Shown here piece by piece: positions 1-64,000 of a stretch of DNA of 64,000 nucleotides (the first letter of the stretch is position 1; each line of letters opens with the position of its first letter). This DNA is from Stentor roeselii. Lineage: Eukaryota; Ciliophora; Heterotrichea; Heterotrichida; Stentoridae. The translations under genes were made by a program, and so were the position numbers. The notes beneath the pieces were generated by a model. The model was given only the letters and a program-made list of their open reading frames with translations, did not search any database and was not told the DNA's origin. The stretch lies in NCBI GenBank assembly GCA_006503475.1, contig RSEH01000102.1, forward strand, positions 89,444-153,443, given 5' to 3'.

Positions 1-38
1 TGTGTTTCTTTTGTTTCAGGAGGAAAGTGAAAGAGCTG

Positions 39-680
39 ATGGATGACCCTTCATGTAAGAAAATTCAAGAATTAGCATGCAAAAAATGCTTTGAACTACC
101 TTCAGATGATGAATTTTTTGGATCAGAGTTGAGTGAAATTAACTTTTCTTGGAAAAATGTTCAGGTTATAAAAAGATGTACTTGGTGTAAAAGGAATTTG
201 AAATTGGGAATTGAGTATTTATTTGAATTAACTTGTTTACATTTATGTAAAGACTGCTATTTGGATCAAATTTATATGGGAGCTAATAAATGCATGACTT
301 GCAATACAGGGTTTAAAAATTTAACAATCACTGAAAAAAGAACCTGCAAGTGCTCTAAATGCGGAATAGTTGGAAATACTATCAGGCTTAAATACAGATG
401 CTATAAAGAAGGATTTAATCTTTGCTATTCATGCCAAAACAAATGTGATCAAGAGAATCAACATGATATGATTTGTTCTATCTTCAATGGGGAACAGAAT
501 CTTCGACATTTTAATTATTATACAAAAAAAATGTGCCCTTATTGTAATAAAAGAACTGATCTTGACCGTGTTTTGAAATGTCCTTGTTGTGAAAATATTG
601 TCTGTAGAGATTGTTTTGATCAGGATATCAAATTTTGCCAAACTTGCAACATTTCATTCAAGTTTTTAGATAATCAATAA
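39..680 (+). CDS. Cysteine-rich protein with three RING/ZZ-like zinc-binding modules, possibly 5'-partial
   Basis: The protein carries three Cys/His clusters. The first (CTWC, C-L-H, CKDC, CMTC) follows the order of a RING finger but has H-x-C where the usual form is H-x2-C. The second (CKCSKCG then CYSCQNKC) is ZZ-like, and the third (CPYC, CPCC, CRDC, CQTC) is again RING-like. A ubiquitin-ligase or protein-binding role is possible but is inference. The frame is open back to the window edge, so the true start may lie outside. The first in-frame ATG is at 39, giving 213 aa. A pyrimidine-rich stretch ending in TTTCAG at 14-19 could be the end of an intron, which would make this a last exon. 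Codons are AT-rich, and the gene ends at TAA. Confidence 0.7.
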   Translation: MDDPSCKKIQELACKKCFELPSDDEFFGSELSEINFSWKNVQVIKRCTWCKRNLKLGIEYLFELTCLHLCKDCYLDQIYMGANKCMTCNTGFKNLTITEKRTCKCSKCGIVGNTIRLKYRCYKEGFNLCYSCQNKCDQENQHDMICSIFNGEQNLRHFNYYTKKMCPYCNKRTDLDRVLKCPCCENIVCRDCFDQDIKFCQTCNISFKFLDNQ

Positions 681-1355
681 TATATAAAGTATTAAAAATG
701 AATATCACCCCATTTCTTAATGAAATGAATTGATTTCAAGTGCCCATATCTATGATTATTTAAAAATCTAAAGACATCTCGTTATATCTTAAACTTACAA
801 ATTAACATAAATTATTTATTCTCATATTCATGATTCTTACTTTTAGTTACAATCTTTAAATTAAAGTTAACTCTCGTATGTTAATCATTTAGAATTAATG
901 ATAAAAGGCTTCTAATATCACTAAAAGTCTATAAAATAATCGCTTTTAAAAGATAGTTTTTATCAATATAAAGGTTAAACCACATTGCTTGTGAAAATTT
1001 TTATTTTAATTAAAAACTGAGTTGATTCACAAGGTATCTAGGTTAAAATGATTCAGATCATAGATTAAATCAAATTGTTATTAATCAAGTTTAAATTAGT
1101 ATTTCATCATCATCAAAGTGGTTGCTTTATGTATTTTTAACTCTAAATATTCACCTAATCTTCCTAATATTTTTTTTAGTTTTTAAATACATCGATTAAT
1201 GAATATCAAGAAATAGCTTACTTGATAACATTATTGCTTATTTTTCATCTCTATTACTCTAATTCTTCTACTATTTGTTTTATTGATTATTCATCTCCTT
1301 GTCCATGAACAAATGATTATTCAGCCTTACCCTTCAAATCATCTTCTTTAATAAA
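681..1355. other. Intergenic, AT-rich
   Basis: There is no open frame of useful length, and I saw no tRNA-like hairpin or repeat. The sequence is dominated by A and T runs. It separates the zinc-finger gene from the TsaD-like gene and presumably holds the latter's promoter. Confidence 0.6.
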
Positions 1356-2339
1356 ATGCTGATCCTCGAGGCAAGACACAGAAAATTATTGATGGGGATT
1401 TGCTCAGATAAAGCCAAAGTTCTCCATAAAAAAGAGCTTCGAAACATCAAAGAGCCAGTTTTACCTTTAATCCAGTCATTTTTGAATTCAAATAACATAA
1501 ATCTACGATCATCTAAAGTAGCATTGACCCTAGCTCCATGCGATCCATTGACCATAAACCCAATCCTCTCCTTTTTAAGTGTAATCAAGAAATAGGAGCA
1601 AGGGGTCAGAATTCGTCCAGTTCATCATCTAGAAGCTCATTTTAGTTTCTGCCGAAGACCTTTTATAGGACTTATCGGGACTCAAACCAGCACTGAGTTA
1701 GTTTTACACACCCAGAAATCATTCAAACTACTTGGGATCGATATTGACATTCCTCTAGGTGAAGTTTTCTTTAAACTTTCGAAAGAGTTGAATGTGCCTT
1801 TACACAAATGGGAAAATGTGAGTGAAAGTGAGACGATCCCATATCCAAGTGCAATGAAAAGTCAAGAAAGTTTAGACTTTTCATTTGCTGGAAGTTATTT
1901 TTACACCCTGCAGCATCTCTACCCTCGCAGTCATTATCTTCCATTAACTTCTCCTTTACTTGACCCTTGTTTTCATCGTTCGAATCCAAAAACTGTAGAA
2001 ATTTTGATTAACTCTTTTCAAGCCGCAGTAGAAGAGCAGGTGAGTGATAGAGTGACTAAAGCACTTCGATATGTGAAAGAAAACCATCCAATCGTAAAGA
2101 CTTTCGTAAGACCCAAACAGGCCTTTACAGGAGGAATATCTTCAAACCAACGACTTTCATTAAAATTAAAAGAACTCTGCAATGCCTTCGACTTTCATTA
2201 CATGCAGAAAAACGAAAAAGACTCGATCGAAATGATCCGAGACCTGATATTTTTCAAGAAGTGTAACCTCCTCAATCCCCAAAACCTCTCCGCCTACAAA
2301 AACTACGCATTAGGTCCTTACACTTTTTTAACCCTCTAA
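1356..2339 (+). CDS. Divergent TsaD/Qri7 (OSGEPL1)-like protein, two exons
   Basis: Removing a 15-nt intron (1581-1595) joins exons 1356-1580 and 1596-2339 in phase 0 into a 322-aa protein. TsaD/Kae1/Qri7-family features occur in order: a VHHLEAH segment (the two metal-binding His), GEVFFKLSKEL (family: GEAFDKVAKLL), LDFSFAG (LDFSFSG) and GGISSNQRL (GGVAANRRL). This family transfers threonylcarbamoyl to A37 of tRNA; Qri7/OSGEPL1 is the mitochondrial form. Here the N-terminal ETSCDD-type motif and the SGGHT loop are not recognisable, and the C-terminal CTDNGAM motif is reduced to something like EKDSIEM. The protein may be a fast-evolving enzyme or an inactive relative. No clear mitochondrial presequence is visible. 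The next gene starts 51 bp downstream. Confidence 0.75.
1581..1595 (+). other. 15-nt intron
   Basis: GTAATCAAGAAATAG, phase 0. It carries an in-frame TAG, and its removal restores the TsaD-like reading frame. Confidence 0.9.
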
Positions 2340-2390
2340 AATCACTCCACTTTCCATCAATGGTTAAAATTCCTTAATAAAAAATCGTTA

Positions 2391-4892
2391 ATGTCGTCGC
2401 CTTTGAACTTTGAATTAACAATCTCAGACCTGCACATCCCGAACTACTCAGGGCCGATAAAGTGCGCATTAGTCCTTGCGAACTTTTCAACAACAGTGTC
2501 AATCCCTTGCCGTCCTTTGAACCTGGTGAACGTTAAAATAGATCCTCAGGACAAGATGTACTTAAGTGTCTTTACCCAGTCCTCTGAAGTGGGTTGTTTG
2601 GAGATTCCTTGCACGGCGTTCGCCTCAGGCCTTTTGGAGTCGAGGTACCGTTTATATGAGAATTCGATAAGCCCTGAAAAAGAACGAGGCCAGTTCAAAC
2701 CGACTGGAGAAGTCTCTATTAAAATACTCAGACTTGATGATGTCTGTGTTAGATGTGAAGGGCTGGAAAAACTCGTCAGGGATATCAAGGGAAATCTGGT
2801 TGAAATTGAAGAAACTCTTCATAATCACACTGCTAGTGTCTCACTTCATAGCATTAGTGACCCTCAAGTCGCTTTTCCAATCACTTCTTCAATTCAGCCT
2901 AGTCCTTCTGCTGCTTCTAATGCACAGGTACTCAATGTTTCTAGTGGCTCTGCTAATCAGAACTTGGCTAATACTTCAGCTAATCAGAATCCGAGTATTT
3001 ATGCGACTCCTAATCAGACACTTTCGAATTCAGCTAGTCTTCATAAGAAAAACATGTCCTTGCAGAAAACTAAGAAAAATAAAAATTTGAGGTCGGGAAA
3101 ACCGGGAAATAAAATCGGAGAAAGGACTGAAAAAATGGAAAAACTTGAAAGTAGTGAAAGGGGTGAAAAAAATGATAGGTTTGAAAGAGGTGAAAGGGGT
3201 GAAAGGGTTGAAAGAGGTGAGAGAAATGAAAGGGTTGAAAGAGGTGAAAGGGGTGAAAGAAATGAAAGGGTTGAAAGAGGTGAAAGAGGTGAAAAACTCT
3301 CCATCGGACAAGACCTCGACCTACGTCGAATGCTAGAAGAAAGCTACAAAGCAAGAAAAGACCTTCAAGCCAGCATCCACGAAACCACAGACCAACTAAA
3401 CGGAAACCTAAAAGAACAACGCGAAGCCTTAGACCACGCATTATCCGAGCGTGCATCAGCAGTAGACAAGCTTTTAGACCTCTCCTCAAAAATCTCATCT
3501 CTCGAATCAGAAAACGATTCCCTTCTTCAAAAACTTGAGCAATGCGAAAGTCAATTATCCCAATTATCTCCAAAATTAAACCACGCTGAACAAATAGAAG
3601 ACCAACTGGCCATTCTTTCAACTGACCTGGAAAAATCCATCTCAGAAAACCGAGGCCTTGACAAGAAGTTGCAAGAAAACCTTTCCAACTTCTCCTCAAA
3701 CTTGAACTCGCTGAACAAGCGCGTGCAAGACTTGACTGCCGACAAATCTGAACTGTTGGGAAAAATCGAAGACCTGCAGCGACAGAACCATTTAATGAAG
3801 CAAGAAAACGACCGGCTTAACAACCTGGTCAACGAGCTTTGTGGACAAATCGCCCTGCTTCAGTCAGAACTCGACTTGGCCAAAGCGAGAGAAAGTCGAG
3901 AGCAGCATCTTTTGAAGTTGTTGAAAGAAGAGCAGGAGGCGAAGATAAGTTATAAAAAAGAACTGGACTCTTTGAGTAAACGCTTTGCAGAGATGAGTGA
4001 ACGGTCAATTGCGCAGAATTCTAAATTGAGTCAAGAAAAAGGCTCTGCTTTGAAAGAGTTGATGGAAACTAAGAAATTGGCTGAAGGTAAAGAGAGAGAA
4101 AGTCTTGTCTTGAAGAAAGACCTGGAAAAAGCTAATAGTGAGATCGTGACTTTAGAACAGCATCTTTGTGTCACTGAAGACTTGAACTCGATCATTGACC
4201 AGTTGACCCGGCAGAACCAGGAACATGAAAAGAACAACTTGAAACTGATCAGTCATGTCGAAGCTTTAAGAGAAACTATTGAAGAACAAGCTGAACACAT
4301 CTCTTCGCAGGGAGAGAGGATCAATGAACTCGAGCTTATCAAGGCTGAAAGAGAAGAGCAACTTATGAACTTGGAGAATATCATTGATGAACTCAGAAAA
4401 GATAGAGAAATTTATAGACCTATCAAAGATGACCCTATCGATATCGCACTTTCTGATTATGTCAACACAAGACCTGCTGGTCTTAAGGTGCAGTTTGATA
4501 GGGAAGATCATGGAATTTATAACTTTGGAACTAAGAAAATATTTGTTAAACTTGAACAAGGAAAACTTCAGATTAGAGTTGGTGGAGGATATATGCAGGT
4601 TGAGGATTTTGTCAAACTTTATAGTCCTGTTGAACTTGAAAGGTTTAGTCAACAGAAAAAAGAACAGGCTCAGAAGATTAGGCAGAGTTATTTGGGAAAA
4701 TATGCTGATTCACTTGTTGGAAAAGCTAAACCTGGAGAAATTTCACCTGAAAGAGCTGCGAAAATTTTAAAGGATTCTATGGCTGCTGGAAATTATACTC
4801 CTTATTATGCGGTTCAGATCAAGTCACCTGAACGATCGAATGTCAGGTCACCTGTTAACTTGGAGAGGATTAGTAGAACATCTTCTAATTAA
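2391..4892 (+). CDS. Long coiled-coil protein with C-terminal GAR (Gas2-related) domain
   Basis: The 833-aa protein starts with a folded N-terminal segment of about 130 residues that looks beta-rich and possibly C2-like. A Ser/Asn/Gln-rich linker follows, then a low-complexity stretch of repeated E-R-G-E-R and N-E-R-V units (about residues 240-305). A heptad-rich coiled coil runs from about 310 to 680. At about 690-750 the segment YNFGTKKIFVKL...QIRVGGGYMQVEDFV matches the GAR domain of Gas2/spectraplakin proteins, which binds microtubules. A role in cross-linking or scaffolding cortical microtubules is inferred from this architecture. No introns are needed. The coding strand is C/A-rich at both ends of the repeat and T/G-rich toward the stop. 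Confidence 0.85.
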   Translation: MSSPLNFELTISDLHIPNYSGPIKCALVLANFSTTVSIPCRPLNLVNVKIDPQDKMYLSVFTQSSEVGCLEIPCTAFASGLLESRYRLYENSISPEKERGQFKPTGEVSIKILRLDDVCVRCEGLEKLVRDIKGNLVEIEETLHNHTASVSLHSISDPQVAFPITSSIQPSPSAASNAQVLNVSSGSANQNLANTSANQNPSIYATPNQTLSNSASLHKKNMSLQKTKKNKNLRSGKPGNKIGERTEKMEKLESSERGEKNDRFERGERGERVERGERNERVERGERGERNERVERGERGEKLSIGQDLDLRRMLEESYKARKDLQASIHETTDQLNGNLKEQREALDHALSERASAVDKLLDLSSKISSLESENDSLLQKLEQCESQLSQLSPKLNHAEQIEDQLAILSTDLEKSISENRGLDKKLQENLSNFSSNLNSLNKRVQDLTADKSELLGKIEDLQRQNHLMKQENDRLNNLVNELCGQIALLQSELDLAKARESREQHLLKLLKEEQEAKISYKKELDSLSKRFAEMSERSIAQNSKLSQEKGSALKELMETKKLAEGKERESLVLKKDLEKANSEIVTLEQHLCVTEDLNSIIDQLTRQNQEHEKNNLKLISHVEALRETIEEQAEHISSQGERINELELIKAEREEQLMNLENIIDELRKDREIYRPIKDDPIDIALSDYVNTRPAGLKVQFDREDHGIYNFGTKKIFVKLEQGKLQIRVGGGYMQVEDFVKLYSPVELERFSQQKKEQAQKIRQSYLGKYADSLVGKAKPGEISPERAAKILKDSMAAGNYTPYYAVQIKSPERSNVRSPVNLERISRTSSN
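3130..3295 (+). repeat. In-frame purine-rich coding repeat (Glu/Arg/Gly/Val)
   Basis: Tandem GAAAGAGGTGAA-type units with variants GAAAGGGTT and GAAAGAAAT encode E-R-G-E-R and E-R-V units. All units keep the reading frame. The repeat keeps the antisense frames open as well, giving spurious antisense ORFs. Confidence 0.9.
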
Positions 4893-4903
4893 TAATATAT
4901 AGT

Positions 4904-5728
4904 TTAATTTACGGTGTCTCTAAGGATTTGATGAAGGATATCACTCGCTGAATAACAATTTTGCATGCCAGCCCTTTGCCCACAATCTTTAATCTCAGAC
5001 TCTTTCTTCTTAATATCATGAAAAAACCTATCAATTTTTTTCTTCAACTTCCCCACTTTTTTTATCATATTCGCACAAATCAAAATGGCGCACTGACACA
5101 AAAAAATAGATCTACTAATATTCTCCTTACCCAAAAGACACGGCTTTTGATGAATAAGAGAAAGAAAGTCTTCCAACTGGCTCTTAGCGCGTCTCAAAGT
5201 CGCGAAGTCAAGTTTAGAAAGTGTTTCAAGAAAGGTGCTGAAGTCAGTCCATGATTTCAGAATTTTTGAGGTTTCTTCATGAAGTTGCTTTTTGCATTTA
5301 AAGTAGGGAAAAGACTTTAAAAACTTCAAATTATTTGACTTATTTGCTGAAACTGAGACCAGCATTAGAAATATCCCGTCATGGACCTGATAACCTGTGA
5401 TGCATACTTCATGAATGACAGAGCTAAAATCATGGCAGAGCTTCGTGAATTTAGAGCAGGTGTCTTTTATGAACTTGTATTCTGATGTGTATTTCGAGCA
5501 ATGAGAGGATAGGAAACAACCTGAAAGGTCAAGATCTTCTGTAAGGATTGAAAAGTTGTCTGGATAGGTTTTTTCTTTTATGCACTTGACTCTTGAATAT
5601 GGCTGGCTGCAATCTTGAAGTGAATTGCATCTTGATGTTAATAAATCAAGCGTAACTAAGGATGATTTGTTATAAAGTGATAGAGAATACTTGCTTGTCA
5701 GTGACTTGCGTTGTGGACTGCATCCCAT
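4904..5728 (-). CDS. Unknown Cys-rich helical protein with acylation-type N-terminus
   Basis: I do not recognise this 274-aa protein. It begins MGCSP, which fits N-myristoylation at Gly2 with palmitoylation at Cys3, so membrane attachment is plausible. The sequence is helical with scattered cysteines. A Lys-rich amphipathic stretch near the C-terminus (about 220-245) could form a coiled coil. It is convergent with the GAR-domain gene, with only 11 bp between the stops. There is no sign of introns. Confidence 0.65.
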   Translation of the reverse strand: MGCSPQRKSLTSKYSLSLYNKSSLVTLDLLTSRCNSLQDCSQPYSRVKCIKEKTYPDNFSILTEDLDLSGCFLSSHCSKYTSEYKFIKDTCSKFTKLCHDFSSVIHEVCITGYQVHDGIFLMLVSVSANKSNNLKFLKSFPYFKCKKQLHEETSKILKSWTDFSTFLETLSKLDFATLRRAKSQLEDFLSLIHQKPCLLGKENISRSIFLCQCAILICANMIKKVGKLKKKIDRFFHDIKKKESEIKDCGQRAGMQNCYSASDILHQILRDTVN

Positions 5729-6395
5729 TTTTATTAAAAGTGAAGAGGTAGGTCTAGAAGGATTTTTAATATTTTCCTTTCGATCTATTTTTTCAAACTT
5801 TTAAGGTTTGAAGGGTTCTTTGACCTTAATAATTGTGCGATTTGGAATTTCTTAATTTTAAGCGTATTCGGAAATTTTTACAAAATGATCAAAATCTTGT
5901 AACATAACATTTAAATAATTCTTATTATCTATTAAAATATTCAAGATGATTAATTCAATCTAAAATTAAAATCAAGGACTTTCTCAGAGGTTCCTTCTCA
6001 ATTCACAAAATCTTTTCAAAAAAAGATAATTATAAATACCTATAATTCATCAAGCTTTGAAATCCAACAATCAAATCCATATAGAAAATTACTCAGGGTG
6101 TTAAAACATTAAGCCTGAAAATAAAATTAAACCTATTAATCCTTGCTCAATTTTTTTATTAAACCTAACACCCTAATACATAATTTACTGATTATTAAAA
6201 AAAAAATTAGTTTTAGTCACAGGTGAATCCATCAAACTCTTAAAAAACTTATAAAAACCTAAATCCCCACTCAACCCCTAAAAACCTAATCAACCCCCAT
6301 GAAACCTCAAACCCATCTCCAAATTCCAAAGCCCTTAAAATCCCCAAACCTCTTAATGATCCCTTAAAACCAAGCTAAATCAACCAAATAAATCA
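5729..6395. other. Divergent intergenic region with C/A-rich approach to the downstream ATG
   Basis: This lies between two divergently transcribed genes. The first 450 bp is plain AT-rich sequence. From about 6190 to 6395 the plus strand becomes strikingly rich in C and A and poor in G (runs such as CCTAAATCCCC and AACCCCCAT), ending at the ATG of the LRR gene. No TATA box or defined motif could be assigned. Confidence 0.5.
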
Positions 6396-7928
6396 ATGGG
6401 AGTTGTCACAAGTCTTCCAGCCCCGATCAAAATCCAATTCCAAGACATCCAAACCGCGAAAACCGAGTGGATTCTAGACTCAAACCATTTCGAGAACAAC
6501 TTCAACTACGTGCGAAAAGCAATAAGCGAGGTGTCAAAGAACAAGTTACTCCAAAAGGTGGTGCTGAAGTTATTTTTCCCAACACTATCTGAAAGCCAAG
6601 ACCTGAGCAAGTCGATCTCGAAGCTATTATCATCAAAAGGAACAGTAGTGATCTACGGCTCGAATCTTCACTTTTTCAATCATCATCGATGGGTCAAGTT
6701 GTGGGCAAGCGCTAAAGTCACCAACTTACAGATAAAGTTTGAGATGCTGGACCAGGGATTTGACTACTTGACTCAAGGACTCTGCAGCAATAAGACCATT
6801 AAAATCTTGGCTTTTCGGTTTTTAAGTGACAGTCAACTCATTCGATTGAGTGAACTCGTGTCTATCAATCAGAGTGTTTATAACTTGCAGATTATTTTAG
6901 AGAGTCGAGTTTATACCTTGGAGAATATTGAGGATGGAATACAAAGCTCGAAAATGCCCTCGACTCCTCAAAGCACCCTGCCTATTTCGTTCTTGTCACA
7001 GGCACAGTCGATTAGCACCTTTGCATTAGGAGGGTATCATAATAGAGCGAATTTTGTCTCAGGAATCATCAGGAATAAGTCGATTAAAACATTGGTACTT
7101 GATAATATCGATATTGAGAAATTGATAAGGCATGATTGGAATGTGGCGTTTAAGGAAAATAACTGCATTCAAGAAGTTAAAGCTGTTAGAGGGTTGAATA
7201 CTTTGTCTTCTATGATATTGTTTCAAAGTATGAGGAAAAATAAGAATATACAGTCGCTTTACTTGGAAGACTGCGTGTTTTTTACTCATGGATTTTTGGG
7301 ACTTGAAACTCTTTTGAAACAAACTAGTAGTCTTAGAACTATGACTCTTAAAAACCTTCTGCATCTTAACCTTTCTAAGTTTTCACAGGTTGCAAGTGTG
7401 CAAAACTTGGCTAAAGTACTTCTGGCTCTTAGTGGGAACCGGTCTTTGCAAGAAGTTGTCATCAGCAACTCTGCCAATAACGAGAGCATCCGTTTAGAAG
7501 ACCCAGAACACCTACTTTCTCCCGCATTTGACCAGCTTTTAAAGATGAATAAGACCTTAAAGAAAATCGTAATCGAGAACTTCAAACTAGGACCTGAAAG
7601 TTTTCCAGGTATCTCAGAAGGACTCTCTGGAAACTCAACCCTGTCAACTTTTTGTCTCAAGGGAAACTGCTTGACTTGGAGTGACTTGCCAGGCCTAGTA
7701 GAAGGTCTTCGAAAAAACAGCCAATTGAGTGTTTTAGATGTGAGTGAAAGCTCAGCGTTGAAAGATCTCGCTCAAGCTGTCTGCGTCCCTCTCGAGGCGA
7801 TTTTTTCAGGTCTTTTAGAAGCAGGGCTGAAGACCTTCACAGTCGACGAGTGTTTTTGGAGTTTGAAGGGCTTACCTTCAGGACTGGCGAACTTAGCTTC
7901 AAGTTGCAGGCAGAAGTATTCTGTTTAA
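6396..7928 (+). CDS. Leucine-rich repeat (RNI-like) protein
   Basis: The 510-aa protein has irregular leucine-rich repeats of the ribonuclease-inhibitor type. Units such as IKTLVLDN, IQSLYLED, LRTMTLKN, LQEVVISN, LKKIVIEN, LSTFCLKGN and LSVLDVSES recur at roughly 28-35 residue intervals over residues 120-470. The N-terminus is MGVVTS, which fits a myristoylation signal (Gly2, Ser6). No other domain is visible, so a specific function cannot be named; the fold suggests protein binding. The downstream gene on the opposite strand ends 23 bp after this stop. Confidence 0.75.
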   Translation: MGVVTSLPAPIKIQFQDIQTAKTEWILDSNHFENNFNYVRKAISEVSKNKLLQKVVLKLFFPTLSESQDLSKSISKLLSSKGTVVIYGSNLHFFNHHRWVKLWASAKVTNLQIKFEMLDQGFDYLTQGLCSNKTIKILAFRFLSDSQLIRLSELVSINQSVYNLQIILESRVYTLENIEDGIQSSKMPSTPQSTLPISFLSQAQSISTFALGGYHNRANFVSGIIRNKSIKTLVLDNIDIEKLIRHDWNVAFKENNCIQEVKAVRGLNTLSSMILFQSMRKNKNIQSLYLEDCVFFTHGFLGLETLLKQTSSLRTMTLKNLLHLNLSKFSQVASVQNLAKVLLALSGNRSLQEVVISNSANNESIRLEDPEHLLSPAFDQLLKMNKTLKKIVIENFKLGPESFPGISEGLSGNSTLSTFCLKGNCLTWSDLPGLVEGLRKNSQLSVLDVSESSALKDLAQAVCVPLEAIFSGLLEAGLKTFTVDECFWSLKGLPSGLANLASSCRQKYSV

Positions 7929-7951
7929 AGTAACTGATTATTTATTCAAGG

Positions 7952-8203
7952 TTAATCTTCGAAGTTCTCGGCTGAGAAACTTTCACTGAAAGATTCTTGT
8001 TCTTCTTGAAGTTTATTAGGGACTTCTTCAGGTTTGGCCTCTTGAAGTTTTTGAACTTCTGGTTGGTACTTTTTAGGGAAGAGCTTCTGTAAAACGAGGA
8101 TTTCATTTGAGGCTAATTTGAAATTTTCATAATCGAATTGTTCAGGGTGAGGTTTTAACTCTTCCTTCCTTCTGAGGACAAAAGTGATTTCTTTAGTAGC
8201 CAT
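7952..8203 (-). CDS. Small unknown acidic-tailed protein (83 aa)
   Basis: It starts at the ATG at 8203 (MATKEITF); an earlier in-frame TTG is not needed. The N-terminal half is basic and probably folded (TFVLRRKEEL, then a helix NEILVLQKLF). The C-terminal half is rich in Glu, Gln and Ser. I do not recognise the family. Support for a real gene is positional: it fills the gap between the LRR gene (convergent, 23 bp) and NFU1 (divergent, 30 bp between start codons), and its codon choice resembles that of its neighbours. Confidence 0.55.
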   Translation of the reverse strand: MATKEITFVLRRKEELKPHPEQFDYENFKLASNEILVLQKLFPKKYQPEVQKLQEAKPEEVPNKLQEEQESFSESFSAENFED

Positions 8204-8233
8204 ATACAATTACCTAAAACTCTCAATATTAAT

Positions 8234-8806
8234 ATGCTGAAAGTCCTTCTCCGCTTTATCTCTGTGAAATCAACACCCAACCCCTTATGCAAAAAGTTCA
8301 TCCCAGATTCAAAACTCTCAACAACCGACACCCACGACATCCCTGAAGCGAAATTCGCGACAAATTCTCCCCTAGCCTCAGAGTTATTTTCAATAAAAGG
8401 CGTAACAAGGGTCTTTTTTTCTCCAGAATTCGTTTCAGTGACCAAGACAGACTTCGCCAACTGGGACGAGCTTCAACCAGAAGTCGTTAAAACCATTTCC
8501 GACTACCTCCTTAAAAACCTGCCACTTTTCACCGAAGCTCCAGAAGGAAAAAACATCTACAACCCAGAAAGCGAAGTCGAAATGATAATCGAAGAGATAA
8601 TCGAAGGTCGAATTCGTCCTCACGTTCAAGAAGACGGTGGCGACATAAAGTTCCACGGTTTCAACATGGACACAGGAATAGTTTCCCTAGAAATGCAAGG
8701 TTCCTGCGCAGGGTGTCCCTCCTCATTCGCGACTTTAAAAGACGGTATCGAGAAGATGTTGATGTTTTACATTCCAGAAGTAAAAGGAGTAGAAAATCTG
8801 AATTAA
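8234..8806 (+). CDS. NFU1: NFU1 iron-sulfur cluster scaffold/carrier, mitochondrial
   Basis: The 190-aa protein has both NFU1 domains. The N-terminal Nfu_N domain spans about 10-97 (STPNP...KFIPD, FSIKGVTRVFFSPEFVSVTK). The C-terminal NifU-like domain spans about 113-185 and contains HVQEDGGDI and the cluster-binding C158-x2-C161 (GSCAGCP). In mitochondria NFU1 delivers [4Fe-4S] clusters to lipoate synthase and other clients. The basic, hydrophobic start (MLKVLLRFISVK) fits a short presequence. The gene shares a 30-bp region with the divergent small gene upstream, and VMP1 starts 9 bp after its stop. Confidence 0.96.
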   Translation: MLKVLLRFISVKSTPNPLCKKFIPDSKLSTTDTHDIPEAKFATNSPLASELFSIKGVTRVFFSPEFVSVTKTDFANWDELQPEVVKTISDYLLKNLPLFTEAPEGKNIYNPESEVEMIIEEIIEGRIRPHVQEDGGDIKFHGFNMDTGIVSLEMQGSCAGCPSSFATLKDGIEKMLMFYIPEVKGVENLN

Positions 8807-8815
8807 TTCATAAAT

Positions 8816-9928
8816 ATGGACCCAGAGTTAGTCACAATCTTCAACAGTCCAGTCCTGGCTTTTTCAGTTCTTTCGAAGTTGCTGGTCGGGGCAGTTTTGA
8901 AGGTTTTGAGTTTTATGAACAAGCACTTACTGATCATCTCTGCCGTAACAGCCGCTGCATTATCAGCTTACTTCGTGCCTGGGCCTCAAAAGCCAGTAAT
9001 TTTCATTTAGCTTGTTGACTGGGCAGAAGAAGTCGCTTTGTTCGTCGCTTGGTGGGTCCTTCTCGGCGTTGCTTCATCGATTGGACTGGGAACAGGTCTT
9101 CACACGTTTGTGCTTTACTTGGGCCCTCACATCGCGAAGGTGACGCTTGTCGCTTATGAATGCAACTCACTGCCGAAGATGCTGCCGAGCAAATGGAACT
9201 ACAGGACTTTTGAAGACTGCCCTCAACACCCCACGGGTGTCACTGTTTGGGACATTGTTCAGACTGTCCAGCTTGAAAGCTTCTTGTGGGGACTTGGAAC
9301 TGCTTTAGGAGAACTACCTCCTTATTTTATTGCATTCGCTGCACGGGTCGCTAATAGTAAAAGTGAGGAACTTCAGGAAATTGATCAGTCGGAAAGTGGA
9401 GTTGTACAGAAGGCTAGGGTTATTATGGAAAAATGTTTGAAAAAATATGGGTTTGTTACGGTTTTAATTTGTGCTTCTATACCCAACCCTCTTTTTGATA
9501 TTGCTGGATTACTTTGTGGACATTTTGGCATACCGCTTTGGAAGTTTTTAGGGGCTACGATTTTGGGAAAAGCTGGGTTTAAAGTTCATATTCAGATGCT
9601 TTTTACGATTTTTATGTGTGGGGAAAGTCATATTGACCATATTGCTGAGTTTATTGAGAAGAAGATTCCTTTCTTTGGGAATTCTTTGACCAGTGCTTTG
9701 AGCAAACACAAAAAAACATTGCATTCACCGAATTTTGACAGTCATGAGAGGACTTTTATTTCGATTGCGTGGGAACTTGTAATTGTCGCAATGATTTCTT
9801 TTTTCATCATTTCTATCTTGAACAGTCTTGTCAGGAACGAACTTAGTAAGGAAAACAAAAATGAAGGAGTGAAGAGAAAAAGATCTAAAAAAGGGAAGGG
9901 TAAAAAAGCCACTAAGAAAAGGAACTAA
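8816..9928 (+). CDS. VMP1: VMP1 (vacuole membrane protein 1), VTT/DedA-superfamily lipid scramblase
   Basis: Exons 8816-8995 and 9011-9928 join in phase 0 across a 15-nt intron to give 365 aa. The core is strongly conserved: SSIGLGTGLHTFVLYLGPHI, VTLVAYECNS and TALGELPPYFIAFAAR are VMP1 signatures. VMP1 is a multipass ER membrane protein that scrambles phospholipids and is needed for autophagosome formation and release of membrane contacts. Several hydrophobic segments surround the VTT domain, and a final membrane helix precedes a Lys/Arg-rich tail with a KKRN end, which could act as an ER retrieval-type signal (inference). The start is 9 bp after the NFU1 stop, so the 5' UTR must be extremely short or overlap NFU1. 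Confidence 0.95.
8996..9010 (+). other. 15-nt intron
   Basis: GTAATTTTCATTTAG, phase 0, with in-frame TAG. Its removal joins the first membrane segment of VMP1 to the conserved core. Confidence 0.95.
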
Positions 9929-10020
9929 ATATCTTATAGGAAGGCATTCAGGTCATTTAAACAAATTAATGCTTTCCGTTACTTATTATTCTTTATTCTT
10001 TTTCATAATCTCAATAAACT

Positions 10021-11199
10021 ATGTTGTTGCTGCTGCTCTTACCAGTCACTCTCTCTCTTAGCATTGAACTATTCAGGACAGTCGACTCCAGATATCGAAC
10101 CCGACAAATAATCGGGGGACAATCATTCGACCTAGTGTTATCCTTCGACACAAATCTTCTAATGGTGCTTGACTCGTCATCCGACACCTGTTTCAATCTA
10201 GACTCATGCTACAACAAAGATTCCTCAAAATCCTCAAAGCCAATAACTCAGAACTCTGAGAATTGTTGGTCCACAGTTCAAATCTCATCGACAAGCGAGT
10301 GCGCATATAAATACAAGTCAGATTGGAACTACACAAATGAAGGAGCCTTGAGTTCCGACACTATTCTGGTGGGCTCAACAACGATAAAAGACCTTGTCTT
10401 TGGAAGAATCTTGAAAGAGTCCGAGTCTCTTAAAGCCGGAGGGATTTTGGGGCTTGGCCCTTCGAATCTTGACGAGTTGTATGGAACGAGTTTGATTGAA
10501 ACTTTGATTAATGTATGTCTTAGGTAGGATGAAGGCACCCATTCAGTGCTTGGGATTTGTGTCGATGGAAATAAAGGATTTTTGCATGTGGGCGGATTTG
10601 ATAGCAGGTATAACTTGAATAACTTTGCGGTTTATCCACAGGTCTTTAATGATAGGTACTCCGTCAGCTTATCCAGCGTGAAAATCGGAGGCAAGTCAAT
10701 AGCAGTAGATCTAGACGCCCGTTTAAACCCAGGAAGCGATTTCTTATTATTTCCTTACAAAATCATAAAACAAATGATATCCGAGTTATCATCATTCTAC
10801 CAAACCTCCTGCCAACAAGCTCTATGCGAAGAAGACGGTCATGTTTTTTTCGGTCACAGTCTGATCCGTCCACCAAGCGAGTACCCAGAAATCATTCTAA
10901 ACATTCAAGGCTTCGAGATAAGACTTCGAGGGTTCCTTAAAAAATGCGGCACCGAGCATTACTGCAGCGTGATCCGAAGTTCCTCCGATCACGTAGTGAT
11001 CGGCTCCGCTGTTCTTGAAGAGCTTTACCTGGTGATCGACATGGAAAACAGTAAACTCGCTCTAGCAAAACGAAAAGAATGTCGAGAAAGTGACGACCTT
11101 ATCGTGATATACGAATGGGAACAGCACTTTTTCGCTGTGATCTTCAAACTCTTCATGGTTTTCTCTTCTTTAATCATGATCGTCGTGATCGGCTGGTAA
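10021..11199 (+). CDS. Membrane-anchored pepsin-like (A1 family) protein, probably catalytically dead
   Basis: Exons 10021-10512 and 10528-11199 join across a 15-nt intron to give 387 aa. A signal peptide (MLLLLLLPVTLSLS) and a C-terminal membrane helix (FFAVIFKLFMVFSSLIMIVVIGW region) flank a two-lobed aspartic-protease-like domain. The lobe fold is supported by GGILGLGPSNLDELYGTSLIETLIN, FLHVGGFD, SVSLSSVKIGGKSI and VVIGSAVLEELYLVIDMENSKLALAK. At the first active site the family DTGSS is replaced by D-T-N-L-L. At the second, DSGTT is replaced by N-P-G-S-D, so the second catalytic Asp appears lost. A binding or structural role at the surface or endomembranes is likelier than proteolysis. Confidence 0.8.
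10513..10527 (+). other. 15-nt intron
   Basis: GTATGTCTTAGGTAG, phase 0, with in-frame TAG. The neighbouring AG at 10522-10523 is too close to the donor to be the acceptor. Confidence 0.88.
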
Positions 11200-11286
11200 T
11201 TTTCACTCAGGCGCTGCGGAAAAAGTTATGAACTTGAATTTGAAATTATTTCAGGAGATGATGACTAAAGTTAATTATTGTAATCT

Positions 11287-11955
11287 TCAGTCTTTCACCT
11301 TTCCTCGCTTTACTGGAAGGTTTTCACTTGTGAACTCATCGATGATGTTTTGAAGTAAAGAAAAAGTCTCACGACTTACGAGGTCCAATTTGATTTTAAC
11401 TTTTTCGTTATCACATTTTTCAGCGGCTTCAGGGCAATTTTGACTGACGATTTCGACGATTTTTTCCAGAGCAGGTTGACCGAGTTTTCTGACACTTTCA
11501 GTTAATTTCCACTTTTCTTCAAAAGTTACGTTTTTGAGGTCTTCCAAGATATGTTCTTCACTTTTCGTTATTTTTGAAGGGTGTGGAAGAGGGACTCGGA
11601 ATTTTGAACAGTATCTTTTTGTTTGCTTTTCTAGGAAAAGTGCTTGTTGGTGGATTTCCTGAGTCGCGATTACAGTTGATTGCTCGTTGTAACGTTTGCA
11701 GTTGTCCCAGACTAGCTGGACTTCGGAGATGAACTCGTGAAGGGTGCGGTAGTGACGAGTTTTTAATCGTTTCTTGATTGTTCCGATGTCCATTGGGTTT
11801 TTTATGATTATTGGGTACATCGGGATGTTTAGTCTTTTGTAGTCCACTGGAATTAAAAAGTCTTGGCATTCTTCGTGAAGTTCTAGGGTTGAAAGCAATT
11901 GCTGTGCTTTGTGCTCGTCTTCTTTAGATAGACTGACTGGTGTTTACCCTTCCAT
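11287..11955 (-). CDS. Small BET-type protein: one bromodomain plus NET (extraterminal) domain
   Basis: Exon 1 is only 8 nt (11948-11955, ATGGAAGG). A 15-nt intron separates it from exon 2 (11287-11932), giving 217 aa. The bromodomain (about 8-110) has YPIIIKNPMDIGTIKKRL and the acetyl-lysine-binding Asn in KRYNEQ. The segment from about 125 to 205 matches the NET domain (FEEKWKLTESVRKL, LEKIVEIV, IKLDLVSRETFSLLQNIID). BET proteins read acetylated histones and recruit transcription factors. This one has a single bromodomain instead of two, like the short forms of protists. The tiny first exon explains why the continuous frame seems to lack an ATG. Confidence 0.9.
11933..11947 (-). other. 15-nt intron after an 8-nt first coding exon
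   Basis: On the minus strand this is GTAAACACCAGTCAG, phase 2. Retention would create an in-frame TAA immediately. Its removal supplies the missing ATG of the bromodomain gene. Confidence 0.85.
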
Positions 11956-12149
11956 TATGGAATAATACCAGATCATGGAATCTGCAGTTTAAACAGTTTT
12001 TAGTCTTTCAGAATTTTGACTTTTAAATTTGAAGATCTCATCAACATAAAAAAAAAACCCGATTAAAATAACCCCATTCAAAAAAGACTTCAAAACATCA
12101 AAAGTCAGTCATTCAATTATACTAAATAGTTGTGGTCGATTTATTAAAT

Positions 12150-12791
12150 ATGGGACTGACTGGCTCCAAAAGATCTAAAATTTCTTCGAATGAAATTTCA
12201 GGAAACTACGAATTCGAAGTTTACGTCCCTCAATACGAAGACAACGCAAGATACACTTCAAACCTTTCACTAAACACCTGGAGTTGTCTTCAGTTCAGCC
12301 ACAGGCACTCGACGATAACAGTGACTCAAGAAGGAGTCATTCTAGAAAGCATTCAGCTTGACCAGAACTTCGAAATAATCAACGAACAACCGGACGAGTT
12401 GATTTTTACTATCAAGTTCTCATCAGATAATCAAGGCTTCAGCAGGTGGAAAGTCAGATGCAAAAACATTCAAGAATTCCGCTCTTGGACTAAGTTCTTG
12501 AAAAAGTCTCTTAGGAAGAACTGGGCCGATAGTAAGAAATGCCAGGTAAGCCACATTTAGAGATGCTTCAAGAACTTCAAGTTGTTTTTAAGAAAACATC
12601 ATTGTCGTAAATGCGGAGAATGTATCTGTGATGAGTGCTCACCTTTTAGAAGTACTTTACCTGAACTTGCTTATAAGGAAATGGTCAGGATTTGTTTGAA
12701 GTGTGGGACGGAGATTGAACAGAATAGAAAAGGGAAGTCTTTATCGAATACTCCTAATTTTAGGGACCAGCGGAAAAGTAATTTACAATAG
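12150..12791 (+). CDS. PH-like/FYVE zinc-finger protein
   Basis: Exons 12150-12545 and 12561-12791 join across a 15-nt intron to give 208 aa. The N-terminal 115 residues look like a PH domain, ending in a helix with RSWTKFLKKSL. A FYVE finger follows: a WADSK stretch for the WxxD motif, CQRC, the basic RKHHCRKCG signature, CDEC, the R-x-C segment and CLKC. FYVE domains bind phosphatidylinositol 3-phosphate on endosomes. MGLTGS at the start fits N-myristoylation; an upstream in-frame GTG at 12132 is not the start. The intron lies inside the finger between the second and third ligand pairs. Confidence 0.9.
12546..12560 (+). other. 15-nt intron
   Basis: GTAAGCCACATTTAG, phase 0, with in-frame TAG. 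Its removal rebuilds the FYVE finger. Confidence 0.95.
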
Positions 12792-13372
12792 TAAATTTAA
12801 TTATGTGAAATTTAGAATTTTTAGACGATTTTTTTTTATGGTTTTGATTTAGTTTTTTTGATGGGATTTTAGGGGAATTTTTTAGTTGTTTTTGAGTGCG
12901 GGAAGTTGATACAATTAAATTTTAAGATTTTTGAATTTTTTTTTCTTGGAGGTTTTCATATATTTTTGTAAGTTTTTTACAGTCGTGTTCAGTGATTTAC
13001 TTATTTAGATTGATATTCAATTACTGACATTTGAACCATATAAACAATTACAATTATAGCTGCTAAGGAATCAAAATTAAAATTAAGTTATTTAATTATA
13101 GTGAATTTCTGACATCAAACCCAATCATTTTGTTGATGAAATGCATTAAATGATGACTGTTTCATAATACCGGATTTTGAAATTCTAAATTATAGCCTTT
13201 TTTCGCGATTTTATAGTAATTTCTCCCAAAGTTTATAATTTTTTTTTGAATTTTATAACCAGAAAGTAGAAAAAATATTTTAAATATACAAAATCGCATA
13301 GTCAGTATGTGCTTCGATTGAGATACAAACAGCTCTATTTGAATACTCAGATATCCATATATCTTCATAAAA
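12792..13372. other. Intergenic region, T/G-rich then A/T-rich
   Basis: Directly after the FYVE stop the plus strand is T/G-rich with long T runs (about 12792-12980). The remainder is plain AT-rich sequence up to the ATG of the WD40-channel gene. No gene or RNA was recognised. Confidence 0.5.
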
Positions 13373-16300
13373 ATGCTTGGAAATGTCGTCAAACTTAGAA
13401 AATCCTTTGATCCAGATGAAGACTTTACCAGAACAATAGACTACAAACTAATCTTATCCCAAGAACCCAATCTCAAAGAAGCCGATCCAATGGAAGAAGT
13501 TCTAGATTTTTTAAAATCTCAATCAATAAAAAGCATCCCAACTCCTCTTCAAGCGACCTGCATGCAAGTAACAAAATCTGAAACAAAAGCAGTTTTTACT
13601 TCAAGATCAATAAATAAAGGCCAATACTCAAATGAAAAGAACAAACAAGCAAGAGTGGCAGTTATGGACTTAATAACAGATGAAGTAATTATAGACCAAA
13701 GTGTAAGTTCAAAAGACTTATGGACCGTCGCCCTTTCTAATGACGACAAATTTATCTACGCAGGAGGTGCAGAAAGCATTATATTCAAATTCGACATCAG
13801 CGATTTAACAAGACTTGAAACATTTGAAGGACACTCAGATGAAATCAATCGAATTTGCATAAATTCTGAAAACAATTTGATGTTCACAGCCAGTGATGAT
13901 TACACTCTTCGCATGTGGGACTTGATCGAAAAGTCTGAAAGCCAGGTTCTGATAAGATCTGACAACAAACTCTACGCCCTTGATCTCAGTAAAAACGACT
14001 CTTATCTGGCAACAGGAGGAGTCGAATGCATTCTTTACATTTATGAACTCTCATTGAAAGGTGAAGGGAGCATCATAGGAAAAATCAAGAACAATTCTTG
14101 GATATGGTCTTGCAAAATCTCTAAAAATAACTCATTCGTCGCGCAAGGTGACGCAGATGGAAACTTAAAGATTTTCAAGTTCATGACCTGGGAAATGACT
14201 CACAATTTTCACATGACTCAAAGAATCAGCGATATTGGAATTTCAAGTAACGAGGAAATTGTAATAACAGGGTCGATGAATAGCAAAGTCAGCATCTGGT
14301 ACCTGAAAAATAATAAAGAACAGTCGTTTACTGGACATAAAGAATGGGTTAAAAGATGTATTTTTATTCAAAATGATTCTAAGGTGATCAGCTGTGGAGA
14401 TGATAAACATTTAAGGACTTGGAAAGTTCCTCAATTGGAGTTCGAGTCAGAATTTTCTTCTTTTGAAGGCTTTGAAGTTAAAGAAATCTGGAATTCTCAT
14501 GCGGATGATTTGGTTCGGGCTGTTATTAGAAGTGTTTCAGGACTTTCTTGCATTTCTTGGGATGAAAATGGAAATGTCAAGCAAGAATTCGAGTTTTCTA
14601 AGCAAAAAAATGCGATTTTTTCGGTTTCTAAAATTCATGACTTGATTATATCTGCTAATATCGCTGAAGGTGACTTGGGGAATGATGAGTTGATGGAAGA
14701 AGAGAAAGATTTAGATGTTCAGGTTATTAGTTTGGACTTTTTCGATATAAAAAGTGGAGATTTATTCAAATGTTGTAAATTTAGAAGAAATATTGATTTG
14801 ATTTATGCCTCGGTTTCTCTAAAGTTCTTTATAATAGGAGAACCTTATCGACTTTCAGTCATTGATTTTGAATCTTTTAGAATACTTCAAACTATTTATC
14901 TGATCAGTGAAAAAGCCTTGGCTGTTGTCGCACACAAAAGAGATGAGTTGCTTTTTATTGCTGAAACCAAGCAGATAAGTGCTTATTACTTCGACTTAAA
15001 GTCCAGAAACTTCATCCAACATGAAAGAAACTTTAAAAAACAAGAAGGTTTTTTAAGTTCTGCCAATTTATTTTTATCTGATAATTCACAGTTTCTCTAT
15101 TGTTTGACTAGTGATTTTTTTGAGGTGATTCATTGCAAATCATTCAGCACAGTCGTGAAAATAAATGAACGGTTTCTTGGATGTTTTTCTAATATAAACG
15201 ATACAATTTTTCTATACACAGAGAACTTGATCATGATTCACTCCTCTGAGACATTTCAACATCTTTCAACTATTCGTAAGGACTACTCAATTTTAGGAAT
15301 AGTCCTTTCTAAAGATCTCAAGCACTTGCTGATCAGTACCAACAACCGAATAATAAAATCAGAAAATCCTTTGAACCCTTTGAGGACATCTTTAATAGGC
15401 GATTATTCAAATTTACATAAGTTTCAATCATGCATCGGGTCTTTATTTGATAAAAGTTTTGATTCTTCTGGTCTTGATTTTACATGGTTGATAGAACCTG
15501 CTCATGTGAACTTGTTTCATGTTTTTGCTTATTTTAACATGGCAGAGGTGATTAACGAGTCTCTTTCAGTGAATCTTGAAAAATCTCCTATTATCTGTTC
15601 TCGTGAAGGTCTTTCACCATTGACAATCGCTTTAAAAATGAGATATACTGATAGTGTTCGATCAATCATCAAGTCACTTATTAAAAATTTAAAAGAAAGT
15701 ACTCCTGAAAATTTTTTACCTCAATTTTTATTCAAAATTATTGAAAATGACTTGGCTTTGCTGAACTTAAGTGGAAATTTCTCTTTACACAAGTTGTATA
15801 AATATGTGTTTAGACTTGATACTTCTTATTATCTTCCCAATTACTGCCCGTCAAAAGTAAAACTACCTTTAACAGTAAACAGTCAAGATTTTTTCCCTTC
15901 CCAAGAAGAGTTCGGAATCGCTGAAAGTGAAGAAAACACGAAAACCAAAGCAATTATTTTCAAAAAGTCTTTACTTCGGATGAATTTTGAAATGGGATCA
16001 AGTAAAAGTCTAGAATTTATAGACTCTTTAACAAAATGCGAAAATTTTCAGGTTTTTCAAACAGAGCTGATTTTAATTCTGTTGAAAGGAAAATGGAAAA
16101 AAGTGAAAATCATTATTTTTGGTCAAGCACTTGTTTATCTGACTTACTTGATTTTACTTTCTTTGTATTCAAGTCACGACTCTTCAAGATCGAAAGTATT
16201 TTTGATAGGTCCATTTGTAGTGAGTTTAATTCTTTATGCCTATGAAATGATTTTTATCATAATTGACTTCTTCGGATACTTCAAAGATTTTTGGAACATT

Positions 16301-17056
16301 GTCGATACTTTCCGTTCCTGGACAATGATAGTTTATTCAATTCTTGTCTGGTCAGGGTACTTCAGCATCTCTTCAAATAAAAGCAGCAACGAAAGACTCA
16401 TGCTTGCTGTTCTGATATTTATCAGCTGGATGCGAGGATTGACTTATTTCAGAGTTTTTGATAAGACAAGGTACTTAGTCAAGCTACTATTTCAAGTCTT
16501 TATCGATATTATTCCTTTTTTACTCGTCATTTTATATTCAATTGTGACATTTGCTTTGGTTTTCAGAGCTTTTGTTGATAGTCGTGAAAATGGATTTTTT
16601 CAGCATCTCACTGATTCTTACATGATCATCATCGGCAATTGGGACAACCCAAGTGAAATTGAGTTTTATTCTTTGATTTTATTTTTTGCTACTTTGTTGA
16701 ACCCGATCATTACTTTAAACTTGCTCATTTCGATATTGAGTGATACTTTCAGTAAAGTTAATGATAATCAGATTGTGGCGGATTCACAAGAGATGGCGAA
16801 TATGATTTTAGAAGTAGAAACTATTATGTTTTGGAAGAGAAAATCGAATGTGAAAAGTTTTTTACATGTTATGGATAATGATATTGATGCTGGGGAAGAT
16901 GCAACACAACTCAATCTTATTGTGAAGAGTATGAAGTCTAAAGTAGATAACATTAACAGTGAATTCTTGTTTCATGAAAAGATGGTGCAGAAGCTCAAGA
17001 AGAAAATTTATGAGTGTTCTTCTGAAGTGAAAGAAAAACTAAATGATTTGATATAA
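13373..17056 (+). CDS. WD40 repeat protein fused to a TRP-like six-helix cation channel
   Basis: This is a single uninterrupted frame of 1227 aa. Residues about 110-700 form WD40 repeats: GHSDEINRICINSENNLMFTASDDYTLRMWD, ISSNEEIVITGSMNSKVSIWYL and HKEWVKRCIFIQNDSKVISCGDDKHLRTWKV are clear, and later blades are degenerate. An ankyrin-like stretch lies near 730-790 (NLFHVFAYFNMAEVI, GLSPLTIALKM). From about 900 to 1150 there are six hydrophobic helices and a pore loop between the last two (YMIIIGNWDN), followed by a long last helix (LLNPIITLNLLISILSDTF) and a helical tail, as in TRP channels. A cytosolic WD40 platform gating or localising a membrane cation channel is the natural reading; the ion and ligand are unknown. 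Confidence 0.88.
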   Translation: MLGNVVKLRKSFDPDEDFTRTIDYKLILSQEPNLKEADPMEEVLDFLKSQSIKSIPTPLQATCMQVTKSETKAVFTSRSINKGQYSNEKNKQARVAVMDLITDEVIIDQSVSSKDLWTVALSNDDKFIYAGGAESIIFKFDISDLTRLETFEGHSDEINRICINSENNLMFTASDDYTLRMWDLIEKSESQVLIRSDNKLYALDLSKNDSYLATGGVECILYIYELSLKGEGSIIGKIKNNSWIWSCKISKNNSFVAQGDADGNLKIFKFMTWEMTHNFHMTQRISDIGISSNEEIVITGSMNSKVSIWYLKNNKEQSFTGHKEWVKRCIFIQNDSKVISCGDDKHLRTWKVPQLEFESEFSSFEGFEVKEIWNSHADDLVRAVIRSVSGLSCISWDENGNVKQEFEFSKQKNAIFSVSKIHDLIISANIAEGDLGNDELMEEEKDLDVQVISLDFFDIKSGDLFKCCKFRRNIDLIYASVSLKFFIIGEPYRLSVIDFESFRILQTIYLISEKALAVVAHKRDELLFIAETKQISAYYFDLKSRNFIQHERNFKKQEGFLSSANLFLSDNSQFLYCLTSDFFEVIHCKSFSTVVKINERFLGCFSNINDTIFLYTENLIMIHSSETFQHLSTIRKDYSILGIVLSKDLKHLLISTNNRIIKSENPLNPLRTSLIGDYSNLHKFQSCIGSLFDKSFDSSGLDFTWLIEPAHVNLFHVFAYFNMAEVINESLSVNLEKSPIICSREGLSPLTIALKMRYTDSVRSIIKSLIKNLKESTPENFLPQFLFKIIENDLALLNLSGNFSLHKLYKYVFRLDTSYYLPNYCPSKVKLPLTVNSQDFFPSQEEFGIAESEENTKTKAIIFKKSLLRMNFEMGSSKSLEFIDSLTKCENFQVFQTELILILLKGKWKKVKIIIFGQALVYLTYLILLSLYSSHDSSRSKVFLIGPFVVSLILYAYEMIFIIIDFFGYFKDFWNIVDTFRSWTMIVYSILVWSGYFSISSNKSSNERLMLAVLIFISWMRGLTYFRVFDKTRYLVKLLFQVFIDIIPFLLVILYSIVTFALVFRAFVDSRENGFFQHLTDSYMIIIGNWDNPSEIEFYSLILFFATLLNPIITLNLLISILSDTFSKVNDNQIVADSQEMANMILEVETIMFWKRKSNVKSFLHVMDNDIDAGEDATQLNLIVKSMKSKVDNINSEFLFHEKMVQKLKKKIYECSSEVKEKLNDLI

Positions 17057-18027
17057 GTAATCCAAATATCAAAATTTAATTTAATTGAAAATTGACTTAC
17101 CTTAGTTAATTTTGATAATCTAGTCTTTAAAATATTGTGACATTGAGACGAGGGCAGAGATAACGAAGCATAACAGAAGTAAAAAAAAGTGAAACTTATA
17201 ATTTTTCATACAAACTTCCAGTCATTAGAACTTTTAAAGTAATTTACTTTCCAAGAAAAAATATTATTTCGGTTTATTTTGTTAATTCTTACAATAATTA
17301 AAATAATTGAGCGAAAATATTAATAAAGCTACTCTGCTGATCAAAACCTGGAAGGAAAAAACAATTTTCCTTTAGAATTAATCAGCGCTACTTACTTGAT
17401 TATCAAAAATTCTTAGTATTCATTTATAACTTCTGATTTTTAGGTGATTAATTCCGAAATACTTATGTTGTCTTCAAGGTTGATTGACTTATTTAAAAGA
17501 TTCAAAAAAATTTCAGTGATTTGAAGCTGTTATTTTCGCATAATTTTTTCGGTTTTCAAGTAATGAAACCTTACTGGTACTGACAAAAGTTAAGAAAATC
17601 AAGATGATATAGAAGCTGATTTATATCTGAAAGTGAAAGAATATACTTTGCTGATAAAACTATTTTTTATATATTTGTCGACATATCTTATAAGTCCAAA
17701 CGTTTAAGAACTATATTAGTTCACTCCTGGTAGTAAAAGTAAAGATATTTATAATTTTTCGTTTTAGTTGATTAAGATGATTCAGACGAAAATATCAACA
17801 ATTTCATACCATAATCAAAAACCTAAGAATGAAGATCAATCACTGACCCAAGCGTTGAAAAACCATGAAAAATAATCCAAATTCAAAATAAATCCTCTAA
17901 TCATTCTAAAATTCTCAAAACCATCTCTTCAACATTCACCAACCAACCAACTAAATCTCTCCTACTAAAATATAAAAACCCTAAACACCTAAACCATTTT
18001 CATTAATAATCTTCCTTAAAATTGTAA
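17057..18027. other. Long intergenic region, C/A-rich near the downstream start
   Basis: There is no open frame over 60 codons. The first 800 bp is AT-rich and featureless. The last 150 bp is rich in C and A on the plus strand (ACCAACCAACC, AAAAACCCTAAACACCTAAACC) up to the MAPKKK start. The CCCTAAA-like units are not tandem and do not make a telomere. Confidence 0.5.
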
Positions 18028-19032
18028 ATGAACAGTAAAGGACAAATCAACACAAACAGCGAGAAACCTTTCACATCCTCTTCAGAGACCTCTCTAGACA
18101 CCCAAGAGTCCGAGTCTCCAAGTCTAATGTTAACCCTGGGCCGAGACCCATTTTTTGCTTCTCTTTCAGAACCTCCAGCGAAATTTCCAGTAACAGAGCA
18201 AAAACTTCCTGAAATCCAAATCGAGAGGCGAATCGGTCAAGGTACTTACGGGACAGTATTCCGAGCAATTCAAAGGCAAAACGGGAAATTTATCGCAGTG
18301 AAGGTAATTGAAATAGATAAAAAAGAAGCGAGTTTTCAAAGTCGACTTGATTTACTTGACAAGGAAATTTCGATATTAAAGCGATTTGAACACTCGAATA
18401 TTGTGAAGTACTTGGGAAGTGAAGTCAACTTGGCTGTTGATAGTCGGAAAGGAGAAGTCAGGATTCATATGGAGTATATGGCTGGAGGGTCTCTTAGTGG
18501 AATTGTTTCTCAATATGGAGCACTTACTGAAACTCTTATTAGGAACTTTGCTAGACAGATATGCAAAGGTTTGAGGTATTTGCATAGTCATGGAGTTGTT
18601 CATAGGGATCTCAAAGGCGCTAATATTCTTGCTGATGGAGATGGAAATTTAAAACTTGCGGATTTTGGAGCTAGTAAACATATTCAAGGACTTCCTATTA
18701 TCTCTGAAAATTCTGAACCTTGTAAAAGTATTCATGGGTCGCTTTATTGGATGGCACCGGAAATTATGAAAAGGGAAAGATATGGACGAAAGGTTGATAT
18801 TTGGTCTTTTGGATGTGTTATACTTGAAATGGCTACTGGGACTCACCCATGGCCCAACATCAGGACCTACGAAGAGCTATGCGCAAGTATCGCAAACATG
18901 TCAAAGCCCTTCATTCCCGAGACCCTAAGTGAAACCTGTCGAGACCTAATAGAAAAATGTTTAGAATACGACAAGAAAAAGCGACTAAACTCAACATCAG
19001 TCCTTCAGCACCCATTTTTAACTAATAACTAA
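18028..19032 (+). CDS. MAPKKK (STE11/MEKK-type) serine/threonine kinase
   Basis: The 334-aa protein has a 65-residue Ser/Thr-rich leader and a complete kinase domain (about 66-330). Key residues are the Gly loop GQGTYG (70-75), VAIK-type Lys92, catalytic HRDLKGAN (Asp194), DFG Asp212 and GSLYWMAPE in the activation segment. GSLYWMAPE and DLKGANIL are typical of MEKK/NPK1 kinases, which phosphorylate MAP kinase kinases. No regulatory domain beyond the short leader is present. Codon choice switches sharply inside the gene: T/G-rich until about 18840, then C/A-rich to the end. LRRC23 starts 4 bp after the stop. Confidence 0.93.
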   Translation: MNSKGQINTNSEKPFTSSSETSLDTQESESPSLMLTLGRDPFFASLSEPPAKFPVTEQKLPEIQIERRIGQGTYGTVFRAIQRQNGKFIAVKVIEIDKKEASFQSRLDLLDKEISILKRFEHSNIVKYLGSEVNLAVDSRKGEVRIHMEYMAGGSLSGIVSQYGALTETLIRNFARQICKGLRYLHSHGVVHRDLKGANILADGDGNLKLADFGASKHIQGLPIISENSEPCKSIHGSLYWMAPEIMKRERYGRKVDIWSFGCVILEMATGTHPWPNIRTYEELCASIANMSKPFIPETLSETCRDLIEKCLEYDKKKRLNSTSVLQHPFLTNN

Positions 19033-19036
19033 TAAA

Positions 19037-19984
19037 ATGAGCGACAGCGAAGAAGAAATCACTAAAAACCTGAACCACGCTCTAATCCGAAGACATCTTT
19101 CAGACTTCAGCAGAAATGCAGAAGGCACAGGTTTCGCATACTTAAAACTAGAACTCGAGAACCGAGAAACCGAGAACATCACAGAAGACCTGAGCGCATA
19201 TCAACAGTTGAAGTTCATTCATTTCACCGGAAACAAAATCAGCAACATATCAGTCCTTTCAAAGCTTCCAAACATTCTCAGACTTGAACTTGCCAACAAC
19301 AAAATAACGACTTTAGAGTTCTTTAACAATGAGGAAACCTTTTTGAATCTTCAGTATCTTGACTTGAGTAAAAATTTGATTCGGAACTTGACAGCGATAA
19401 GACTTCCTAAGTTGATTCACTTGTTACTCAACAACAATGAAATCATCAACACGGACTCTTTTTTAGGTCATCCGAACTTGAAGATCTTGGAACTCCGGGC
19501 AAATAAAATTTCTTACATCACTGGAATCAAAGGAATGCCGAAACTTGAAGAGCTTTATTTAAGTGAAAATAATATTTCCAGTTTTGAATCGATGGAAGAA
19601 ATGCTTTCTTTGAAGAGACTTCATTTGAGGAAAAATAGTTTTAATACTTTTGATGAGGAAAGACTTCCGGAATTACCTGAGATTATTTATTTGAACTTTA
19701 GGGAAAATTTGATTAAGGACTTGAATAAAGTCGCACTTTTAAAGAAGTATGGAAAATTGGAAAAAATTGTTGTTTCGAATAATCCTTGTTGGACTTCGCA
19801 GGATTTGATTAGGGAAATTCTTATTTTTATGCCAAGGATTGTTACGGTTAATAAAATTACTATTGAGGATCCTGATAGGGAAGTGGCTTATGATTTGGCT
19901 AGGGAAAGATGGAATGTCGCTGAGGCTGCACGAAAGGAAGCTGAGAGGAAGGCGCAAGAAGCTGCTGATAAGGGGGATTCTTGA
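19037..19984 (+). CDS. LRRC23: LRRC23-like radial spoke protein
   Basis: The 315-aa protein has SDS22-type 22-residue leucine-rich repeats. It matches LRRC23 along its length: GTGFAYLKLELENRE near the N-terminus (family: GNGLAHAYVKLEVKDRE), repeats from about 55 to 245, VVSNNPC near 250 and a charged Glu/Arg/Ala helix at the end. LRRC23 is a component of radial spoke 3 in motile cilia, so an axonemal role is expected. The start follows the MAPKKK stop by only 4 bp, both on the same strand. The coding strand goes from C/A-rich at the 5' end to T/G-rich at the 3' end. Confidence 0.85.
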   Translation: MSDSEEEITKNLNHALIRRHLSDFSRNAEGTGFAYLKLELENRETENITEDLSAYQQLKFIHFTGNKISNISVLSKLPNILRLELANNKITTLEFFNNEETFLNLQYLDLSKNLIRNLTAIRLPKLIHLLLNNNEIINTDSFLGHPNLKILELRANKISYITGIKGMPKLEELYLSENNISSFESMEEMLSLKRLHLRKNSFNTFDEERLPELPEIIYLNFRENLIKDLNKVALLKKYGKLEKIVVSNNPCWTSQDLIREILIFMPRIVTVNKITIEDPDREVAYDLARERWNVAEAARKEAERKAQEAADKGDS

Positions 19985-20011
19985 GATAGGGATTTAATGA
20001 GATTAGTCTTT

Positions 20012-21262
20012 CTAAGCATATTTATCGTGGATTGCTGGCTTGACTAGCGTGGGTCCTAACTCAAATCCAATAGTAAATCCGTTGCCCTTACATTCCGCCA
20101 CAAGTTGTAATTTATCGCCATCTAACAAAAAACTCCTCTGTTCTCCGTTGGCGAGATTCAAAGGTTTTTTGCCGTTGGCTGAAATTTCAAGTAGACACCC
20201 AAGAGAGTCTTCAGTAGTACCACTAATAGTTCCAGTTCCAAGTAAATCCCCAGGCCTCAAATTACATCCAGTGACAGTATGATGAGCAAGTTGCTGAGTA
20301 AGTGACCAATACAAATGTTTCAAGTTCGACACAGAGATAAGTTCCTTCTCACTTCCAGGAGTCTGCAAATAAGTCATCAACGAAATATCATAAGAGCTAA
20401 GATCAGGGTCCTGCAAATAAGGAAAAGGCTGGGGTTCCTGAAGACCAAGACTAGTCTTAAAAGGTTCCAAGGCATCAATCGGCACGACCCAGGAAGAAAT
20501 AGAAGTCATAAAATTCTTCGCATTGAAAGGTCCAAGAGGTACATATTCCCAAGCCTGTATATCACGAGCAGACCAGTCATTCAACAGCACAATTCCAAAA
20601 ATATGCTGATTAGCCTGAGTGATATCAATAGAAGTCCCTAACTCATTCAAATGTCCTCCGACAAAAAAGCCGATTTCCAGTTCATAGTCCAATTTCTTAC
20701 AAACTGAAAAAGACGGTTCACCTCCAGGAGGACAGACCTGCCCACGAGGCCTAACAACATCTTTCTCAATCACCACAGACGAGCTTCTTCCATGATAGCC
20801 AATCGGCATCCTTGTCCAATTCGGCTGTAAAGCATTTTCAGGTCCTCTAAACATGACCCCAACATTATAAGCATGATTACGAGAACAGTAAAAATCAGTA
20901 TAATCTCCAATATTCACAGGAATTACCAAATTCACCTCATTTAAAGGCACAAGGACTTCATTTCTACATGGATGGTCCTGCAACTCCTGGTTTGACAAAA
21001 GAAGTAAAGTTTGCAGTCTTAAGCGAATTTCAGTCCATACTGACCTTGTCTGAGACATGAACTTGTTCAAAGAGCTGCTGTCGAAGTAATGAGGATGAGG
21101 GGCGAAAAAGCCGAGTCTTTCTAGAAGAGTCAAGTCAATTGCAAAGTCGCCGATTCTTGAAAGGACATGAATCTCTTCTGACCCTCTCACGTGACCTGCT
21201 GAGTAAGGCAAGTGCTGGATCGGGTAGTGGTGGTCTTGGGGGACTGGAACAAAACTCTCCAT
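20012..21262 (-). CDS. FAH: Fumarylacetoacetase
   Basis: The 416-aa protein is full length for the family (about 420). It hydrolyses fumarylacetoacetate to fumarate and acetoacetate, the last step of tyrosine breakdown. Visible signatures are GYHGRSSSVV (catalytic His region), DYELEIGFFVG (metal-binding Glu), LLNDWSARDIQAWEY (metal-binding Asp), GPFNAKNF, and LLGTGTISG in the C-terminal domain. No targeting peptide is present, consistent with a cytosolic enzyme. It is convergent with LRRC23 (27 bp between stops) and divergent from the AGC kinase. Confidence 0.97.
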   Translation of the reverse strand: MESFVPVPQDHHYPIQHLPYSAGHVRGSEEIHVLSRIGDFAIDLTLLERLGFFAPHPHYFDSSSLNKFMSQTRSVWTEIRLRLQTLLLLSNQELQDHPCRNEVLVPLNEVNLVIPVNIGDYTDFYCSRNHAYNVGVMFRGPENALQPNWTRMPIGYHGRSSSVVIEKDVVRPRGQVCPPGGEPSFSVCKKLDYELEIGFFVGGHLNELGTSIDITQANQHIFGIVLLNDWSARDIQAWEYVPLGPFNAKNFMTSISSWVVPIDALEPFKTSLGLQEPQPFPYLQDPDLSSYDISLMTYLQTPGSEKELISVSNLKHLYWSLTQQLAHHTVTGCNLRPGDLLGTGTISGTTEDSLGCLLEISANGKKPLNLANGEQRSFLLDGDKLQLVAECKGNGFTIGFELGPTLVKPAIHDKYA

Positions 21263-21701
21263 TTATCTCAATCAATGTGGCTAAACTATTAAAAAACACG
21301 CATTCCAGGATATAGCAAACGTTCCATGTATATCCTGCTACTTCTCTCTCTAAATAAAATAAAAGCACGAGTTTGCATTTTTTTTATTAAAAATCTGATC
21401 ATTCTCCAGATCTTTTTAGTTCTGTAAGTTTTTTCGTAAAAAATCTCAGATTTCCACTTTAAGAAGAAAAAATGCATTTGAAGACGGATAAACTTCGAAA
21501 AAATTGGAAGAAGTCGCGCTTGCAAGGTGATTAGATGTAAGTTTTCAAGTCTTCTAACTCGTATCAGCGCTTTCTGCAACAAGGTGATATCAGCCCTGTA
21601 TATATATTCAGCTTGCAGAAGGTAATTCTCCAAAGTATCAATTTCAATAGCTTCATTTCCTATATCTTCCATTAAATATCCTGAAGAACTTATAATTATT
21701 A
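21263..21701. other. Divergent intergenic region between FAH and the AGC kinase
   Basis: The region is about 440 bp. Minus-strand open frames run through it but end against the kinase gene and show no family. I treat it as the shared promoter region of two divergent genes. Confidence 0.45.
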
Positions 21702-23297
21702 ATGGGGCAAATGCAAGTATTGAACATGCTGAAGCAGTCTTCAGACTCCAGCTTGTTCTCATCAAAAGCGACTTCAAAGGTGCTTTCAATTGAAAGCAGT
21801 GGAAAAATCGTAAAAATTTCTTTCTTGGCCCAGTCAACGATCGGCTTCGTGATCTCTGAACTGAACCGGCTTTCAAGAAAGGAAAACATTGTTGCTTTGG
21901 CAAGCAAGTCAAAAAATGAGACTTTGGACTTTTACTTGACACTTTATGATAAATTAGTTGAGGACCTTCCAGAGAATGAGACTTTTTTACCTGTCTCTGC
22001 AAAGTGGCCTGCTCAGAAAATTGATATCATGAACTACCAGCCAATCAAAATCATTGGAAAAGGAGGATTTTCTTTAGTCACTCTTGCAAGGAAAAATGAC
22101 TCTGGACAACTTTTCGCTGTTAAAACGATTGAAAAGGCATTGGTTGCCAAAAGGAAAAAAAATAGTCAAGCAGTTGTTGAACAGGAAATTCTTATGAAAT
22201 TGAATCATCCTTTTATTGTCGCACTTCATGCGAGTTTTCAAACTGTAAGGTTTATTTAGAGGGATTTTCTTCATTTTGTTCTTGACTTCTGCCCTGGGGG
22301 GGAACTTTTTAGAATTTTGCAAAATGTTGGAAGACTTTCTGAGGAACAGGCTAGGTTTTATTTGGCTGAGATTGTTTTAGCTGTTGAGTATCTTCATGAC
22401 AACCAAGTCTTATACCGTGACTTAAAACCAGAAAACGTTCTAATAGACTTAGAAGGTCACATAAAACTAACCGATTTCGGCCTATCAGTAAACAACTTAA
22501 AAGAAAACGAGCTTCGTTACACCTTCTGCGGATCCGCAGAGTACATGTCTCCCGAGATGGTATCAAATTCAGGTCACAACTCAGCATCAGACATTTACGC
22601 AATCGGTGCCCTTCTCCACGAAATGCTTTTAGGGACTCCTCCTTTCTACGACGAAGACCCAGAGAAGATGTTCTTGAAAATCAAATACGAAGACCTCTGC
22701 CTTCCCTCAACTCTTTCATCAGAGGCTTCAGACCTGATAAAATCTCTTCTCATTAAAAACCCGAGACAAAGACTAGGTGGAAAGTTCACATCAGACATCA
22801 AAGATCACAAGTTTTTCGCCAATGTGAACTGGAAAAAAGTACTCAAGAAAAAAACAAGGCCTCCTTTTGTGCCTTCTTTTAATAAAAGCAGTTTTTCAGA
22901 GGAATTCACGACGCTTCCTATTAACAAAGAAATGTTTTCCCAGAATACAATTTTCCCGTCGTCGGCTGATGATTTTTTCCATTTTGGAAATATCAGAAGC
23001 ATGAAGTACTTGATTAGGCATTCTTCTTATGTGTGTGAAGAAATGAGTGCTGTCAGTACTTTAAGTCTTCCTGAACTGAATACTTTTGATAGCTATAGCA
23101 TGGTTGAAGGATTTGATGATGGATATTTGATTGAGGAATTTTCAAGTAGAGCTAATTTTCCGAAAAAATCGATTCATCCCAAAACCAACCCTGTGCATCG
23201 GTTAACGGATCAAAGAAGTAAAATTGAGGAACTTTTAGGATGTGTTAATACCATGCAGAGTGAGCTAAGGAAGAAAATTTGGAAAGGAAAAAATTAA
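21702..23297 (+). CDS. AGC-family serine/threonine protein kinase
   Basis: Exons 21702-22244 and 22260-23297 join across a 15-nt intron to give 526 aa. After a 110-residue N-terminal region of unknown fold comes an AGC kinase domain. It has IGKGGFS, FAVK Lys141, YRDLKPEN (Asp235), DFG Asp253, and the activation loop YTFCGSAEYMSPE with the phosphorylatable Thr preceding FCG, as in PKA, PKC and S6K. An AGC-type C-tail follows (RPPFVPSF), and residues beyond it are Ser-rich. No lipid-binding domain or classic hydrophobic motif could be pinned down. The N-terminus is MGQMQV, a weak myristoylation candidate. Confidence 0.92.
22245..22259 (+). other. 15-nt intron
   Basis: GTAAGGTTTATTTAG, phase 0, with in-frame TAG. 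Its removal joins HASFQT to RDFLHFVLDF in kinase subdomains IV-V. Confidence 0.95.
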
Positions 23298-23678
23298 TTT
23301 TTTTAATGGTTTTTTTATTATTTGGGAGTTTTAATGGGTTGGGGTTAGGGTGATTGGGATTTTATTATTTATAGAATAGTTTATTGAAGTAGGGTTTTAT
23401 GGAAGAGATTGAGAGGGTCAAATTGAATTTTTTTAAAAGTATAGGCTAATAGGATAATTTTTTACATGATGATGTTTATGGTTGGTATAAATATATTTAT
23501 TTTGTTTGAGAGATAATATTTATTGGGATAGTCGAAATTTATTATGCTCAGCACAATCGCATTTATTCTTATAAAAAAATTTGATAATACTAAAAGATTT
23601 CACCAATAAAAAAACTCTAAAAATATACAAATTTACAGCCAAAAATAAGTAAAAAAAGTTACTTAAGTATTATAACTT
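23298..23678. other. Convergent intergenic region, T/G-rich then A-rich
   Basis: It is T/G-rich just after the kinase stop (GGGTTGGGGTTAGGGTG at 23336-23352) and becomes A/C-rich as it nears the 3' end of the minus-strand gene. No gene was seen. The GGGTTAGGG-like string is not a tandem telomere. Confidence 0.5.
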
Positions 23679-25085
23679 CTAAGACTGAGATCTCATTTTC
23701 TTCGAGTCATTCATCTGATCAGAGCCCCTCTGTTTTTTATCAGACAATAGCTTCAAACATTCACTCGACAAAGAAAAGTTCTCAACAACAGTATTAAGTT
23801 TAGTCTTCCTCCTTGCAATCATAGCAGGTTTAAACGTGCAAGTTTTCAAGTCTTCCTGTTCAGACTTATCTCTTTTTTCCTCAATTTTTTTCTGTCCTTC
23901 CTTTTCAATAATAATCAGAACCTTTTCAGGCTTAGCAGTGCTATACTTGCTCATTCTCTTATTTTTAATAGTTTTCGAGAGTTCTTTAGTAACAGGGTTA
24001 AGTCTAGGTGTAAAAGAGAATCCTTTAAGAACAGGACTATCTTCAGCTTTAACCTGTCTTTTTTTCCTATTTTCATACAAGACCTGAAATTCTCGATGAA
24101 TTTTTTTGTCATCATTTTCTAAAATCATCAAGTTTAACAAGAAATTTTTTACTTTTTCATGAGTTGATTTACTTTCCTCATTGTCCTCAAAAGTCTTCCA
24201 GGCTCTTTCAACAAGATTTTTTTCTTCTTCCTTGATTCCTGAGTCAGTCTGATGTAAAAAACCAGTTTTCACCAGCATCTGGGTAAAATCATTAAAAGCG
24301 ATGGAGTCTCCAACAACTATTTCACTGATTTCATTTAAAAATTTTTTTTTTATGATATTTTTTGACTCCTCGCTGATAAGTTTCTCATTTTTTAGAAGAT
24401 TTGGAGTTTCTTTCATTTTTTCTCTTTTTTTTGAAGCTTCTTCGTAAAGTCTCTGTGCGACTTTTCCTTCACGTTTGAGTTGCTGAGACTTTTTATTAAC
24501 CTGAGGTTTAAACGAGCAGATTTCATTTAAAATCGCTTGAGACTCATTTTCTTTTTTCTTTTTAAGTTCTTCTGACTCTTTAAATAGTTTCACATGTAAA
24601 TCTGAAGTACTTTTATTTTTCGATACGATTTTTTGAGTTTTTTTCGAAATTGTCGGCTTAAAAAGAGTTGCTTTAAGTTTTTCTTCTTCTTCTTTCAGCT
24701 CCTGATGTTTTCTTTCCAAGTTTTTTTTCTTGTTTTCGTTTACAGTGTCCATATGTTGCAGAAAATGAGAAAATTTCAGATTATCAGAAGTCGGCATCGA
24801 AGTCTTTGGTCTAAAAGTGCATCCAGCTTTTTCTTGCTCTTCTTTTTCCTTTTTCAATTGCTCTAGACGTTGATTTGCTTTTGCTTGATAGTCAATAAAG
24901 CGTTTTTCTAACTCAGCTGCAGATGATTGAAGCTTTTTCGGCTCTTGGAAGATGTCTTCGAGATGAGAAGCTACTGTTTTACGTGTGAAACTTTGACAAG
25001 ATTTAGGAGATTTCATTGATTCGTTGATTTTTCTGCTGTCTTCTGAGACAAATGTTGGGTGCTTGGTTGTTGGTGAGTCTGACAT
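23679..25085 (-). CDS. Charged coiled-coil protein with repeated F-x-P motifs
   Basis: The 468-aa protein is very rich in Lys and Glu. Long helical stretches alternate with a short repeated motif whose core is [TS]-[FL]-[RKT]-P followed by basic/polar residues: CTFRPKTS, TLFKPTISKK, CSFKPQVNKK, FSFTPRLNP and CTFKPAMIAR. Each copy comes after a Lys/Glu-rich helix. Motifs of this sort recur in ciliate and other protist cytoskeletal proteins, but I cannot name a defined family. A structural or filament-associated role is inferred. Its start is 29 bp from the stop of the macrodomain gene on the same strand. Confidence 0.75.
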   Translation of the reverse strand: MSDSPTTKHPTFVSEDSRKINESMKSPKSCQSFTRKTVASHLEDIFQEPKKLQSSAAELEKRFIDYQAKANQRLEQLKKEKEEQEKAGCTFRPKTSMPTSDNLKFSHFLQHMDTVNENKKKNLERKHQELKEEEEKLKATLFKPTISKKTQKIVSKNKSTSDLHVKLFKESEELKKKKENESQAILNEICSFKPQVNKKSQQLKREGKVAQRLYEEASKKREKMKETPNLLKNEKLISEESKNIIKKKFLNEISEIVVGDSIAFNDFTQMLVKTGFLHQTDSGIKEEEKNLVERAWKTFEDNEESKSTHEKVKNFLLNLMILENDDKKIHREFQVLYENRKKRQVKAEDSPVLKGFSFTPRLNPVTKELSKTIKNKRMSKYSTAKPEKVLIIIEKEGQKKIEEKRDKSEQEDLKTCTFKPAMIARRKTKLNTVVENFSLSSECLKLLSDKKQRGSDQMNDSKKMRSQS

Positions 25086-25114
25086 ATTAATTGGTAGGAT
25101 TTAGATGGATTTGG

Positions 25115-26173
25115 TTAACTAAGATTTTTCGTATTTTTTATGTGATCTTCGGAGTTCTCTTGTTTTTCTTCTTTTGTTTCTGTTGTTGGGGTTTCTTTTA
25201 GGTCTTTAGGATGAGTTTTTGGATCGATTTGTTGGGAAAGGGATTTTTTTTCACAGTCTAAAGAATCAGGGGCGACTTCAAATGGTTTAGATTCGGACTT
25301 ACTTGAGTCTTTTGAATGGATTTCTTCAGTTTTCATTTCTTCGAGTTTGTCAAGTTCCATGAGGTTTGGTTCAAGAGCTTCATTCTTCATCTTGCCTTGA
25401 GAGTCTTCCTTTTCATCATCGAACTTTCTCGATATTTCACTTTGCCCAAGTTTATTTGAAGGGTCAATGCTTTTCTTGCTGAAAGGCTCCCAACTGCTCG
25501 TTAATTTTGAAGTTGAAGATTCAGGACTTCTGCCCCAGCCTCTTTTCGCTGTTGGGTCTAAAATTATTTCTTGATCAGGGTTTGACTTGAATTTTTCTAG
25601 CTCTTGCTCCATCAGACTTGTTGTTTCTTCGTCGAAGTTAGTCAACCTGATTTCAATGAGACTGTATCTGGTGCCTTGAACACTCTCGATGAAATTTCGA
25701 GTCGTTCTAATCATTACTTTCGCGCATCGAGGCTTCGGGTACCCGAAAATTCCGCTGGATATCGCCGGAATTGATATACTTGCATAGCCCAGGTCGTTTG
25801 CAGCTTTGAATGAATTCATGATCGCAGATTCCAGTTCTTCATCTTCTCCACTTCGACCATTTCTATAAACCGGTCCAACCGCATGAATGATTTTTTTGCA
25901 AGAAAGTCTTCCAGGTCCAGTAACAGCGACTTGTCCAGTCAAAACAATTCCATGTTTTCTAACATATTCAGAACTTTCCCTCTGTACTTCCGGTCCTCCC
26001 TGACTAGAAATCGCTCCAGCGACACCTCCTCCATGAGCAAGGTGTTCATTAGCAGCATTGACAATACAATCAGATTTTTCACTAGTGATATCATTTTTGA
26101 TGACTTTGATAGTGATATCTTTATAAGTGAAGCTAGTCCTTTCTTCACATTTTCCTCGTGAATACCAATTCAT
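25115..26173 (-). CDS. Macrodomain (ADP-ribose-binding) protein with acidic tail
   Basis: The 352-aa protein has an N-terminal macrodomain (about 15-190) with DITSEKSDCIVNAANEHLAHGGGVAGAI, TGPGRLSCKKIIHAVGPVY and SIPAISSGIFGYPKPRCA. These are the ADP-ribose-binding loops of MacroD/O-acetyl-ADP-ribose deacetylases. The Asn-Ala-Ala-Asn and GGGV elements are intact, so ADP-ribose binding or removal is likely. The remaining 160 residues are Ser/Glu/Lys-rich and probably disordered. The gene is second in a row of four minus-strand genes with 29- and 47-bp gaps. The tail has no recognisable domain. Confidence 0.93.
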   Translation of the reverse strand: MNWYSRGKCEERTSFTYKDITIKVIKNDITSEKSDCIVNAANEHLAHGGGVAGAISSQGGPEVQRESSEYVRKHGIVLTGQVAVTGPGRLSCKKIIHAVGPVYRNGRSGEDEELESAIMNSFKAANDLGYASISIPAISSGIFGYPKPRCAKVMIRTTRNFIESVQGTRYSLIEIRLTNFDEETTSLMEQELEKFKSNPDQEIILDPTAKRGWGRSPESSTSKLTSSWEPFSKKSIDPSNKLGQSEISRKFDDEKEDSQGKMKNEALEPNLMELDKLEEMKTEEIHSKDSSKSESKPFEVAPDSLDCEKKSLSQQIDPKTHPKDLKETPTTETKEEKQENSEDHIKNTKNLS

Positions 26174-26220
26174 TTATGAACCAAACATTAAAAATAAAGA
26201 TATACTAAAATTCACTATAC

Positions 26221-27012
26221 TTAGTTTTTCACCTGAGGCAAAGAGTTCATCATCCTGTCAACAGTAGCAACGAAAGAAACATGATTCATTTTCCAGATCT
26301 TTCTTTTCCTTGCACAAGTCGTCGTCATTTTAACATCAAAGCTGAACTTATCTTCAATATCAAGTCCTTCCGCATTTTTTTCATCTACTCTTTTCCCAGT
26401 AAGGAACTGGTCAAGATGTGACTTTTCTTCAGAACTTTCAGCCTGTATAAATTCATGAATTCCTTGAATTTTCTTCATTTCAATTTTGAAATTAGAGCAG
26501 TCTTCCATGATTTTATCCATTTTCTGGACTTTGTAGTGATTCAGTTCACTTTTGCAGTATCTTCCAGTCTCATCTTTAGGAATAGGTGTTGCGAGTCTTT
26601 CAAAAACTCGAGTTGGGTTCATTTTTCCAAGACTAAGACCCGGGGAAAAAGAACTGAACCGATTTTTCCTTGTTTTTTTATCAAGAGTCTTAAGTAAAAG
26701 TGAAGTAGGCGAGTCTTGGTTCGAGTTCAGTTCAAAAGACTTTTTCTTTTGTCGACGATTTTTAAAGTTTAGTTTAGAAAGTTCTTTTTCAATGTTTTGA
26801 TTAAAGTCCTGCTCTCTTCTTTTTATTTGTTCTATTGCAAGGTCTGAGTCTTTAATAATCGCGTTTGGGTTGTAAGAGCAGTTTGTTGGGTCTCCTCGCT
26901 TTTGAAGGACTCGAACTTTAGAGACTACAGTTTTTAAGCTTTCTGGCTGGAGTCGAGAGTTTTTGTTGAGTAAAATCTTTTGAAATATTGGTAAATTGGG
27001 ATCTTCGCTCAT
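26221..27012 (-). CDS. Unknown basic protein with one F/Y-x-P-type motif
   Basis: I do not recognise this 263-aa protein. It is rich in Lys, Ser and Glu, with short helical stretches (about 55-85 and 165-200). One segment, NCSYNPNAI near residue 44, resembles the C-[ST]-[FY]-x-P motif of the protein encoded two genes away (23679-25085), which may point to a shared partner. No membrane segment or signal peptide is seen. The gene has its own ATG and ends 47 bp before the macrodomain start, with codon choice like its neighbours. Confidence 0.65.
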   Translation of the reverse strand: MSEDPNLPIFQKILLNKNSRLQPESLKTVVSKVRVLQKRGDPTNCSYNPNAIIKDSDLAIEQIKRREQDFNQNIEKELSKLNFKNRRQKKKSFELNSNQDSPTSLLLKTLDKKTRKNRFSSFSPGLSLGKMNPTRVFERLATPIPKDETGRYCKSELNHYKVQKMDKIMEDCSNFKIEMKKIQGIHEFIQAESSEEKSHLDQFLTGKRVDEKNAEGLDIEDKFSFDVKMTTTCARKRKIWKMNHVSFVATVDRMMNSLPQVKN

Positions 27013-27108
27013 TTATAACTGATGTTAGTTGTAGAATAGAGGAGCTGATTACATGAATTAAGCATTAGGTCTAAGTTCATTGTAATGATTTAGCTTATTA
27101 GAAATGGA

Positions 27109-27603
27109 TTAATGATTATGCATTAAACTTTCTCGAAGGATCTTGTTTGTCATGTAACGCGCTGAGATTATCATTTCTTTTGTTTTTGAAATTCTAAAGC
27201 GACTTCTGGTTAGCATCTTTTGACTTTCTAACTTGTAATCATTGTATTCTTGCTTTGGGTTTATCAGGTAGGCCTTTTTCTTGCTTATTCGGCAACTGAT
27301 GGTTTGAAAGGGACACAAAGAATTCATTGGCTTTAGTTTTGGTTTTATCAATTCTTGGTAGTCTTCATATGGATGAATTGAGTTTTTTAGCTCTTCTTCA
27401 ACACCTGAAATTGAAGGACTGTGTTTTTCTTTGTGGTAATTCAAGTAAACTTTTTTGTAAAAATTGTTGAATGAGGTTGAACGAGCGAATGTTTTTGGAT
27501 AGTCATGGTCTGAAATGGGATTTTCTTCAAGGTTTAGGATTTTTTTTCGAGAAAGTCGAAGAGTTTCAGGGATCATTTTTAGCTTGATTAGACCTTGGCT
27601 CAT
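27109..27603 (-). CDS. Unknown basic protein (164 aa)
   Basis: No family is recognised. The protein is rich in Lys, Tyr and Ser, with a Tyr-rich middle (NNFYKKVYLNYHKEK) and a basic C-terminal third (RSRFRISKTKEM). It is the first of four minus-strand genes. The sequence upstream of its start (27604-27740) is T/G-rich on the plus strand, that is C/A-rich on its own strand. This is the same signature seen upstream of other genes here and supports it being real. Confidence 0.6.
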   Translation of the reverse strand: MSQGLIKLKMIPETLRLSRKKILNLEENPISDHDYPKTFARSTSFNNFYKKVYLNYHKEKHSPSISGVEEELKNSIHPYEDYQELIKPKLKPMNSLCPFQTISCRISKKKAYLINPKQEYNDYKLESQKMLTRSRFRISKTKEMIISARYMTNKILRESLMHNH

Positions 27604-28197
27604 TGGTTTATAAATGAATTTTGAATAATTATGGTCATGAAAATTTGGTTATGACTTTAGATGGTTTTTTGGATTGGATTATGAGGTTTTTGGAAAATTT
27701 TTTTTTAGAGTAAATTATTAAAGGATATTTTGATTAAGGATTTCGGTTAATATGAAAGATTTTCATCGATTTTTAAGCTTTTAAGGAATTAAAGCTTTTA
27801 GTATGGGATTTATAAGCTTAATTTGGTTGTGACACTCTAATAAGTATAAAGAGATATGCTTATTTTAATAATTCGTCGTAAAGAATACCCAAATAAACTT
27901 CTTTTATGTGATAAGAATAAGTACTTTTGCTCAGATATGATTGACTTGAAACTAAAAAAATATCATTAAGATTTTAGTTAAAAGTAAAGAGTATTTTTTA
28001 ATATTATTTTGAATTTTACACCTTGTAATGAAAAATGAGAATATTGAAACAATCATCAAATAACACTTAAAAAACTACAAATAGATAATCCTCTAATTTA
28101 ACAATCCAAAAACAATCACATCAATAACCAGTTAAACACTAAAATAAACTATCTAAATCAAATACTTAATAATAAAAATCTACTCAAATAATCCAAG
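27604..28197. other. Divergent intergenic region with opposite-strand C/A-rich ends
   Basis: The left end is T/G-rich on the plus strand, facing a minus-strand gene. The right end (about 28030-28197) is C/A-rich on the plus strand, facing a plus-strand gene. The middle is plain AT sequence. No gene was seen. Confidence 0.5.
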
Positions 28198-31100
28198 ATG
28201 ATGATGATCTTTTTTACAATCCTACACATTTCTTGGTCACTCACAGCAGATTTCATTCCACCAACCCGTTCACCGCCACCTGCCCGCAGCCAAGCGTTTA
28301 TGGCTTATCTAAGTTCAAGATCTTCGATAATAATTTTCGGAGGTTGGAATGGAGTCTCAAGCTATGATGATTTGTGGGAATTTTCACTTAGTTCTTCAAT
28401 TTGGACGAAAATAACACCTTCATCGATTGACTGTCCTCGTAATTTTTATCTAGAAGCTCGACTTAGCACCGGTGGTTATGCCAGTCTCACAGATCCAAAA
28501 TTTTATATTTTCGGAGGTTTGACTCTCCTAGGTCCTCAAAACGATTTCTGGGAATTCAGCTTTAACAGTATGAAATGGGTGAATATTCAAACAAATTCAC
28601 CTCCTTCGCCGAGGTCTTACTACGGTTTCACGACTTTCACAAAAAGCGATATCCAATTCTTCGTAATCCAATCAGGAATATCATTTGACGGAGAAGTGAA
28701 TGATTTATTCATGTAATCTTTAAAAAGTCTCAACTGCAGTTCTTTTCAATGGGAAGAACTTCCCGCAAATGGGGAGATTCCATTGCCTTCAAGTGATCCA
28801 ATAGTCGAGTACTACAACGACCAGATCTTACAAGCCGCCGGGTCTCCAACAGGAGCAGTATCATGTCTTCCTTACCTTTACAGTTATTCTCTCATCGATT
28901 TGAAATGGTCAGTCATTTCCAACAAAAAAAGTGTCTTCACCTGCCGACAACTGACAGAAAGTTTTATATTCCAAGACAAATTGTTTATTGTATTCGGGTG
29001 GCTTTACGAAATAAGCCAAGATTCTAATGATATCGTCAGTATTGACCTTCAGGCAGATAAAAAAGATTGGAAGACTTTAAAGATTTGGCCAGAATTAGCT
29101 GGAGATGGTTTTTCTTTAGTCACTGTTGAAAGTTCTGGTTATATTTTCGGAGGTTTTAGTTTAAATCTGAATTCTTACACGAATAAACTGGGAAAAATCA
29201 GTCTTGAACAGATGAAACATTTGCCTATTAATGAAAATTTCATTTTACCGAAGCCGAGATCACTTCATTCAATGGTGATTATAAACTTTAAGCTTTACTT
29301 ATTTGGAGGGGTGGATTCAGGACAGGTCTTTAATGATCTTTGGACTTTTGACTTGATGAGTAATGTTTGGGAACAAGTTTCAGCGAAAGGAGAAGTGCCT
29401 TCACCGAGGTTCGCACATGGCTCTCATTCTGAAGGAGACGCTTTCGTCATTTGGGGAGGTGAAAGTTTAAATGGATTGAAAGATGACTTGTTTATTTTCA
29501 ATTCAATCACAGGCATCTGGACCCAACTGGTTAGTTCATCGTTCACTAAACCAAGTCCAGCGAAAGGGGCTTGTCTTGTCTTTCGGAACTTTAAAGTTTT
29601 CATTTATGGAGGGAAGAGGGACTCGGATCTTTCGAATGAACTCTGGGTTTATGATATTGGGACTAATTTGTTTGAACTACTCTCAGATAGCCTGTCTTAT
29701 GGTTCCATCAGAGTCAGCTTTCCTTTCTGCTGGCTCGACTCAAATCTCTTTTACGTCTCTTTAGGAGTAAACGAAATCGAAGGACCCTCAACCAGCATCG
29801 ACTTTTTCAATCTCTCTTCTTCAACCTGGTCGAATTTCCACCATCACGATCTGACCTCTTCTGACTCCGCTCAGTCCAATCAATTCTTCACCGGATCTTC
29901 ACTAATAACAATTGGGGGTCAACTCTGGATGCAGACTTTAATAAAGAAAATAAGTGTTTTAGGACCAGGTAATAAGCGAGTAGTCTTAAAAACCGACCTG
30001 AACTTTAACACCTACGGTTCTGCTTTCGTTTACTTTAACAAGTCACTTTATATCTTTGGAGGCGGAGTCGTTTTAGGACAGTCTTTGATTTTAGAAGTAG
30101 GAAGTACGATATTTGCGAAGATTGAATTGAAAGAAATTTGTGATGAAGCTGGTTGTGAAGCTACTTGTTCTCCGGGGACGTTCTCTGTGAATGGAAGGTG
30201 TGAAGCATGTAAAATAGGAACATTTTCAGTTAATTTCGGAAGAAGTCAATGTGAAGAGTGCAGAGCTGGAACTTATAATAAGAAGATTGCATCAGCTTCA
30301 CAGTATCAGTGCCTGCCTTGTCCTGAAGGGTACTTTAGCAATATGAGTGCAGTAAAGACCTGTAAAGAGTGCCCAGAGGGAAAGTATTGTCCTATTGGAA
30401 GCACGAGTCCTTCAGATTACATTCAAAGTCAATCAGGAGGTTCTTATCAACCGTCTCTTTACCAGGAGCCGGACTTATCAGAGACGCTTATCATTTATCG
30501 TGTTATGGTCAGTGTTCCGATTTTCATCGGGTTGATTTCTTGTGTTTTTGTGAAAAAATTGAGGAATAAAATGACCGTTTTCGACTTGTTTGATAGTCAA
30601 CATGATGACGATGAAAGTGATTATATGATTAAAAAAAAGACGAAAATTGGAGCTTTTTTTTCTATTCTTTATGTCATCGGGGTATTATTACTCACTTGCA
30701 CCACTGTTCTCAGCTACTTAAAAGCAAATATTCAAGAAACTAAAGGACTTGTGCCACTTGTTGTACTTGAGTCAGAAGTTTCTTCTTTCCAAGCAAAAGA
30801 GATTTTTCTTCAAGTCTCTCTCTTATCCTACGGCGGTCAATGTGAAAAAAACCTTGAATGTCTCCCTTCAATTAAAATCTCCTTAGACAACATAAACTGT
30901 GACAACATTTTCACTTCTTGCAAACTCTCTAAAACCGACACCTGCATCGTAAGAGTAACTTGTGAAAAAGGAGAAATAAAAACAGGAGCACAAGTAAGCT
31001 TCACTCTAAAGGAAAGTCTTAGTTTTTCCTCAGGAATCGAAGTAAATTTAACTACAAGTTCTTCAATTCCTGACCAAATCAGTTCAGTAAGTTCAGTTTT

Positions 31101-31572
31101 AATGTCAAGAAATGGAACTATTTTCATTGGGTCCGTTGCAAGTGAATTTTTTTTCTTGGCAACACCTTCTTTGTTTAAATCTGAATCAAGCAAATGGACT
31201 GATCAACAAACGGGTTTTCATATATCTGAAAAAAATACTCCTTCATTTGGAAGTCAGTTTAGTCCTGAAGAGTTGCCTGCGGTTTCTTATCTTAATATTA
31301 AAGTACTTGTTGAGATTAGCTCTACTGCTTTGCTTACTCAGAGACTGCTTAAACAGGATTTTGTGTTTTTTATTGGAGCTTTTCTTGGAACTGCTTCTGG
31401 ACTGTTTGGAATCGCCGGGTTTGTTATGAGTTTTGTTGAAAAAAGAGTGGAGAAGATTGTTAAGAGAATGAAGAAAAGTCAGGTTGTTGAGAATAGTAAT
31501 GATTTTGAGATTAATGAAAGGGGGTGTAATAAAAGAGAGACGACTAAACTTGACTTTTCTGATAAAAAATAG
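28198..31572 (+). CDS. Kelch-repeat membrane protein with ephrin-receptor-like Cys-rich repeats
   Basis: Exons 28198-28712 and 28728-31572 join across a 15-nt intron (phase 2) to give 1119 aa. After a signal peptide come about eight kelch blades (residues about 35-480) with repeated IFGG/FGG and LW.F/W motifs. A Cys-rich segment (about 645-740) has GCC2/GCC3-type repeats (CSPGTFSVNGRCEACKIGTFS, CEECRAGTY, CLPCPEGYFSN, CKECPEGKYC). Membrane helices follow near 760-785, 812-837 and 1050-1075; a beta-rich region lies between the last two, and the tail is short and basic. This looks like a surface receptor or adhesion protein with a kelch propeller outside the cell. Ligand and pathway are unknown. 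Confidence 0.88.
28713..28727 (+). other. 15-nt intron
   Basis: GTAATCTTTAAAAAG, phase 2. Retention gives an immediate in-frame TAA. Its removal links the third and fourth kelch blades (FI-LNCSSFQWEELP). Confidence 0.92.
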
Positions 31573-33043
31573 TGAAATTAGGTTAAGTAAGAGATTATTA
31601 CAGAGATAGTTTAGATTAAAATTTGGATTAAATAAGTTTTAATGATTTTCTTAGATATTTCCAATGATGTTTTCTTTTTATTTGAAACATCTTGATCACT
31701 TTTAAATATTTTTCATTGTTGTTGGAGTCTTGAAATATTTTCAAAAATTTTTTAAGATTTATTAAGAGAAAATCTGTCCAAAATAAATATTCTATCAAAA
31801 TTTATCAATTAATTCAACATATACCAACAGATTTTTCATTTATTTCTTATTATCTTTAGATTTATGTTAAAATTATCAAAATTACTAATGAAGTTTAACA
31901 TGAATGTATTTCATTCAACGTGTTTAATGAATCAACCTTTTTTTATACTTCATTGATTTTTTTTCAGGTTGAAATTTTCAATAACTTAGACACTACATGA
32001 TTCTGCAGAGTCACTGTTCATGAATTCCAATGGCTGATTGAAATCTAAGTCAATATTAAGATTTTTAATAATCCCTGCTAGTATCTAATGAGGGAAGCTA
32101 AGCTGTTTCTATAAATATTAAAACATTTTTAAACATTTCAACAAAAGATAGTAGCCTATAAAATTTACAGTTCGTATCGGGCTAATTTTTTATTATCAAA
32201 GGATTCCATCAGCTTCAGGCACTTGAGGAATAAGGTTTAAAAAAAGATTGAATCAAGACTCTTAGTTGGCCTTAGTGAAGAAATAAATATTAGTGGCTTC
32301 TGATTATGAAAGCTCTAGTTAATTAGAACTTCATAATTCAGTACCCTAAATAGCTATCATCTAAAATTATTTATGTTCACCATTAAACCTTTCTTTGAGT
32401 TTTCATAAAGGAGCCTAATGATTATTTTCTTCATTTTTTATCGATGATTTAAACCATTTTACACAGAAGCATAGATTATCTCAATTATTTGTTGTTGTTT
32501 CAATAAATCAATATTATACAAACAAGAAATATTTCAGCTAATTTATCGAAAATTCTTCAACTTGGAAAAGGTTATCAGATAATAAGTCAAATACCGAAAG
32601 TTAAACTTCCTTTTCAATCCAAAATGAGAAAGCCTGAATAATTTGGAGTCTAATTAAGGAAATCTTAATTAATTCATCTCATGCCTCTATAAATTATTTT
32701 CATATCTAATTGAATTAATGTCAATGATCATACTTTTTCAATCAGCTTGATTAGTAGCTCAAATAAAATGCCTTGTAAAAGTGAAATTTTATTCCAATCC
32801 TAAATTCAGGAAGTTCAACTTAAGAAATAGGTTCATGAAAAAAAAAAGCATGTTCAATTGCTTTGAATAAAAGTTAAAATGTATTTAAATCTTTATTTCT
32901 TCTAAAAATTAATATAATGGTCATTTGGTAATAATTTATATTTATGTCATTATTTAAATAACTTAAACTAAAGTTTATTCAATTTGAAGCTGATCTATCT
33001 ATTATCAATTCCTTAAAATCAAATTCTAACCTAACTACTTTCC
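31573..33043. other. Convergent intergenic region, about 1.5 kb, AT-rich
   Basis: It starts G-rich for about 50 bp after the kelch stop and is then uniformly AT-rich. No open frame over 60 codons is visible, and I saw no tRNA-like structure or tandem repeat. Confidence 0.5.
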
Positions 33044-34615
33044 TTAATGATGGTAAAACCTTTCAACTAGAGTATGGTTATTGTAATGAAACTGCTGAGT
33101 CAATGGCTGGTATAAAAAAGCTTCACTTCTGTTATTCCATTCCTTAAAGCAAGTTTCACAGAAATTAAGAGATTCACATAGAACACATTTATACCAACAT
33201 CCACTTTCTTCACCTTCATTAACACAAGGATGTTGCCCTAACCCCATGCAATCATTTTTCCTAGGATAATCAGGATCATTTAATTTCACAACAATATCTT
33301 TTTTACATATCACATCAAATTTCTCATATTCATATTCAATTTTATAAAAATAGTGAAGATAAGAATTATCATCTTCTTCTCTTTTTTTATTATGGCAGGT
33401 CTCACAAAGATAATACTTGGGCTCACAAGAGGTGCATAAATATTGAATCAAGTCCATCTCACTATTACACAAACTGCATATATTACCCCGATTAATCGTT
33501 ATTATTTCAATATACTCAACATTATTCTTGACGTAAGGAAATATTTCAGATAATTCTGATATAAGTTCTTCAACTAGGTGTTGATTATCAGAATTTACAT
33601 TCCCAAATAATTCAAATTCAAAATTGGAAATTGGTTCAAAGCCTTTTTCCATTCTGAATCTGTGAATTGAAACTAAGTTTGGAATATCAAAGTTGTATCG
33701 TAACCTAAATTGATTCCACTTCTCGTGGCCTCTGTTCATCATTTCCATGTGAGTTTCATGATCGAAGTCCAGGAGTTTACTTTCTTCAGGTGTTGGAATT
33801 GACGGGTTAAATGGAATACCTTCTAAAAGGGAATTTATGTAATTTTCCCAGTTTTTATCTGCAGGGTGTCCAACCCAAAGAACTAAGCCTTTATGAACAA
33901 GACAAAAAGTCATTGGCCGGGGATTTAAATGAAGTTCAGTACTGATGGAATTGAAAACGATTTGGTCTACCCAATAAAAATCGATGTTTGGATATGTTTG
34001 GGTCTCAAATGATTGAATATCAGGTTCATGATTTATAGCAATCATCTTAACTTTCTCTTGCCAATCAGGATTCCTTTCTAAGATTTTTTGAACCCTAGGC
34101 AGCGACCAAGAATTCGGATATATTTTAAAAGAATTCCAAAACATGACCAGATGAGGGCGAGAGTCATTTTCACTAAAGCTAAGAGTGGTATCTATTCGTG
34201 TTTCTAATGACTTTACTTCAATCGAAGGAAATGCGTATCCAGGAGCTCTTTCATTATTGAAATAAAAGTACGCGGATTCATTATCTTCCTTTCCTAATCT
34301 CATATTTCCCTCGTTATCAAGATGAACCTCATCTTCTTCATCTGATATGCCTTCCAGCAAATCGATGTCAATATCTGTATTTTTGAGTTGAAATAGATTG
34401 ACTATTGATTTTAGACGTTGAGGAAGATCGATTATTTGACTAGAAGAATTTTCCACTCCATGTTCCACTGTATAAAATGTTGTTCTTACTGCATCAGGCT
34501 CGTTTGGACGACTTATGTAACGACGTACTGTGCTTTGATAAGCAGTTGGAATGCGCTGATTTTGTACTGAATTGCTGAAGAGGTTTTCGCAATGTCTTCT
34601 GTACTTCTCTGACAT
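33044..34615 (-). CDS. Thioredoxin-like domain plus C-terminal ZZ-type zinc fingers
   Basis: In this 523-aa protein residues about 1-125 are polar and acidic. Residues about 150-265 read as a thioredoxin-like fold (HLVMFWNSFKIYPNSW, VKMIAINHEPD, FCLVHKGLVLWVGHP) but lack a CxxC active site. The C-terminal 150 residues hold two ZZ-like fingers. The first has CSLC, CTSC and CETC; the second runs from HPC through CVLC, CETC and two final His (H-x-x-N-N-H). ZZ fingers bind peptides and N-termini, so a redox-inactive, protein-binding role is the simplest inference. It sits isolated in AT-rich DNA with AT-rich codons. Confidence 0.75.
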   Translation of the reverse strand: MSEKYRRHCENLFSNSVQNQRIPTAYQSTVRRYISRPNEPDAVRTTFYTVEHGVENSSSQIIDLPQRLKSIVNLFQLKNTDIDIDLLEGISDEEDEVHLDNEGNMRLGKEDNESAYFYFNNERAPGYAFPSIEVKSLETRIDTTLSFSENDSRPHLVMFWNSFKIYPNSWSLPRVQKILERNPDWQEKVKMIAINHEPDIQSFETQTYPNIDFYWVDQIVFNSISTELHLNPRPMTFCLVHKGLVLWVGHPADKNWENYINSLLEGIPFNPSIPTPEESKLLDFDHETHMEMMNRGHEKWNQFRLRYNFDIPNLVSIHRFRMEKGFEPISNFEFELFGNVNSDNQHLVEELISELSEIFPYVKNNVEYIEIITINRGNICSLCNSEMDLIQYLCTSCEPKYYLCETCHNKKREEDDNSYLHYFYKIEYEYEKFDVICKKDIVVKLNDPDYPRKNDCMGLGQHPCVNEGEESGCWYKCVLCESLNFCETCFKEWNNRSEAFLYQPLTQQFHYNNHTLVERFYHH

Positions 34616-36950
34616 TTTTTTATAAGGTTTAATTAGATGATGAATTTTATGAAAATCTATTTACTTTGATATTTTTCTTAGAAAATTGGTTTTAATAATT
34701 CTTATTATAAGGTGTCTCTCTAGTAAGATAATAATAATCCTATATATATTATTCGAATATCAAAACCAGGAACAGTTTTAAATTAGTTTTTAAAACTCTT
34801 ATTAGACTAGCAAACGTAAAGAATCTAAATATATAATAATCTATATGATAATTATAAGCAGCAGCTCTATCTGAAAACTTCCTGTTGCTTTCGGGGTTTA
34901 GAGTCATGCAGTTACAAAATCAATTCTCAAAATTTTTATTTTCACATCTATTCCACTTATATCATAACAAAACTGCAGATGTGAATTCCAGTATTGGTTT
35001 TGGTGTTAGTTTATTAAAGATAGTCAATAATTTCTCATGAAAAGCTTTTTTATTTATTTATTGAAACAAATAGCAGCTTTTTATCAACTAACTGAAATCT
35101 TTCTTTATATACCTATTATCATAACAATAATATAGGGTAATATCTAAAATTTTCACTTTAAAATTCTCAGGTTAATGAGTTTTAGTAATTGAAGGCTGCC
35201 TTCATTTCATTAAAGTTACTCATAAGGTTTTAAATAGTTTTTTAATTATAAGCTCGATAGTAATTCTTAGATAAACTTCAGTACAAAATGAGGACTTGAA
35301 ATGATTTTTCCAGGAATATAATTATTCGAAGTGGTTTTTATGACTGCAAAGATTGGAAATTTTAATAAATATAATCTATCATTTTTTCAGCAGCAGGGAT
35401 AAGGATGAGTAAGGTTGTTTTCCTGATGATTTTGAATAAATAATCATTTAGGTTTCTGAAAGCATAAAATTAAGTTCATAGAGTTCATAATTCAATTCTA
35501 AATCTCTTGTGTACTTGTTTTACTAGAAGGTAGTTAATTTATATAGTTTATTTTTCTTTATATTAAAAACAAGTGATTGAAAAAACTAATTATTCAGTTT
35601 TGGTCTTTCTTCAGATTAAATTCTTTGTTCCGATTACTTAATTTCAAAAGTTGAGTAATCTTCGGCTGATAAGATTTCAAAAGTATTAGAGTATGTAAAG
35701 TTTTCTTTGATAATAATTCAAATATAGGTATTCTATAAAGATTTGATTAAAATACCGGTTGAGTAGCAATGTGATATTGAATACTGAATTGGATTAAATA
35801 AGAAAAATTAAAGAGTCACTTTACACTATCATTAGATTGAGGGTCACCCGTTCTATAGGTTCGTAGAAAATATAATTTAATCCAACGTCAAAAATACTCA
35901 AATAACAGAAGTAAATTATTCAATTATTCAAAAATATCACATTAATCGAGTTAAAGTTCTTGAAAACTAAACTTACTTATAAAATTTCAAAATCAAATCT
36001 TCACAAATTCAGAAATAATCAAACAATAAAATAATTCTATAGTCAGTCTACCATAAAAAAATAACTAACTTCAAATACCTGAAGAACAGAATTCATAAAG
36101 GCATGAATTTATTTAAAGAATCGTAAATGAATTATATTCGTTCAATTGTAATAGAAGAAAATTTCAATATTTTCGTAGTGAAAGTAAAAACAAAGTATTT
36201 GGATTTTCAGTCTTGAAAGTCTGTCTATATTAGCATGTTTATTTTCCATTCATCAATAAAATCAATTTATATTAAAATTTTATCACTGCATAGCGGGCTC
36301 TCGAAATTCAAAATTTTTTTATTCAACCTTAAAACGAAGTGTATGTTCTGGATAACTTAAGGACTATAAGAAAAGTGTATTCAAGGTTCATAGTCTTGAA
36401 TTATCTCGGTGAAGATCTGAAGATTATATTGTTATCAAAGATTTATATTCATATTTTCTAAATATAAATACTAGAAGACAAAAAATGATATAAATGTCAG
36501 AAATGAAAAGAATGAAAATCTAATTGGATGAAAGACGGAGTTTCATCTAACTAAAGGAGATTTGATTTTATCATCACTTAAATTTAGACATTGTTTTTAA
36601 CTAAGTTTGGGTATTGAATATAAAACGATTATAAATGATTTTGATAATATTTCAATTGAAGATCATAAATTTTGATATAAAGAATAAGAAATTTGTAACC
36701 ACAAAACTATTATTATTATCTAATACTCCAAAATTGTAAAATAAAATAACCAACTTACTAAACTTTGACTAGAAATATATGGATAATAACTGTCATTCTA
36801 GTACTTCCTGCACAATGTCCCTATGAAATTAGGGCTTATTGAATAAAATACTAAAAATTTATAATATACTTGCTATAATCAAAATTATCATCTGAAAGAT
36901 TCTAATTTAACATATTTAATAAAAAAACCTTAATTATAACTCAGCCAAAG
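34616..36950. other. Long AT-rich gene desert (2.3 kb)
   Basis: No open frame of useful size is present in any frame, and no tandem repeat or RNA was recognised. Because introns here are only 15 nt, a split protein gene would still show long open frames, so this is probably genuinely non-coding for protein. Confidence 0.55.
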
Positions 36951-38921
36951 TTAGTTAATAAAGCCACTTCTAAATTTATGTGATGATAAAATCATATCTC
37001 CTTTACTTAAACTGAATTGTTTTTTTTTTTTCATGTAGCTTTTCAGTCCTCTGAAGTTCCCGAATTTTATTTCATTTTCTTGTCTTTTAATATTTATTAT
37101 AAAAAAATCTGTCTCATAACCTTTGAAAATAATATAATCCTCACATCTGCACCAAAATAATTGAAAACTATTAACCTTAGAATTAATTTTTCTGATAGTC
37201 TTAAAGTTATTTGAAACATATAACTCATATTTATTATCCACAAAAACAAAACTGTTCTTTCTAAACTTTCCAAACAAAATTTCTTTATTAAAAGTCAATA
37301 AACTCTCTAAATTCCTCAAATCTTGTACAAATGATTTATTTAAAATCGAATAACACATAACTTCCCAATGTTTTGTTACTCTTATAAACAAAATTGGAGA
37401 AACTCCAAAAAAATACTTTCTCTTTATTTCCAAAAAACGAATATCAACACAATAAATAAACCCTTTTTCAGTTCCACATAAAATAACTGAACTTGCAAAC
37501 GCTAAATGTAATATTTTACTTTCAAATGACCTGTCACAGATATCAGAGTTCAAACTAAGGCAGTGTAAATAAACTCTTTCATACCCATACACAATCAGTT
37601 TCAATTTTATTGAAATAGAAAAAATATTGGTTAAATATTTGTTGTAAGTGTTTGTTTTTATTATTCTTTGAATTGAAAGATCGAAATATTCAATTTTATC
37701 ACTACTTGAATAAATTTTATTATTTAGTAGTTTTACACAAAGAATTTGATGTTCGAAATGGTCAAGCACTGTAAGAAGTGAAAAAGATGATAAACTCCAT
37801 ACTTTTAAAGTATTATCAACAGATCCAGAAACAAATTTTCCACTTTTCAAGCAGTGGTCTATTGAGTTTATCCTATTTGAATGGGCTTTGAAGGTTTTAA
37901 ACATTTTATATTTTTTTAAAACTTGAATAAATCCATCTTCATGGCCAGTTATTAAAATTTCACTTTCTTCAACAAGACTACTGCACAATAGTTCTCCTTT
38001 AAATTTTTTTTCCAATGCAGAAGTCTTCTGTAATAATTCTATTCTTCGAATTAACCCTTCATAGGTAGAGTAAATAAAAAAGTAATCATTTTGTATGAAC
38101 CTTGCAAACACAACACTAGAATTTACAAAAATTTGAAAGACTAAAACTTTTTTTAAAATATTCCATATTCCAATGTATCCTTTTTGTGATCCACTCAAAA
38201 AGTACCCAGAATTAATTGAAAACTTTAAACACATGATTGGCCCATGAAATGAATGAAAAAATTTTTTAAGTTTTTTTGTTTTAAGATTGAATAAACAAAT
38301 TTTTGAATCATGAGAACCAGTTATGCAATGATTTGATTTGATATCAATTGCATTGACACTTGATTCATGGTAAAAAAAGCATGCTATTTGAGACAGAGTC
38401 TTAAGGGAATAAATCCAAACATATCCATCCATGTTTCCACATACTAGAATATTTAAATTTTCTTCTATTGCAAATGAAATTATGTTGTGATTATGATTTT
38501 TGAAAAATAAATTGATTCCTTTATGAACTTTATTCTTCAGGTATTTGAAGTTTGTTATGATTTTTAGAGTATGTTGATTATAGAATAATTTGATATTTTT
38601 ATTTATTTCTGAATGTTTCTGATTAAGTGGTTTTATAAGTAAGTTGATTTTAAGTTTTTCTATTGTTGTAGTTGATTTGATTTGTATGTTTTGAGAAATT
38701 ATTTGATTTATTTGGCTCAGTTGAGTACTTGATGACTTTATAAAGTTTATTCTTTGTTTAATTTGATTTTTTGTGATTATATTCAGAGACTTTTTAGATT
38801 CTAATTTGATAATTTTATGACTTAAGGGTTTGAGTAGATGCACTCCTAATTCAGAGTAGTTTATAACTTCTCTTTGACAAACACATCTGTACCCCTTTTT
38901 TTCCGACGTCAGCTTTAACAT
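36951..38921 (-). CDS. WD40 repeat protein
   Basis: The 656-aa protein has a short Cys/His-containing N-terminus (YRCVCQREV...GVHLL), then a Lys/Asn-rich stretch, then WD40 repeats from about 135 to 620. Clear blades include NAIDIKSNHCITGSHDSKICLFNL, LKFSINSGYFLSGSQKGYIGIWNI, SSLVEESEILITGHEDGFIQVL and SIDHCLKSGKFVSGSVDNTLKVWSL. WD40 propellers are protein-interaction platforms; no catalytic domain is present, so no pathway can be named. Codon usage is extremely AT-rich, unlike the genes after 43 kb. Confidence 0.85.
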   Translation of the reverse strand: MLKLTSEKKGYRCVCQREVINYSELGVHLLKPLSHKIIKLESKKSLNIITKNQIKQRINFIKSSSTQLSQINQIISQNIQIKSTTTIEKLKINLLIKPLNQKHSEINKNIKLFYNQHTLKIITNFKYLKNKVHKGINLFFKNHNHNIISFAIEENLNILVCGNMDGYVWIYSLKTLSQIACFFYHESSVNAIDIKSNHCITGSHDSKICLFNLKTKKLKKFFHSFHGPIMCLKFSINSGYFLSGSQKGYIGIWNILKKVLVFQIFVNSSVVFARFIQNDYFFIYSTYEGLIRRIELLQKTSALEKKFKGELLCSSLVEESEILITGHEDGFIQVLKKYKMFKTFKAHSNRINSIDHCLKSGKFVSGSVDNTLKVWSLSSFSLLTVLDHFEHQILCVKLLNNKIYSSSDKIEYFDLSIQRIIKTNTYNKYLTNIFSISIKLKLIVYGYERVYLHCLSLNSDICDRSFESKILHLAFASSVILCGTEKGFIYCVDIRFLEIKRKYFFGVSPILFIRVTKHWEVMCYSILNKSFVQDLRNLESLLTFNKEILFGKFRKNSFVFVDNKYELYVSNNFKTIRKINSKVNSFQLFWCRCEDYIIFKGYETDFFIINIKRQENEIKFGNFRGLKSYMKKKKQFSLSKGDMILSSHKFRSGFIN

Positions 38922-39286
38922 ATTTATTATAATGAAATACTTATCTAATTTAATAAATGTAAAAGCATCAAGTAGTTTAAGGGATTATAATTTTTTTTTA
39001 TCGGAAAATAATTCTATTATCCATAATTTTCCTACCTTTTATAAACCACTTTAAAATTAGTTTGTTTAGTATTGATTTAGAGAGAATCAGCTAGAAATTT
39101 TTGGTATTCTTACGATTTAATAAAAGAAGACTTATAATTTACAGAGTCTATCTTTAAATCATTGAATCACCATAAATATTGTTAAGCTAGTAACATATTT
39201 ACAATAATCATACAAGATGAGCTAGAATCTAGCAAGTATTATATGTTTAAATTTAGCTAGTTGAATAAAATCGCTAAAGCTTATAA
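38922..39286. other. Divergent intergenic region, AT-rich
   Basis: It lies between the WD40 gene and the 7TM gene. AT-rich, with no open frame or repeat of note. Confidence 0.5.
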
Positions 39287-40195
39287 ATGGAATCAGTTCC
39301 AATTGATGTTCAATACTATCTCATGATATTGTGCAGCGTTCTAAGTATAACAGGTAGTATCTTTATTTTGTTTACAAGTATTTTCAAGTCTGAAATACAG
39401 GTTTTTTACACGAAAATTGTAATAATGATCGCATGCTCTGATATAGTGCGTTCAATTTTATTCATGATTCCTTGTAACAAGTTATCCAGCGAGTTAGGAA
39501 TAAACCTAGTAGCAATTCTAATAGACTCTTCATTTCTCATAACAATCTTATGGTCAACCTACATATCACTAGCCCTATACCTCGTGGTAGTAAAATCAAA
39601 AGTCGATTTCGATAAAAACTACAAATATTGGTTTTTTTCAAGTTTCTTCCTGATTCCCTTGCTAAACATTTTCCCATCATTCACCGAAAGTCACGGGGTA
39701 TCAGGAACAATTTGCACTTTGACAGATGACAAGACAGGAGAAATCTGGCGATACTCATTAATGTACATCCCAGCATGGGTGATGATCCTCTTCTCATCTT
39801 TCGCATGTCTGTCGATATACACGGGGATCCAGTCAATAAAACTTGACGAAATTCAAGAATATTTAGTAAAAAAACTCATTTTATACCCGATTATCCTTAT
39901 TTTAGAATTCTTGCCAACTACCATCTGCAGTGTTCTTGAAACTTTTAAAATACTTGATGATGATTCAGTACTTTCTGTCATTACTTTGAATCTTTTTGTA
40001 TTGCATGGCGCTAGCAACTCAGTTATCTTTGCGATTAACTTGCAGAAGTTTAGAGATGAAAGAGAAAGAGTTATGAGTAGCTTGAAGGTTGTTACGGCAA
40101 AGGGGTATGGAAGTTTTAATACTGGAAGTTTTAATACTGAGAATTTGTTGTTGAGGACTTTTACTGAAGGATTTTCGGATTCGAGTAAGAGTTGA
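39287..40195 (+). CDS. Seven-transmembrane receptor (cAMP-receptor/GPCR-like)
   Basis: The 302-aa protein has seven hydrophobic segments at about 8-30, 42-62, 75-100, 115-132, 157-180, 195-217 and 228-252, with a short extracellular N-terminus and a Ser-rich C-tail. The spacing, the Trp in the third-helix region (SSFLITILWSTYISLALYLVV), the Cys-containing second extracellular loop (GTICTL) and the Asn-rich last helix (LHGASNSVIFAINL) fit the Dictyostelium cAMP-receptor-like/secretin-like GPCR group. The tail has a duplicated G-S-F-N-T unit. Ligand and G protein are unknown. A 52-bp tandem repeat begins at the stop codon. Confidence 0.8.
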   Translation: MESVPIDVQYYLMILCSVLSITGSIFILFTSIFKSEIQVFYTKIVIMIACSDIVRSILFMIPCNKLSSELGINLVAILIDSSFLITILWSTYISLALYLVVVKSKVDFDKNYKYWFFSSFFLIPLLNIFPSFTESHGVSGTICTLTDDKTGEIWRYSLMYIPAWVMILFSSFACLSIYTGIQSIKLDEIQEYLVKKLILYPIILILEFLPTTICSVLETFKILDDDSVLSVITLNLFVLHGASNSVIFAINLQKFRDERERVMSSLKVVTAKGYGSFNTGSFNTENLLLRTFTEGFSDSSKS

Positions 40196-40292
40196 AGGGG
40201 AAGGTAAGTAGATAAGTTTTGGGTTGGATTTGGAAGTTTAGAGTTGAAGGAGAAGGTAAGTAGATAAGTTTTGGGTTGGATTTGGAGGTTTA
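40189..40292 (+). repeat. 52-bp tandem duplication spanning the stop codon of the 7TM gene
   Basis: Two copies (40189-40240 and 40241-40292) share GAGTTGAAGG-GAAGGTAAGTAGATAAG and the following GTTTTGGGTTGGATTTGG, differing at only a couple of bases. The first copy contains the last codons and TGA stop of the 7TM gene, so the duplication arose from its 3' end. Confidence 0.9.
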
Positions 40293-43115
40293 GATTGATC
40301 GGCTTGGAAAGTTTGGATTGGGATACAGTTTTAGATCTTTATGATTACAAGTTGTTTGAATTTCAGTGATTTTCTAGATTTCCTATTGAATTTAGGATAG
40401 AGGTTTGGAAAGAATATTTTATAACTTTTGGATTAATTTTTTTAGAATAGAAAGGAGAAATAAGGATATTTTAATGGTTGAAGAAGGGTGTATGAATGAA
40501 TTACTTTTAAGGTGATATTTTTAAAAGAATATTTGAATCATATTAGAAGATTGATTTATAAGTAGAACTGCAATCTTTTATAACTATCTTAGTATTCTAT
40601 TGTAATTTCTTATTTTATAATGTATAAGTCAAAAGTTTTCATGTAAATAAAACTTCTTTTTGAGTAAAGACTAATTTAGGTTAATCACTCAGGTTATAGT
40701 ACCAAAACAACTAGATTATTTTTTTAATCTCTACTTAATTTGGGTTTTTTTAGCTCATTATAAAAAAAAGTTTGATTCGAAGGTATCCTGACAATAAAAT
40801 TTCATCCAAGTCTAAAAAAATCGAAAAAGTCAAGGTAATATAAAGAATCTTAAAATTTCTAAATCAATCTCTATAAAAACATATAAATAATCAATCTTCT
40901 TTCGAATAAAATATCTTCACGATGCATTAGTTTCCTATCATATATAATCATGTCGTAAAATTGCCAAAAATTTTACAGAAGAAGGAAAATATACTTCAAT
41001 TTAAAGTATTCTGACTTTTCATACAAAGCTTAAATCTCCTGGCATATAGATAAGTATAGAGTGCTAGGCAATCACCTTTACTTCAGTTCCAGAGCCTTTG
41101 AACGATCATAAAAAGTGAAAAATTTTGTGCTATTTACTATGCAGAAGATAACATCTTGTTCTTGCATCAATTTTTTTAATCTTCCGTTTGTGAGGTTGCA
41201 GAAATACTTCAATGTTAAATTTTAGTCCTTTCCACTCAAACAATTCGATTTTAGAGACTGCTTGAAAGTTTTATATTTCCTGGAAGCTGAAGATTTGTTG
41301 ATGAAATGATTCAATTAGTTTGAAAGTTATTGGAAAAAATCCATACATTTATTTAATGATGATCAAAAAATAGGTTTTTCAAGATATTTATGAATTGAGA
41401 TCATAGAAAATATAAGGTGATCATATAATTGAAAGTGAATAAATATCATTTTCTGTATGATCTGCTAGAGAAATAAAATAAATCGCCAGAACATGACCAA
41501 AATATGAGAATAACCTAAGAACAGTAATGAATATATTCAAGCACTTAAAACTTCTAGACAAAGAGTCCTATTGTATAAGAAAATAATTATAGAAACGAAT
41601 CTTGAAGGAATCATTGAGTTATAACAAAAATATACGTAAGGAGAATTATTCAATATATTGTATAAATTGATGTAAAGATTTTAATAATTAATGATCTATT
41701 TAATTGTATTAACTTTGAAAAAGTCTTTAAAAATTTTTAGTGAAACTAAGAAAACTTTATCTTCATTTACTTGATTTTCAAATTTGATGCAAATGAGTCA
41801 GAAATGTATCATTGATAAATTTTACAAATAAAAGCCATTCAAAATTGCTGTAAAGACGGATCGATTAAATAAAAAAATCATCAAGGAAATCTATTATTAT
41901 TTATAGGCTAAAATAAAATGAATGATATTGAGTATATTATTGGTGAAACATATTGAAGACTGGAGTATTTCAAGAAAATAGCTAAGAGTTGAAAATTACA
42001 TTCACAATGAATTCGTTATAGTTATTGAATATTAAATTTAAAATTCATAATTGTCTAAAGATAGAAGTATTAATGAATATTAATAATGTTACAATGACAA
42101 AAAGAATAATACGAAAAGTTTGAAATTTTTGATCTGGATTTAATTAGGTAATAGTATAAAGAGCTCTAGAAAGAAATTTTAAAGAAAATAGATAAATGAT
42201 TATATTATTTGTAAGCTTTTGCGTAAATTAAGTCTATTTCGAAGAAAATTCAATCATTCATACTGCATACTAAGTAATAATAAAGAATCTTATATGAACT
42301 GTTTCAAAGTCCAGAAGCGCTGATAAATCAAAATAAAAAATTACCATGATTCACAATAATTACATCTCATGGTAGGTTGAAAGTTCATGAGAATTTTCAT
42401 AAAAGTTTTCTCAGATATTCAACTTAAATTGTTTCGACCATATTTTTAATAAAGAATAATAAATCTTTACTATTAATTAGCGAATGTTTATGATGATGAA
42501 TCCTTAAGTACAATTTTTTGGTTTGAAATTTTTCCGAGGGGTTAAAGTGTATTTTTAAGTTAAGGTTTATTATGATAGAAGAGGAAGATTATATTGAAGA
42601 GCTGATGTATTGAGCCTGGAACTATTCTTAATGAAATTTCTTATAAAGGATAATTAATTCAAGTTTTAAGATCAAGAAAACTGAAACCCTGATAATGAAT
42701 TATTAGAGATTTTCTAAAATAATGCTGAAGGTAAATCCAGAAAACGAGCTACTTATCTCAAGTTTCGTGTAATTGAAGACCTTTAATCAAGGTAATAATT
42801 ATTTTAAGGATAATCTGCAAGATGTAGGATCATATCATTTTATCCTGAATTTTATTACAAGGATTATTATTTCTAATTTAATAATCAAAGTTTTCAAACA
42901 TATCAGTAAGTCTCAGTAGAAATATTATCATTCTTAACTCCGTAAGAATAATTAGGCTGACTCTCACTAAAGTTCCATTTAAAACCTTATGTTACCACAA
43001 AATTTCACTTATCAATATCTCGTAATAATAAAGCTTATCTTACACAATAAAAATAATATAATCGCTAACAAACCCGCAACTTTCTTTATTCCATAATTTT
43101 ACCCTCTAATAAACC
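40293..43115. other. Long AT-rich gene desert (2.8 kb)
   Basis: No open frame over 60 codons is visible on either strand, and no RNA gene or repeat family was recognised. The region just after the tandem duplication is G/T-rich; the rest is uniformly AT-rich. It ends with a short C-rich stretch (ACCCTCTAATAAACC) at the start of the RRM gene. Confidence 0.55.
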
Positions 43116-43919
43116 ATGACGGACGACCACTTAAAAGTATTCGCAACGAACCTTCCAGAAGACTGGGACCACGACAAGATAAAAGAGTATTTTTCAGCCC
43201 AAGCTCCAGTATTAGAAGTAGAAGTCTTCAAAGATCACGACCGAAGTAAATCTAATCAGGCTTAGGATGCGCTTACATAACATTCAAAAAGAAGTCCGAA
43301 GCTGAAGAAGTGATAAAGCGACTTAGCAAAGAAGTAAGGTAAGACATACTCCGGTTTTTTATGTAGAAATCACTAACTTTCGTAGGTCATCCGCCTCAGA
43401 TGGGCGGACGGCGAGTCGGAGCGACTCGCACATTTGAAGGAGCAGTCAAGAACTCCTCAAGTGGCAAGCTATGTTCAGTATACCTCTCAAGACGGAAGAC
43501 CTTATTATTATAACACAGCTACAGGACTCACTCAGTGGGAAGCACCTAAAGAAGTAGTTGTTCCTCCTCCGAAATTCCCAGGACACTCTCAAGGCCCGGC
43601 TGGATGCAACTTATTCGTTTTCCACCTGCCAATAGAATGGTTAGAGCCTGAGCTAGTCTCATACTTCGCTCCATTCGGCAACGTGATCAGTTCTCGAATC
43701 ATGTGTGATAAAACGACAGGAAAATCAAAAGGCTACGGATTCATCAGCTACGACAACCAATTATCAGCCGTAAACGCAGTCCGTATGATGAACGGTTTCC
43801 AAGTCGGTAACAAGCGTTTAAAAGTCCAAATAAAAAAGGGTGAAGACAGCGGAAGTTCCTCATTCCCTCCATTCTCTCCATACCCAAGTTACCACGAGCC
43901 TTATTCCAATAAAAAGTGA
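43116..43919 (+). CDS. RRM-WW-RRM RNA-binding protein (CELF/Bruno-like), splicing partly unresolved
   Basis: RRM1 starts MTDDHLKVFATNLPEDWDHDKI and its RNP1 reads LGCAYITF. After VIRLRWADGESERL comes a WW domain (GRPYYYNTATGLTQWEAP), then RRM2 (NLFVFHLPIEW, KGYGFISY). CELF/Bruno and FCA-type proteins bind RNA and regulate splicing or translation. Unlike other genes here, no 15-nt intron explains the frame breaks in RRM1. A consistent model uses a 14-nt intron (43246-43259) and a 52-nt intron (43334-43385), giving 245 aa, but it leaves RRM1 about ten residues short. An assembly indel or a damaged RRM1 is also possible. From 43386 the frame is continuous. Confidence 0.75.
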
Positions 43920-43925
43920 ATTAGT

Positions 43926-44981
43926 TCAATCTTTGTTATTAAAAAGCGAAGCATACAACTTCTGCTGAGTCGTCGAGAGTTTCTTCGGAACCTTCACCTG
44001 AAAATTGATGTAATGGTCGCCCCTTAACTGACTAGGTGGCAAATGTGGGACTCCATATTGACTAAGTCTTAAAGTTTCTCCATTTTTCAAGCCAGGAGCG
44101 ACTTCCAGCATGACTTTACCTGAAATAGTTTCGATTTCAACGAGTCCTCCTAAAACCGCCTGAGCTGGTTTCAAGTTAACTGTCGAGAACAAGTCACATC
44201 CTTTTCTCTTCATAGTCCCATGATCCTGTATAAACAGTTTAACCTGCAAATCGCCTTCAGGGCCTTTACTTGTCGAAGCGTGTCCTTTCGCAATGACTTT
44301 CAAAAAACTGCCGTTTTCAACACCTGGAGGAATTTTCAACTTTTCACTTGATTTTAAAGTAGCGAGACCTGAAGCTTTACAAGAAGAACAAGGATTTTTC
44401 ACTGTTTTTCCTAGACCTGAACATTTATCACAAGTGACTTGGACGTCTTCTCCAGCTTTTTCTATTAAAACGATTCCGAAGCCGCCACATTGACTGCATT
44501 TTTCAGGAAAAGTTCCTGGCTTGGCGCGGGTTCCTCTGCAAGTAGAGCAGGTTTGAAGCTTTTCATAAGAAACTGTTTTTTCACAGCCGCGAAGAGAATC
44601 GAAGAAGGAAAGTTCGATTGAAACTTTCACGTCTGAACCTTTTTCACGTTTTTGGTTGTTTTTCACGAATTCATCGATTTCGTCTGAATCGAGACCTTTT
44701 GATTTGGCTTCTTGTTCATCGGCGTTCATTCCGGTTGAGTCGTAAATTCGACGCTTTTCTTTGTCGCCGAGGGTCTCGTAGGCTATGCTGATTTCGGAGA
44801 ACTTTTCTTTCGAGTCTTTTGATTTGTTTAGGTCTGGGTGGTATTTTTTTGCTAGGGAAAAGTAAGATGATTTTATTTCTTGATCTGATGAGGACTTGGA
44901 TACACCGAGAATTGAGTAAAAATCTTTTGACTTCAGATTTGCTAGGGACTTGTGGAAAGTCCGAAGGAGAACTGAGTACAT
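43926..44981 (-). CDS. Type I (DnaJA/Tid1-like) Hsp40 co-chaperone, probably mitochondrial
   Basis: In this 351-aa protein the J domain (about 20-85) has HPD at 48-50. A shortened linker replaces the usual Gly/Phe region. The zinc-binding domain has four CxxC units (CSTCRGTR, CSQCGGFG, CDKCSGLG, CSSCKASG), and a C-terminal substrate-binding domain follows. The N-terminus (MYSVLLRTFHKSLANLKSK) is basic and hydroxylated, with no acidic residues, as in mitochondrial presequences, so it likely partners mitochondrial Hsp70. It is convergent with the RRM gene with 6 bp between stops. Confidence 0.93.
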   Translation of the reverse strand: MYSVLLRTFHKSLANLKSKDFYSILGVSKSSSDQEIKSSYFSLAKKYHPDLNKSKDSKEKFSEISIAYETLGDKEKRRIYDSTGMNADEQEAKSKGLDSDEIDEFVKNNQKREKGSDVKVSIELSFFDSLRGCEKTVSYEKLQTCSTCRGTRAKPGTFPEKCSQCGGFGIVLIEKAGEDVQVTCDKCSGLGKTVKNPCSSCKASGLATLKSSEKLKIPPGVENGSFLKVIAKGHASTSKGPEGDLQVKLFIQDHGTMKRKGCDLFSTVNLKPAQAVLGGLVEIETISGKVMLEVAPGLKNGETLRLSQYGVPHLPPSQLRGDHYINFQVKVPKKLSTTQQKLYASLFNNKD

Positions 44982-45440
44982 TCAGATTATTAGGGTTAAT
45001 GAAGGGTTTTTTTTTAGAGTTTTGGGGTTTGGGAGGTTTTTTTAGGGTTTAAGATTTTTTTACAGCTTATGGGAGATTTGGTTTTTTGTAGTTTTGGAAG
45101 ATTTGGTTTTTTGTAGTTTTGGAAGATTTGGTTTTTTGGAGTTTTGGAAGATTTGGTTTTTTGGGAGTTTTGGAAGATTTAGTTTTTTGGTAGTTTTGGA
45201 AGATTTAGTTCTTCACTTAGCATTGAAGATTAACACCCTGGATTTGAGAGATTTTATTAAATTGAAAAATTTTAACACCTTATTCGAAGATTTAATGATT
45301 TCTTCATCGTAAGCTTCAAGTCCTAAAGTCCTTAAAAATTGATTTTTATTAAAAACTCTTCAAATACAATTATTTTCCTTTAAGTAACTTTCAACTCTTC
45401 AATCCTGATGAATACAGATTATCTAAAAAACTTACTATTA
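44982..45440. other. Intergenic region upstream of DnaJ, T/G-rich on the plus strand
   Basis: It is T/G-rich on the plus strand, i.e. C/A-rich on the DnaJ coding strand just upstream of its ATG. It contains a six-copy minisatellite (45075-45226) and then AT-rich sequence up to the end of the Dpy-30 gene. Confidence 0.6.
45075..45226. repeat. Minisatellite, six copies of a 25-26 bp unit
   Basis: Units begin GATTTGG or GATTTAG at 45075, 45100, 45125, 45150, 45176 and 45202, followed by a T run, then G-rich GTAG/GGAG and TTTTGGAA. The first four are spaced exactly 25 bp and the later ones 26 bp because of one extra G or T. The repeat lies about 95-245 bp upstream of the DnaJ start codon. Confidence 0.92.
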
Positions 45441-47312
45441 TTAAGAACTAGGTTCCAACTCAACCCAATCAATATCTTCATCCACATCACGAAAAGGCTC
45501 TTCAGGTATAACAACCGGCAAGTTCCCTTCCAAGGCATCAAACTCATTCATAGCCTTAATATGATCAAAAACCGGTTTCTCATCATCAATCAAATCCATT
45601 TCCTTGTCAAAAGCCTCTTTCATATCCTCCACATACTTCATCTTCCGTTCATTCAATTCCCTTGCAGCATTAATCGCAACTTCCCTTTCCTCCACCTTAT
45701 TAAAATACGCCTTTCTCCTAATCCCAACATCCAAAACTCGAGTTTTCACATAAAACTCCAGAAACTTATAAAGAAACCCAAGCGAGATACTAAATCCTTG
45801 AACTTCTTCAAAAGAAATCCTTGCCAAGTCCTTTTCAACTCTTAAAGTTTTCGCATATTCCTGAGGTTTTTTACTTTTCGGTCCAATAGGGTCAAGATTT
45901 TTAACAAAATCCTCAAAATTGTCATTTAACAATTCCCGTCCTTTTTTCCATTCAATCATGTTAGTTGCAGGTTCAACAAGCAGGTCTTTTTCAACTCCCG
46001 CAACGTAAAAAGCCAGTTGAAATACCCGGGCGTGTTTAAGGACTCTGTAATTTTTGAACTTTAACAGGATTGGAAGGTCGGCGAGGACTCGTGATCTGTT
46101 TAATTCAAAAAGTGCTTTGAAGGTTTGGTGTTGTTTAAATTCTTCTGTTGAAGTCGGATGGGCTTTCGTGATTTCTTCTGAGAGACTTTTTTCTTCTTCG
46201 GACCATTCGTTGCTCTTGTCGTGGAATCGCTGGTTGTCGAGGTCTTTCAATTGCAGGTAGTCGAGAATGTCGCGTTTTAGACTTTCTTCTTCTGATCTTT
46301 CGAGTTGCTGCTTTAGTAAAAGCGCCCAGTCGATTATGTATTCTCTTTGGTCTTCTTTTATTGGCTTGTCGAGGCCTAGGGTGTCAAGGGCGAGGACGAG
46401 TTTTATGTCGAAAGTTTTCAGTTTTTCTTCTTTTATCTCTTCAAAGACCCTGGGCTCTTCATCTTCCGTTTTGGCAGCTTCGTATTTCTGTTTCTCTTCT
46501 TCTTGTGCGATTCTTTTCTTGCGACATTCAAGTGCGTCTTCAACTCCAGCATCAAAGCTGCTTTCAAATAAACACGATGCATAAGTGACAGGTGCAGCAA
46601 GATAAGCTCCAAGTTTCGGAACATCGAAGAATTTAATCCGAGGATCATTGACGACATCTTCAACATAAACGATTTTAAGTCTTGGTCTTTTATTCTGAGC
46701 TTCTTCATCATCAGGGTTTTCTTCTTCTTCATCTTCTTTCCAGATGCTCCAAGTGGCCTGGCCTTCTTCTTCCTTCAAGATCTGCCCGATCATTTTTTCA
46801 CTTCCTTTCGAAGCAGTTATATACCTCAACACAAAAGGGGCCTCTTCATCAATATGAGCCTTTTCATCATCCAAGTCACTCACAGGTCTCTTTAACTTCT
46901 CCAACAGTCCCACATAAGCCGAAGCAGCAAAACTAAACTCTTTCAAATGATCAGCAACTTTTCCAAGAACATCATAAATATCAGGAATGGCGCAAATTTC
47001 CTTTTTCAGGTCTTCTTCTCTTTTTTTCAACTTTTCCCCTTCTTCTTTAAGATGTTCTTCTTGCTCCTTTTGAAACTCCAAAGATTTCATGAACTGTTCT
47101 TGCAAAGTTTCTCGAGTTGCTGATTTTTCTGCTTCAATGTTCAGGTTTTGAAGGGATTTTGAATAGTTCACCAGCCAGTTGCCGAGAAAGAAAAGCTGAT
47201 TTTGAGGCTTTGCCAGGAAAAGCTCGCCGAGGGCTAAGGACAGGACAGGCGTGACCTGTGAGGACTTGAGCCATTCGAGAGAGTCTTTATTTGAGTACTT
47301 TTTGACTGACAT
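45441..47312 (-). CDS. Dpy-30 motif plus GAF-like domain protein (radial spoke protein 2-like)
   Basis: In this 623-aa protein residues about 18-50 (TPVLSLALGELFLAKPQNQLFFLGNWLVNY region) fit the Dpy-30/RIIa-like dimerisation helix pair. A coiled coil follows (about 65-105). Residues about 140-270 resemble a GAF domain (RLKIVYVEDVVNDPRIKFF, LGAYLAAPVTY). The rest is helical, acidic and Lys/Glu-rich. Chlamydomonas RSP2 is known to combine Dpy-30 and GAF domains with a long tail in the radial spoke, so an axonemal spoke function is a good inference but not proven. Its start is 55 bp from a divergent gene. Confidence 0.75.
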   Translation of the reverse strand: MSVKKYSNKDSLEWLKSSQVTPVLSLALGELFLAKPQNQLFFLGNWLVNYSKSLQNLNIEAEKSATRETLQEQFMKSLEFQKEQEEHLKEEGEKLKKREEDLKKEICAIPDIYDVLGKVADHLKEFSFAASAYVGLLEKLKRPVSDLDDEKAHIDEEAPFVLRYITASKGSEKMIGQILKEEEGQATWSIWKEDEEEENPDDEEAQNKRPRLKIVYVEDVVNDPRIKFFDVPKLGAYLAAPVTYASCLFESSFDAGVEDALECRKKRIAQEEEKQKYEAAKTEDEEPRVFEEIKEEKLKTFDIKLVLALDTLGLDKPIKEDQREYIIDWALLLKQQLERSEEESLKRDILDYLQLKDLDNQRFHDKSNEWSEEEKSLSEEITKAHPTSTEEFKQHQTFKALFELNRSRVLADLPILLKFKNYRVLKHARVFQLAFYVAGVEKDLLVEPATNMIEWKKGRELLNDNFEDFVKNLDPIGPKSKKPQEYAKTLRVEKDLARISFEEVQGFSISLGFLYKFLEFYVKTRVLDVGIRRKAYFNKVEEREVAINAARELNERKMKYVEDMKEAFDKEMDLIDDEKPVFDHIKAMNEFDALEGNLPVVIPEEPFRDVDEDIDWVELEPSS

Positions 47313-47367
47313 TATTATAAGAAAGATTCGGTTGAATTTTTTTTGCGTAAATGGTAGTATTTTAAGA

Positions 47368-47919
47368 ATGCGATCTGGAAAGGACCCTGATGGTTCTAGA
47401 ATTTCGTTGTATGGAACTCAAGACTTTGCTACGGAGAAACTTAGGAAAAGTCTGGAGTTTCTTGAGAAGAATAACCAGGTTATTTTCTTTAGGAATAAAA
47501 GTTTGTATCGAAGAGCTTATAAACCTTTAGTGTTTCAGGAAGGGTTGAACTTTGTGCATAAAAATAAAACTCCGAGGAAACAGAGGCAAAAGTCACAAAC
47601 TGCGACTTTTGCTTATTCGCTTAAACCTAGTCCTTTACCTAAGTTTAGTGAAACTATGAAAATTCCGACTCCTGTTGTTATATTTAATGTTAAGCCTAGG
47701 TCTGCTACACCTGTTGTTGAAGAATCTGAGAAAGTTACTCAGAATAAGAAGTCAATCGTCAGACCAATCAAGCCAAAAATAATAATAAAGCGCAAGTCCC
47801 GAAACAAAACAGCCAAAAGTGCTGAAACCGACACCCTGAACGATATCACTAAAGATTTCGGTGAGCTAGATCCCTGGGAAATGACAAACGAAGTTTCTTA
47901 TTTTTCAGGTTTGAATTGA
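47368..47919 (+). CDS. Unknown basic protein (183 aa)
   Basis: The frame is open upstream to 47251 but there it overlaps the Dpy-30 gene; the first sensible ATG is at 47368 (MRSGKDPDGSRISL). The N-terminal third (about 1-65) looks folded, with YGTQDFATEKLRKSLEFLEKNNQVIFFRNKSLYRR. The rest is basic and low-complexity with Pro, Lys and Ser, ending in an acidic DFGELDPWEMTNEVS. No family is recognised. Codon choice switches sharply from T/G-rich to C/A-rich at about 47750. It is convergent with a coiled-coil gene 29 bp away. Confidence 0.65.
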   Translation: MRSGKDPDGSRISLYGTQDFATEKLRKSLEFLEKNNQVIFFRNKSLYRRAYKPLVFQEGLNFVHKNKTPRKQRQKSQTATFAYSLKPSPLPKFSETMKIPTPVVIFNVKPRSATPVVEESEKVTQNKKSIVRPIKPKIIIKRKSRNKTAKSAETDTLNDITKDFGELDPWEMTNEVSYFSGLN

Positions 47920-47948
47920 TTAGTAACTGAAAATCTTCCGAAATTAAA

Positions 47949-48803
47949 TTAATTAGCCAGAGCTCTACTAAGTGAACTTTGCAAGTCAACAATTTCCTGA
48001 TCAACCAAAGCCAGTTCATCATCAATAATCTTCTGCTCATCTCCAGTATTCACAAAAACATCTTTCAAACTTGTAACAAATTCACTTTGTTCCCTTAAAC
48101 TTTCCTCAAGTCCTCTAATTTTTTTATTCAAATTTTCATTTTCCATTATCAAACTTCTAACTTTTTTCTCAGAGTCAATTCCTTTTCTTCCATCATTTTC
48201 CTTAAGTTTTTCCCTCATGACCATCATTTGTTCCCTCATTTTCTCCAACGTGAGTCGATATTCTTCAATGATTGAGTCCTTTTCACGAATAGTTTCTTTA
48301 AACTCGTCATTATCCGGGTCGAGTTTCGCATTCGAGTTGATGATTTTTCCGAGATCTTCAACACAAGTCACGATTTCTCTTGAGAACTTTTTAAGATTCA
48401 CGCGAAAAGAAGGGCCAGGTTCTGAGTTGCTTTGAGAGAAAGAATTAACGAGTCTCAGTAGTTTTGATAAGAATTTTTTACTTGTTGAGGCGCGGTAAGC
48501 GACGAGAGATTCCATTTCAAGTAAAGAGTTTTTTAAGTTTTGAAGGACTTTTTGCTGTTCTCGTGAAGAGTCACTTGAAGAGTTCTGCAGGTCTGAGATT
48601 GACTTGTTTTGACGGTGGATTAAAGACTGCTGGTCAAGCAGCTTTTGATTTAAGAGACATACCTGCTGGTTAAGACTCGAGATTTCATCTTTTAATGACT
48701 GTTTAATAGACTCGAATGCAGATTTTTCTAGTTGAAGCTTGGAAAGTTCATGTTCTGCGAGATTCGCTCGAGCTTTTAACTCTTTCAGTTGTTTTTCAGT
48801 CAT
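47949..48803 (-). CDS. Coiled-coil protein (284 aa)
   Basis: Almost the whole protein is heptad-patterned: a coiled coil at about 1-75, a less regular helical middle (80-165) and a second coiled coil (165-280). There is no catalytic domain or membrane segment. Such proteins are common in basal bodies and cilia, but nothing here identifies a family. It is divergent from a second coiled-coil gene with 99 bp between the start codons. Confidence 0.75.
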   Translation of the reverse strand: MTEKQLKELKARANLAEHELSKLQLEKSAFESIKQSLKDEISSLNQQVCLLNQKLLDQQSLIHRQNKSISDLQNSSSDSSREQQKVLQNLKNSLLEMESLVAYRASTSKKFLSKLLRLVNSFSQSNSEPGPSFRVNLKKFSREIVTCVEDLGKIINSNAKLDPDNDEFKETIREKDSIIEEYRLTLEKMREQMMVMREKLKENDGRKGIDSEKKVRSLIMENENLNKKIRGLEESLREQSEFVTSLKDVFVNTGDEQKIIDDELALVDQEIVDLQSSLSRALAN

Positions 48804-48902
48804 TTTTGATTTACCGGCGAGAAGTTGAATTAAAAGTCTTTTAAAAAATCAAGGATATTTCAAGTACAAGACTTTTTCGAAAAACACTTTTTTCTTATTT
48901 TG

Positions 48903-50504
48903 ATGTCCGGGAAGTTCTTATTCGCTAAAGAGAGCCAAAATCATTTAAATATGAAATACTCTCGATCGCACATCTTGAAAGAAGGGACCTTCTCACACGA
49001 ACCCCCCTCCTACCTCATCTCAAAAGACTACCTCTTAAACCGCCGCTCTCCAAGTGAAACCCGCAGCACGTCCTCAAGTGAAATGTGCTCCTCCTGCATT
49101 AAAATGAAAAATCTGATGGACGAGGCCAAGTTCAGCATCGAGCGAGAAAAAGAAAGCCTGGAAAACACTGAAAAACATTTAAAACACTACGACTCACTTC
49201 TGGCAATCAAGGAAAATCGTCTTCGTGAACAGGAACTTGCCTTGGAAAACGAGCGGAACTTGCTGGAAATACAAAAAAGTGAAATTTCTCGTGAAAAAAT
49301 CACTGTTGAGAAGGAAAAAGAACAAATTTGTGATAGCTTTAGAAATCTTGAATTGGAAAAAGAAAATATCGAGAAACAAATGATGTGTCTTGATAAAAAG
49401 TACCAGGAGGTCAAAAAACTTCTTGGCGAGTATGAAAAACAGAAAAGTCGCGAGGCTGATAAGGAAGACGCGCTTCGTGATATTGAAAATCGCGAAAATG
49501 CTTTAAGGGTGAAAGACGAGGAAATTTGTAAGAAAAGTGAAGAACTGACGAGTAAAGCGAAGTTGTTGGAAAAAAGCTTTAAGGAAAAAGTAGGACTTTT
49601 CGAGAAGTTAAAGCAAGAAGTGATAAACAAGCAGAAAGTCATTTTAAGGAAAAAGGCAAAAATCGCAGAAATGAAGAAAAAAAGTGAAAATTGCTCTTCA
49701 GTTACTTTGGGACTTGACTTGAATGAGAAAGAAATGAGAGAAAGTGCTTTAAAGGCCAGGGCTGACGAGTTGCAGACCTTGCAACAGCTGCTTAATGATG
49801 AGAAAAATAGAGTCGAGGTCATGATGCGCTCAGTCAACGAAGAAAAACTTGAACTGGACCAAGAGTTGCATAATAGTCGCAGATTGTTGCAGGAAAAAAT
49901 TCATCAGGCACAAATGGCGGAGGAAAGATTTAAAGAAAGATACTTGAATTTAGATTCAAAAGAAAAAAAACTTGAACATATGATCCAGGCCTTTCAAGAA
50001 GAAGAGTCAAAACTTGAGGAAAGATGGAAAAATATTGAAAATATTGAAAAAATCACTAATGAACTCGCTTTAACTAAAGAAAAACTCCAGAATCTTCAGA
50101 AACAGTTCTTTTTTCAACAACAGGAACTCAATGAATTCAAGTTAAACAACTCAGAATTTACTCCAGAAATGAAAGAAAAACTTGAAAACTTGCGTAAAAA
50201 GGAAGAAGAACTCTTTGAAATCGAACAGCAGCTTAAAAAAGAACGAGAAGAAATCGAAATAAGCGCAACTTTAATAAAACAACTCAACAACGACCTAGAA
50301 AAACAAAAAATTTCTCAACAAAAAGAACAACAACGTTTAAAATCTCTAGAAAAAGAGATAAAACAAAAAGAAAATGAAGAAAAAAGTCAACTTTTTCAAC
50401 TAGAAGTCGACAAAAGCTTCAAAAATTCCAGCCAAGGCTCATTTCACAAGATCCTAGTTTCCGACATGTCGCCATTCGATGACAAAGAACTCTTTCCCCT
50501 GTAG
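48903..50504 (+). CDS. Long coiled-coil protein (533 aa)
   Basis: The start is the ATG at 48903 (MSGKFLFAKESQN). After about 60 residues with Ser/Arg and a CSSCIKMK segment, a nearly unbroken coiled coil runs from about 75 to 500, dominated by Glu, Lys, Leu and Gln. It ends in a short tail with SDMSPFDDKELFPL. A structural or centriolar/ciliary role is possible by architecture only. The gene is followed 18 bp later by another gene on the same strand. Confidence 0.78.
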   Translation: MSGKFLFAKESQNHLNMKYSRSHILKEGTFSHEPPSYLISKDYLLNRRSPSETRSTSSSEMCSSCIKMKNLMDEAKFSIEREKESLENTEKHLKHYDSLLAIKENRLREQELALENERNLLEIQKSEISREKITVEKEKEQICDSFRNLELEKENIEKQMMCLDKKYQEVKKLLGEYEKQKSREADKEDALRDIENRENALRVKDEEICKKSEELTSKAKLLEKSFKEKVGLFEKLKQEVINKQKVILRKKAKIAEMKKKSENCSSVTLGLDLNEKEMRESALKARADELQTLQQLLNDEKNRVEVMMRSVNEEKLELDQELHNSRRLLQEKIHQAQMAEERFKERYLNLDSKEKKLEHMIQAFQEEESKLEERWKNIENIEKITNELALTKEKLQNLQKQFFFQQQELNEFKLNNSEFTPEMKEKLENLRKKEEELFEIEQQLKKEREEIEISATLIKQLNNDLEKQKISQQKEQQRLKSLEKEIKQKENEEKSQLFQLEVDKSFKNSSQGSFHKILVSDMSPFDDKELFPL

Positions 50505-50522
50505 AGTTAGTTTAACTTAATA

Positions 50523-51056
50523 ATGGAAACCAACTCAAGTTTCAGTTCAGACGACCTGGGAAATATTTTCATATCAAAGCCGAAAATCATTAAAAACCTT
50601 CCAATTCAAAGGGCTTTTTTGAGTTCATTGAAAAAACCAGTGCAACAAAAAGTGATTGATAAAATCGTTAACGACCCTGAACTGGCCCTCATCATTTCGC
50701 CTCCTGTCAGTAAAGAAGACAGGCATAAAGTGGACCAGGAGACTCAGATGACTGACAGAGAAGTCAAATGTCCTTGCTCCAAGCGAAGCTTGTCGCATGC
50801 AGCAAATCAAACAGTTGAAGTCACTTTTGATGAAAATTCACGAAATGAAAAAAGTAAAGAAAATGACTTGAAATTCGAACTTAGCACCTGTGATAGCAAG
50901 AAAATATTTGAAAGTATCAATGAAGCCTCGAATTCAACTTTTAAATATACTTCGCCGTTGTTTAAAGCTTGTGGAGTTAGTAGTCAGGTATTTAGGCAAA
51001 GGGTTAATTTCAGGGTGATGAAGATGAATGCTTTTAGTTCTGGGAAATTTTTGTAA
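50523..51056 (+). CDS. Unknown protein (177 aa)
   Basis: No family is recognised. The N-terminal half contains a possible helix (FLSSLKKPVQQKVIDKIVNDPELALII) and a short Cys-containing stretch (VKCPCSKRSLSH). The C-terminal half is polar and ends basic (VFRQRVNFRVMKMNAFSSGKFL region). It starts 18 bp after the coiled-coil gene and ends 1 bp from the stop of NAXE on the other strand. Confidence 0.65.
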   Translation: METNSSFSSDDLGNIFISKPKIIKNLPIQRAFLSSLKKPVQQKVIDKIVNDPELALIISPPVSKEDRHKVDQETQMTDREVKCPCSKRSLSHAANQTVEVTFDENSRNEKSKENDLKFELSTCDSKKIFESINEASNSTFKYTSPLFKACGVSSQVFRQRVNFRVMKMNAFSSGKFL

Positions 51057-51057
51057 T

Positions 51058-51744
51058 TTAGAGTTTTAAGGATTGGGATGAACCTAGGTAGAGTGGAAGG
51101 TCTATTTGCAACTCTGAGGCTAGACGAGGAGGGACGAATCTTCCTCCTAGGTAATGGCATCCTGTGAAAAACTGGGAACATGGCTTTGGGGCGCTTAGGG
51201 AAACTAATACTTGGGGGTCGAGGCCTTGTCCGGAAATATTTCCTTTCTCCACATCCCACCCTGAAGGTATATCAACAGAAACAACTTGTTTTCCTGCGTT
51301 TTTAATCGTCTGAATAATTCTATCAAAAGGAGGTCGAATATCACCTTTAAAAGAAAATCCAAAAATCGCATCGAGGACCAAATCAAAACAATTCAAATCA
51401 GGCAAGTCCTGAACGATATCAATATCAAGGTTCCGACATTGAGTCATCAACCTTAAAAATAAAGGGTTCTCAGTCGATTTCGGGTATACAACAGTCGGAA
51501 AGTATCCAAAATGATGCAAATGCCGAGCAGCAACAAGACCATCGCCTCCATTATTACCAGGACCGCAAACCACCAGCACCCTGCAGGATTGGAATTCTTT
51601 TTGAACCACTTCAGCAACGCTCAGCCCAGCAAGTTCCATGAGTTGTTCGATAGCGAAGCCGAATTCACCCATCAGTCTCTCATCAAGTATTCTAGAGAGT
51701 TCATGACTTAAAAACCTGGTTTTAGCCATAATATAATAAAGCAT
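51058..51744 (-). CDS. NAXE: NAD(P)H-hydrate epimerase (YjeF N-terminal family)
   Basis: The 228-aa protein is a single YjeF_N domain. Signatures are VVCGPGNNGGDGLVAARHL (phosphate-binding loop), DLVLDAIFGFSFKGDIRPPF and VSVDIPSGWDVEKG. The enzyme interconverts the R and S forms of damaged NAD(P)HX so that the dehydratase can repair it. Two in-frame ATGs are possible, at 51744 and 51729 (MAKTRF); the second gives a more typical start. The stop lies 1 bp from the stop of the convergent gene. Confidence 0.96.
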   Translation of the reverse strand: MLYYIMAKTRFLSHELSRILDERLMGEFGFAIEQLMELAGLSVAEVVQKEFQSCRVLVVCGPGNNGGDGLVAARHLHHFGYFPTVVYPKSTENPLFLRLMTQCRNLDIDIVQDLPDLNCFDLVLDAIFGFSFKGDIRPPFDRIIQTIKNAGKQVVSVDIPSGWDVEKGNISGQGLDPQVLVSLSAPKPCSQFFTGCHYLGGRFVPPRLASELQIDLPLYLGSSQSLKL

Positions 51745-51767
51745 TCAATCGGATTCGATTACCTATT

Positions 51768-53606
51768 CTAATCCATATCAGCCCAAAGCCGGTTGTCCAA
51801 GTCAGACATGTCCGCCCAATGCATCTGTCCACTGTCTTCATCACTTTCTTCTTCCCACTGTTCACTTGTATTGTTTGCGACCTGATCCAACCATTCATTA
51901 TTGTGGATTTCAAAGCGTTTTAGTTTGATTTCCTCTTTCCAGTCTTCGTCAATTTCTTGAACCAGTCCTAGGATCTCATCAGCAAGTTTTTTTATTCTTG
52001 GGTTCTGGTCCTGGAGTAGCTCTAGCAAATAATTCACTACTTTTGTCTCATGTAAAATCGTTTCTCGAGTCGATTTGCAGAGAAGAAGCTTGTAAAATGC
52101 GAACATTATCTGCATCACCATCTCGTCATCTTCTTGTTTTTCTTCTAGTAGATTGTTGAGTTGTTGAATGATCATCGTACTTTTTACCTGTTTCGCACAT
52201 TTATCTGAGCAAGTAATCGTTCCAATCAGCATGATACACTCCAAAATAATATCATCCTCAGCATAGCCAGGTACAATATGTTTCTGGATAAAGTCCAGCA
52301 TGCTAGTATTTGCAATAATCTTCAACCAGGTCTCTTCAGACTCGACACTGACGAGCACTCCAAGGACCTCAACCACGAATCCCATATCTTCGATTCCCAA
52401 AGAAGCAGAAACGAATTTCGAGGAATACTTTTGAAGAGTCTCTTGAACATTCGAACTTTTGCAGGATTTTGCAATGTTTCGGACTAGTTTCATTATCAAA
52501 TCATCCTGATTCTGTAGTCCTCGCTTGATAAGCACGTCTAGTTGTTTACCGTCTGAGAAGATTTCTGCGTTTCTGGAGTTTGTGCAGAGGTTTATTGCTA
52601 GTCCAACTAGCTCTTTCCCGACTTTTGCTTCTGGGTGTTGACTGATCATCAGGAAAAGCATAGGAATGCACTCTGTGTAGGTGAATGTGCTTTTGCTTTT
52701 ATCGTCTTGAGAGAGCTGATAGAGCACTTTCAAGGTGAGCCCTCTGAATGGACCGTGCTTTAGTAGAGAAACAAGTCGAGGGATGAAACCCATGGTGTCT
52801 AGTTGTTGTCGTATGGCCTGATCAAACGAAATATTATGAATTAATTTTAACACAAGTTCACAAATCGACTGATGATGAGGACAAGGCACAAACTTCTGCA
52901 AGTGCTGAACAACATTTTCCTGCTGATACATTTCATTCTTATTCTCTGCAAAAATCGACAATTTCTTCAAAAACTTGAAAACAATTTCAAGTAAAGCAAT
53001 ATTATCCCTTGCAAGCATATTAATCAAATAAGTAATGATTTTCCTCTTCTTAATTTTCCTCTCAATAGTTAAATCCTCAGCCAAGTTAAGCAAAATCGAG
53101 AAAGTAACTATTTAAAAAATACGCAAAAGCAATTTATTCTGTTTTTTTTCAAACTCTTTAAACTTAACCTGTTCAGTTTCAAGGTCCGCCTTGGCCTTTG
53201 CCAGTTCAGATTTCATATAATCATACTTTTGAATATGATACTCAATGATCTTAATAGTTGTATCTCCGATTTGGTTCTAACTAAGACTTACCTGCAACAA
53301 AGCTGGGTGCAGCGTGGAAAAATTCGAGATGACATAAAAGATGCCCGCCAGGTAAAGTCCCAGTTTTATCGATTTTTTGAACTCGTCCCTCAAGGTGCGT
53401 GCCAAGATGCCGACTAGAGACTCGTGGTTCAGAATGACTTCGATTGACTCGGCCTCGTTCAAAAGAAACAAAATACTTTGTGCGGACTTGATTTTGTCTT
53501 CAGTTTTGTCTGAGTACAACAACTCGATGTACGCCTCGATGTGATGAATGCTCGCTGAAGGCGTAGAATCGTGTGGCCGGCCTTTCGTTCTATACAAGTC
53601 AGACAT
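51768..53606 (-). CDS. KIFAP3: Kinesin-associated protein KAP3, armadillo-repeat subunit of kinesin-II
   Basis: Three exons (53292-53606, 53123-53276, 51768-53107) joined by two 15-nt introns give 602 aa. Similarity to KAP3 covers the whole length: IEAYIELLYSDKTEDKIKSAQSILFL, the 'HPALLQ...IGDTTIKIIEYHIQKYD' helix, KQNKLL-LTFSILLNLAED, then armadillo repeats (FKFLKKLSIFAENKNEM, HNISFDQAIRQQL, GYAEDDIILE, QQEDDEM-like QEDDEMVMQIMFAFYKLL) and FEIHNNEWL. KAP3 links the kinesin-II motor dimer to cargo and is needed for anterograde intraflagellar transport. The start codon is only 3 bp from the stop of the upstream gene. Confidence 0.96.
53108..53122 (-). other. 15-nt intron
   Basis: On the minus strand this is GTATTTTTTAAATAG, phase 1. 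Retention gives an in-frame TAA. Its removal yields KQNKLLLLTFSILLNLAED, which matches KAP3. Confidence 0.95.
53277..53291 (-). other. 15-nt intron
   Basis: On the minus strand this is GTAAGTCTTAGTTAG, phase 0, with in-frame TAG. Its removal joins HPALLQ to NQIGDTTIK in KAP3. Confidence 0.95.
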
Positions 53607-53609
53607 TTA

Positions 53610-54017
53610 TTACATTAGCTTTAAAACTAACTTACGAAGTCGCGGTCGCGACTTCTGCCGTGATCGAAGCCGTGAATAAGAGTTGCATTCGACTGTAAAT
53701 CGCGAAGGCTCGAGTTTAACTGAAGAAAATGGATGAGGCGTGGAACAAGTGAAGAAGGGGTGGGTGTAAGGAGTCTCGTTGTTGATGTTGTCAAGAGTTA
53801 AAACCTTTGAAGAACTCTTGCATCGACGTGACTGTCGCCATTTCGGCTGGGCTCGAAGGGCAGAGGACTCAGTTTTGCAGGAATAAGGAAAGTTCAGCTT
53901 CACTGGGGTCAGCTTGAAACCACTTGGAAGGTCTTCTGAAAATTTTTTTTGGGAAAAAGTTGTTGTTTTGTTGAATTCGATTTCTCGGGATTTCGGCCTT
54001 TTGCTGAAAAAATTCAT
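53610..54017 (-). CDS. Small basic protein of unknown function (135 aa)
   Basis: The start is taken as the ATG at 54017 (MNFFSKRPKSREIEF); the frame is open slightly further upstream but would overlap the divergent gene. The protein is rich in Ser, Lys, Arg and Pro and ends very basic (RLRSRQKSRPRLRKLVLKLM region), with no recognisable domain. Its reality is supported by coding-like codon choice and tight packing: 4 bp to the divergent start codon and 3 bp to the KAP3 start codon. Confidence 0.55.
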   Translation of the reverse strand: MNFFSKRPKSREIEFNKTTTFSQKKFSEDLPSGFKLTPVKLNFPYSCKTESSALRAQPKWRQSRRCKSSSKVLTLDNINNETPYTHPFFTCSTPHPFSSVKLEPSRFTVECNSYSRLRSRQKSRPRLRKLVLKLM

Positions 54018-54021
54018 TTTT

Positions 54022-54627
54022 ATGAACGCCACTCCGGAGTTTACGAGGAAAAAGTCGAAAACTGTCAAGGTTAGCTTCTTTGATCATGCTGGGGATAAGG
54101 ATTTAAGAGAAACTAAAGGATTGGATTATTATAGGGAAAGAGTTGAGGAAAGGAAGGAAAGTTTGACGGAAATTAAGAAATTGGGAATTGAACTTGATAG
54201 GATTATTGAAATTAAGCAGAAAATCATTCAGAATTCACTTTTAGGAGAGAAAAATTTGGATAGTCTTTTGGGAAATCAGATTTTTAGTCAGCTTAAAATT
54301 GATTTTAAGGAACAGCCGAAAGAAGTTAGCCGCACTGACCAAGTAAAAGATTGGGTAAAACAACAACAAGCAATCAACCTAAAAAGCAAATTAACATCGA
54401 TTCCTATGTCTAAATCCTCAAGTAAAAATATAAAACCTCCTATCGAGATTCTTGATTCAAAGAGATCTGCTACTCCAACATTAACCCCAAGCCGATCAAT
54501 ATCTCCAGTTCCCCAAGTCTCCTCAAAATCTCCAAGCAAGTCAATATCACGTCAGATCTCAAACACGATAAAAAAAGCTCGAGAGATGCGAAAAAAGCTA
54601 ACAAAGCCGAGTGTATTAATTAACTAA
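54022..54627 (+). CDS. Unknown Lys/Ser-rich protein (201 aa)
   Basis: The start is taken as the ATG at 54022 (MNATPEFTRKKSKTVKVSFFD); an in-frame ATG at 53914 would run antisense through the divergent gene. A helical region (about 20-110) with a probable coiled coil is followed by a Ser/Pro/Lys-rich, likely disordered tail. No family is recognised. The coding strand switches from T/G-rich to C/A-rich near 54330. Its last codon and stop overlap the stop of the convergent kinase gene. Confidence 0.65.
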   Translation: MNATPEFTRKKSKTVKVSFFDHAGDKDLRETKGLDYYRERVEERKESLTEIKKLGIELDRIIEIKQKIIQNSLLGEKNLDSLLGNQIFSQLKIDFKEQPKEVSRTDQVKDWVKQQQAINLKSKLTSIPMSKSSSKNIKPPIEILDSKRSATPTLTPSRSISPVPQVSSKSPSKSISRQISNTIKKAREMRKKLTKPSVLIN

Positions 54628-55634
54628 CCCACATCGTCTCCTTCCTGATTCAAAAAAAAGGGAAAAGCCAGTAGTTCCTTCGGGCTAGGTCTAAGTTTTG
54701 AGTCCCTCTGAATACAAGCAAGTACAACATTTTTCAATCCAGCTTCACAATTGGGAATATCCGGATACGAGTTTTCCTTTGAAATAAGCGACAGGACCTC
54801 TTTCGCGTCATGTGAGTAGTTCGACCAAGGAGGGTGTCCAGTGATCATTTCAATCAAGACACATCCGAAAGACCACATATCTGCAGAATAACTGTGCCCT
54901 TTACGGTTTACCACTTCAGGAGCCATCCAATAAGGCGAGCCTTTCAGACTTTTCGTCAAATGTTCTTCGACCTCATCAAATTTCCTTGAAGACCCGAAGT
55001 CAGTAAGCTTCAAGACGCCAGTGGGCGAGATGAGAACATTCGCTGATTTCAAGTCTCTATGAATAATGCTGTTTTCATGTAAATACGACAGTCCTTCCAG
55101 CAGTTGTTTCGCGAATTTCTTGATAATCGCGACTTCCAGACAATGAAACTTCTGTAGAATCCTCTTCAAAGAACCACCAGGGACATATTCTAAAAGTACG
55201 TCAATTCCGCTGATGTCTTCAGATAAGTCAGTCTGGTAGTAATGCACAATGTTTGGATGACTTAGATGTCGAAGAAGACTCACTTCTTTTTTCATGTTCG
55301 TGAAGTCCTTCTCTATCTTTCGAGGGTCGTCGGACAATGTGAAGTGCTTCACTGCGAGTAACTCGCCGTTACTCAAGTTAATACATTGGAATACTTTCGC
55401 GTAGGCACCTTCGCCAATCATTTCTCCTCGTCGCCATTTTATCAGCTTTCCACTGCGAGGAGTGCTCAACTCGACGAAGCTACTTTCAGAGATGTCAGTG
55501 CTGAAGATCTGGCTTTTTTTCTTCCGGATGTGCTCGATGTCTTTGTTTATTGGAGTCTTTTGGATCAGTGAATCGTTTTTTTGCTCTGATTGAGCGATTT
55601 TCACGGCGGCTCTGTTTGAGCAGATGCTTCCCAT
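54624..55634 (-). CDS. MAPKKK-type serine/threonine kinase with acylated N-terminus
   Basis: The 336-aa protein has a kinase domain from about 67 to 332: Gly loop GEGAYA (74-79), Lys96, HRDLKSAN (Asp194), DFG Asp212 and GSPYWMAPE, all typical of MEKK/NPK1 kinases. It is a paralogue-level match to the kinase at 18028-19032, with the same length and the same positions for catalytic Asp and DFG. Unlike that one it starts MGSICS, which fits dual myristoylation and palmitoylation, so it probably acts at a membrane. Its start codon is 12 bp from that of NAT9. Confidence 0.93.
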   Translation of the reverse strand: MGSICSNRAAVKIAQSEQKNDSLIQKTPINKDIEHIRKKKSQIFSTDISESSFVELSTPRSGKLIKWRRGEMIGEGAYAKVFQCINLSNGELLAVKHFTLSDDPRKIEKDFTNMKKEVSLLRHLSHPNIVHYYQTDLSEDISGIDVLLEYVPGGSLKRILQKFHCLEVAIIKKFAKQLLEGLSYLHENSIIHRDLKSANVLISPTGVLKLTDFGSSRKFDEVEEHLTKSLKGSPYWMAPEVVNRKGHSYSADMWSFGCVLIEMITGHPPWSNYSHDAKEVLSLISKENSYPDIPNCEAGLKNVVLACIQRDSKLRPSPKELLAFPFFLNQEGDDVG

Positions 55635-55646
55635 TATTTAAATTAT

Positions 55647-56168
55647 ATGGAAAAGAAAGATTTTGGACTGGTCGTTTTAGAAACTGCGGTTTTAACTCAG
55701 TTTGATGCGAGGATGAAAAGGAAGTATTTTGAATGGTTTCAGGATTTTGAGATACAGAAGGAAACTGCTACGGAAGGATTGACTTTGGAGGAAGTCGATG
55801 GACTTGAAATTGTTTGGGCAAAGCCTGAGGTTTATACTTTTATTATTTGTGATAAGAATAGTTTTGATCTTCATATGCCTCAAGAGTCCATGATTGGAGA
55901 TGTTAATCTTTTCATTGAAGGAAAATCTGCGGAAATTAATGTTATGGTCGCTGAGAAGAGGTTTAGGAGAATGGGAATCGCTAGTCAAGTTATTGATTTT
56001 GTTATAAGGATTTGTAAGGAGTGCTTGGGGTTAAAGGAAATCGTTGCGAAGATTGGCCAGGAGAATGTTGCTTCTATTGGACTGTTTCGAAAGAAAGGAT
56101 TTGTTGAGGTCCAAAGGGTTGAAGACTTTCAGGAAATTCATTTCAGTTTGAAGTTGGTGGAAGAATAA
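55647..56168 (+). CDS. NAT9: N-acetyltransferase 9-like GNAT protein
   Basis: This is a 173-aa GNAT fold. MIGDVNLFI..., AEINVMVAEKRFRRMGIASQVIDFVI and VAKIGQENVASIGLFRKKGFVEV match the NAT9 family, including the acetyl-CoA-binding R/Q-x-x-G-x-G/A-like motif (RRMGIA). NAT9 is reported to act on microtubule-related targets in animals, but the substrate here is unknown. The length is slightly short for the family but includes both GNAT motifs. Confidence 0.87.
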   Translation: MEKKDFGLVVLETAVLTQFDARMKRKYFEWFQDFEIQKETATEGLTLEEVDGLEIVWAKPEVYTFIICDKNSFDLHMPQESMIGDVNLFIEGKSAEINVMVAEKRFRRMGIASQVIDFVIRICKECLGLKEIVAKIGQENVASIGLFRKKGFVEVQRVEDFQEIHFSLKLVEE

Positions 56169-56579
56169 TTTTTAGTTGAAAGAGTTTTGAATTTAGTAAT
56201 TTAAAGAGATGAAAGATTTTGATACATTCAAAAGATTTTATTATTATCAAGTATTTTAATCTTACTATAGAGCTTAACTATCAAGATTTAAAATTTTAAA
56301 GATAAGTATTTCAATCTTGCTATAGAGCTTTAACTATCAAGACTTAAAATATTGAGAGATTTATTTACTCAATAGCATTCATATATTTTTTATATAAACA
56401 TTTAAAGGACTTCCATTTTAAAACTTTAGATTGTCTAGCATTCAGTTTATTTAGCATTTATTTTATTGAAGAAAATTAAGAATTCGTTATTTTTGGTTAA
56501 TGAATGCATTAATTTTTAGTGATTTTTTTTCGTTTGAATAATTCACATTGTGAGAGTTGACATTTTCTTAATTATAATT
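56169..56579. other. Intergenic region containing a 55-bp imperfect tandem duplication
   Basis: AT-rich, between two plus-strand genes. Its main feature is the duplication at 56249-56350. No open frame is seen. Confidence 0.55.
56249..56350. repeat. Imperfect tandem duplication, period 55 bp
   Basis: AAGTATTTTAATCTTACTATAG starting at 56249 recurs as AAGTATTTCAATCTTGCTATAG at 56304. In both copies it is followed by AGCTT(T)AACTATCAAGA and TTAAAAT. There are two copies with several substitutions. Confidence 0.85.
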
Positions 56580-57533
56580 ATGGAAAATAATGAAGAAGCA
56601 AGAATTTTTGGGGCGCTACCAGAAAAAAGAGGATGGCTTCAAAAACAATCAACGACACTTATTAAAAGGTGGCAAGACAGATATTTTGTGTTAAAAAATA
56701 GAATTTTAGAGTATTATCATAGTGAAACGGATTCATCCCCAGCAATGACAATTAACTTTGACCAAGTTTCCGCAGATTTAAACATTATAAATGATAAAGA
56801 GCCTCCCTTGCTAATATTAATGATATCAGGTTGCAAAAGATCATTCAAGCTCAGAGCATCAGACCCAGAAGTTCTTTTCTCATGGGGAGAAGCTTTAGTC
56901 TATCACATCTCCGACTCCAAAGGTACAAAAATGAGTTTAATCTCAGTGGGATCCAAAAACGTATTCTGGAAATACGCACGGATAAGCAACAATGATTTTA
57001 TTTCACAAGTAAGAAGTGGAGACATTCTCTTATTCAAAAGCAAAGCATTTGCCTCTAAGCTTCAACGAGGAGTGACTTTAAGTTCATTCGATCATGTTGC
57101 TTTGCTGCTTAAATTCCAAGACAACTCAGTAGGAGTCTTAGAAAGCACGAGTCAGTTCGGCGTCAAGACAGTCTTTTGGTCTGATTTCATTGAATATAAT
57201 TGGCATCTTGATTATAAACTTCTGGTTTATAGGAAACTTGAGTATGACAGACCTCAGGACTTCACATCGAAACTTCAGGAATTTATTTTGAAGGTTGAAG
57301 GAAAAAAATATAGCTTGAATCCTAAGAAGATTTTTAAAAATTTTACCCCGGGGAATGAAAATAACTTTTTCTGCTCTGAACTTGTGGCATCTGCTTATAA
57401 GTATTTGGGTCTGCTTCCGAGAACTATCAAGAGTTCAACTTATCTTCCAGTTCATTTTTCAAGTAAAAAAGAACTAGAAATGACAACAGCAAGACTAGGA
57501 CAAGAATATGTAATCGACTTTCAGATTATTTAA
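56580..57533 (+). CDS. PH domain fused to a permuted papain-fold (YiiX/YebB-like) cysteine hydrolase
   Basis: The ATG at 56580 (MENNEEARIFG) gives 317 aa; the upstream GTG is ignored. Residues about 12-115 are a PH domain (KRGWLQKQSTTLIKRWQDRYFVL, ILEYYHS, SFKLRASDPE). Residues about 135-300 fit the permuted papain-like family: SGDILLFKSK, a His in SFDHVALLL (about 170), VLESTSQFGVK and a Cys in FFCSELVASAYKYLGLL (about 264). In this family Cys and His form the catalytic pair and substrates include acyl or amide bonds, such as lipids or lipidated peptides. A membrane-targeted hydrolase is the inference; the substrate is unknown. Confidence 0.83.
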   Translation: MENNEEARIFGALPEKRGWLQKQSTTLIKRWQDRYFVLKNRILEYYHSETDSSPAMTINFDQVSADLNIINDKEPPLLILMISGCKRSFKLRASDPEVLFSWGEALVYHISDSKGTKMSLISVGSKNVFWKYARISNNDFISQVRSGDILLFKSKAFASKLQRGVTLSSFDHVALLLKFQDNSVGVLESTSQFGVKTVFWSDFIEYNWHLDYKLLVYRKLEYDRPQDFTSKLQEFILKVEGKKYSLNPKKIFKNFTPGNENNFFCSELVASAYKYLGLLPRTIKSSTYLPVHFSSKKELEMTTARLGQEYVIDFQII

Positions 57534-57543
57534 TATTAAAACA

Positions 57544-58926
57544 CTACTTCTTAACCTGGTTAGTAATTTTCAGTAAATTTTCATGACTAAGAATATCCTG
57601 CAAGTTCCTCAAATTATCCCCATAATCATCTTCAAAATTTTTCAATCTTTTTTGCGGGTCAACAACAATCTTATCCTCCTCTTCATGAGCCAAGGCCTTG
57701 ACAGGTAGATCTTTATTAAAAGCGAAAGCTTTAGAAGAGTCAGTTGAAAACTTGAGTTTTGAAGCAAGCCACGAGTTTTTTTCCTCATTTTTCTGAACTT
57801 TTTCAATAAAACTTTCAAGTTTGCTTAAAGTGTCCTGTTCTCGGCCCTTAGTCTTCTTGTTATACGAGTGGAACTGATACTGAAGTTTCTGCAAAGGGGT
57901 CAAAAAAGTCTTCATTTCTTCCTCTTCTTGAAGGACTTTCGAGTTATTCGAGCCTAGAGGGTTGCTTTTAAGTCGAAGGAAGTTCTTTTTGATGTCTTGG
58001 AACTCTTCTTCTGCATTCGGGACTTTGGAAATAATTGTTTTGTCTGAAGTGAACTTGACGTTGTAGTTACCGATTTGAACTGAGGAGTCGGTCTGGGTTT
58101 CGAGAAAAATTTCTTTTTGAGCTAAAAGCTTTTTCTTCATTTTTAAGTCGAATTCTTCGTCTTCTGAACTCTCGCATTCGAGTTTTGATTGAATATTCGC
58201 TCGTGATGGCTTGCTTTGGGTAGGGACGGGATCTGAGGATTGCTTGCTCAGGCTTGGGTCTGTTAGAACGTCGTGTGAACTGTTGTATTTTAAAGGGGTA
58301 GGAGACTCTTCATCTGAGTAGCTAATCAGTATTTTAGTTGCCTTTTTAGTGGGCCTGCTCACATCAACCAATTCATTCCGATCACTTCCAGAAACAATTT
58401 GAACCTCTCTAGGAATAATATCATCAAAAGGATTTTCTAAAACCTCAGTACCAATAATCCTCGGCATAACAAGAGGTCTATCACTAGGATCAACATCAAC
58501 TTCCGAAATGCGAATAACATTATAAATCGAGTTATTAGCCACCTTTCCAAATACCGAATTTTTTCTAAACAAGTACTCAGCCTTATCAGTAGTGATAAAG
58601 AAATGGCTTCGATTATCATTCATTTTCGAGTTGACCATCGCGACCATTCCGCGATGATTAAATTTAAGCCGACTGTGAAATTCATCACGAAAAGGTTTCC
58701 CAAAAATGCTTTCATCGCGGTCTTCAGGGCCAACTTGAACGAGAAACCCGAGGACTACTCGGTAAAAGGGAGAGTTGTCGAAATAGCCTTCAAGACAAAG
58801 TTGGACAAAGTTTCGACTTGCCAAAGGAGCTTCTCTTGCCCAAAGGTCTATGTGGATGTCGCCGTGAGTTGTCTTGACCAACACTTTTCCGTTTGTCGGT
58901 GGTTCTAATGCGTATCGGGTCGACAT
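57544..58926 (-). CDS. CWC27: CWC27-like spliceosomal cyclophilin
   Basis: The start is the ATG at 58926 (MSTRYALEPPTNGK), giving 460 aa. The N-terminal cyclophilin domain (about 8-175) begins VLVKTTHGDIHIDLWAREAPLASRNF and has FYRVVLGFLVQVG, HFFIT and SVFGKVANN, in the CWC27/NY-CO-10 pattern that lacks some isomerase residues. The remaining 285 residues are charged and helical, as in CWC27. CWC27 associates with CWC22 in the activated spliceosome and may help exon-junction complex recruitment. Its presence fits a genome that must splice 15-nt introns. It is convergent with the PH gene (10 bp). Confidence 0.92.
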   Translation of the reverse strand: MSTRYALEPPTNGKVLVKTTHGDIHIDLWAREAPLASRNFVQLCLEGYFDNSPFYRVVLGFLVQVGPEDRDESIFGKPFRDEFHSRLKFNHRGMVAMVNSKMNDNRSHFFITTDKAEYLFRKNSVFGKVANNSIYNVIRISEVDVDPSDRPLVMPRIIGTEVLENPFDDIIPREVQIVSGSDRNELVDVSRPTKKATKILISYSDEESPTPLKYNSSHDVLTDPSLSKQSSDPVPTQSKPSRANIQSKLECESSEDEEFDLKMKKKLLAQKEIFLETQTDSSVQIGNYNVKFTSDKTIISKVPNAEEEFQDIKKNFLRLKSNPLGSNNSKVLQEEEEMKTFLTPLQKLQYQFHSYNKKTKGREQDTLSKLESFIEKVQKNEEKNSWLASKLKFSTDSSKAFAFNKDLPVKALAHEEEDKIVVDPQKRLKNFEDDYGDNLRNLQDILSHENLLKITNQVKK

Positions 58927-58951
58927 TATTTGTTTATTCAAGATGGATTAA

Positions 58952-60373
58952 CTAAAGGGTGCTTCGGGTGCCGATTATTTGGAAAGTCTCGATCATGCAG
59001 CAGGTCAGCTTCTTTAGATATGGGATGTCAAGGTTTTCGTCTACGCTGTGAGCGTTGCTGTCTGCACCCAGAAGTCCTGTGATTATGAATTGAGCCTCTG
59101 GGAAGGTATCTCCTAGGAAACCGATGAATGGAATCGTTCCTCCTTCTCCTAGTTTTAATGCTGGGTTGCCGAAGTACTTTTCAGATGATTTGCTTAATGC
59201 TTCGTCTAGCCATGGCTGGTTTGGCTTCTGTGCCCACCCGTTGTCTGGTAAGGAGTGATTTACTTTTACCTGAGCATTATAAGGAGGATCTCTTAAAAGT
59301 TCTCTTTTAACAGCATCAAGCGCCTTGGTAGCTTCAACACCAGGAGGAATTCTAATAGAAAGTCTAGCAGTAATAACAGGTAAAAGTACATTTCCAGCCT
59401 TCTGCAGTTCAGGCATTCCTTCAATCCCAGTGACAACAAGTGTAGGTGCATAAGTATTATCAATATACATCTGAACAAAATCCTCAGAAACAGTTTTAAC
59501 CCCATCTTCAAAAGGAATTAAGTTATGAATGGCATCTCCAATGACCTTAACAGTGCTAGCCTTATCAATATAATTCTGAGGAGTAATCCTGGTATGCAGT
59601 TCCGGAATAAGAATCTTGCCAGTATCCCTGTCTTCAATTCTTCCAATCAACATCTGAAGGATACGAAAAGTTGAAGGAATGATTCCAGAGCCACCTCCCG
59701 AATGCACTCCAGCCTTAAGAGTCTTGACAGTCAGGTCCAAGTTCATAATTCCTCTTAAACTTGTCGTGCTCCACAGGCGGTCGTAGGTCAATACCCCTGA
59801 GTCGAGACAGACAACGATATCAACATTTCCAATTTCCGGTTTAAGTGAATTCACGTAATAAATCAAACTTCCACTGTCACTTTCTTCTTCGTTTTCCCCA
59901 ATAAGCACGATTTTTCCATGAGGGATCGAATGGTCTTGAAGTGCCTTCAGGATTAAAGCGGAAGTGGGAATCGCGTACCCGTCGTCTGAAGCGCCTCTGC
60001 CGTAAAGACGGTCGTTTTTTATCACTGGAGTAGTCGGACCTAGTCCTTCTGACCACCCTTCCATGTGCGGCTGCTTGTCGAAGTGACCGTACATTAGAAC
60101 TGTTGGAAGAGATGCGTCTGTCGCTGGAAGAGTTCCGAAAAACAGCCAAGGCTTTCCAGGCTCTTTCAGAATCCTGTGGGTTAAGTTTTTTATTTCTAGG
60201 CTGTCCACGTACTTTATGATCAGGTTCATCGCGGATACCATAAAACCGTTCGACTCCCAGTTTTGGTCGAAATCGGGTGAGAGACTTGGAATCTTCACGA
60301 ATTCGATAAGAGTTGGGATCACACCTTCGTTGATATGCTGGTTGACGTAACTACGGAGATGATCGGCGTCCAT
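58952..60373 (-). CDS. CNDP2: M20 family dipeptidase (cytosolic non-specific dipeptidase-like)
   Basis: The 473-aa protein has the full M20 metallopeptidase pattern: MYGHFDKQP (His97, catalytic Asp99), GRGASDDGY (bridging Asp130), IGENEEESDSGS (catalytic and metal Glu), VVCLDSG (Asp) and ADSNAHSVDENL (His). The lid domain lies in the middle, with VKTLKAGVHSGGGSG. It hydrolyses dipeptides in the cytosol using two metal ions. The match is to the CNDP2/carnosinase-like branch. The stop is 25 bp from the CWC27 start on the same strand. Confidence 0.9.
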   Translation of the reverse strand: MDADHLRSYVNQHINEGVIPTLIEFVKIPSLSPDFDQNWESNGFMVSAMNLIIKYVDSLEIKNLTHRILKEPGKPWLFFGTLPATDASLPTVLMYGHFDKQPHMEGWSEGLGPTTPVIKNDRLYGRGASDDGYAIPTSALILKALQDHSIPHGKIVLIGENEEESDSGSLIYYVNSLKPEIGNVDIVVCLDSGVLTYDRLWSTTSLRGIMNLDLTVKTLKAGVHSGGGSGIIPSTFRILQMLIGRIEDRDTGKILIPELHTRITPQNYIDKASTVKVIGDAIHNLIPFEDGVKTVSEDFVQMYIDNTYAPTLVVTGIEGMPELQKAGNVLLPVITARLSIRIPPGVEATKALDAVKRELLRDPPYNAQVKVNHSLPDNGWAQKPNQPWLDEALSKSSEKYFGNPALKLGEGGTIPFIGFLGDTFPEAQFIITGLLGADSNAHSVDENLDIPYLKKLTCCMIETFQIIGTRSTL

Positions 60374-61183
60374 TATTAGAAGAATGGAAAGGATTGTTGA
60401 GGTTTATTTAGATCTTATACAGTCTACAACAAGTAAATTACGAATCGATATTCAAGGTCTATAGACAAACTTTATATTTGTCACCTCAAGCAAGCATTTA
60501 GACGGCATCTTCTCTTAAAAACAGATAAAATTTTCTTAGTTTTCATTTTTAATTCGATTAAGTGATTGAATACTTCAGGAATTTCACTAAGAGATATTTT
60601 AGATAATGACCTTGAACCACTATTTTGATATTAAGACTCAGAAGTATTTATCTTCAGTTGTAGATTTTGTTTCTATCGAAAAAAATTAAGGAGCTTTTAT
60701 TACTTTAATGAAATTTGGAGATGAAATAAGGCTCGAATTAATAATTTTAGTTTTATTAAGTACTACTATAATCTAAATGAAAGGTATATTAAGTAAATTA
60801 TCCTTTGCTATTTTTTAAAAATTTTTTATATTTTTCCAAACAATCTTTCAGTAAAATAGCTCTTCTTTGGAAAGAAACATAAGAAAAAACTGAAAACTTC
60901 ATTTGAGAAATTGAAAGGGTGGAGGTGAAAATAGTAAAGCGAATTGTTTTATTTTTAATTTTATGCTTTCAGATAAGATTGAATAGAATTAAAGATTATG
61001 AATAGAAAATTATAGTCTTTCTTAGTTTAAGTTAAGTGTTTTAGATCAATATTAAGGATTATTTTTTATATTGATTAATAATCCAATAGCATAAACTCTC
61101 GAAGCCCTTTCAATCCTATTCACTCTCAATTAATTGAAATTACTTCAGACTAAGTAAATCTTATATTTTGGATATTATTATAA
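60374..61183. other. Divergent intergenic region, AT-rich
   Basis: No open frame of note, repeat or RNA was seen. It lies between the divergent dipeptidase and serine-protease genes. Confidence 0.5.
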
Positions 61184-62248
61184 ATGTCTGATTGTATCTT
61201 ATTCAATCTTAGCTCATATAAAATGACTGAAATCGTATTTGCTGATAGTTCTGGAGCATATCCTCAGACGAAACAATTTGATCAAGACTTAAAATTCTCA
61301 GGATATGCAATCGGGTACTTTGTAATGAAATCTGGTGAAAAAGGAGGCACAGGATTTATTGTAAAGATAATTTCTTCAGATTCAGCTCTTGTTCTTACAA
61401 CCGCTCACGTGTTCTTTAATCAGTTTAAGTATGAACACGCTCAAGCAGATTTTATTATAGGAGGAGAGGCTTACCTTGCAGAGCCTATCAGGACATCATT
61501 GATATGGGATAATCTAGACTATGCGCCGATCGATCCTATATCCAAGGAGCAGACTAGTGTTCCAGAGGATTGGACGCTTTGTCTCATTAAAAAGAAACCA
61601 GGAATGCACTACTCATGTAAAATTATATCACTTACATTATCAGATCAACTTTCGCCGTTCTCACCTGGCCAAAGAGTTCACTTGATTGGATATCCTAAAA
61701 CATTTAGTCAAAATGATCTTAATTACATATCTCCAGAAGCTGATCCATCGAAATATGATGAAATTTTAGGTTCATTGTGCCTGGCGAATACAATAATCGA
61801 TTCAAAAGGTAGAATTAATGAAGATGGAGAAATGATTGCCATATCTTGCATATCCGCGAATGGAATGTCTGGGAGTCCATTGATTGTTAAAGAGAGAGGA
61901 AGATATATAGTTATTGGAATACTTCATGGAGGTCCTGCTTCTAGAATCCATAATTTAGTTGCCAGGGTATTGTCTAACAGTGCTCAACCCTTCTCCTACA
62001 ATATAAAATTACTATCAGATTACCTTTTATTGAAAGAAAGTCAATACATAATTGATGCACATAAGGAGGATTTAAATGCTATCATTGGTTATCTTAACTC
62101 CCTGAAAGGGCTGACTAAAATGAATCGAGAATTTTTTATGATTATCTATAAAATGGCATATCAAATAGAAATTGAAACTGGAAGTCAACTTAAATACAAC
62201 CTGGCTGTACCTTTAAGAAACATTTACCCAGAAATTTTAAGATTTTAG
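61184..62248 (+). CDS. Trypsin-like (S1-fold) serine protease, cytosolic type
   Basis: The 354-aa protein has the catalytic His in LVLTTAHVF (His75), the probable Asp in VPEDWTLCLI (Asp129) and the Ser in NGMSGSPLI (Ser229). It thus retains an ordered H-D-S triad with a GxSGSP loop like S1B/HtrA-type enzymes. No signal peptide is present; a second in-frame Met (residue 14) is an alternative start. The C-terminal 90 residues are helical with no PDZ domain. Substrate is unknown. Codons are AT-rich. Confidence 0.83.
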   Translation: MSDCILFNLSSYKMTEIVFADSSGAYPQTKQFDQDLKFSGYAIGYFVMKSGEKGGTGFIVKIISSDSALVLTTAHVFFNQFKYEHAQADFIIGGEAYLAEPIRTSLIWDNLDYAPIDPISKEQTSVPEDWTLCLIKKKPGMHYSCKIISLTLSDQLSPFSPGQRVHLIGYPKTFSQNDLNYISPEADPSKYDEILGSLCLANTIIDSKGRINEDGEMIAISCISANGMSGSPLIVKERGRYIVIGILHGGPASRIHNLVARVLSNSAQPFSYNIKLLSDYLLLKESQYIIDAHKEDLNAIIGYLNSLKGLTKMNREFFMIIYKMAYQIEIETGSQLKYNLAVPLRNIYPEILRF

Positions 62249-62724
62249 TAGTTAATTAATAGATTTTCATTTTTTCGTAAGTTCCTATAATAGATGATCT
62301 TAATATATATATTACTTTTTCAAATATCATATTATATTTTACTTGCCACAAATTTGATAGTAAACTGTTTACTTCACTATATCGCTCTTATAATTTTAAA
62401 AGATATTTCTTTAAATCAGTCAAATTTTTTTAGTTCGCATATGTTATTTTCTTGTTAATTATAGAAATTAAGAGAGCTCTTAAACTTCTGCACTAAAAAA
62501 AGGTTTGGAAACAAAAAAAGAATCAATAACTACTATTTTTTATTATACATTGAAGCTAAGTCATTACCGAAGTTAAGTTTAATCAAGGTGTTTCCAGTTA
62601 ACGACCCTGATGCTTGTTTTGACCTTTGCAAATGTTTTATTGAATTTAAATCTTGATTTAAAGAGGCCAAATCAAGTTTATAGTTTATGGAAACTCATAT
62701 AAACTAAAAATTTTATCGAAAGAA
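62249..62724. other. Intergenic region, AT-rich
   Basis: No open frame or repeat was recognised between the protease and the light-chain gene. Confidence 0.45.
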
Positions 62725-63023
62725 ATGAACTGGGATATTAAGTCTAACTTTCCGATAGATCCAATATCAGGTATACAATTGATAAAGTCATAAAGGTGCT
62801 TAAAGCCTTGATTTCCAGTGGAACTTACAATGTCAAGCAGGTTAATCCTGTTTGCAACGATATTCACAAGAAGTTCAAAAAGATTCAGATGAAGCCTCAA
62901 GAGTCCTGGGTAGTTGTCATGGCTGCTGGAATTATGCCTAGTGAAAAAGAAGTCGATCATCATAAACTTGCCTTTGCACTTGGAAAGCACTCTAGTGCAT
63001 CATTTTACGTAAGAGATAAATAA
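62725..63023 (+). CDS. Divergent LC8-type dynein light chain, two exons
   Basis: Exon 62725-62770 and exon 62788-63023 join across a 17-nt GT...AG intron to give 93 aa, close to the 89 aa of LC8. The C-terminal half aligns with LC8: IHKKFKKIQMKPQESWVVVMAAG against [22 protein letters not shown], with the Trp conserved, and KLAFALGKHSSASFYV against FIYFYLGQVAILLF. LC8 dimers bind dynein and many other partners. The match is weak at the N-terminus and the intron length is unusual, so both assignments are tentative. T/G-rich sequence right after the stop resembles the 3' flanks of other genes. Confidence 0.5.
62771..62787 (+). other. Putative 17-nt intron
   Basis: GTATACAATTGATAAAG, phase 1. 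It is the only short GT...AG interval found that links an ATG to the light-chain frame. Confidence 0.4.
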
Positions 63024-64000
63024 TTCTTAGTTAGAATTAAGGGTTTTTAGTTTGGGTAATTGAATGGGTTTAAATTAGTTTAGATAATATTTTGATTAAA
63101 TAGTGAAAAATTGTGATGATTTTTTGATTACTGCTAAATTATTTGATTAATATTTCCTGAATTTCCTTTGGCACAAGATACTTCATCCTGAAATACAACA
63201 AATTTACTTTATATAATATGAATAATATCAATTCATACATTTACAAGATATTTTTATTTTTCGATTGTGAATCATTGAAACAATGAGACATAGTAGGAAG
63301 AACTAGAAATATAAATCATGAAAGATGAATTTTGGAGATTCCAAAGAAGTAAATAATTTTTATTTCACATTTGACATGGATGAAGAAAGTAGTAATTTGT
63401 TTTATTTATCTATAATACAAAAAAAATCATAAACATTTACTTAGAATTAGTTATTAGATGGGTTAATAATATTTTGAAAATTTCTTCGTTGAGTTGTAAA
63501 TGAGGAGCATCATTGACCTGTTTAAGTGTCTTCATTCGCTTTTTCGGCTTGGAATTAGATTTTATTTTCGTTAACTTGTTCTTGAAACTTATCTTCTATT
63601 TCTTGTCTGGTAAACCGCTTCGAATAAATTGATCCCTAACACAATTTCTATAAGCATTAAAAAACATTTCCAGGCAGTACTCTCAAAGCATCTTTAATAA
63701 TTCCTATAATAACCTAATTCCATCCCTCATCAAACAGCCTAAGGAACAATATCATAAAAGGCACCTTAATAGAGAGTTTTGCCAGGCATTAGTAACCAAA
63801 AAATCTCAGAACTAGACTTGTCTTAACCAGATCGAATAAGTACACTTCGAAAACTTTCCTATTTCCTGCTCGGTATCTACGTCTACAGAGATCTAACAGA
63901 ACTAAACCTATTACACAAGCATCAGCATACAAGACTTTCGAAACAAGGATAAAACAAAACTACCTTGAGCATCGAAAACTCAAAGTCAAAAACCTTCCGG
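63024..64000. other. Intergenic region, then coding-like sequence at the edge with unresolved structure
   Basis: Up to about 63430 the sequence is T/G- then AT-rich and empty. From about 63430 base composition becomes mixed and coding-like. On the minus strand a 57-codon frame ends at a TAA near 63440. On the plus strand, different frames are open at about 63650-63800, 63790-63960 and up to the edge. No homology and no 15-nt intron set was found that joins them. A gene crossing the window end is likely but its strand is undecided. Confidence 0.35.

Follow-up and report, generated by a model that had tools for sequence, protein, structure and literature searches.

A sub-kilobase sawtooth of strand composition in the Stentor roeselii genome and its possible origin at sites of recurrent germline breaks

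The sequence of Stentor roeselii swings between T/G-rich and C/A-rich stretches over hundreds of bases, at synonymous sites and at intergenic bases. The pattern belongs to the DNA itself and forms a sawtooth in which dipoles are centred on points, with one side sharp and the other gradual. We tentatively propose, at somewhat short of an even chance, that the sharp edges are fixed sites of recurrent germline breaks, most likely meiotic double-strand breaks made by SPO11. Among the reports listed by our literature searches, none describes such a sawtooth for ciliates.

Materials and methods

The window is the whole stretch of 64,000 nucleotides analysed here (GenBank assembly GCA_006503475.1, contig RSEH01000102.1, positions 89,444 to 153,443 of the forward strand); positions are counted from its first letter and edges are given as unstranded. 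The sampled sequences number 47, including 30 kinase loci, and codon statistics were computed on 121 ORFs (window and 30 kinase loci, 177 kb). A gene was taken as the longest ORF of at least 150 aa, by our own calls rather than from annotation; the Stentor genes here use the standard code and carry 15-nt introns. Steps were measured as D, which compares 120 bp to the left of a point with 120 bp to its right, and the cut-off for an edge was 4.2. Matching pursuit returned 178 sites of the expected polarity but also 137 of the opposite one (total gain 2953 vs 1864), and because of these many wrong-polarity sites, claims on polarity are limited to step-defined edges.

Results

The skew pattern was confirmed as real across the sampled genome. 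The autocorrelation of keto versus amino third bases was +0.10 at a lag of 2 codons, +0.05 at a lag of 50 and negative at 120-200 codons (121 ORFs), whereas 20 within-gene synonymous shuffles stayed near +0.01 (sd near 0.005) up to a lag of 160. Likewise, variance in 25-codon windows was 3.0 in the real sequence, 1.3 after within-gene shuffling and 1.0 after global shuffling. Both measures place the pattern beyond chance. The distribution is flat-topped (kurtosis 2.3), as expected from a sawtooth, and the bimodality that the preliminary description had put up for checking did not appear as two clear peaks. Few edges were found in phage and E. coli controls.

Read 5' to 3', the sharp edges run from T/G to C/A in 70 cases and in the opposite sense in 10 (337 kb, p=3e-12), while the return leg is gradual; with 60-bp windows the polarity excess weakens to 53 vs 16 overall and 8 vs 5 within the analysed 64,000 nucleotides. 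The sharp blocks reported in the preliminary description are therefore only partly upheld: their sharp edges are real, yet they belong to a sawtooth whose sharpness lies mostly in one direction. Edges had also been said to be sharp to within a few codons; they are less than razor-sharp, with a best-fitting blur of about 20 bp in coding DNA and of at least 80 bp in noncoding DNA (120 bp, the top value tried, fitted best).

In the window, a downward step was seen at all seven switch points named previously (D from -3.9 to -5.6). The edge in a GAS2-domain ORF (2340-4889) lies at 3281..3301 (step at 3291, D=-5.6) and is partly confounded because it adjoins a short-period repeat, and that in an aspartyl-protease ORF lies at 10657 (10647..10667, D=-4.3). 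In a protein-kinase ORF (18028-19029; Pkinase), the step at 18844 has a D of -4.15, slightly under the cut-off, and separates, in the sequence of the plus strand, a T/G-rich flank (18400..18843) from a C/A-rich flank (18844..19300) that extends into the next ORF (19022-19984), the limits of these flanks being set by eye. A sharp dipole centre is found in a second protein-kinase gene at 22380..22410 (changepoint 22398, D=-5.4 at 22389), and the edge in a kelch-repeat ORF (28717-31569) lies at 29674 (29660..29690, D=-4.5). One ORF without a Pfam match contains a sub-threshold edge at 47720 (47710..47730, D=-3.87), with an upward step of +3.2 also present near 47750, and another contains an edge at 54319 (54309..54329, D=-4.6 at 54316). 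Further step calls fall in noncoding DNA at 13018 (13008..13028), 17783 (17773..17793, 5' of the kinase ORF at 18028), 23547 (23537..23557), 28018 (28008..28028), 45259 (45249..45269) and, near the window end, 63612 (63602..63622). Among minus-strand ORFs, they fall at the end of one at 4929 (4919..4939) and inside others at 51233 (51223..51243), 52816 (52806..52826; KAP, kinesin-associated protein) and 59268 (59258..59278; peptidase M20). An edge at 58298 in a minus-strand ORF (58274..58322) has a posterior sd of 24 bp, and one at 39419 in a plus-strand ORF (39390..39448) is poorly located, with a posterior sd of 28 bp.

Each edge is a reverse-complement-symmetric dipole, and on both sides C and A are depleted on the strand that points its 3' end at the edge. 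At 4-fold sites up to 100 bp from the edge, T/(T+C) is 0.89 on the left and 0.36-0.53 on the right, and G/(A+G) is 0.54-0.63 on the left and 0.12 on the right; T/A flips together with G/C. The asymmetry is highest in the first 60-100 bp and is gone by about 500-600 bp on both sides. Its decay depends neither on how far away the next detected dipole lies (52, 29 and 20 flanks; neighbours were called by matching pursuit, a method that is not entirely specific) nor on gene length, and the skew reaches zero at that distance even when the next detected site is more than 2.2 kb away. Gene conversion was one of the causes suggested earlier; in its GC-biased form it predicts a GC peak, and none was found at the edges: GC3 stays at 0.34-0.37 at every distance, and overall GC dips slightly to about 0.345 at the edge from 0.38-0.39 at 400-500 bp. 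Codons for Lys and Glu respond weakly to the skew. Mutational context was rejected as the reason, and a codon-level constraint is likelier, since in noncoding DNA the A/G contrast after AA/GA (1.43, 0.85) shows no weakening as a class relative to that after CA/TT (1.09, 1.03).

The skew had been described as one of synonymous codons inside genes, where it is indeed present; noncoding DNA shifts at edges too, as do the first two codon positions and the use of amino acids. Among edges lying in noncoding DNA only, the same polarity prevails (24 vs 6 in 90-bp windows, 21 vs 2 in 150-bp windows), and adjacent genes that are oppositely oriented agree in their plus-strand sign (+0.12 to +0.13 at 1-120 bp). 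On account of these two observations a codon-level or translational cause was rejected. The earlier judgement that the skew is unrelated to the protein and probably of mutational origin was sound. R-loops of genes alone do not fit either, because noncoding DNA is patterned and opposite neighbours agree in sign. Edge polarity in itself is uninformative on this matter because it is reverse-complement symmetric, and so the same for coding-strand and DNA-level causes.

As for position, 49 of the 70 edges lie inside ORFs. Dipoles prefer intergenic and AT-rich noncoding DNA: the signal centres on the space between genes, with 0.24+-0.05 for divergent pairs (34 pairs), 0.16+-0.07 for convergent pairs (34) and 0.32+-0.07 for tandem pairs (39), and noncoding dipoles increase with local AT content. 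Intron-like gaps showed no such centring (0.02+-0.045, 45 gaps). At coding edges, neither a motif nor local AT enrichment accounts for the position. High-scoring words at dipoles are AT-rich (ATATTA, z +8.9) and reflect intergenic DNA; GTAC and GGTAC are not linked to dipoles (z +0.7 and +0.3, all occurrences against words of the same keto/amino pattern), and GGTA and TACC at edges are still about 2.5-3 sd over random. The suggested nucleosome phasing was not detected, as periodicity from the start codon gave no signal in 77 sites, with a maximum under the null mean. On the coding strand, gene starts are biased to C/A and gene ends to T/G (bases pooled), and gene-end skew does not depend on gene length. 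Edges differ between the paralogs L003 and L004; the longest close paralog DNA pair in the sample is 75% identical.

Discussion

We infer that breakage followed by resection causes the dipoles. The same sites would have been broken repeatedly in the germline over evolutionary time, most likely by SPO11 in meiosis, and the 5' ends would be trimmed after each break. Single strands with 3' ends, up to about 500 nt long, would then be exposed, on the left of the break from the top strand and on its right from the bottom strand. On these strands C and A would be lost, most visibly as C->T and A->G, through deamination, error-prone refilling or both, and the outcome would be T/G on the left and C/A on the right, peaking at the break and weakening outward. 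The skew would show at synonymous and intergenic bases because purifying selection masks most of it in proteins, and intergenic centres would be broad because breaks scatter across an open region, those in genes being narrower. The block-wise mutational asymmetry proposed earlier is retained in altered form, as mutation that differs between the strands around fixed sites of breakage or initiation.

Breaks are supported by the loss of C and A on the 3'-facing strand, which inverts across the site, by a reach that is independent of neighbouring sites, and by the intergenic centring of dipoles and their rise with AT content in noncoding DNA. The genome encodes a SPO11/TopoVI-A-type protein (1 match, E 3.9e-18) and two RAD51-family proteins. 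Against breaks stand the central +-100 bp, where the asymmetry is maximal here, unlike in human hotspots, and the absence of the GC peak expected of recombination-linked gene conversion. Known SPO11 hotspots are moreover wider than the coding edges here, and neither a motif nor local AT enrichment explains where these edges lie. Sexual reproduction of Stentor is also hard to observe (PMC9942806).

Local replication initiation is the main rival, although we consider it unlikely. Edges would then be initiation sites with distinct local synthesis, or breakage upon origin firing, within about 500 bp, and with a leading strand enriched in A/C as in budding yeasts. At constitutive origins in humans, mutation leaves a local footprint whose strand bias inverts at the origin (PMC9645720), and the intergenic AT-rich dipole centres would also suit origins. 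However, a skew set by fork direction should last to the midpoint between sites, whereas the actual one ends by 500-600 bp, and extended local replication forks, an earlier suggestion, are disfavoured by this neighbour-distance test. In addition, human origin footprints are described as C>T-depleted with raised GC (PMC9645720), while edges here are strongly C-depleted and GC is not up, and origins only one to a few kb apart would be very closely packed. Alternatively, edges could be boundaries of transcription units, including cryptic intragenic ones, with the coding strand mutated in different ways at different stages of transcription. The C/A gene starts and T/G gene ends resemble the GC skew of many unicellular fungi (PMC3315797), yet we find the transcription reading improbable: cryptic units would be needed at each of the edges within ORFs, gene-end skew is unrelated to gene length, and the fungal AT skew is largely constant along genes, whereas T/A flips at edges here.

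It is quite improbable that edges mark the micronuclear positions of germline-limited segments (IES), where leaky germline excision or the chromatin of the insert would mutate the flanks. Blepharisma has about 40,000 IESs, some 70% in genes and three quarters TA-bound (PMC9942856), the paralog edges do not coincide, and an initial test gave TA enrichment at coding edges (TA z 6.8, GTAC z 11.6). This lead was rejected, as simulations attribute the TA signal mostly to changepoint-fitting bias: TA at edges is 0.113 (41 of 49 coding edges), near the simulated random value of 0.103+-0.011 and about 3 sd under an all-TA model (0.158+-0.015). TA-bounded excision at every edge is thus disfavoured, while a minority of edges on TA is compatible with the data. 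Furthermore, the blur is about 20 bp at coding edges and larger at noncoding ones, and IES excision occurs in the somatic nucleus, which is not inherited. A search of the genome in which no control gave a signal found no PiggyBac-type transposase. Gene segments that lie inverted in the germline and are turned back in the soma, on which a germline-wide strand bias would appear with alternating sign, would yield sign flips within genes without protein change, but they predict flat blocks with equal sharpness in both polarities; given the one-sided sharpness and the gradual decay, such inversions are disfavoured and seem very far-fetched.

If recurrent breaks are the cause, germline break sites and their processing lengths could be read from plain sequence despite a nearly inaccessible meiosis. 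Strand-asymmetric repair mutation, which in humans shows as surplus rare variants, would here suffice to determine codon usage and shift amino acids, and it would confuse analyses of codon bias and substitution. Perhaps, though we find this rather doubtful, the somatic genome is a readable map of germline breaks, with thousands of sites at a precision of tens of bases, where resection-tract mutation dominates synonymous choice and meiotic recombination, not replication or translation, is the chief force on codon usage. Even with origins as the cause, a sub-kilobase sawtooth of such amplitude would be unusual.

Among known systems, animal mitochondrial DNA has a deamination gradient on single strands, its T/G-rich strand being thought to stay single-stranded longest. 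The likeness would lie in the T/G-rich strand being the single-stranded one; there the gradient belongs to replication of the whole genome, while here it is local, nuclear and two-sided. Candida albicans is not known to undergo meiosis. The gene-end skew of fungi (PMC3315797) is strong in this yeast, and S. cerevisiae and S. pombe show it weakly. This is the reverse of the meiotic prediction and counts against meiosis if the cause is shared. The unexplained fungal skews, on which breaks would give a new angle, put C at the start of genes and G at their end, comparable to the C/A starts and T/G ends here, and are alike in extending into noncoding flanks and in affecting amino acids (PMC3315797); they differ from the joint flip of T/A and G/C, the sharp in-gene edges and the very large near-edge amplitude found here. 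Skew jumps and N-domains at human and yeast origins also have one sharp step per site with a gradual return, and the edges here mirror the human polarity and share the sign of yeast (PMC3459929), but origin skews reach over tens to hundreds of kb, in contrast to about 500 bp independent of neighbour distance. The strand rule itself has already been published for human meiotic break hotspots, where the forward strand loses C and A on the left side and the complementary bases on the right (PMC7615360). These hotspots resemble the edges here in being point-centred and limited to the resected tract. In humans, the rule appears in rare variants, which are in excess across 1-2 kb, with a symmetric central +-100 bp and some mutation types peaking 700-800 bp out, whereas in Stentor the composition itself is reshaped, within a reach of about 500 bp and with its maximum beside the edge.

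Results

The skew is a property of the DNA, and it takes the form of a sawtooth. The preliminary description had reported sharp blocks of opposite synonymous-codon skew inside genes, with seven switch points; all seven were recovered as steps of one polarity, an abrupt change from T/G-rich to C/A-rich sequence read 5' to 3' (an "edge"). When third bases were scored as T or G versus C or A, standardised by codon family, the signal was autocorrelated inside genes up to ~80 codons and negatively so at 120–200 codons, unlike synonymous shuffles, in which autocorrelation was close to zero. In 337 kb, comprising the window and loci L001–L046 (30 kinase loci and 16 random 10-kb loci), a step score comparing 120-bp half-windows (cut-off 4.2) returned 70 T/G to C/A edges versus 10 reverse ones. 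The same settings gave 0/0, 1/1 and 0/0 in 50 kb each of phage T4, E. coli and phage G, and 90-bp windows gave 54 versus 6 in the ciliate and 5 versus 2 in the three controls pooled. Each sample set (window, kinase loci, random loci) showed the polarity excess, as did plus genes, minus genes and noncoding DNA; the weakest case was the window scored at 60-bp windows (8 versus 5). The random loci supplied 26 of the 70 edges, 14 of the 16 having edges, and extrapolation from 70 in 337 kb to 44.4 Mb gives ~9,000 edges genome-wide. A short-period G/A-rich repeat at window ~3230–3290, in a GAS2-domain ORF, adjoins the edge at 3291 and may exaggerate it.

In the mean profile of the first 30 strong edges, the signal climbs gradually to about +0.56, falls to −0.52 in the adjacent 60-bp bin and is back at zero by about 500 bp, the edge height being inflated by selection on step size. 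Reverse complementation turns the pattern into itself, so its natural description is a dipole about a point, in which, on both sides, the strand with its 3' end toward the centre is T- and G-rich. At 4-fold sites the two sides of the centre are mirror images in base composition; GC3 is constant at 0.34–0.37 at every distance from the edge, and GC of all positions is ~0.345 at the edge, down from 0.38–0.39 at 400–500 bp.

Oppositely oriented neighbouring ORFs have plus-strand signs that correlate at +0.12 to +0.13 over 1–120 bp, and sites inside one ORF correlate no more strongly (+0.07 to +0.09), while noncoding DNA by itself has 24 edges versus 6 reverse. The first two codon positions move the same way as the third base, and amino-acid use changes with them, Gly, Val, Phe and Arg being more frequent where the coding strand is T/G-rich and Ser and Leu where it is C/A-rich. 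The effect on composition is large: at 10–200 bp from the 70 edges, Arg AGR:CGR is 165:35 for codons on the T/G strand but 34:85 for those on the C/A strand, and the fractions of Tyr TAT (0.86 vs 0.13) and Gln CAG (0.72 vs 0.14) differ likewise. Across the window (1–64000) and L001–L046, third bases respond strongly in Gln and Leu-TTR and weakly in Lys (AAA/AAG) and Glu (GAA/GAG), and Gly GGT moves opposite to the skew. Because the Lys/Glu-type weak response was not seen in the noncoding contexts checked, this hints at codon-level constraint on those codon families.

Dipoles were found at divergent (0.24±0.05, 34 pairs), convergent (0.16±0.07, 34) and tandem (0.32±0.07, 39) gene boundaries, none being seen at 45 intron-like gaps (0.02±0.045); random internal points gave −0.04±0.02. 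Dipole score increases with local AT content in noncoding DNA, not in coding DNA. Noncoding sequence, 22.6% of bases, holds 21 of the 70 edges, and 49 lie inside ORFs (longest ORFs of at least 150 aa), where edges are less detectable because third positions alone are scored. Likelihood fits gave a blur of ~20 bp for coding edges and at least 80 bp for noncoding ones, best at 120 bp, the highest value tested. GGTA/TACC words show a modest excess at coding edges relative to simulated random edges (e.g. position 1673 of L023, window 10657 and position 822 of L036), and GGTAC as such has no tie to dipoles over the whole sample. Two kinase paralogs with 75% DNA identity have edges at non-matching homologous places (lagged cross-correlation 0.00); 8 pairs at 69–72% largely have the pattern in common (0.062, with 0.087 as the within-gene ceiling), and those at 60–66% (57 pairs) have little in common (0.015, ceiling 0.095). 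In this small sample, intergenic centres could be fixed and intragenic centres wandering.

Flanks were grouped by distance to the next detected dipole, detection being by matching pursuit, a method of incomplete specificity. At 600–1300 (n=52), 1300–2200 (n=29) and >2200 bp (n=20), the signal starts at 0.49, 0.45 and 0.44, and reaches −0.15, +0.04 and +0.08 at 500–600 bp. Gene-end skew likewise spans about 200–300 bp in ORFs of 600–1200 (n=68), 1200–2000 (n=56) and >2000 bp (n=10), and therefore whatever causes the skew must have a fixed reach of its own. A skew dictated by the direction of forks running between origins is at odds with this, since the signal has faded by 500–600 bp whatever the distance to the next detected dipole.

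The window takes up the end of a 153,443-base contig, its final 64,000 bases (522 contigs in the 44.4-Mb assembly). Stops in the 106 ORFs with a visible stop were TAA 60, TAG 31 and TGA 15, and the most frequent frame-consistent junction length was 15 nt (6 cases, e.g. window 22245–22259), both matching the standard code and 15–16 nt introns given for Stentor coeruleus (PMC9505925); in Blepharisma stoltei UGA encodes Trp (PMC9942806). From these sequence features we call the DNA that of a Stentor-like heterotrich ciliate. The contig end (window 63600–64000) is C/A-rich with no obvious telomere repeat found, and is probably an assembly break. A short stretch at 62580–62900 has partial copies, 75–90% identical, on at least 8 other contigs (8 of 25 matches), several of them within a few kb of where contig numbering starts; it may belong to a repeat family, either subterminal or dispersed.

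Discussion

The dipole signature calls for a germline-inherited process acting on both 3'-facing strands beside a point, with a reach of ~500 nt. We consider resected double-strand breaks the best explanation, tentatively and at somewhat less than even chance: breaks at the edge points would be resected, and mutation would hit both 3'-facing strands over ~500 nt. Such breaks would most likely be meiotic, and the chemistry might be deamination or translesion synthesis. Replication mutation rates are very low in ciliate micronuclei, so a repair-linked process could dominate. Among the proteins encoded in the genome are one of SPO11/TopoVI-A type and two of the RAD51 family.

Mutagenesis at local replication initiation, with yeast-like polarity, is the main rival, though an unlikely one: the A/C-enriched leading strand of yeast agrees with the edges (PMC3459929), but human origin footprints are depleted in C>T and raise GC (PMC9645720), unlike the ciliate edges. 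Were edges transcription-unit boundaries, the gene-end skew would be accounted for, yet the 49 of 70 edges in ORFs would be left unexplained unless cryptic units were abundant; we consider this quite improbable. The most tempting ciliate-specific idea, that edges mark sites of IES excision, gave a strong TA enrichment at edges on first test; by simulation, however, this was mostly fitting bias, the real value lying near random and about three standard deviations under an all-TA model, and we regard the idea as very improbable. Inverted germline segments would account for opposite blocks as square waves, but a sawtooth was found, and they are disfavoured as scarcely credible.

Resected breaks also have a close known parallel. 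In the flanks of human meiotic break hotspots the forward strand carries C>N and A>N changes, and the reverse strand G>N and T>N (PMC7615360), an identical strand rule, although neither the symmetric centre described there nor the GC peak of the human footprint is seen here. No ciliate report of such a skew pattern was found among the matches listed from open-licence literature, judged by titles and abstract openings. Strand skews and break-linked asymmetric mutation are already known as ingredients, and it is the scale, amplitude and point-centred form of the ciliate skew that appear new.
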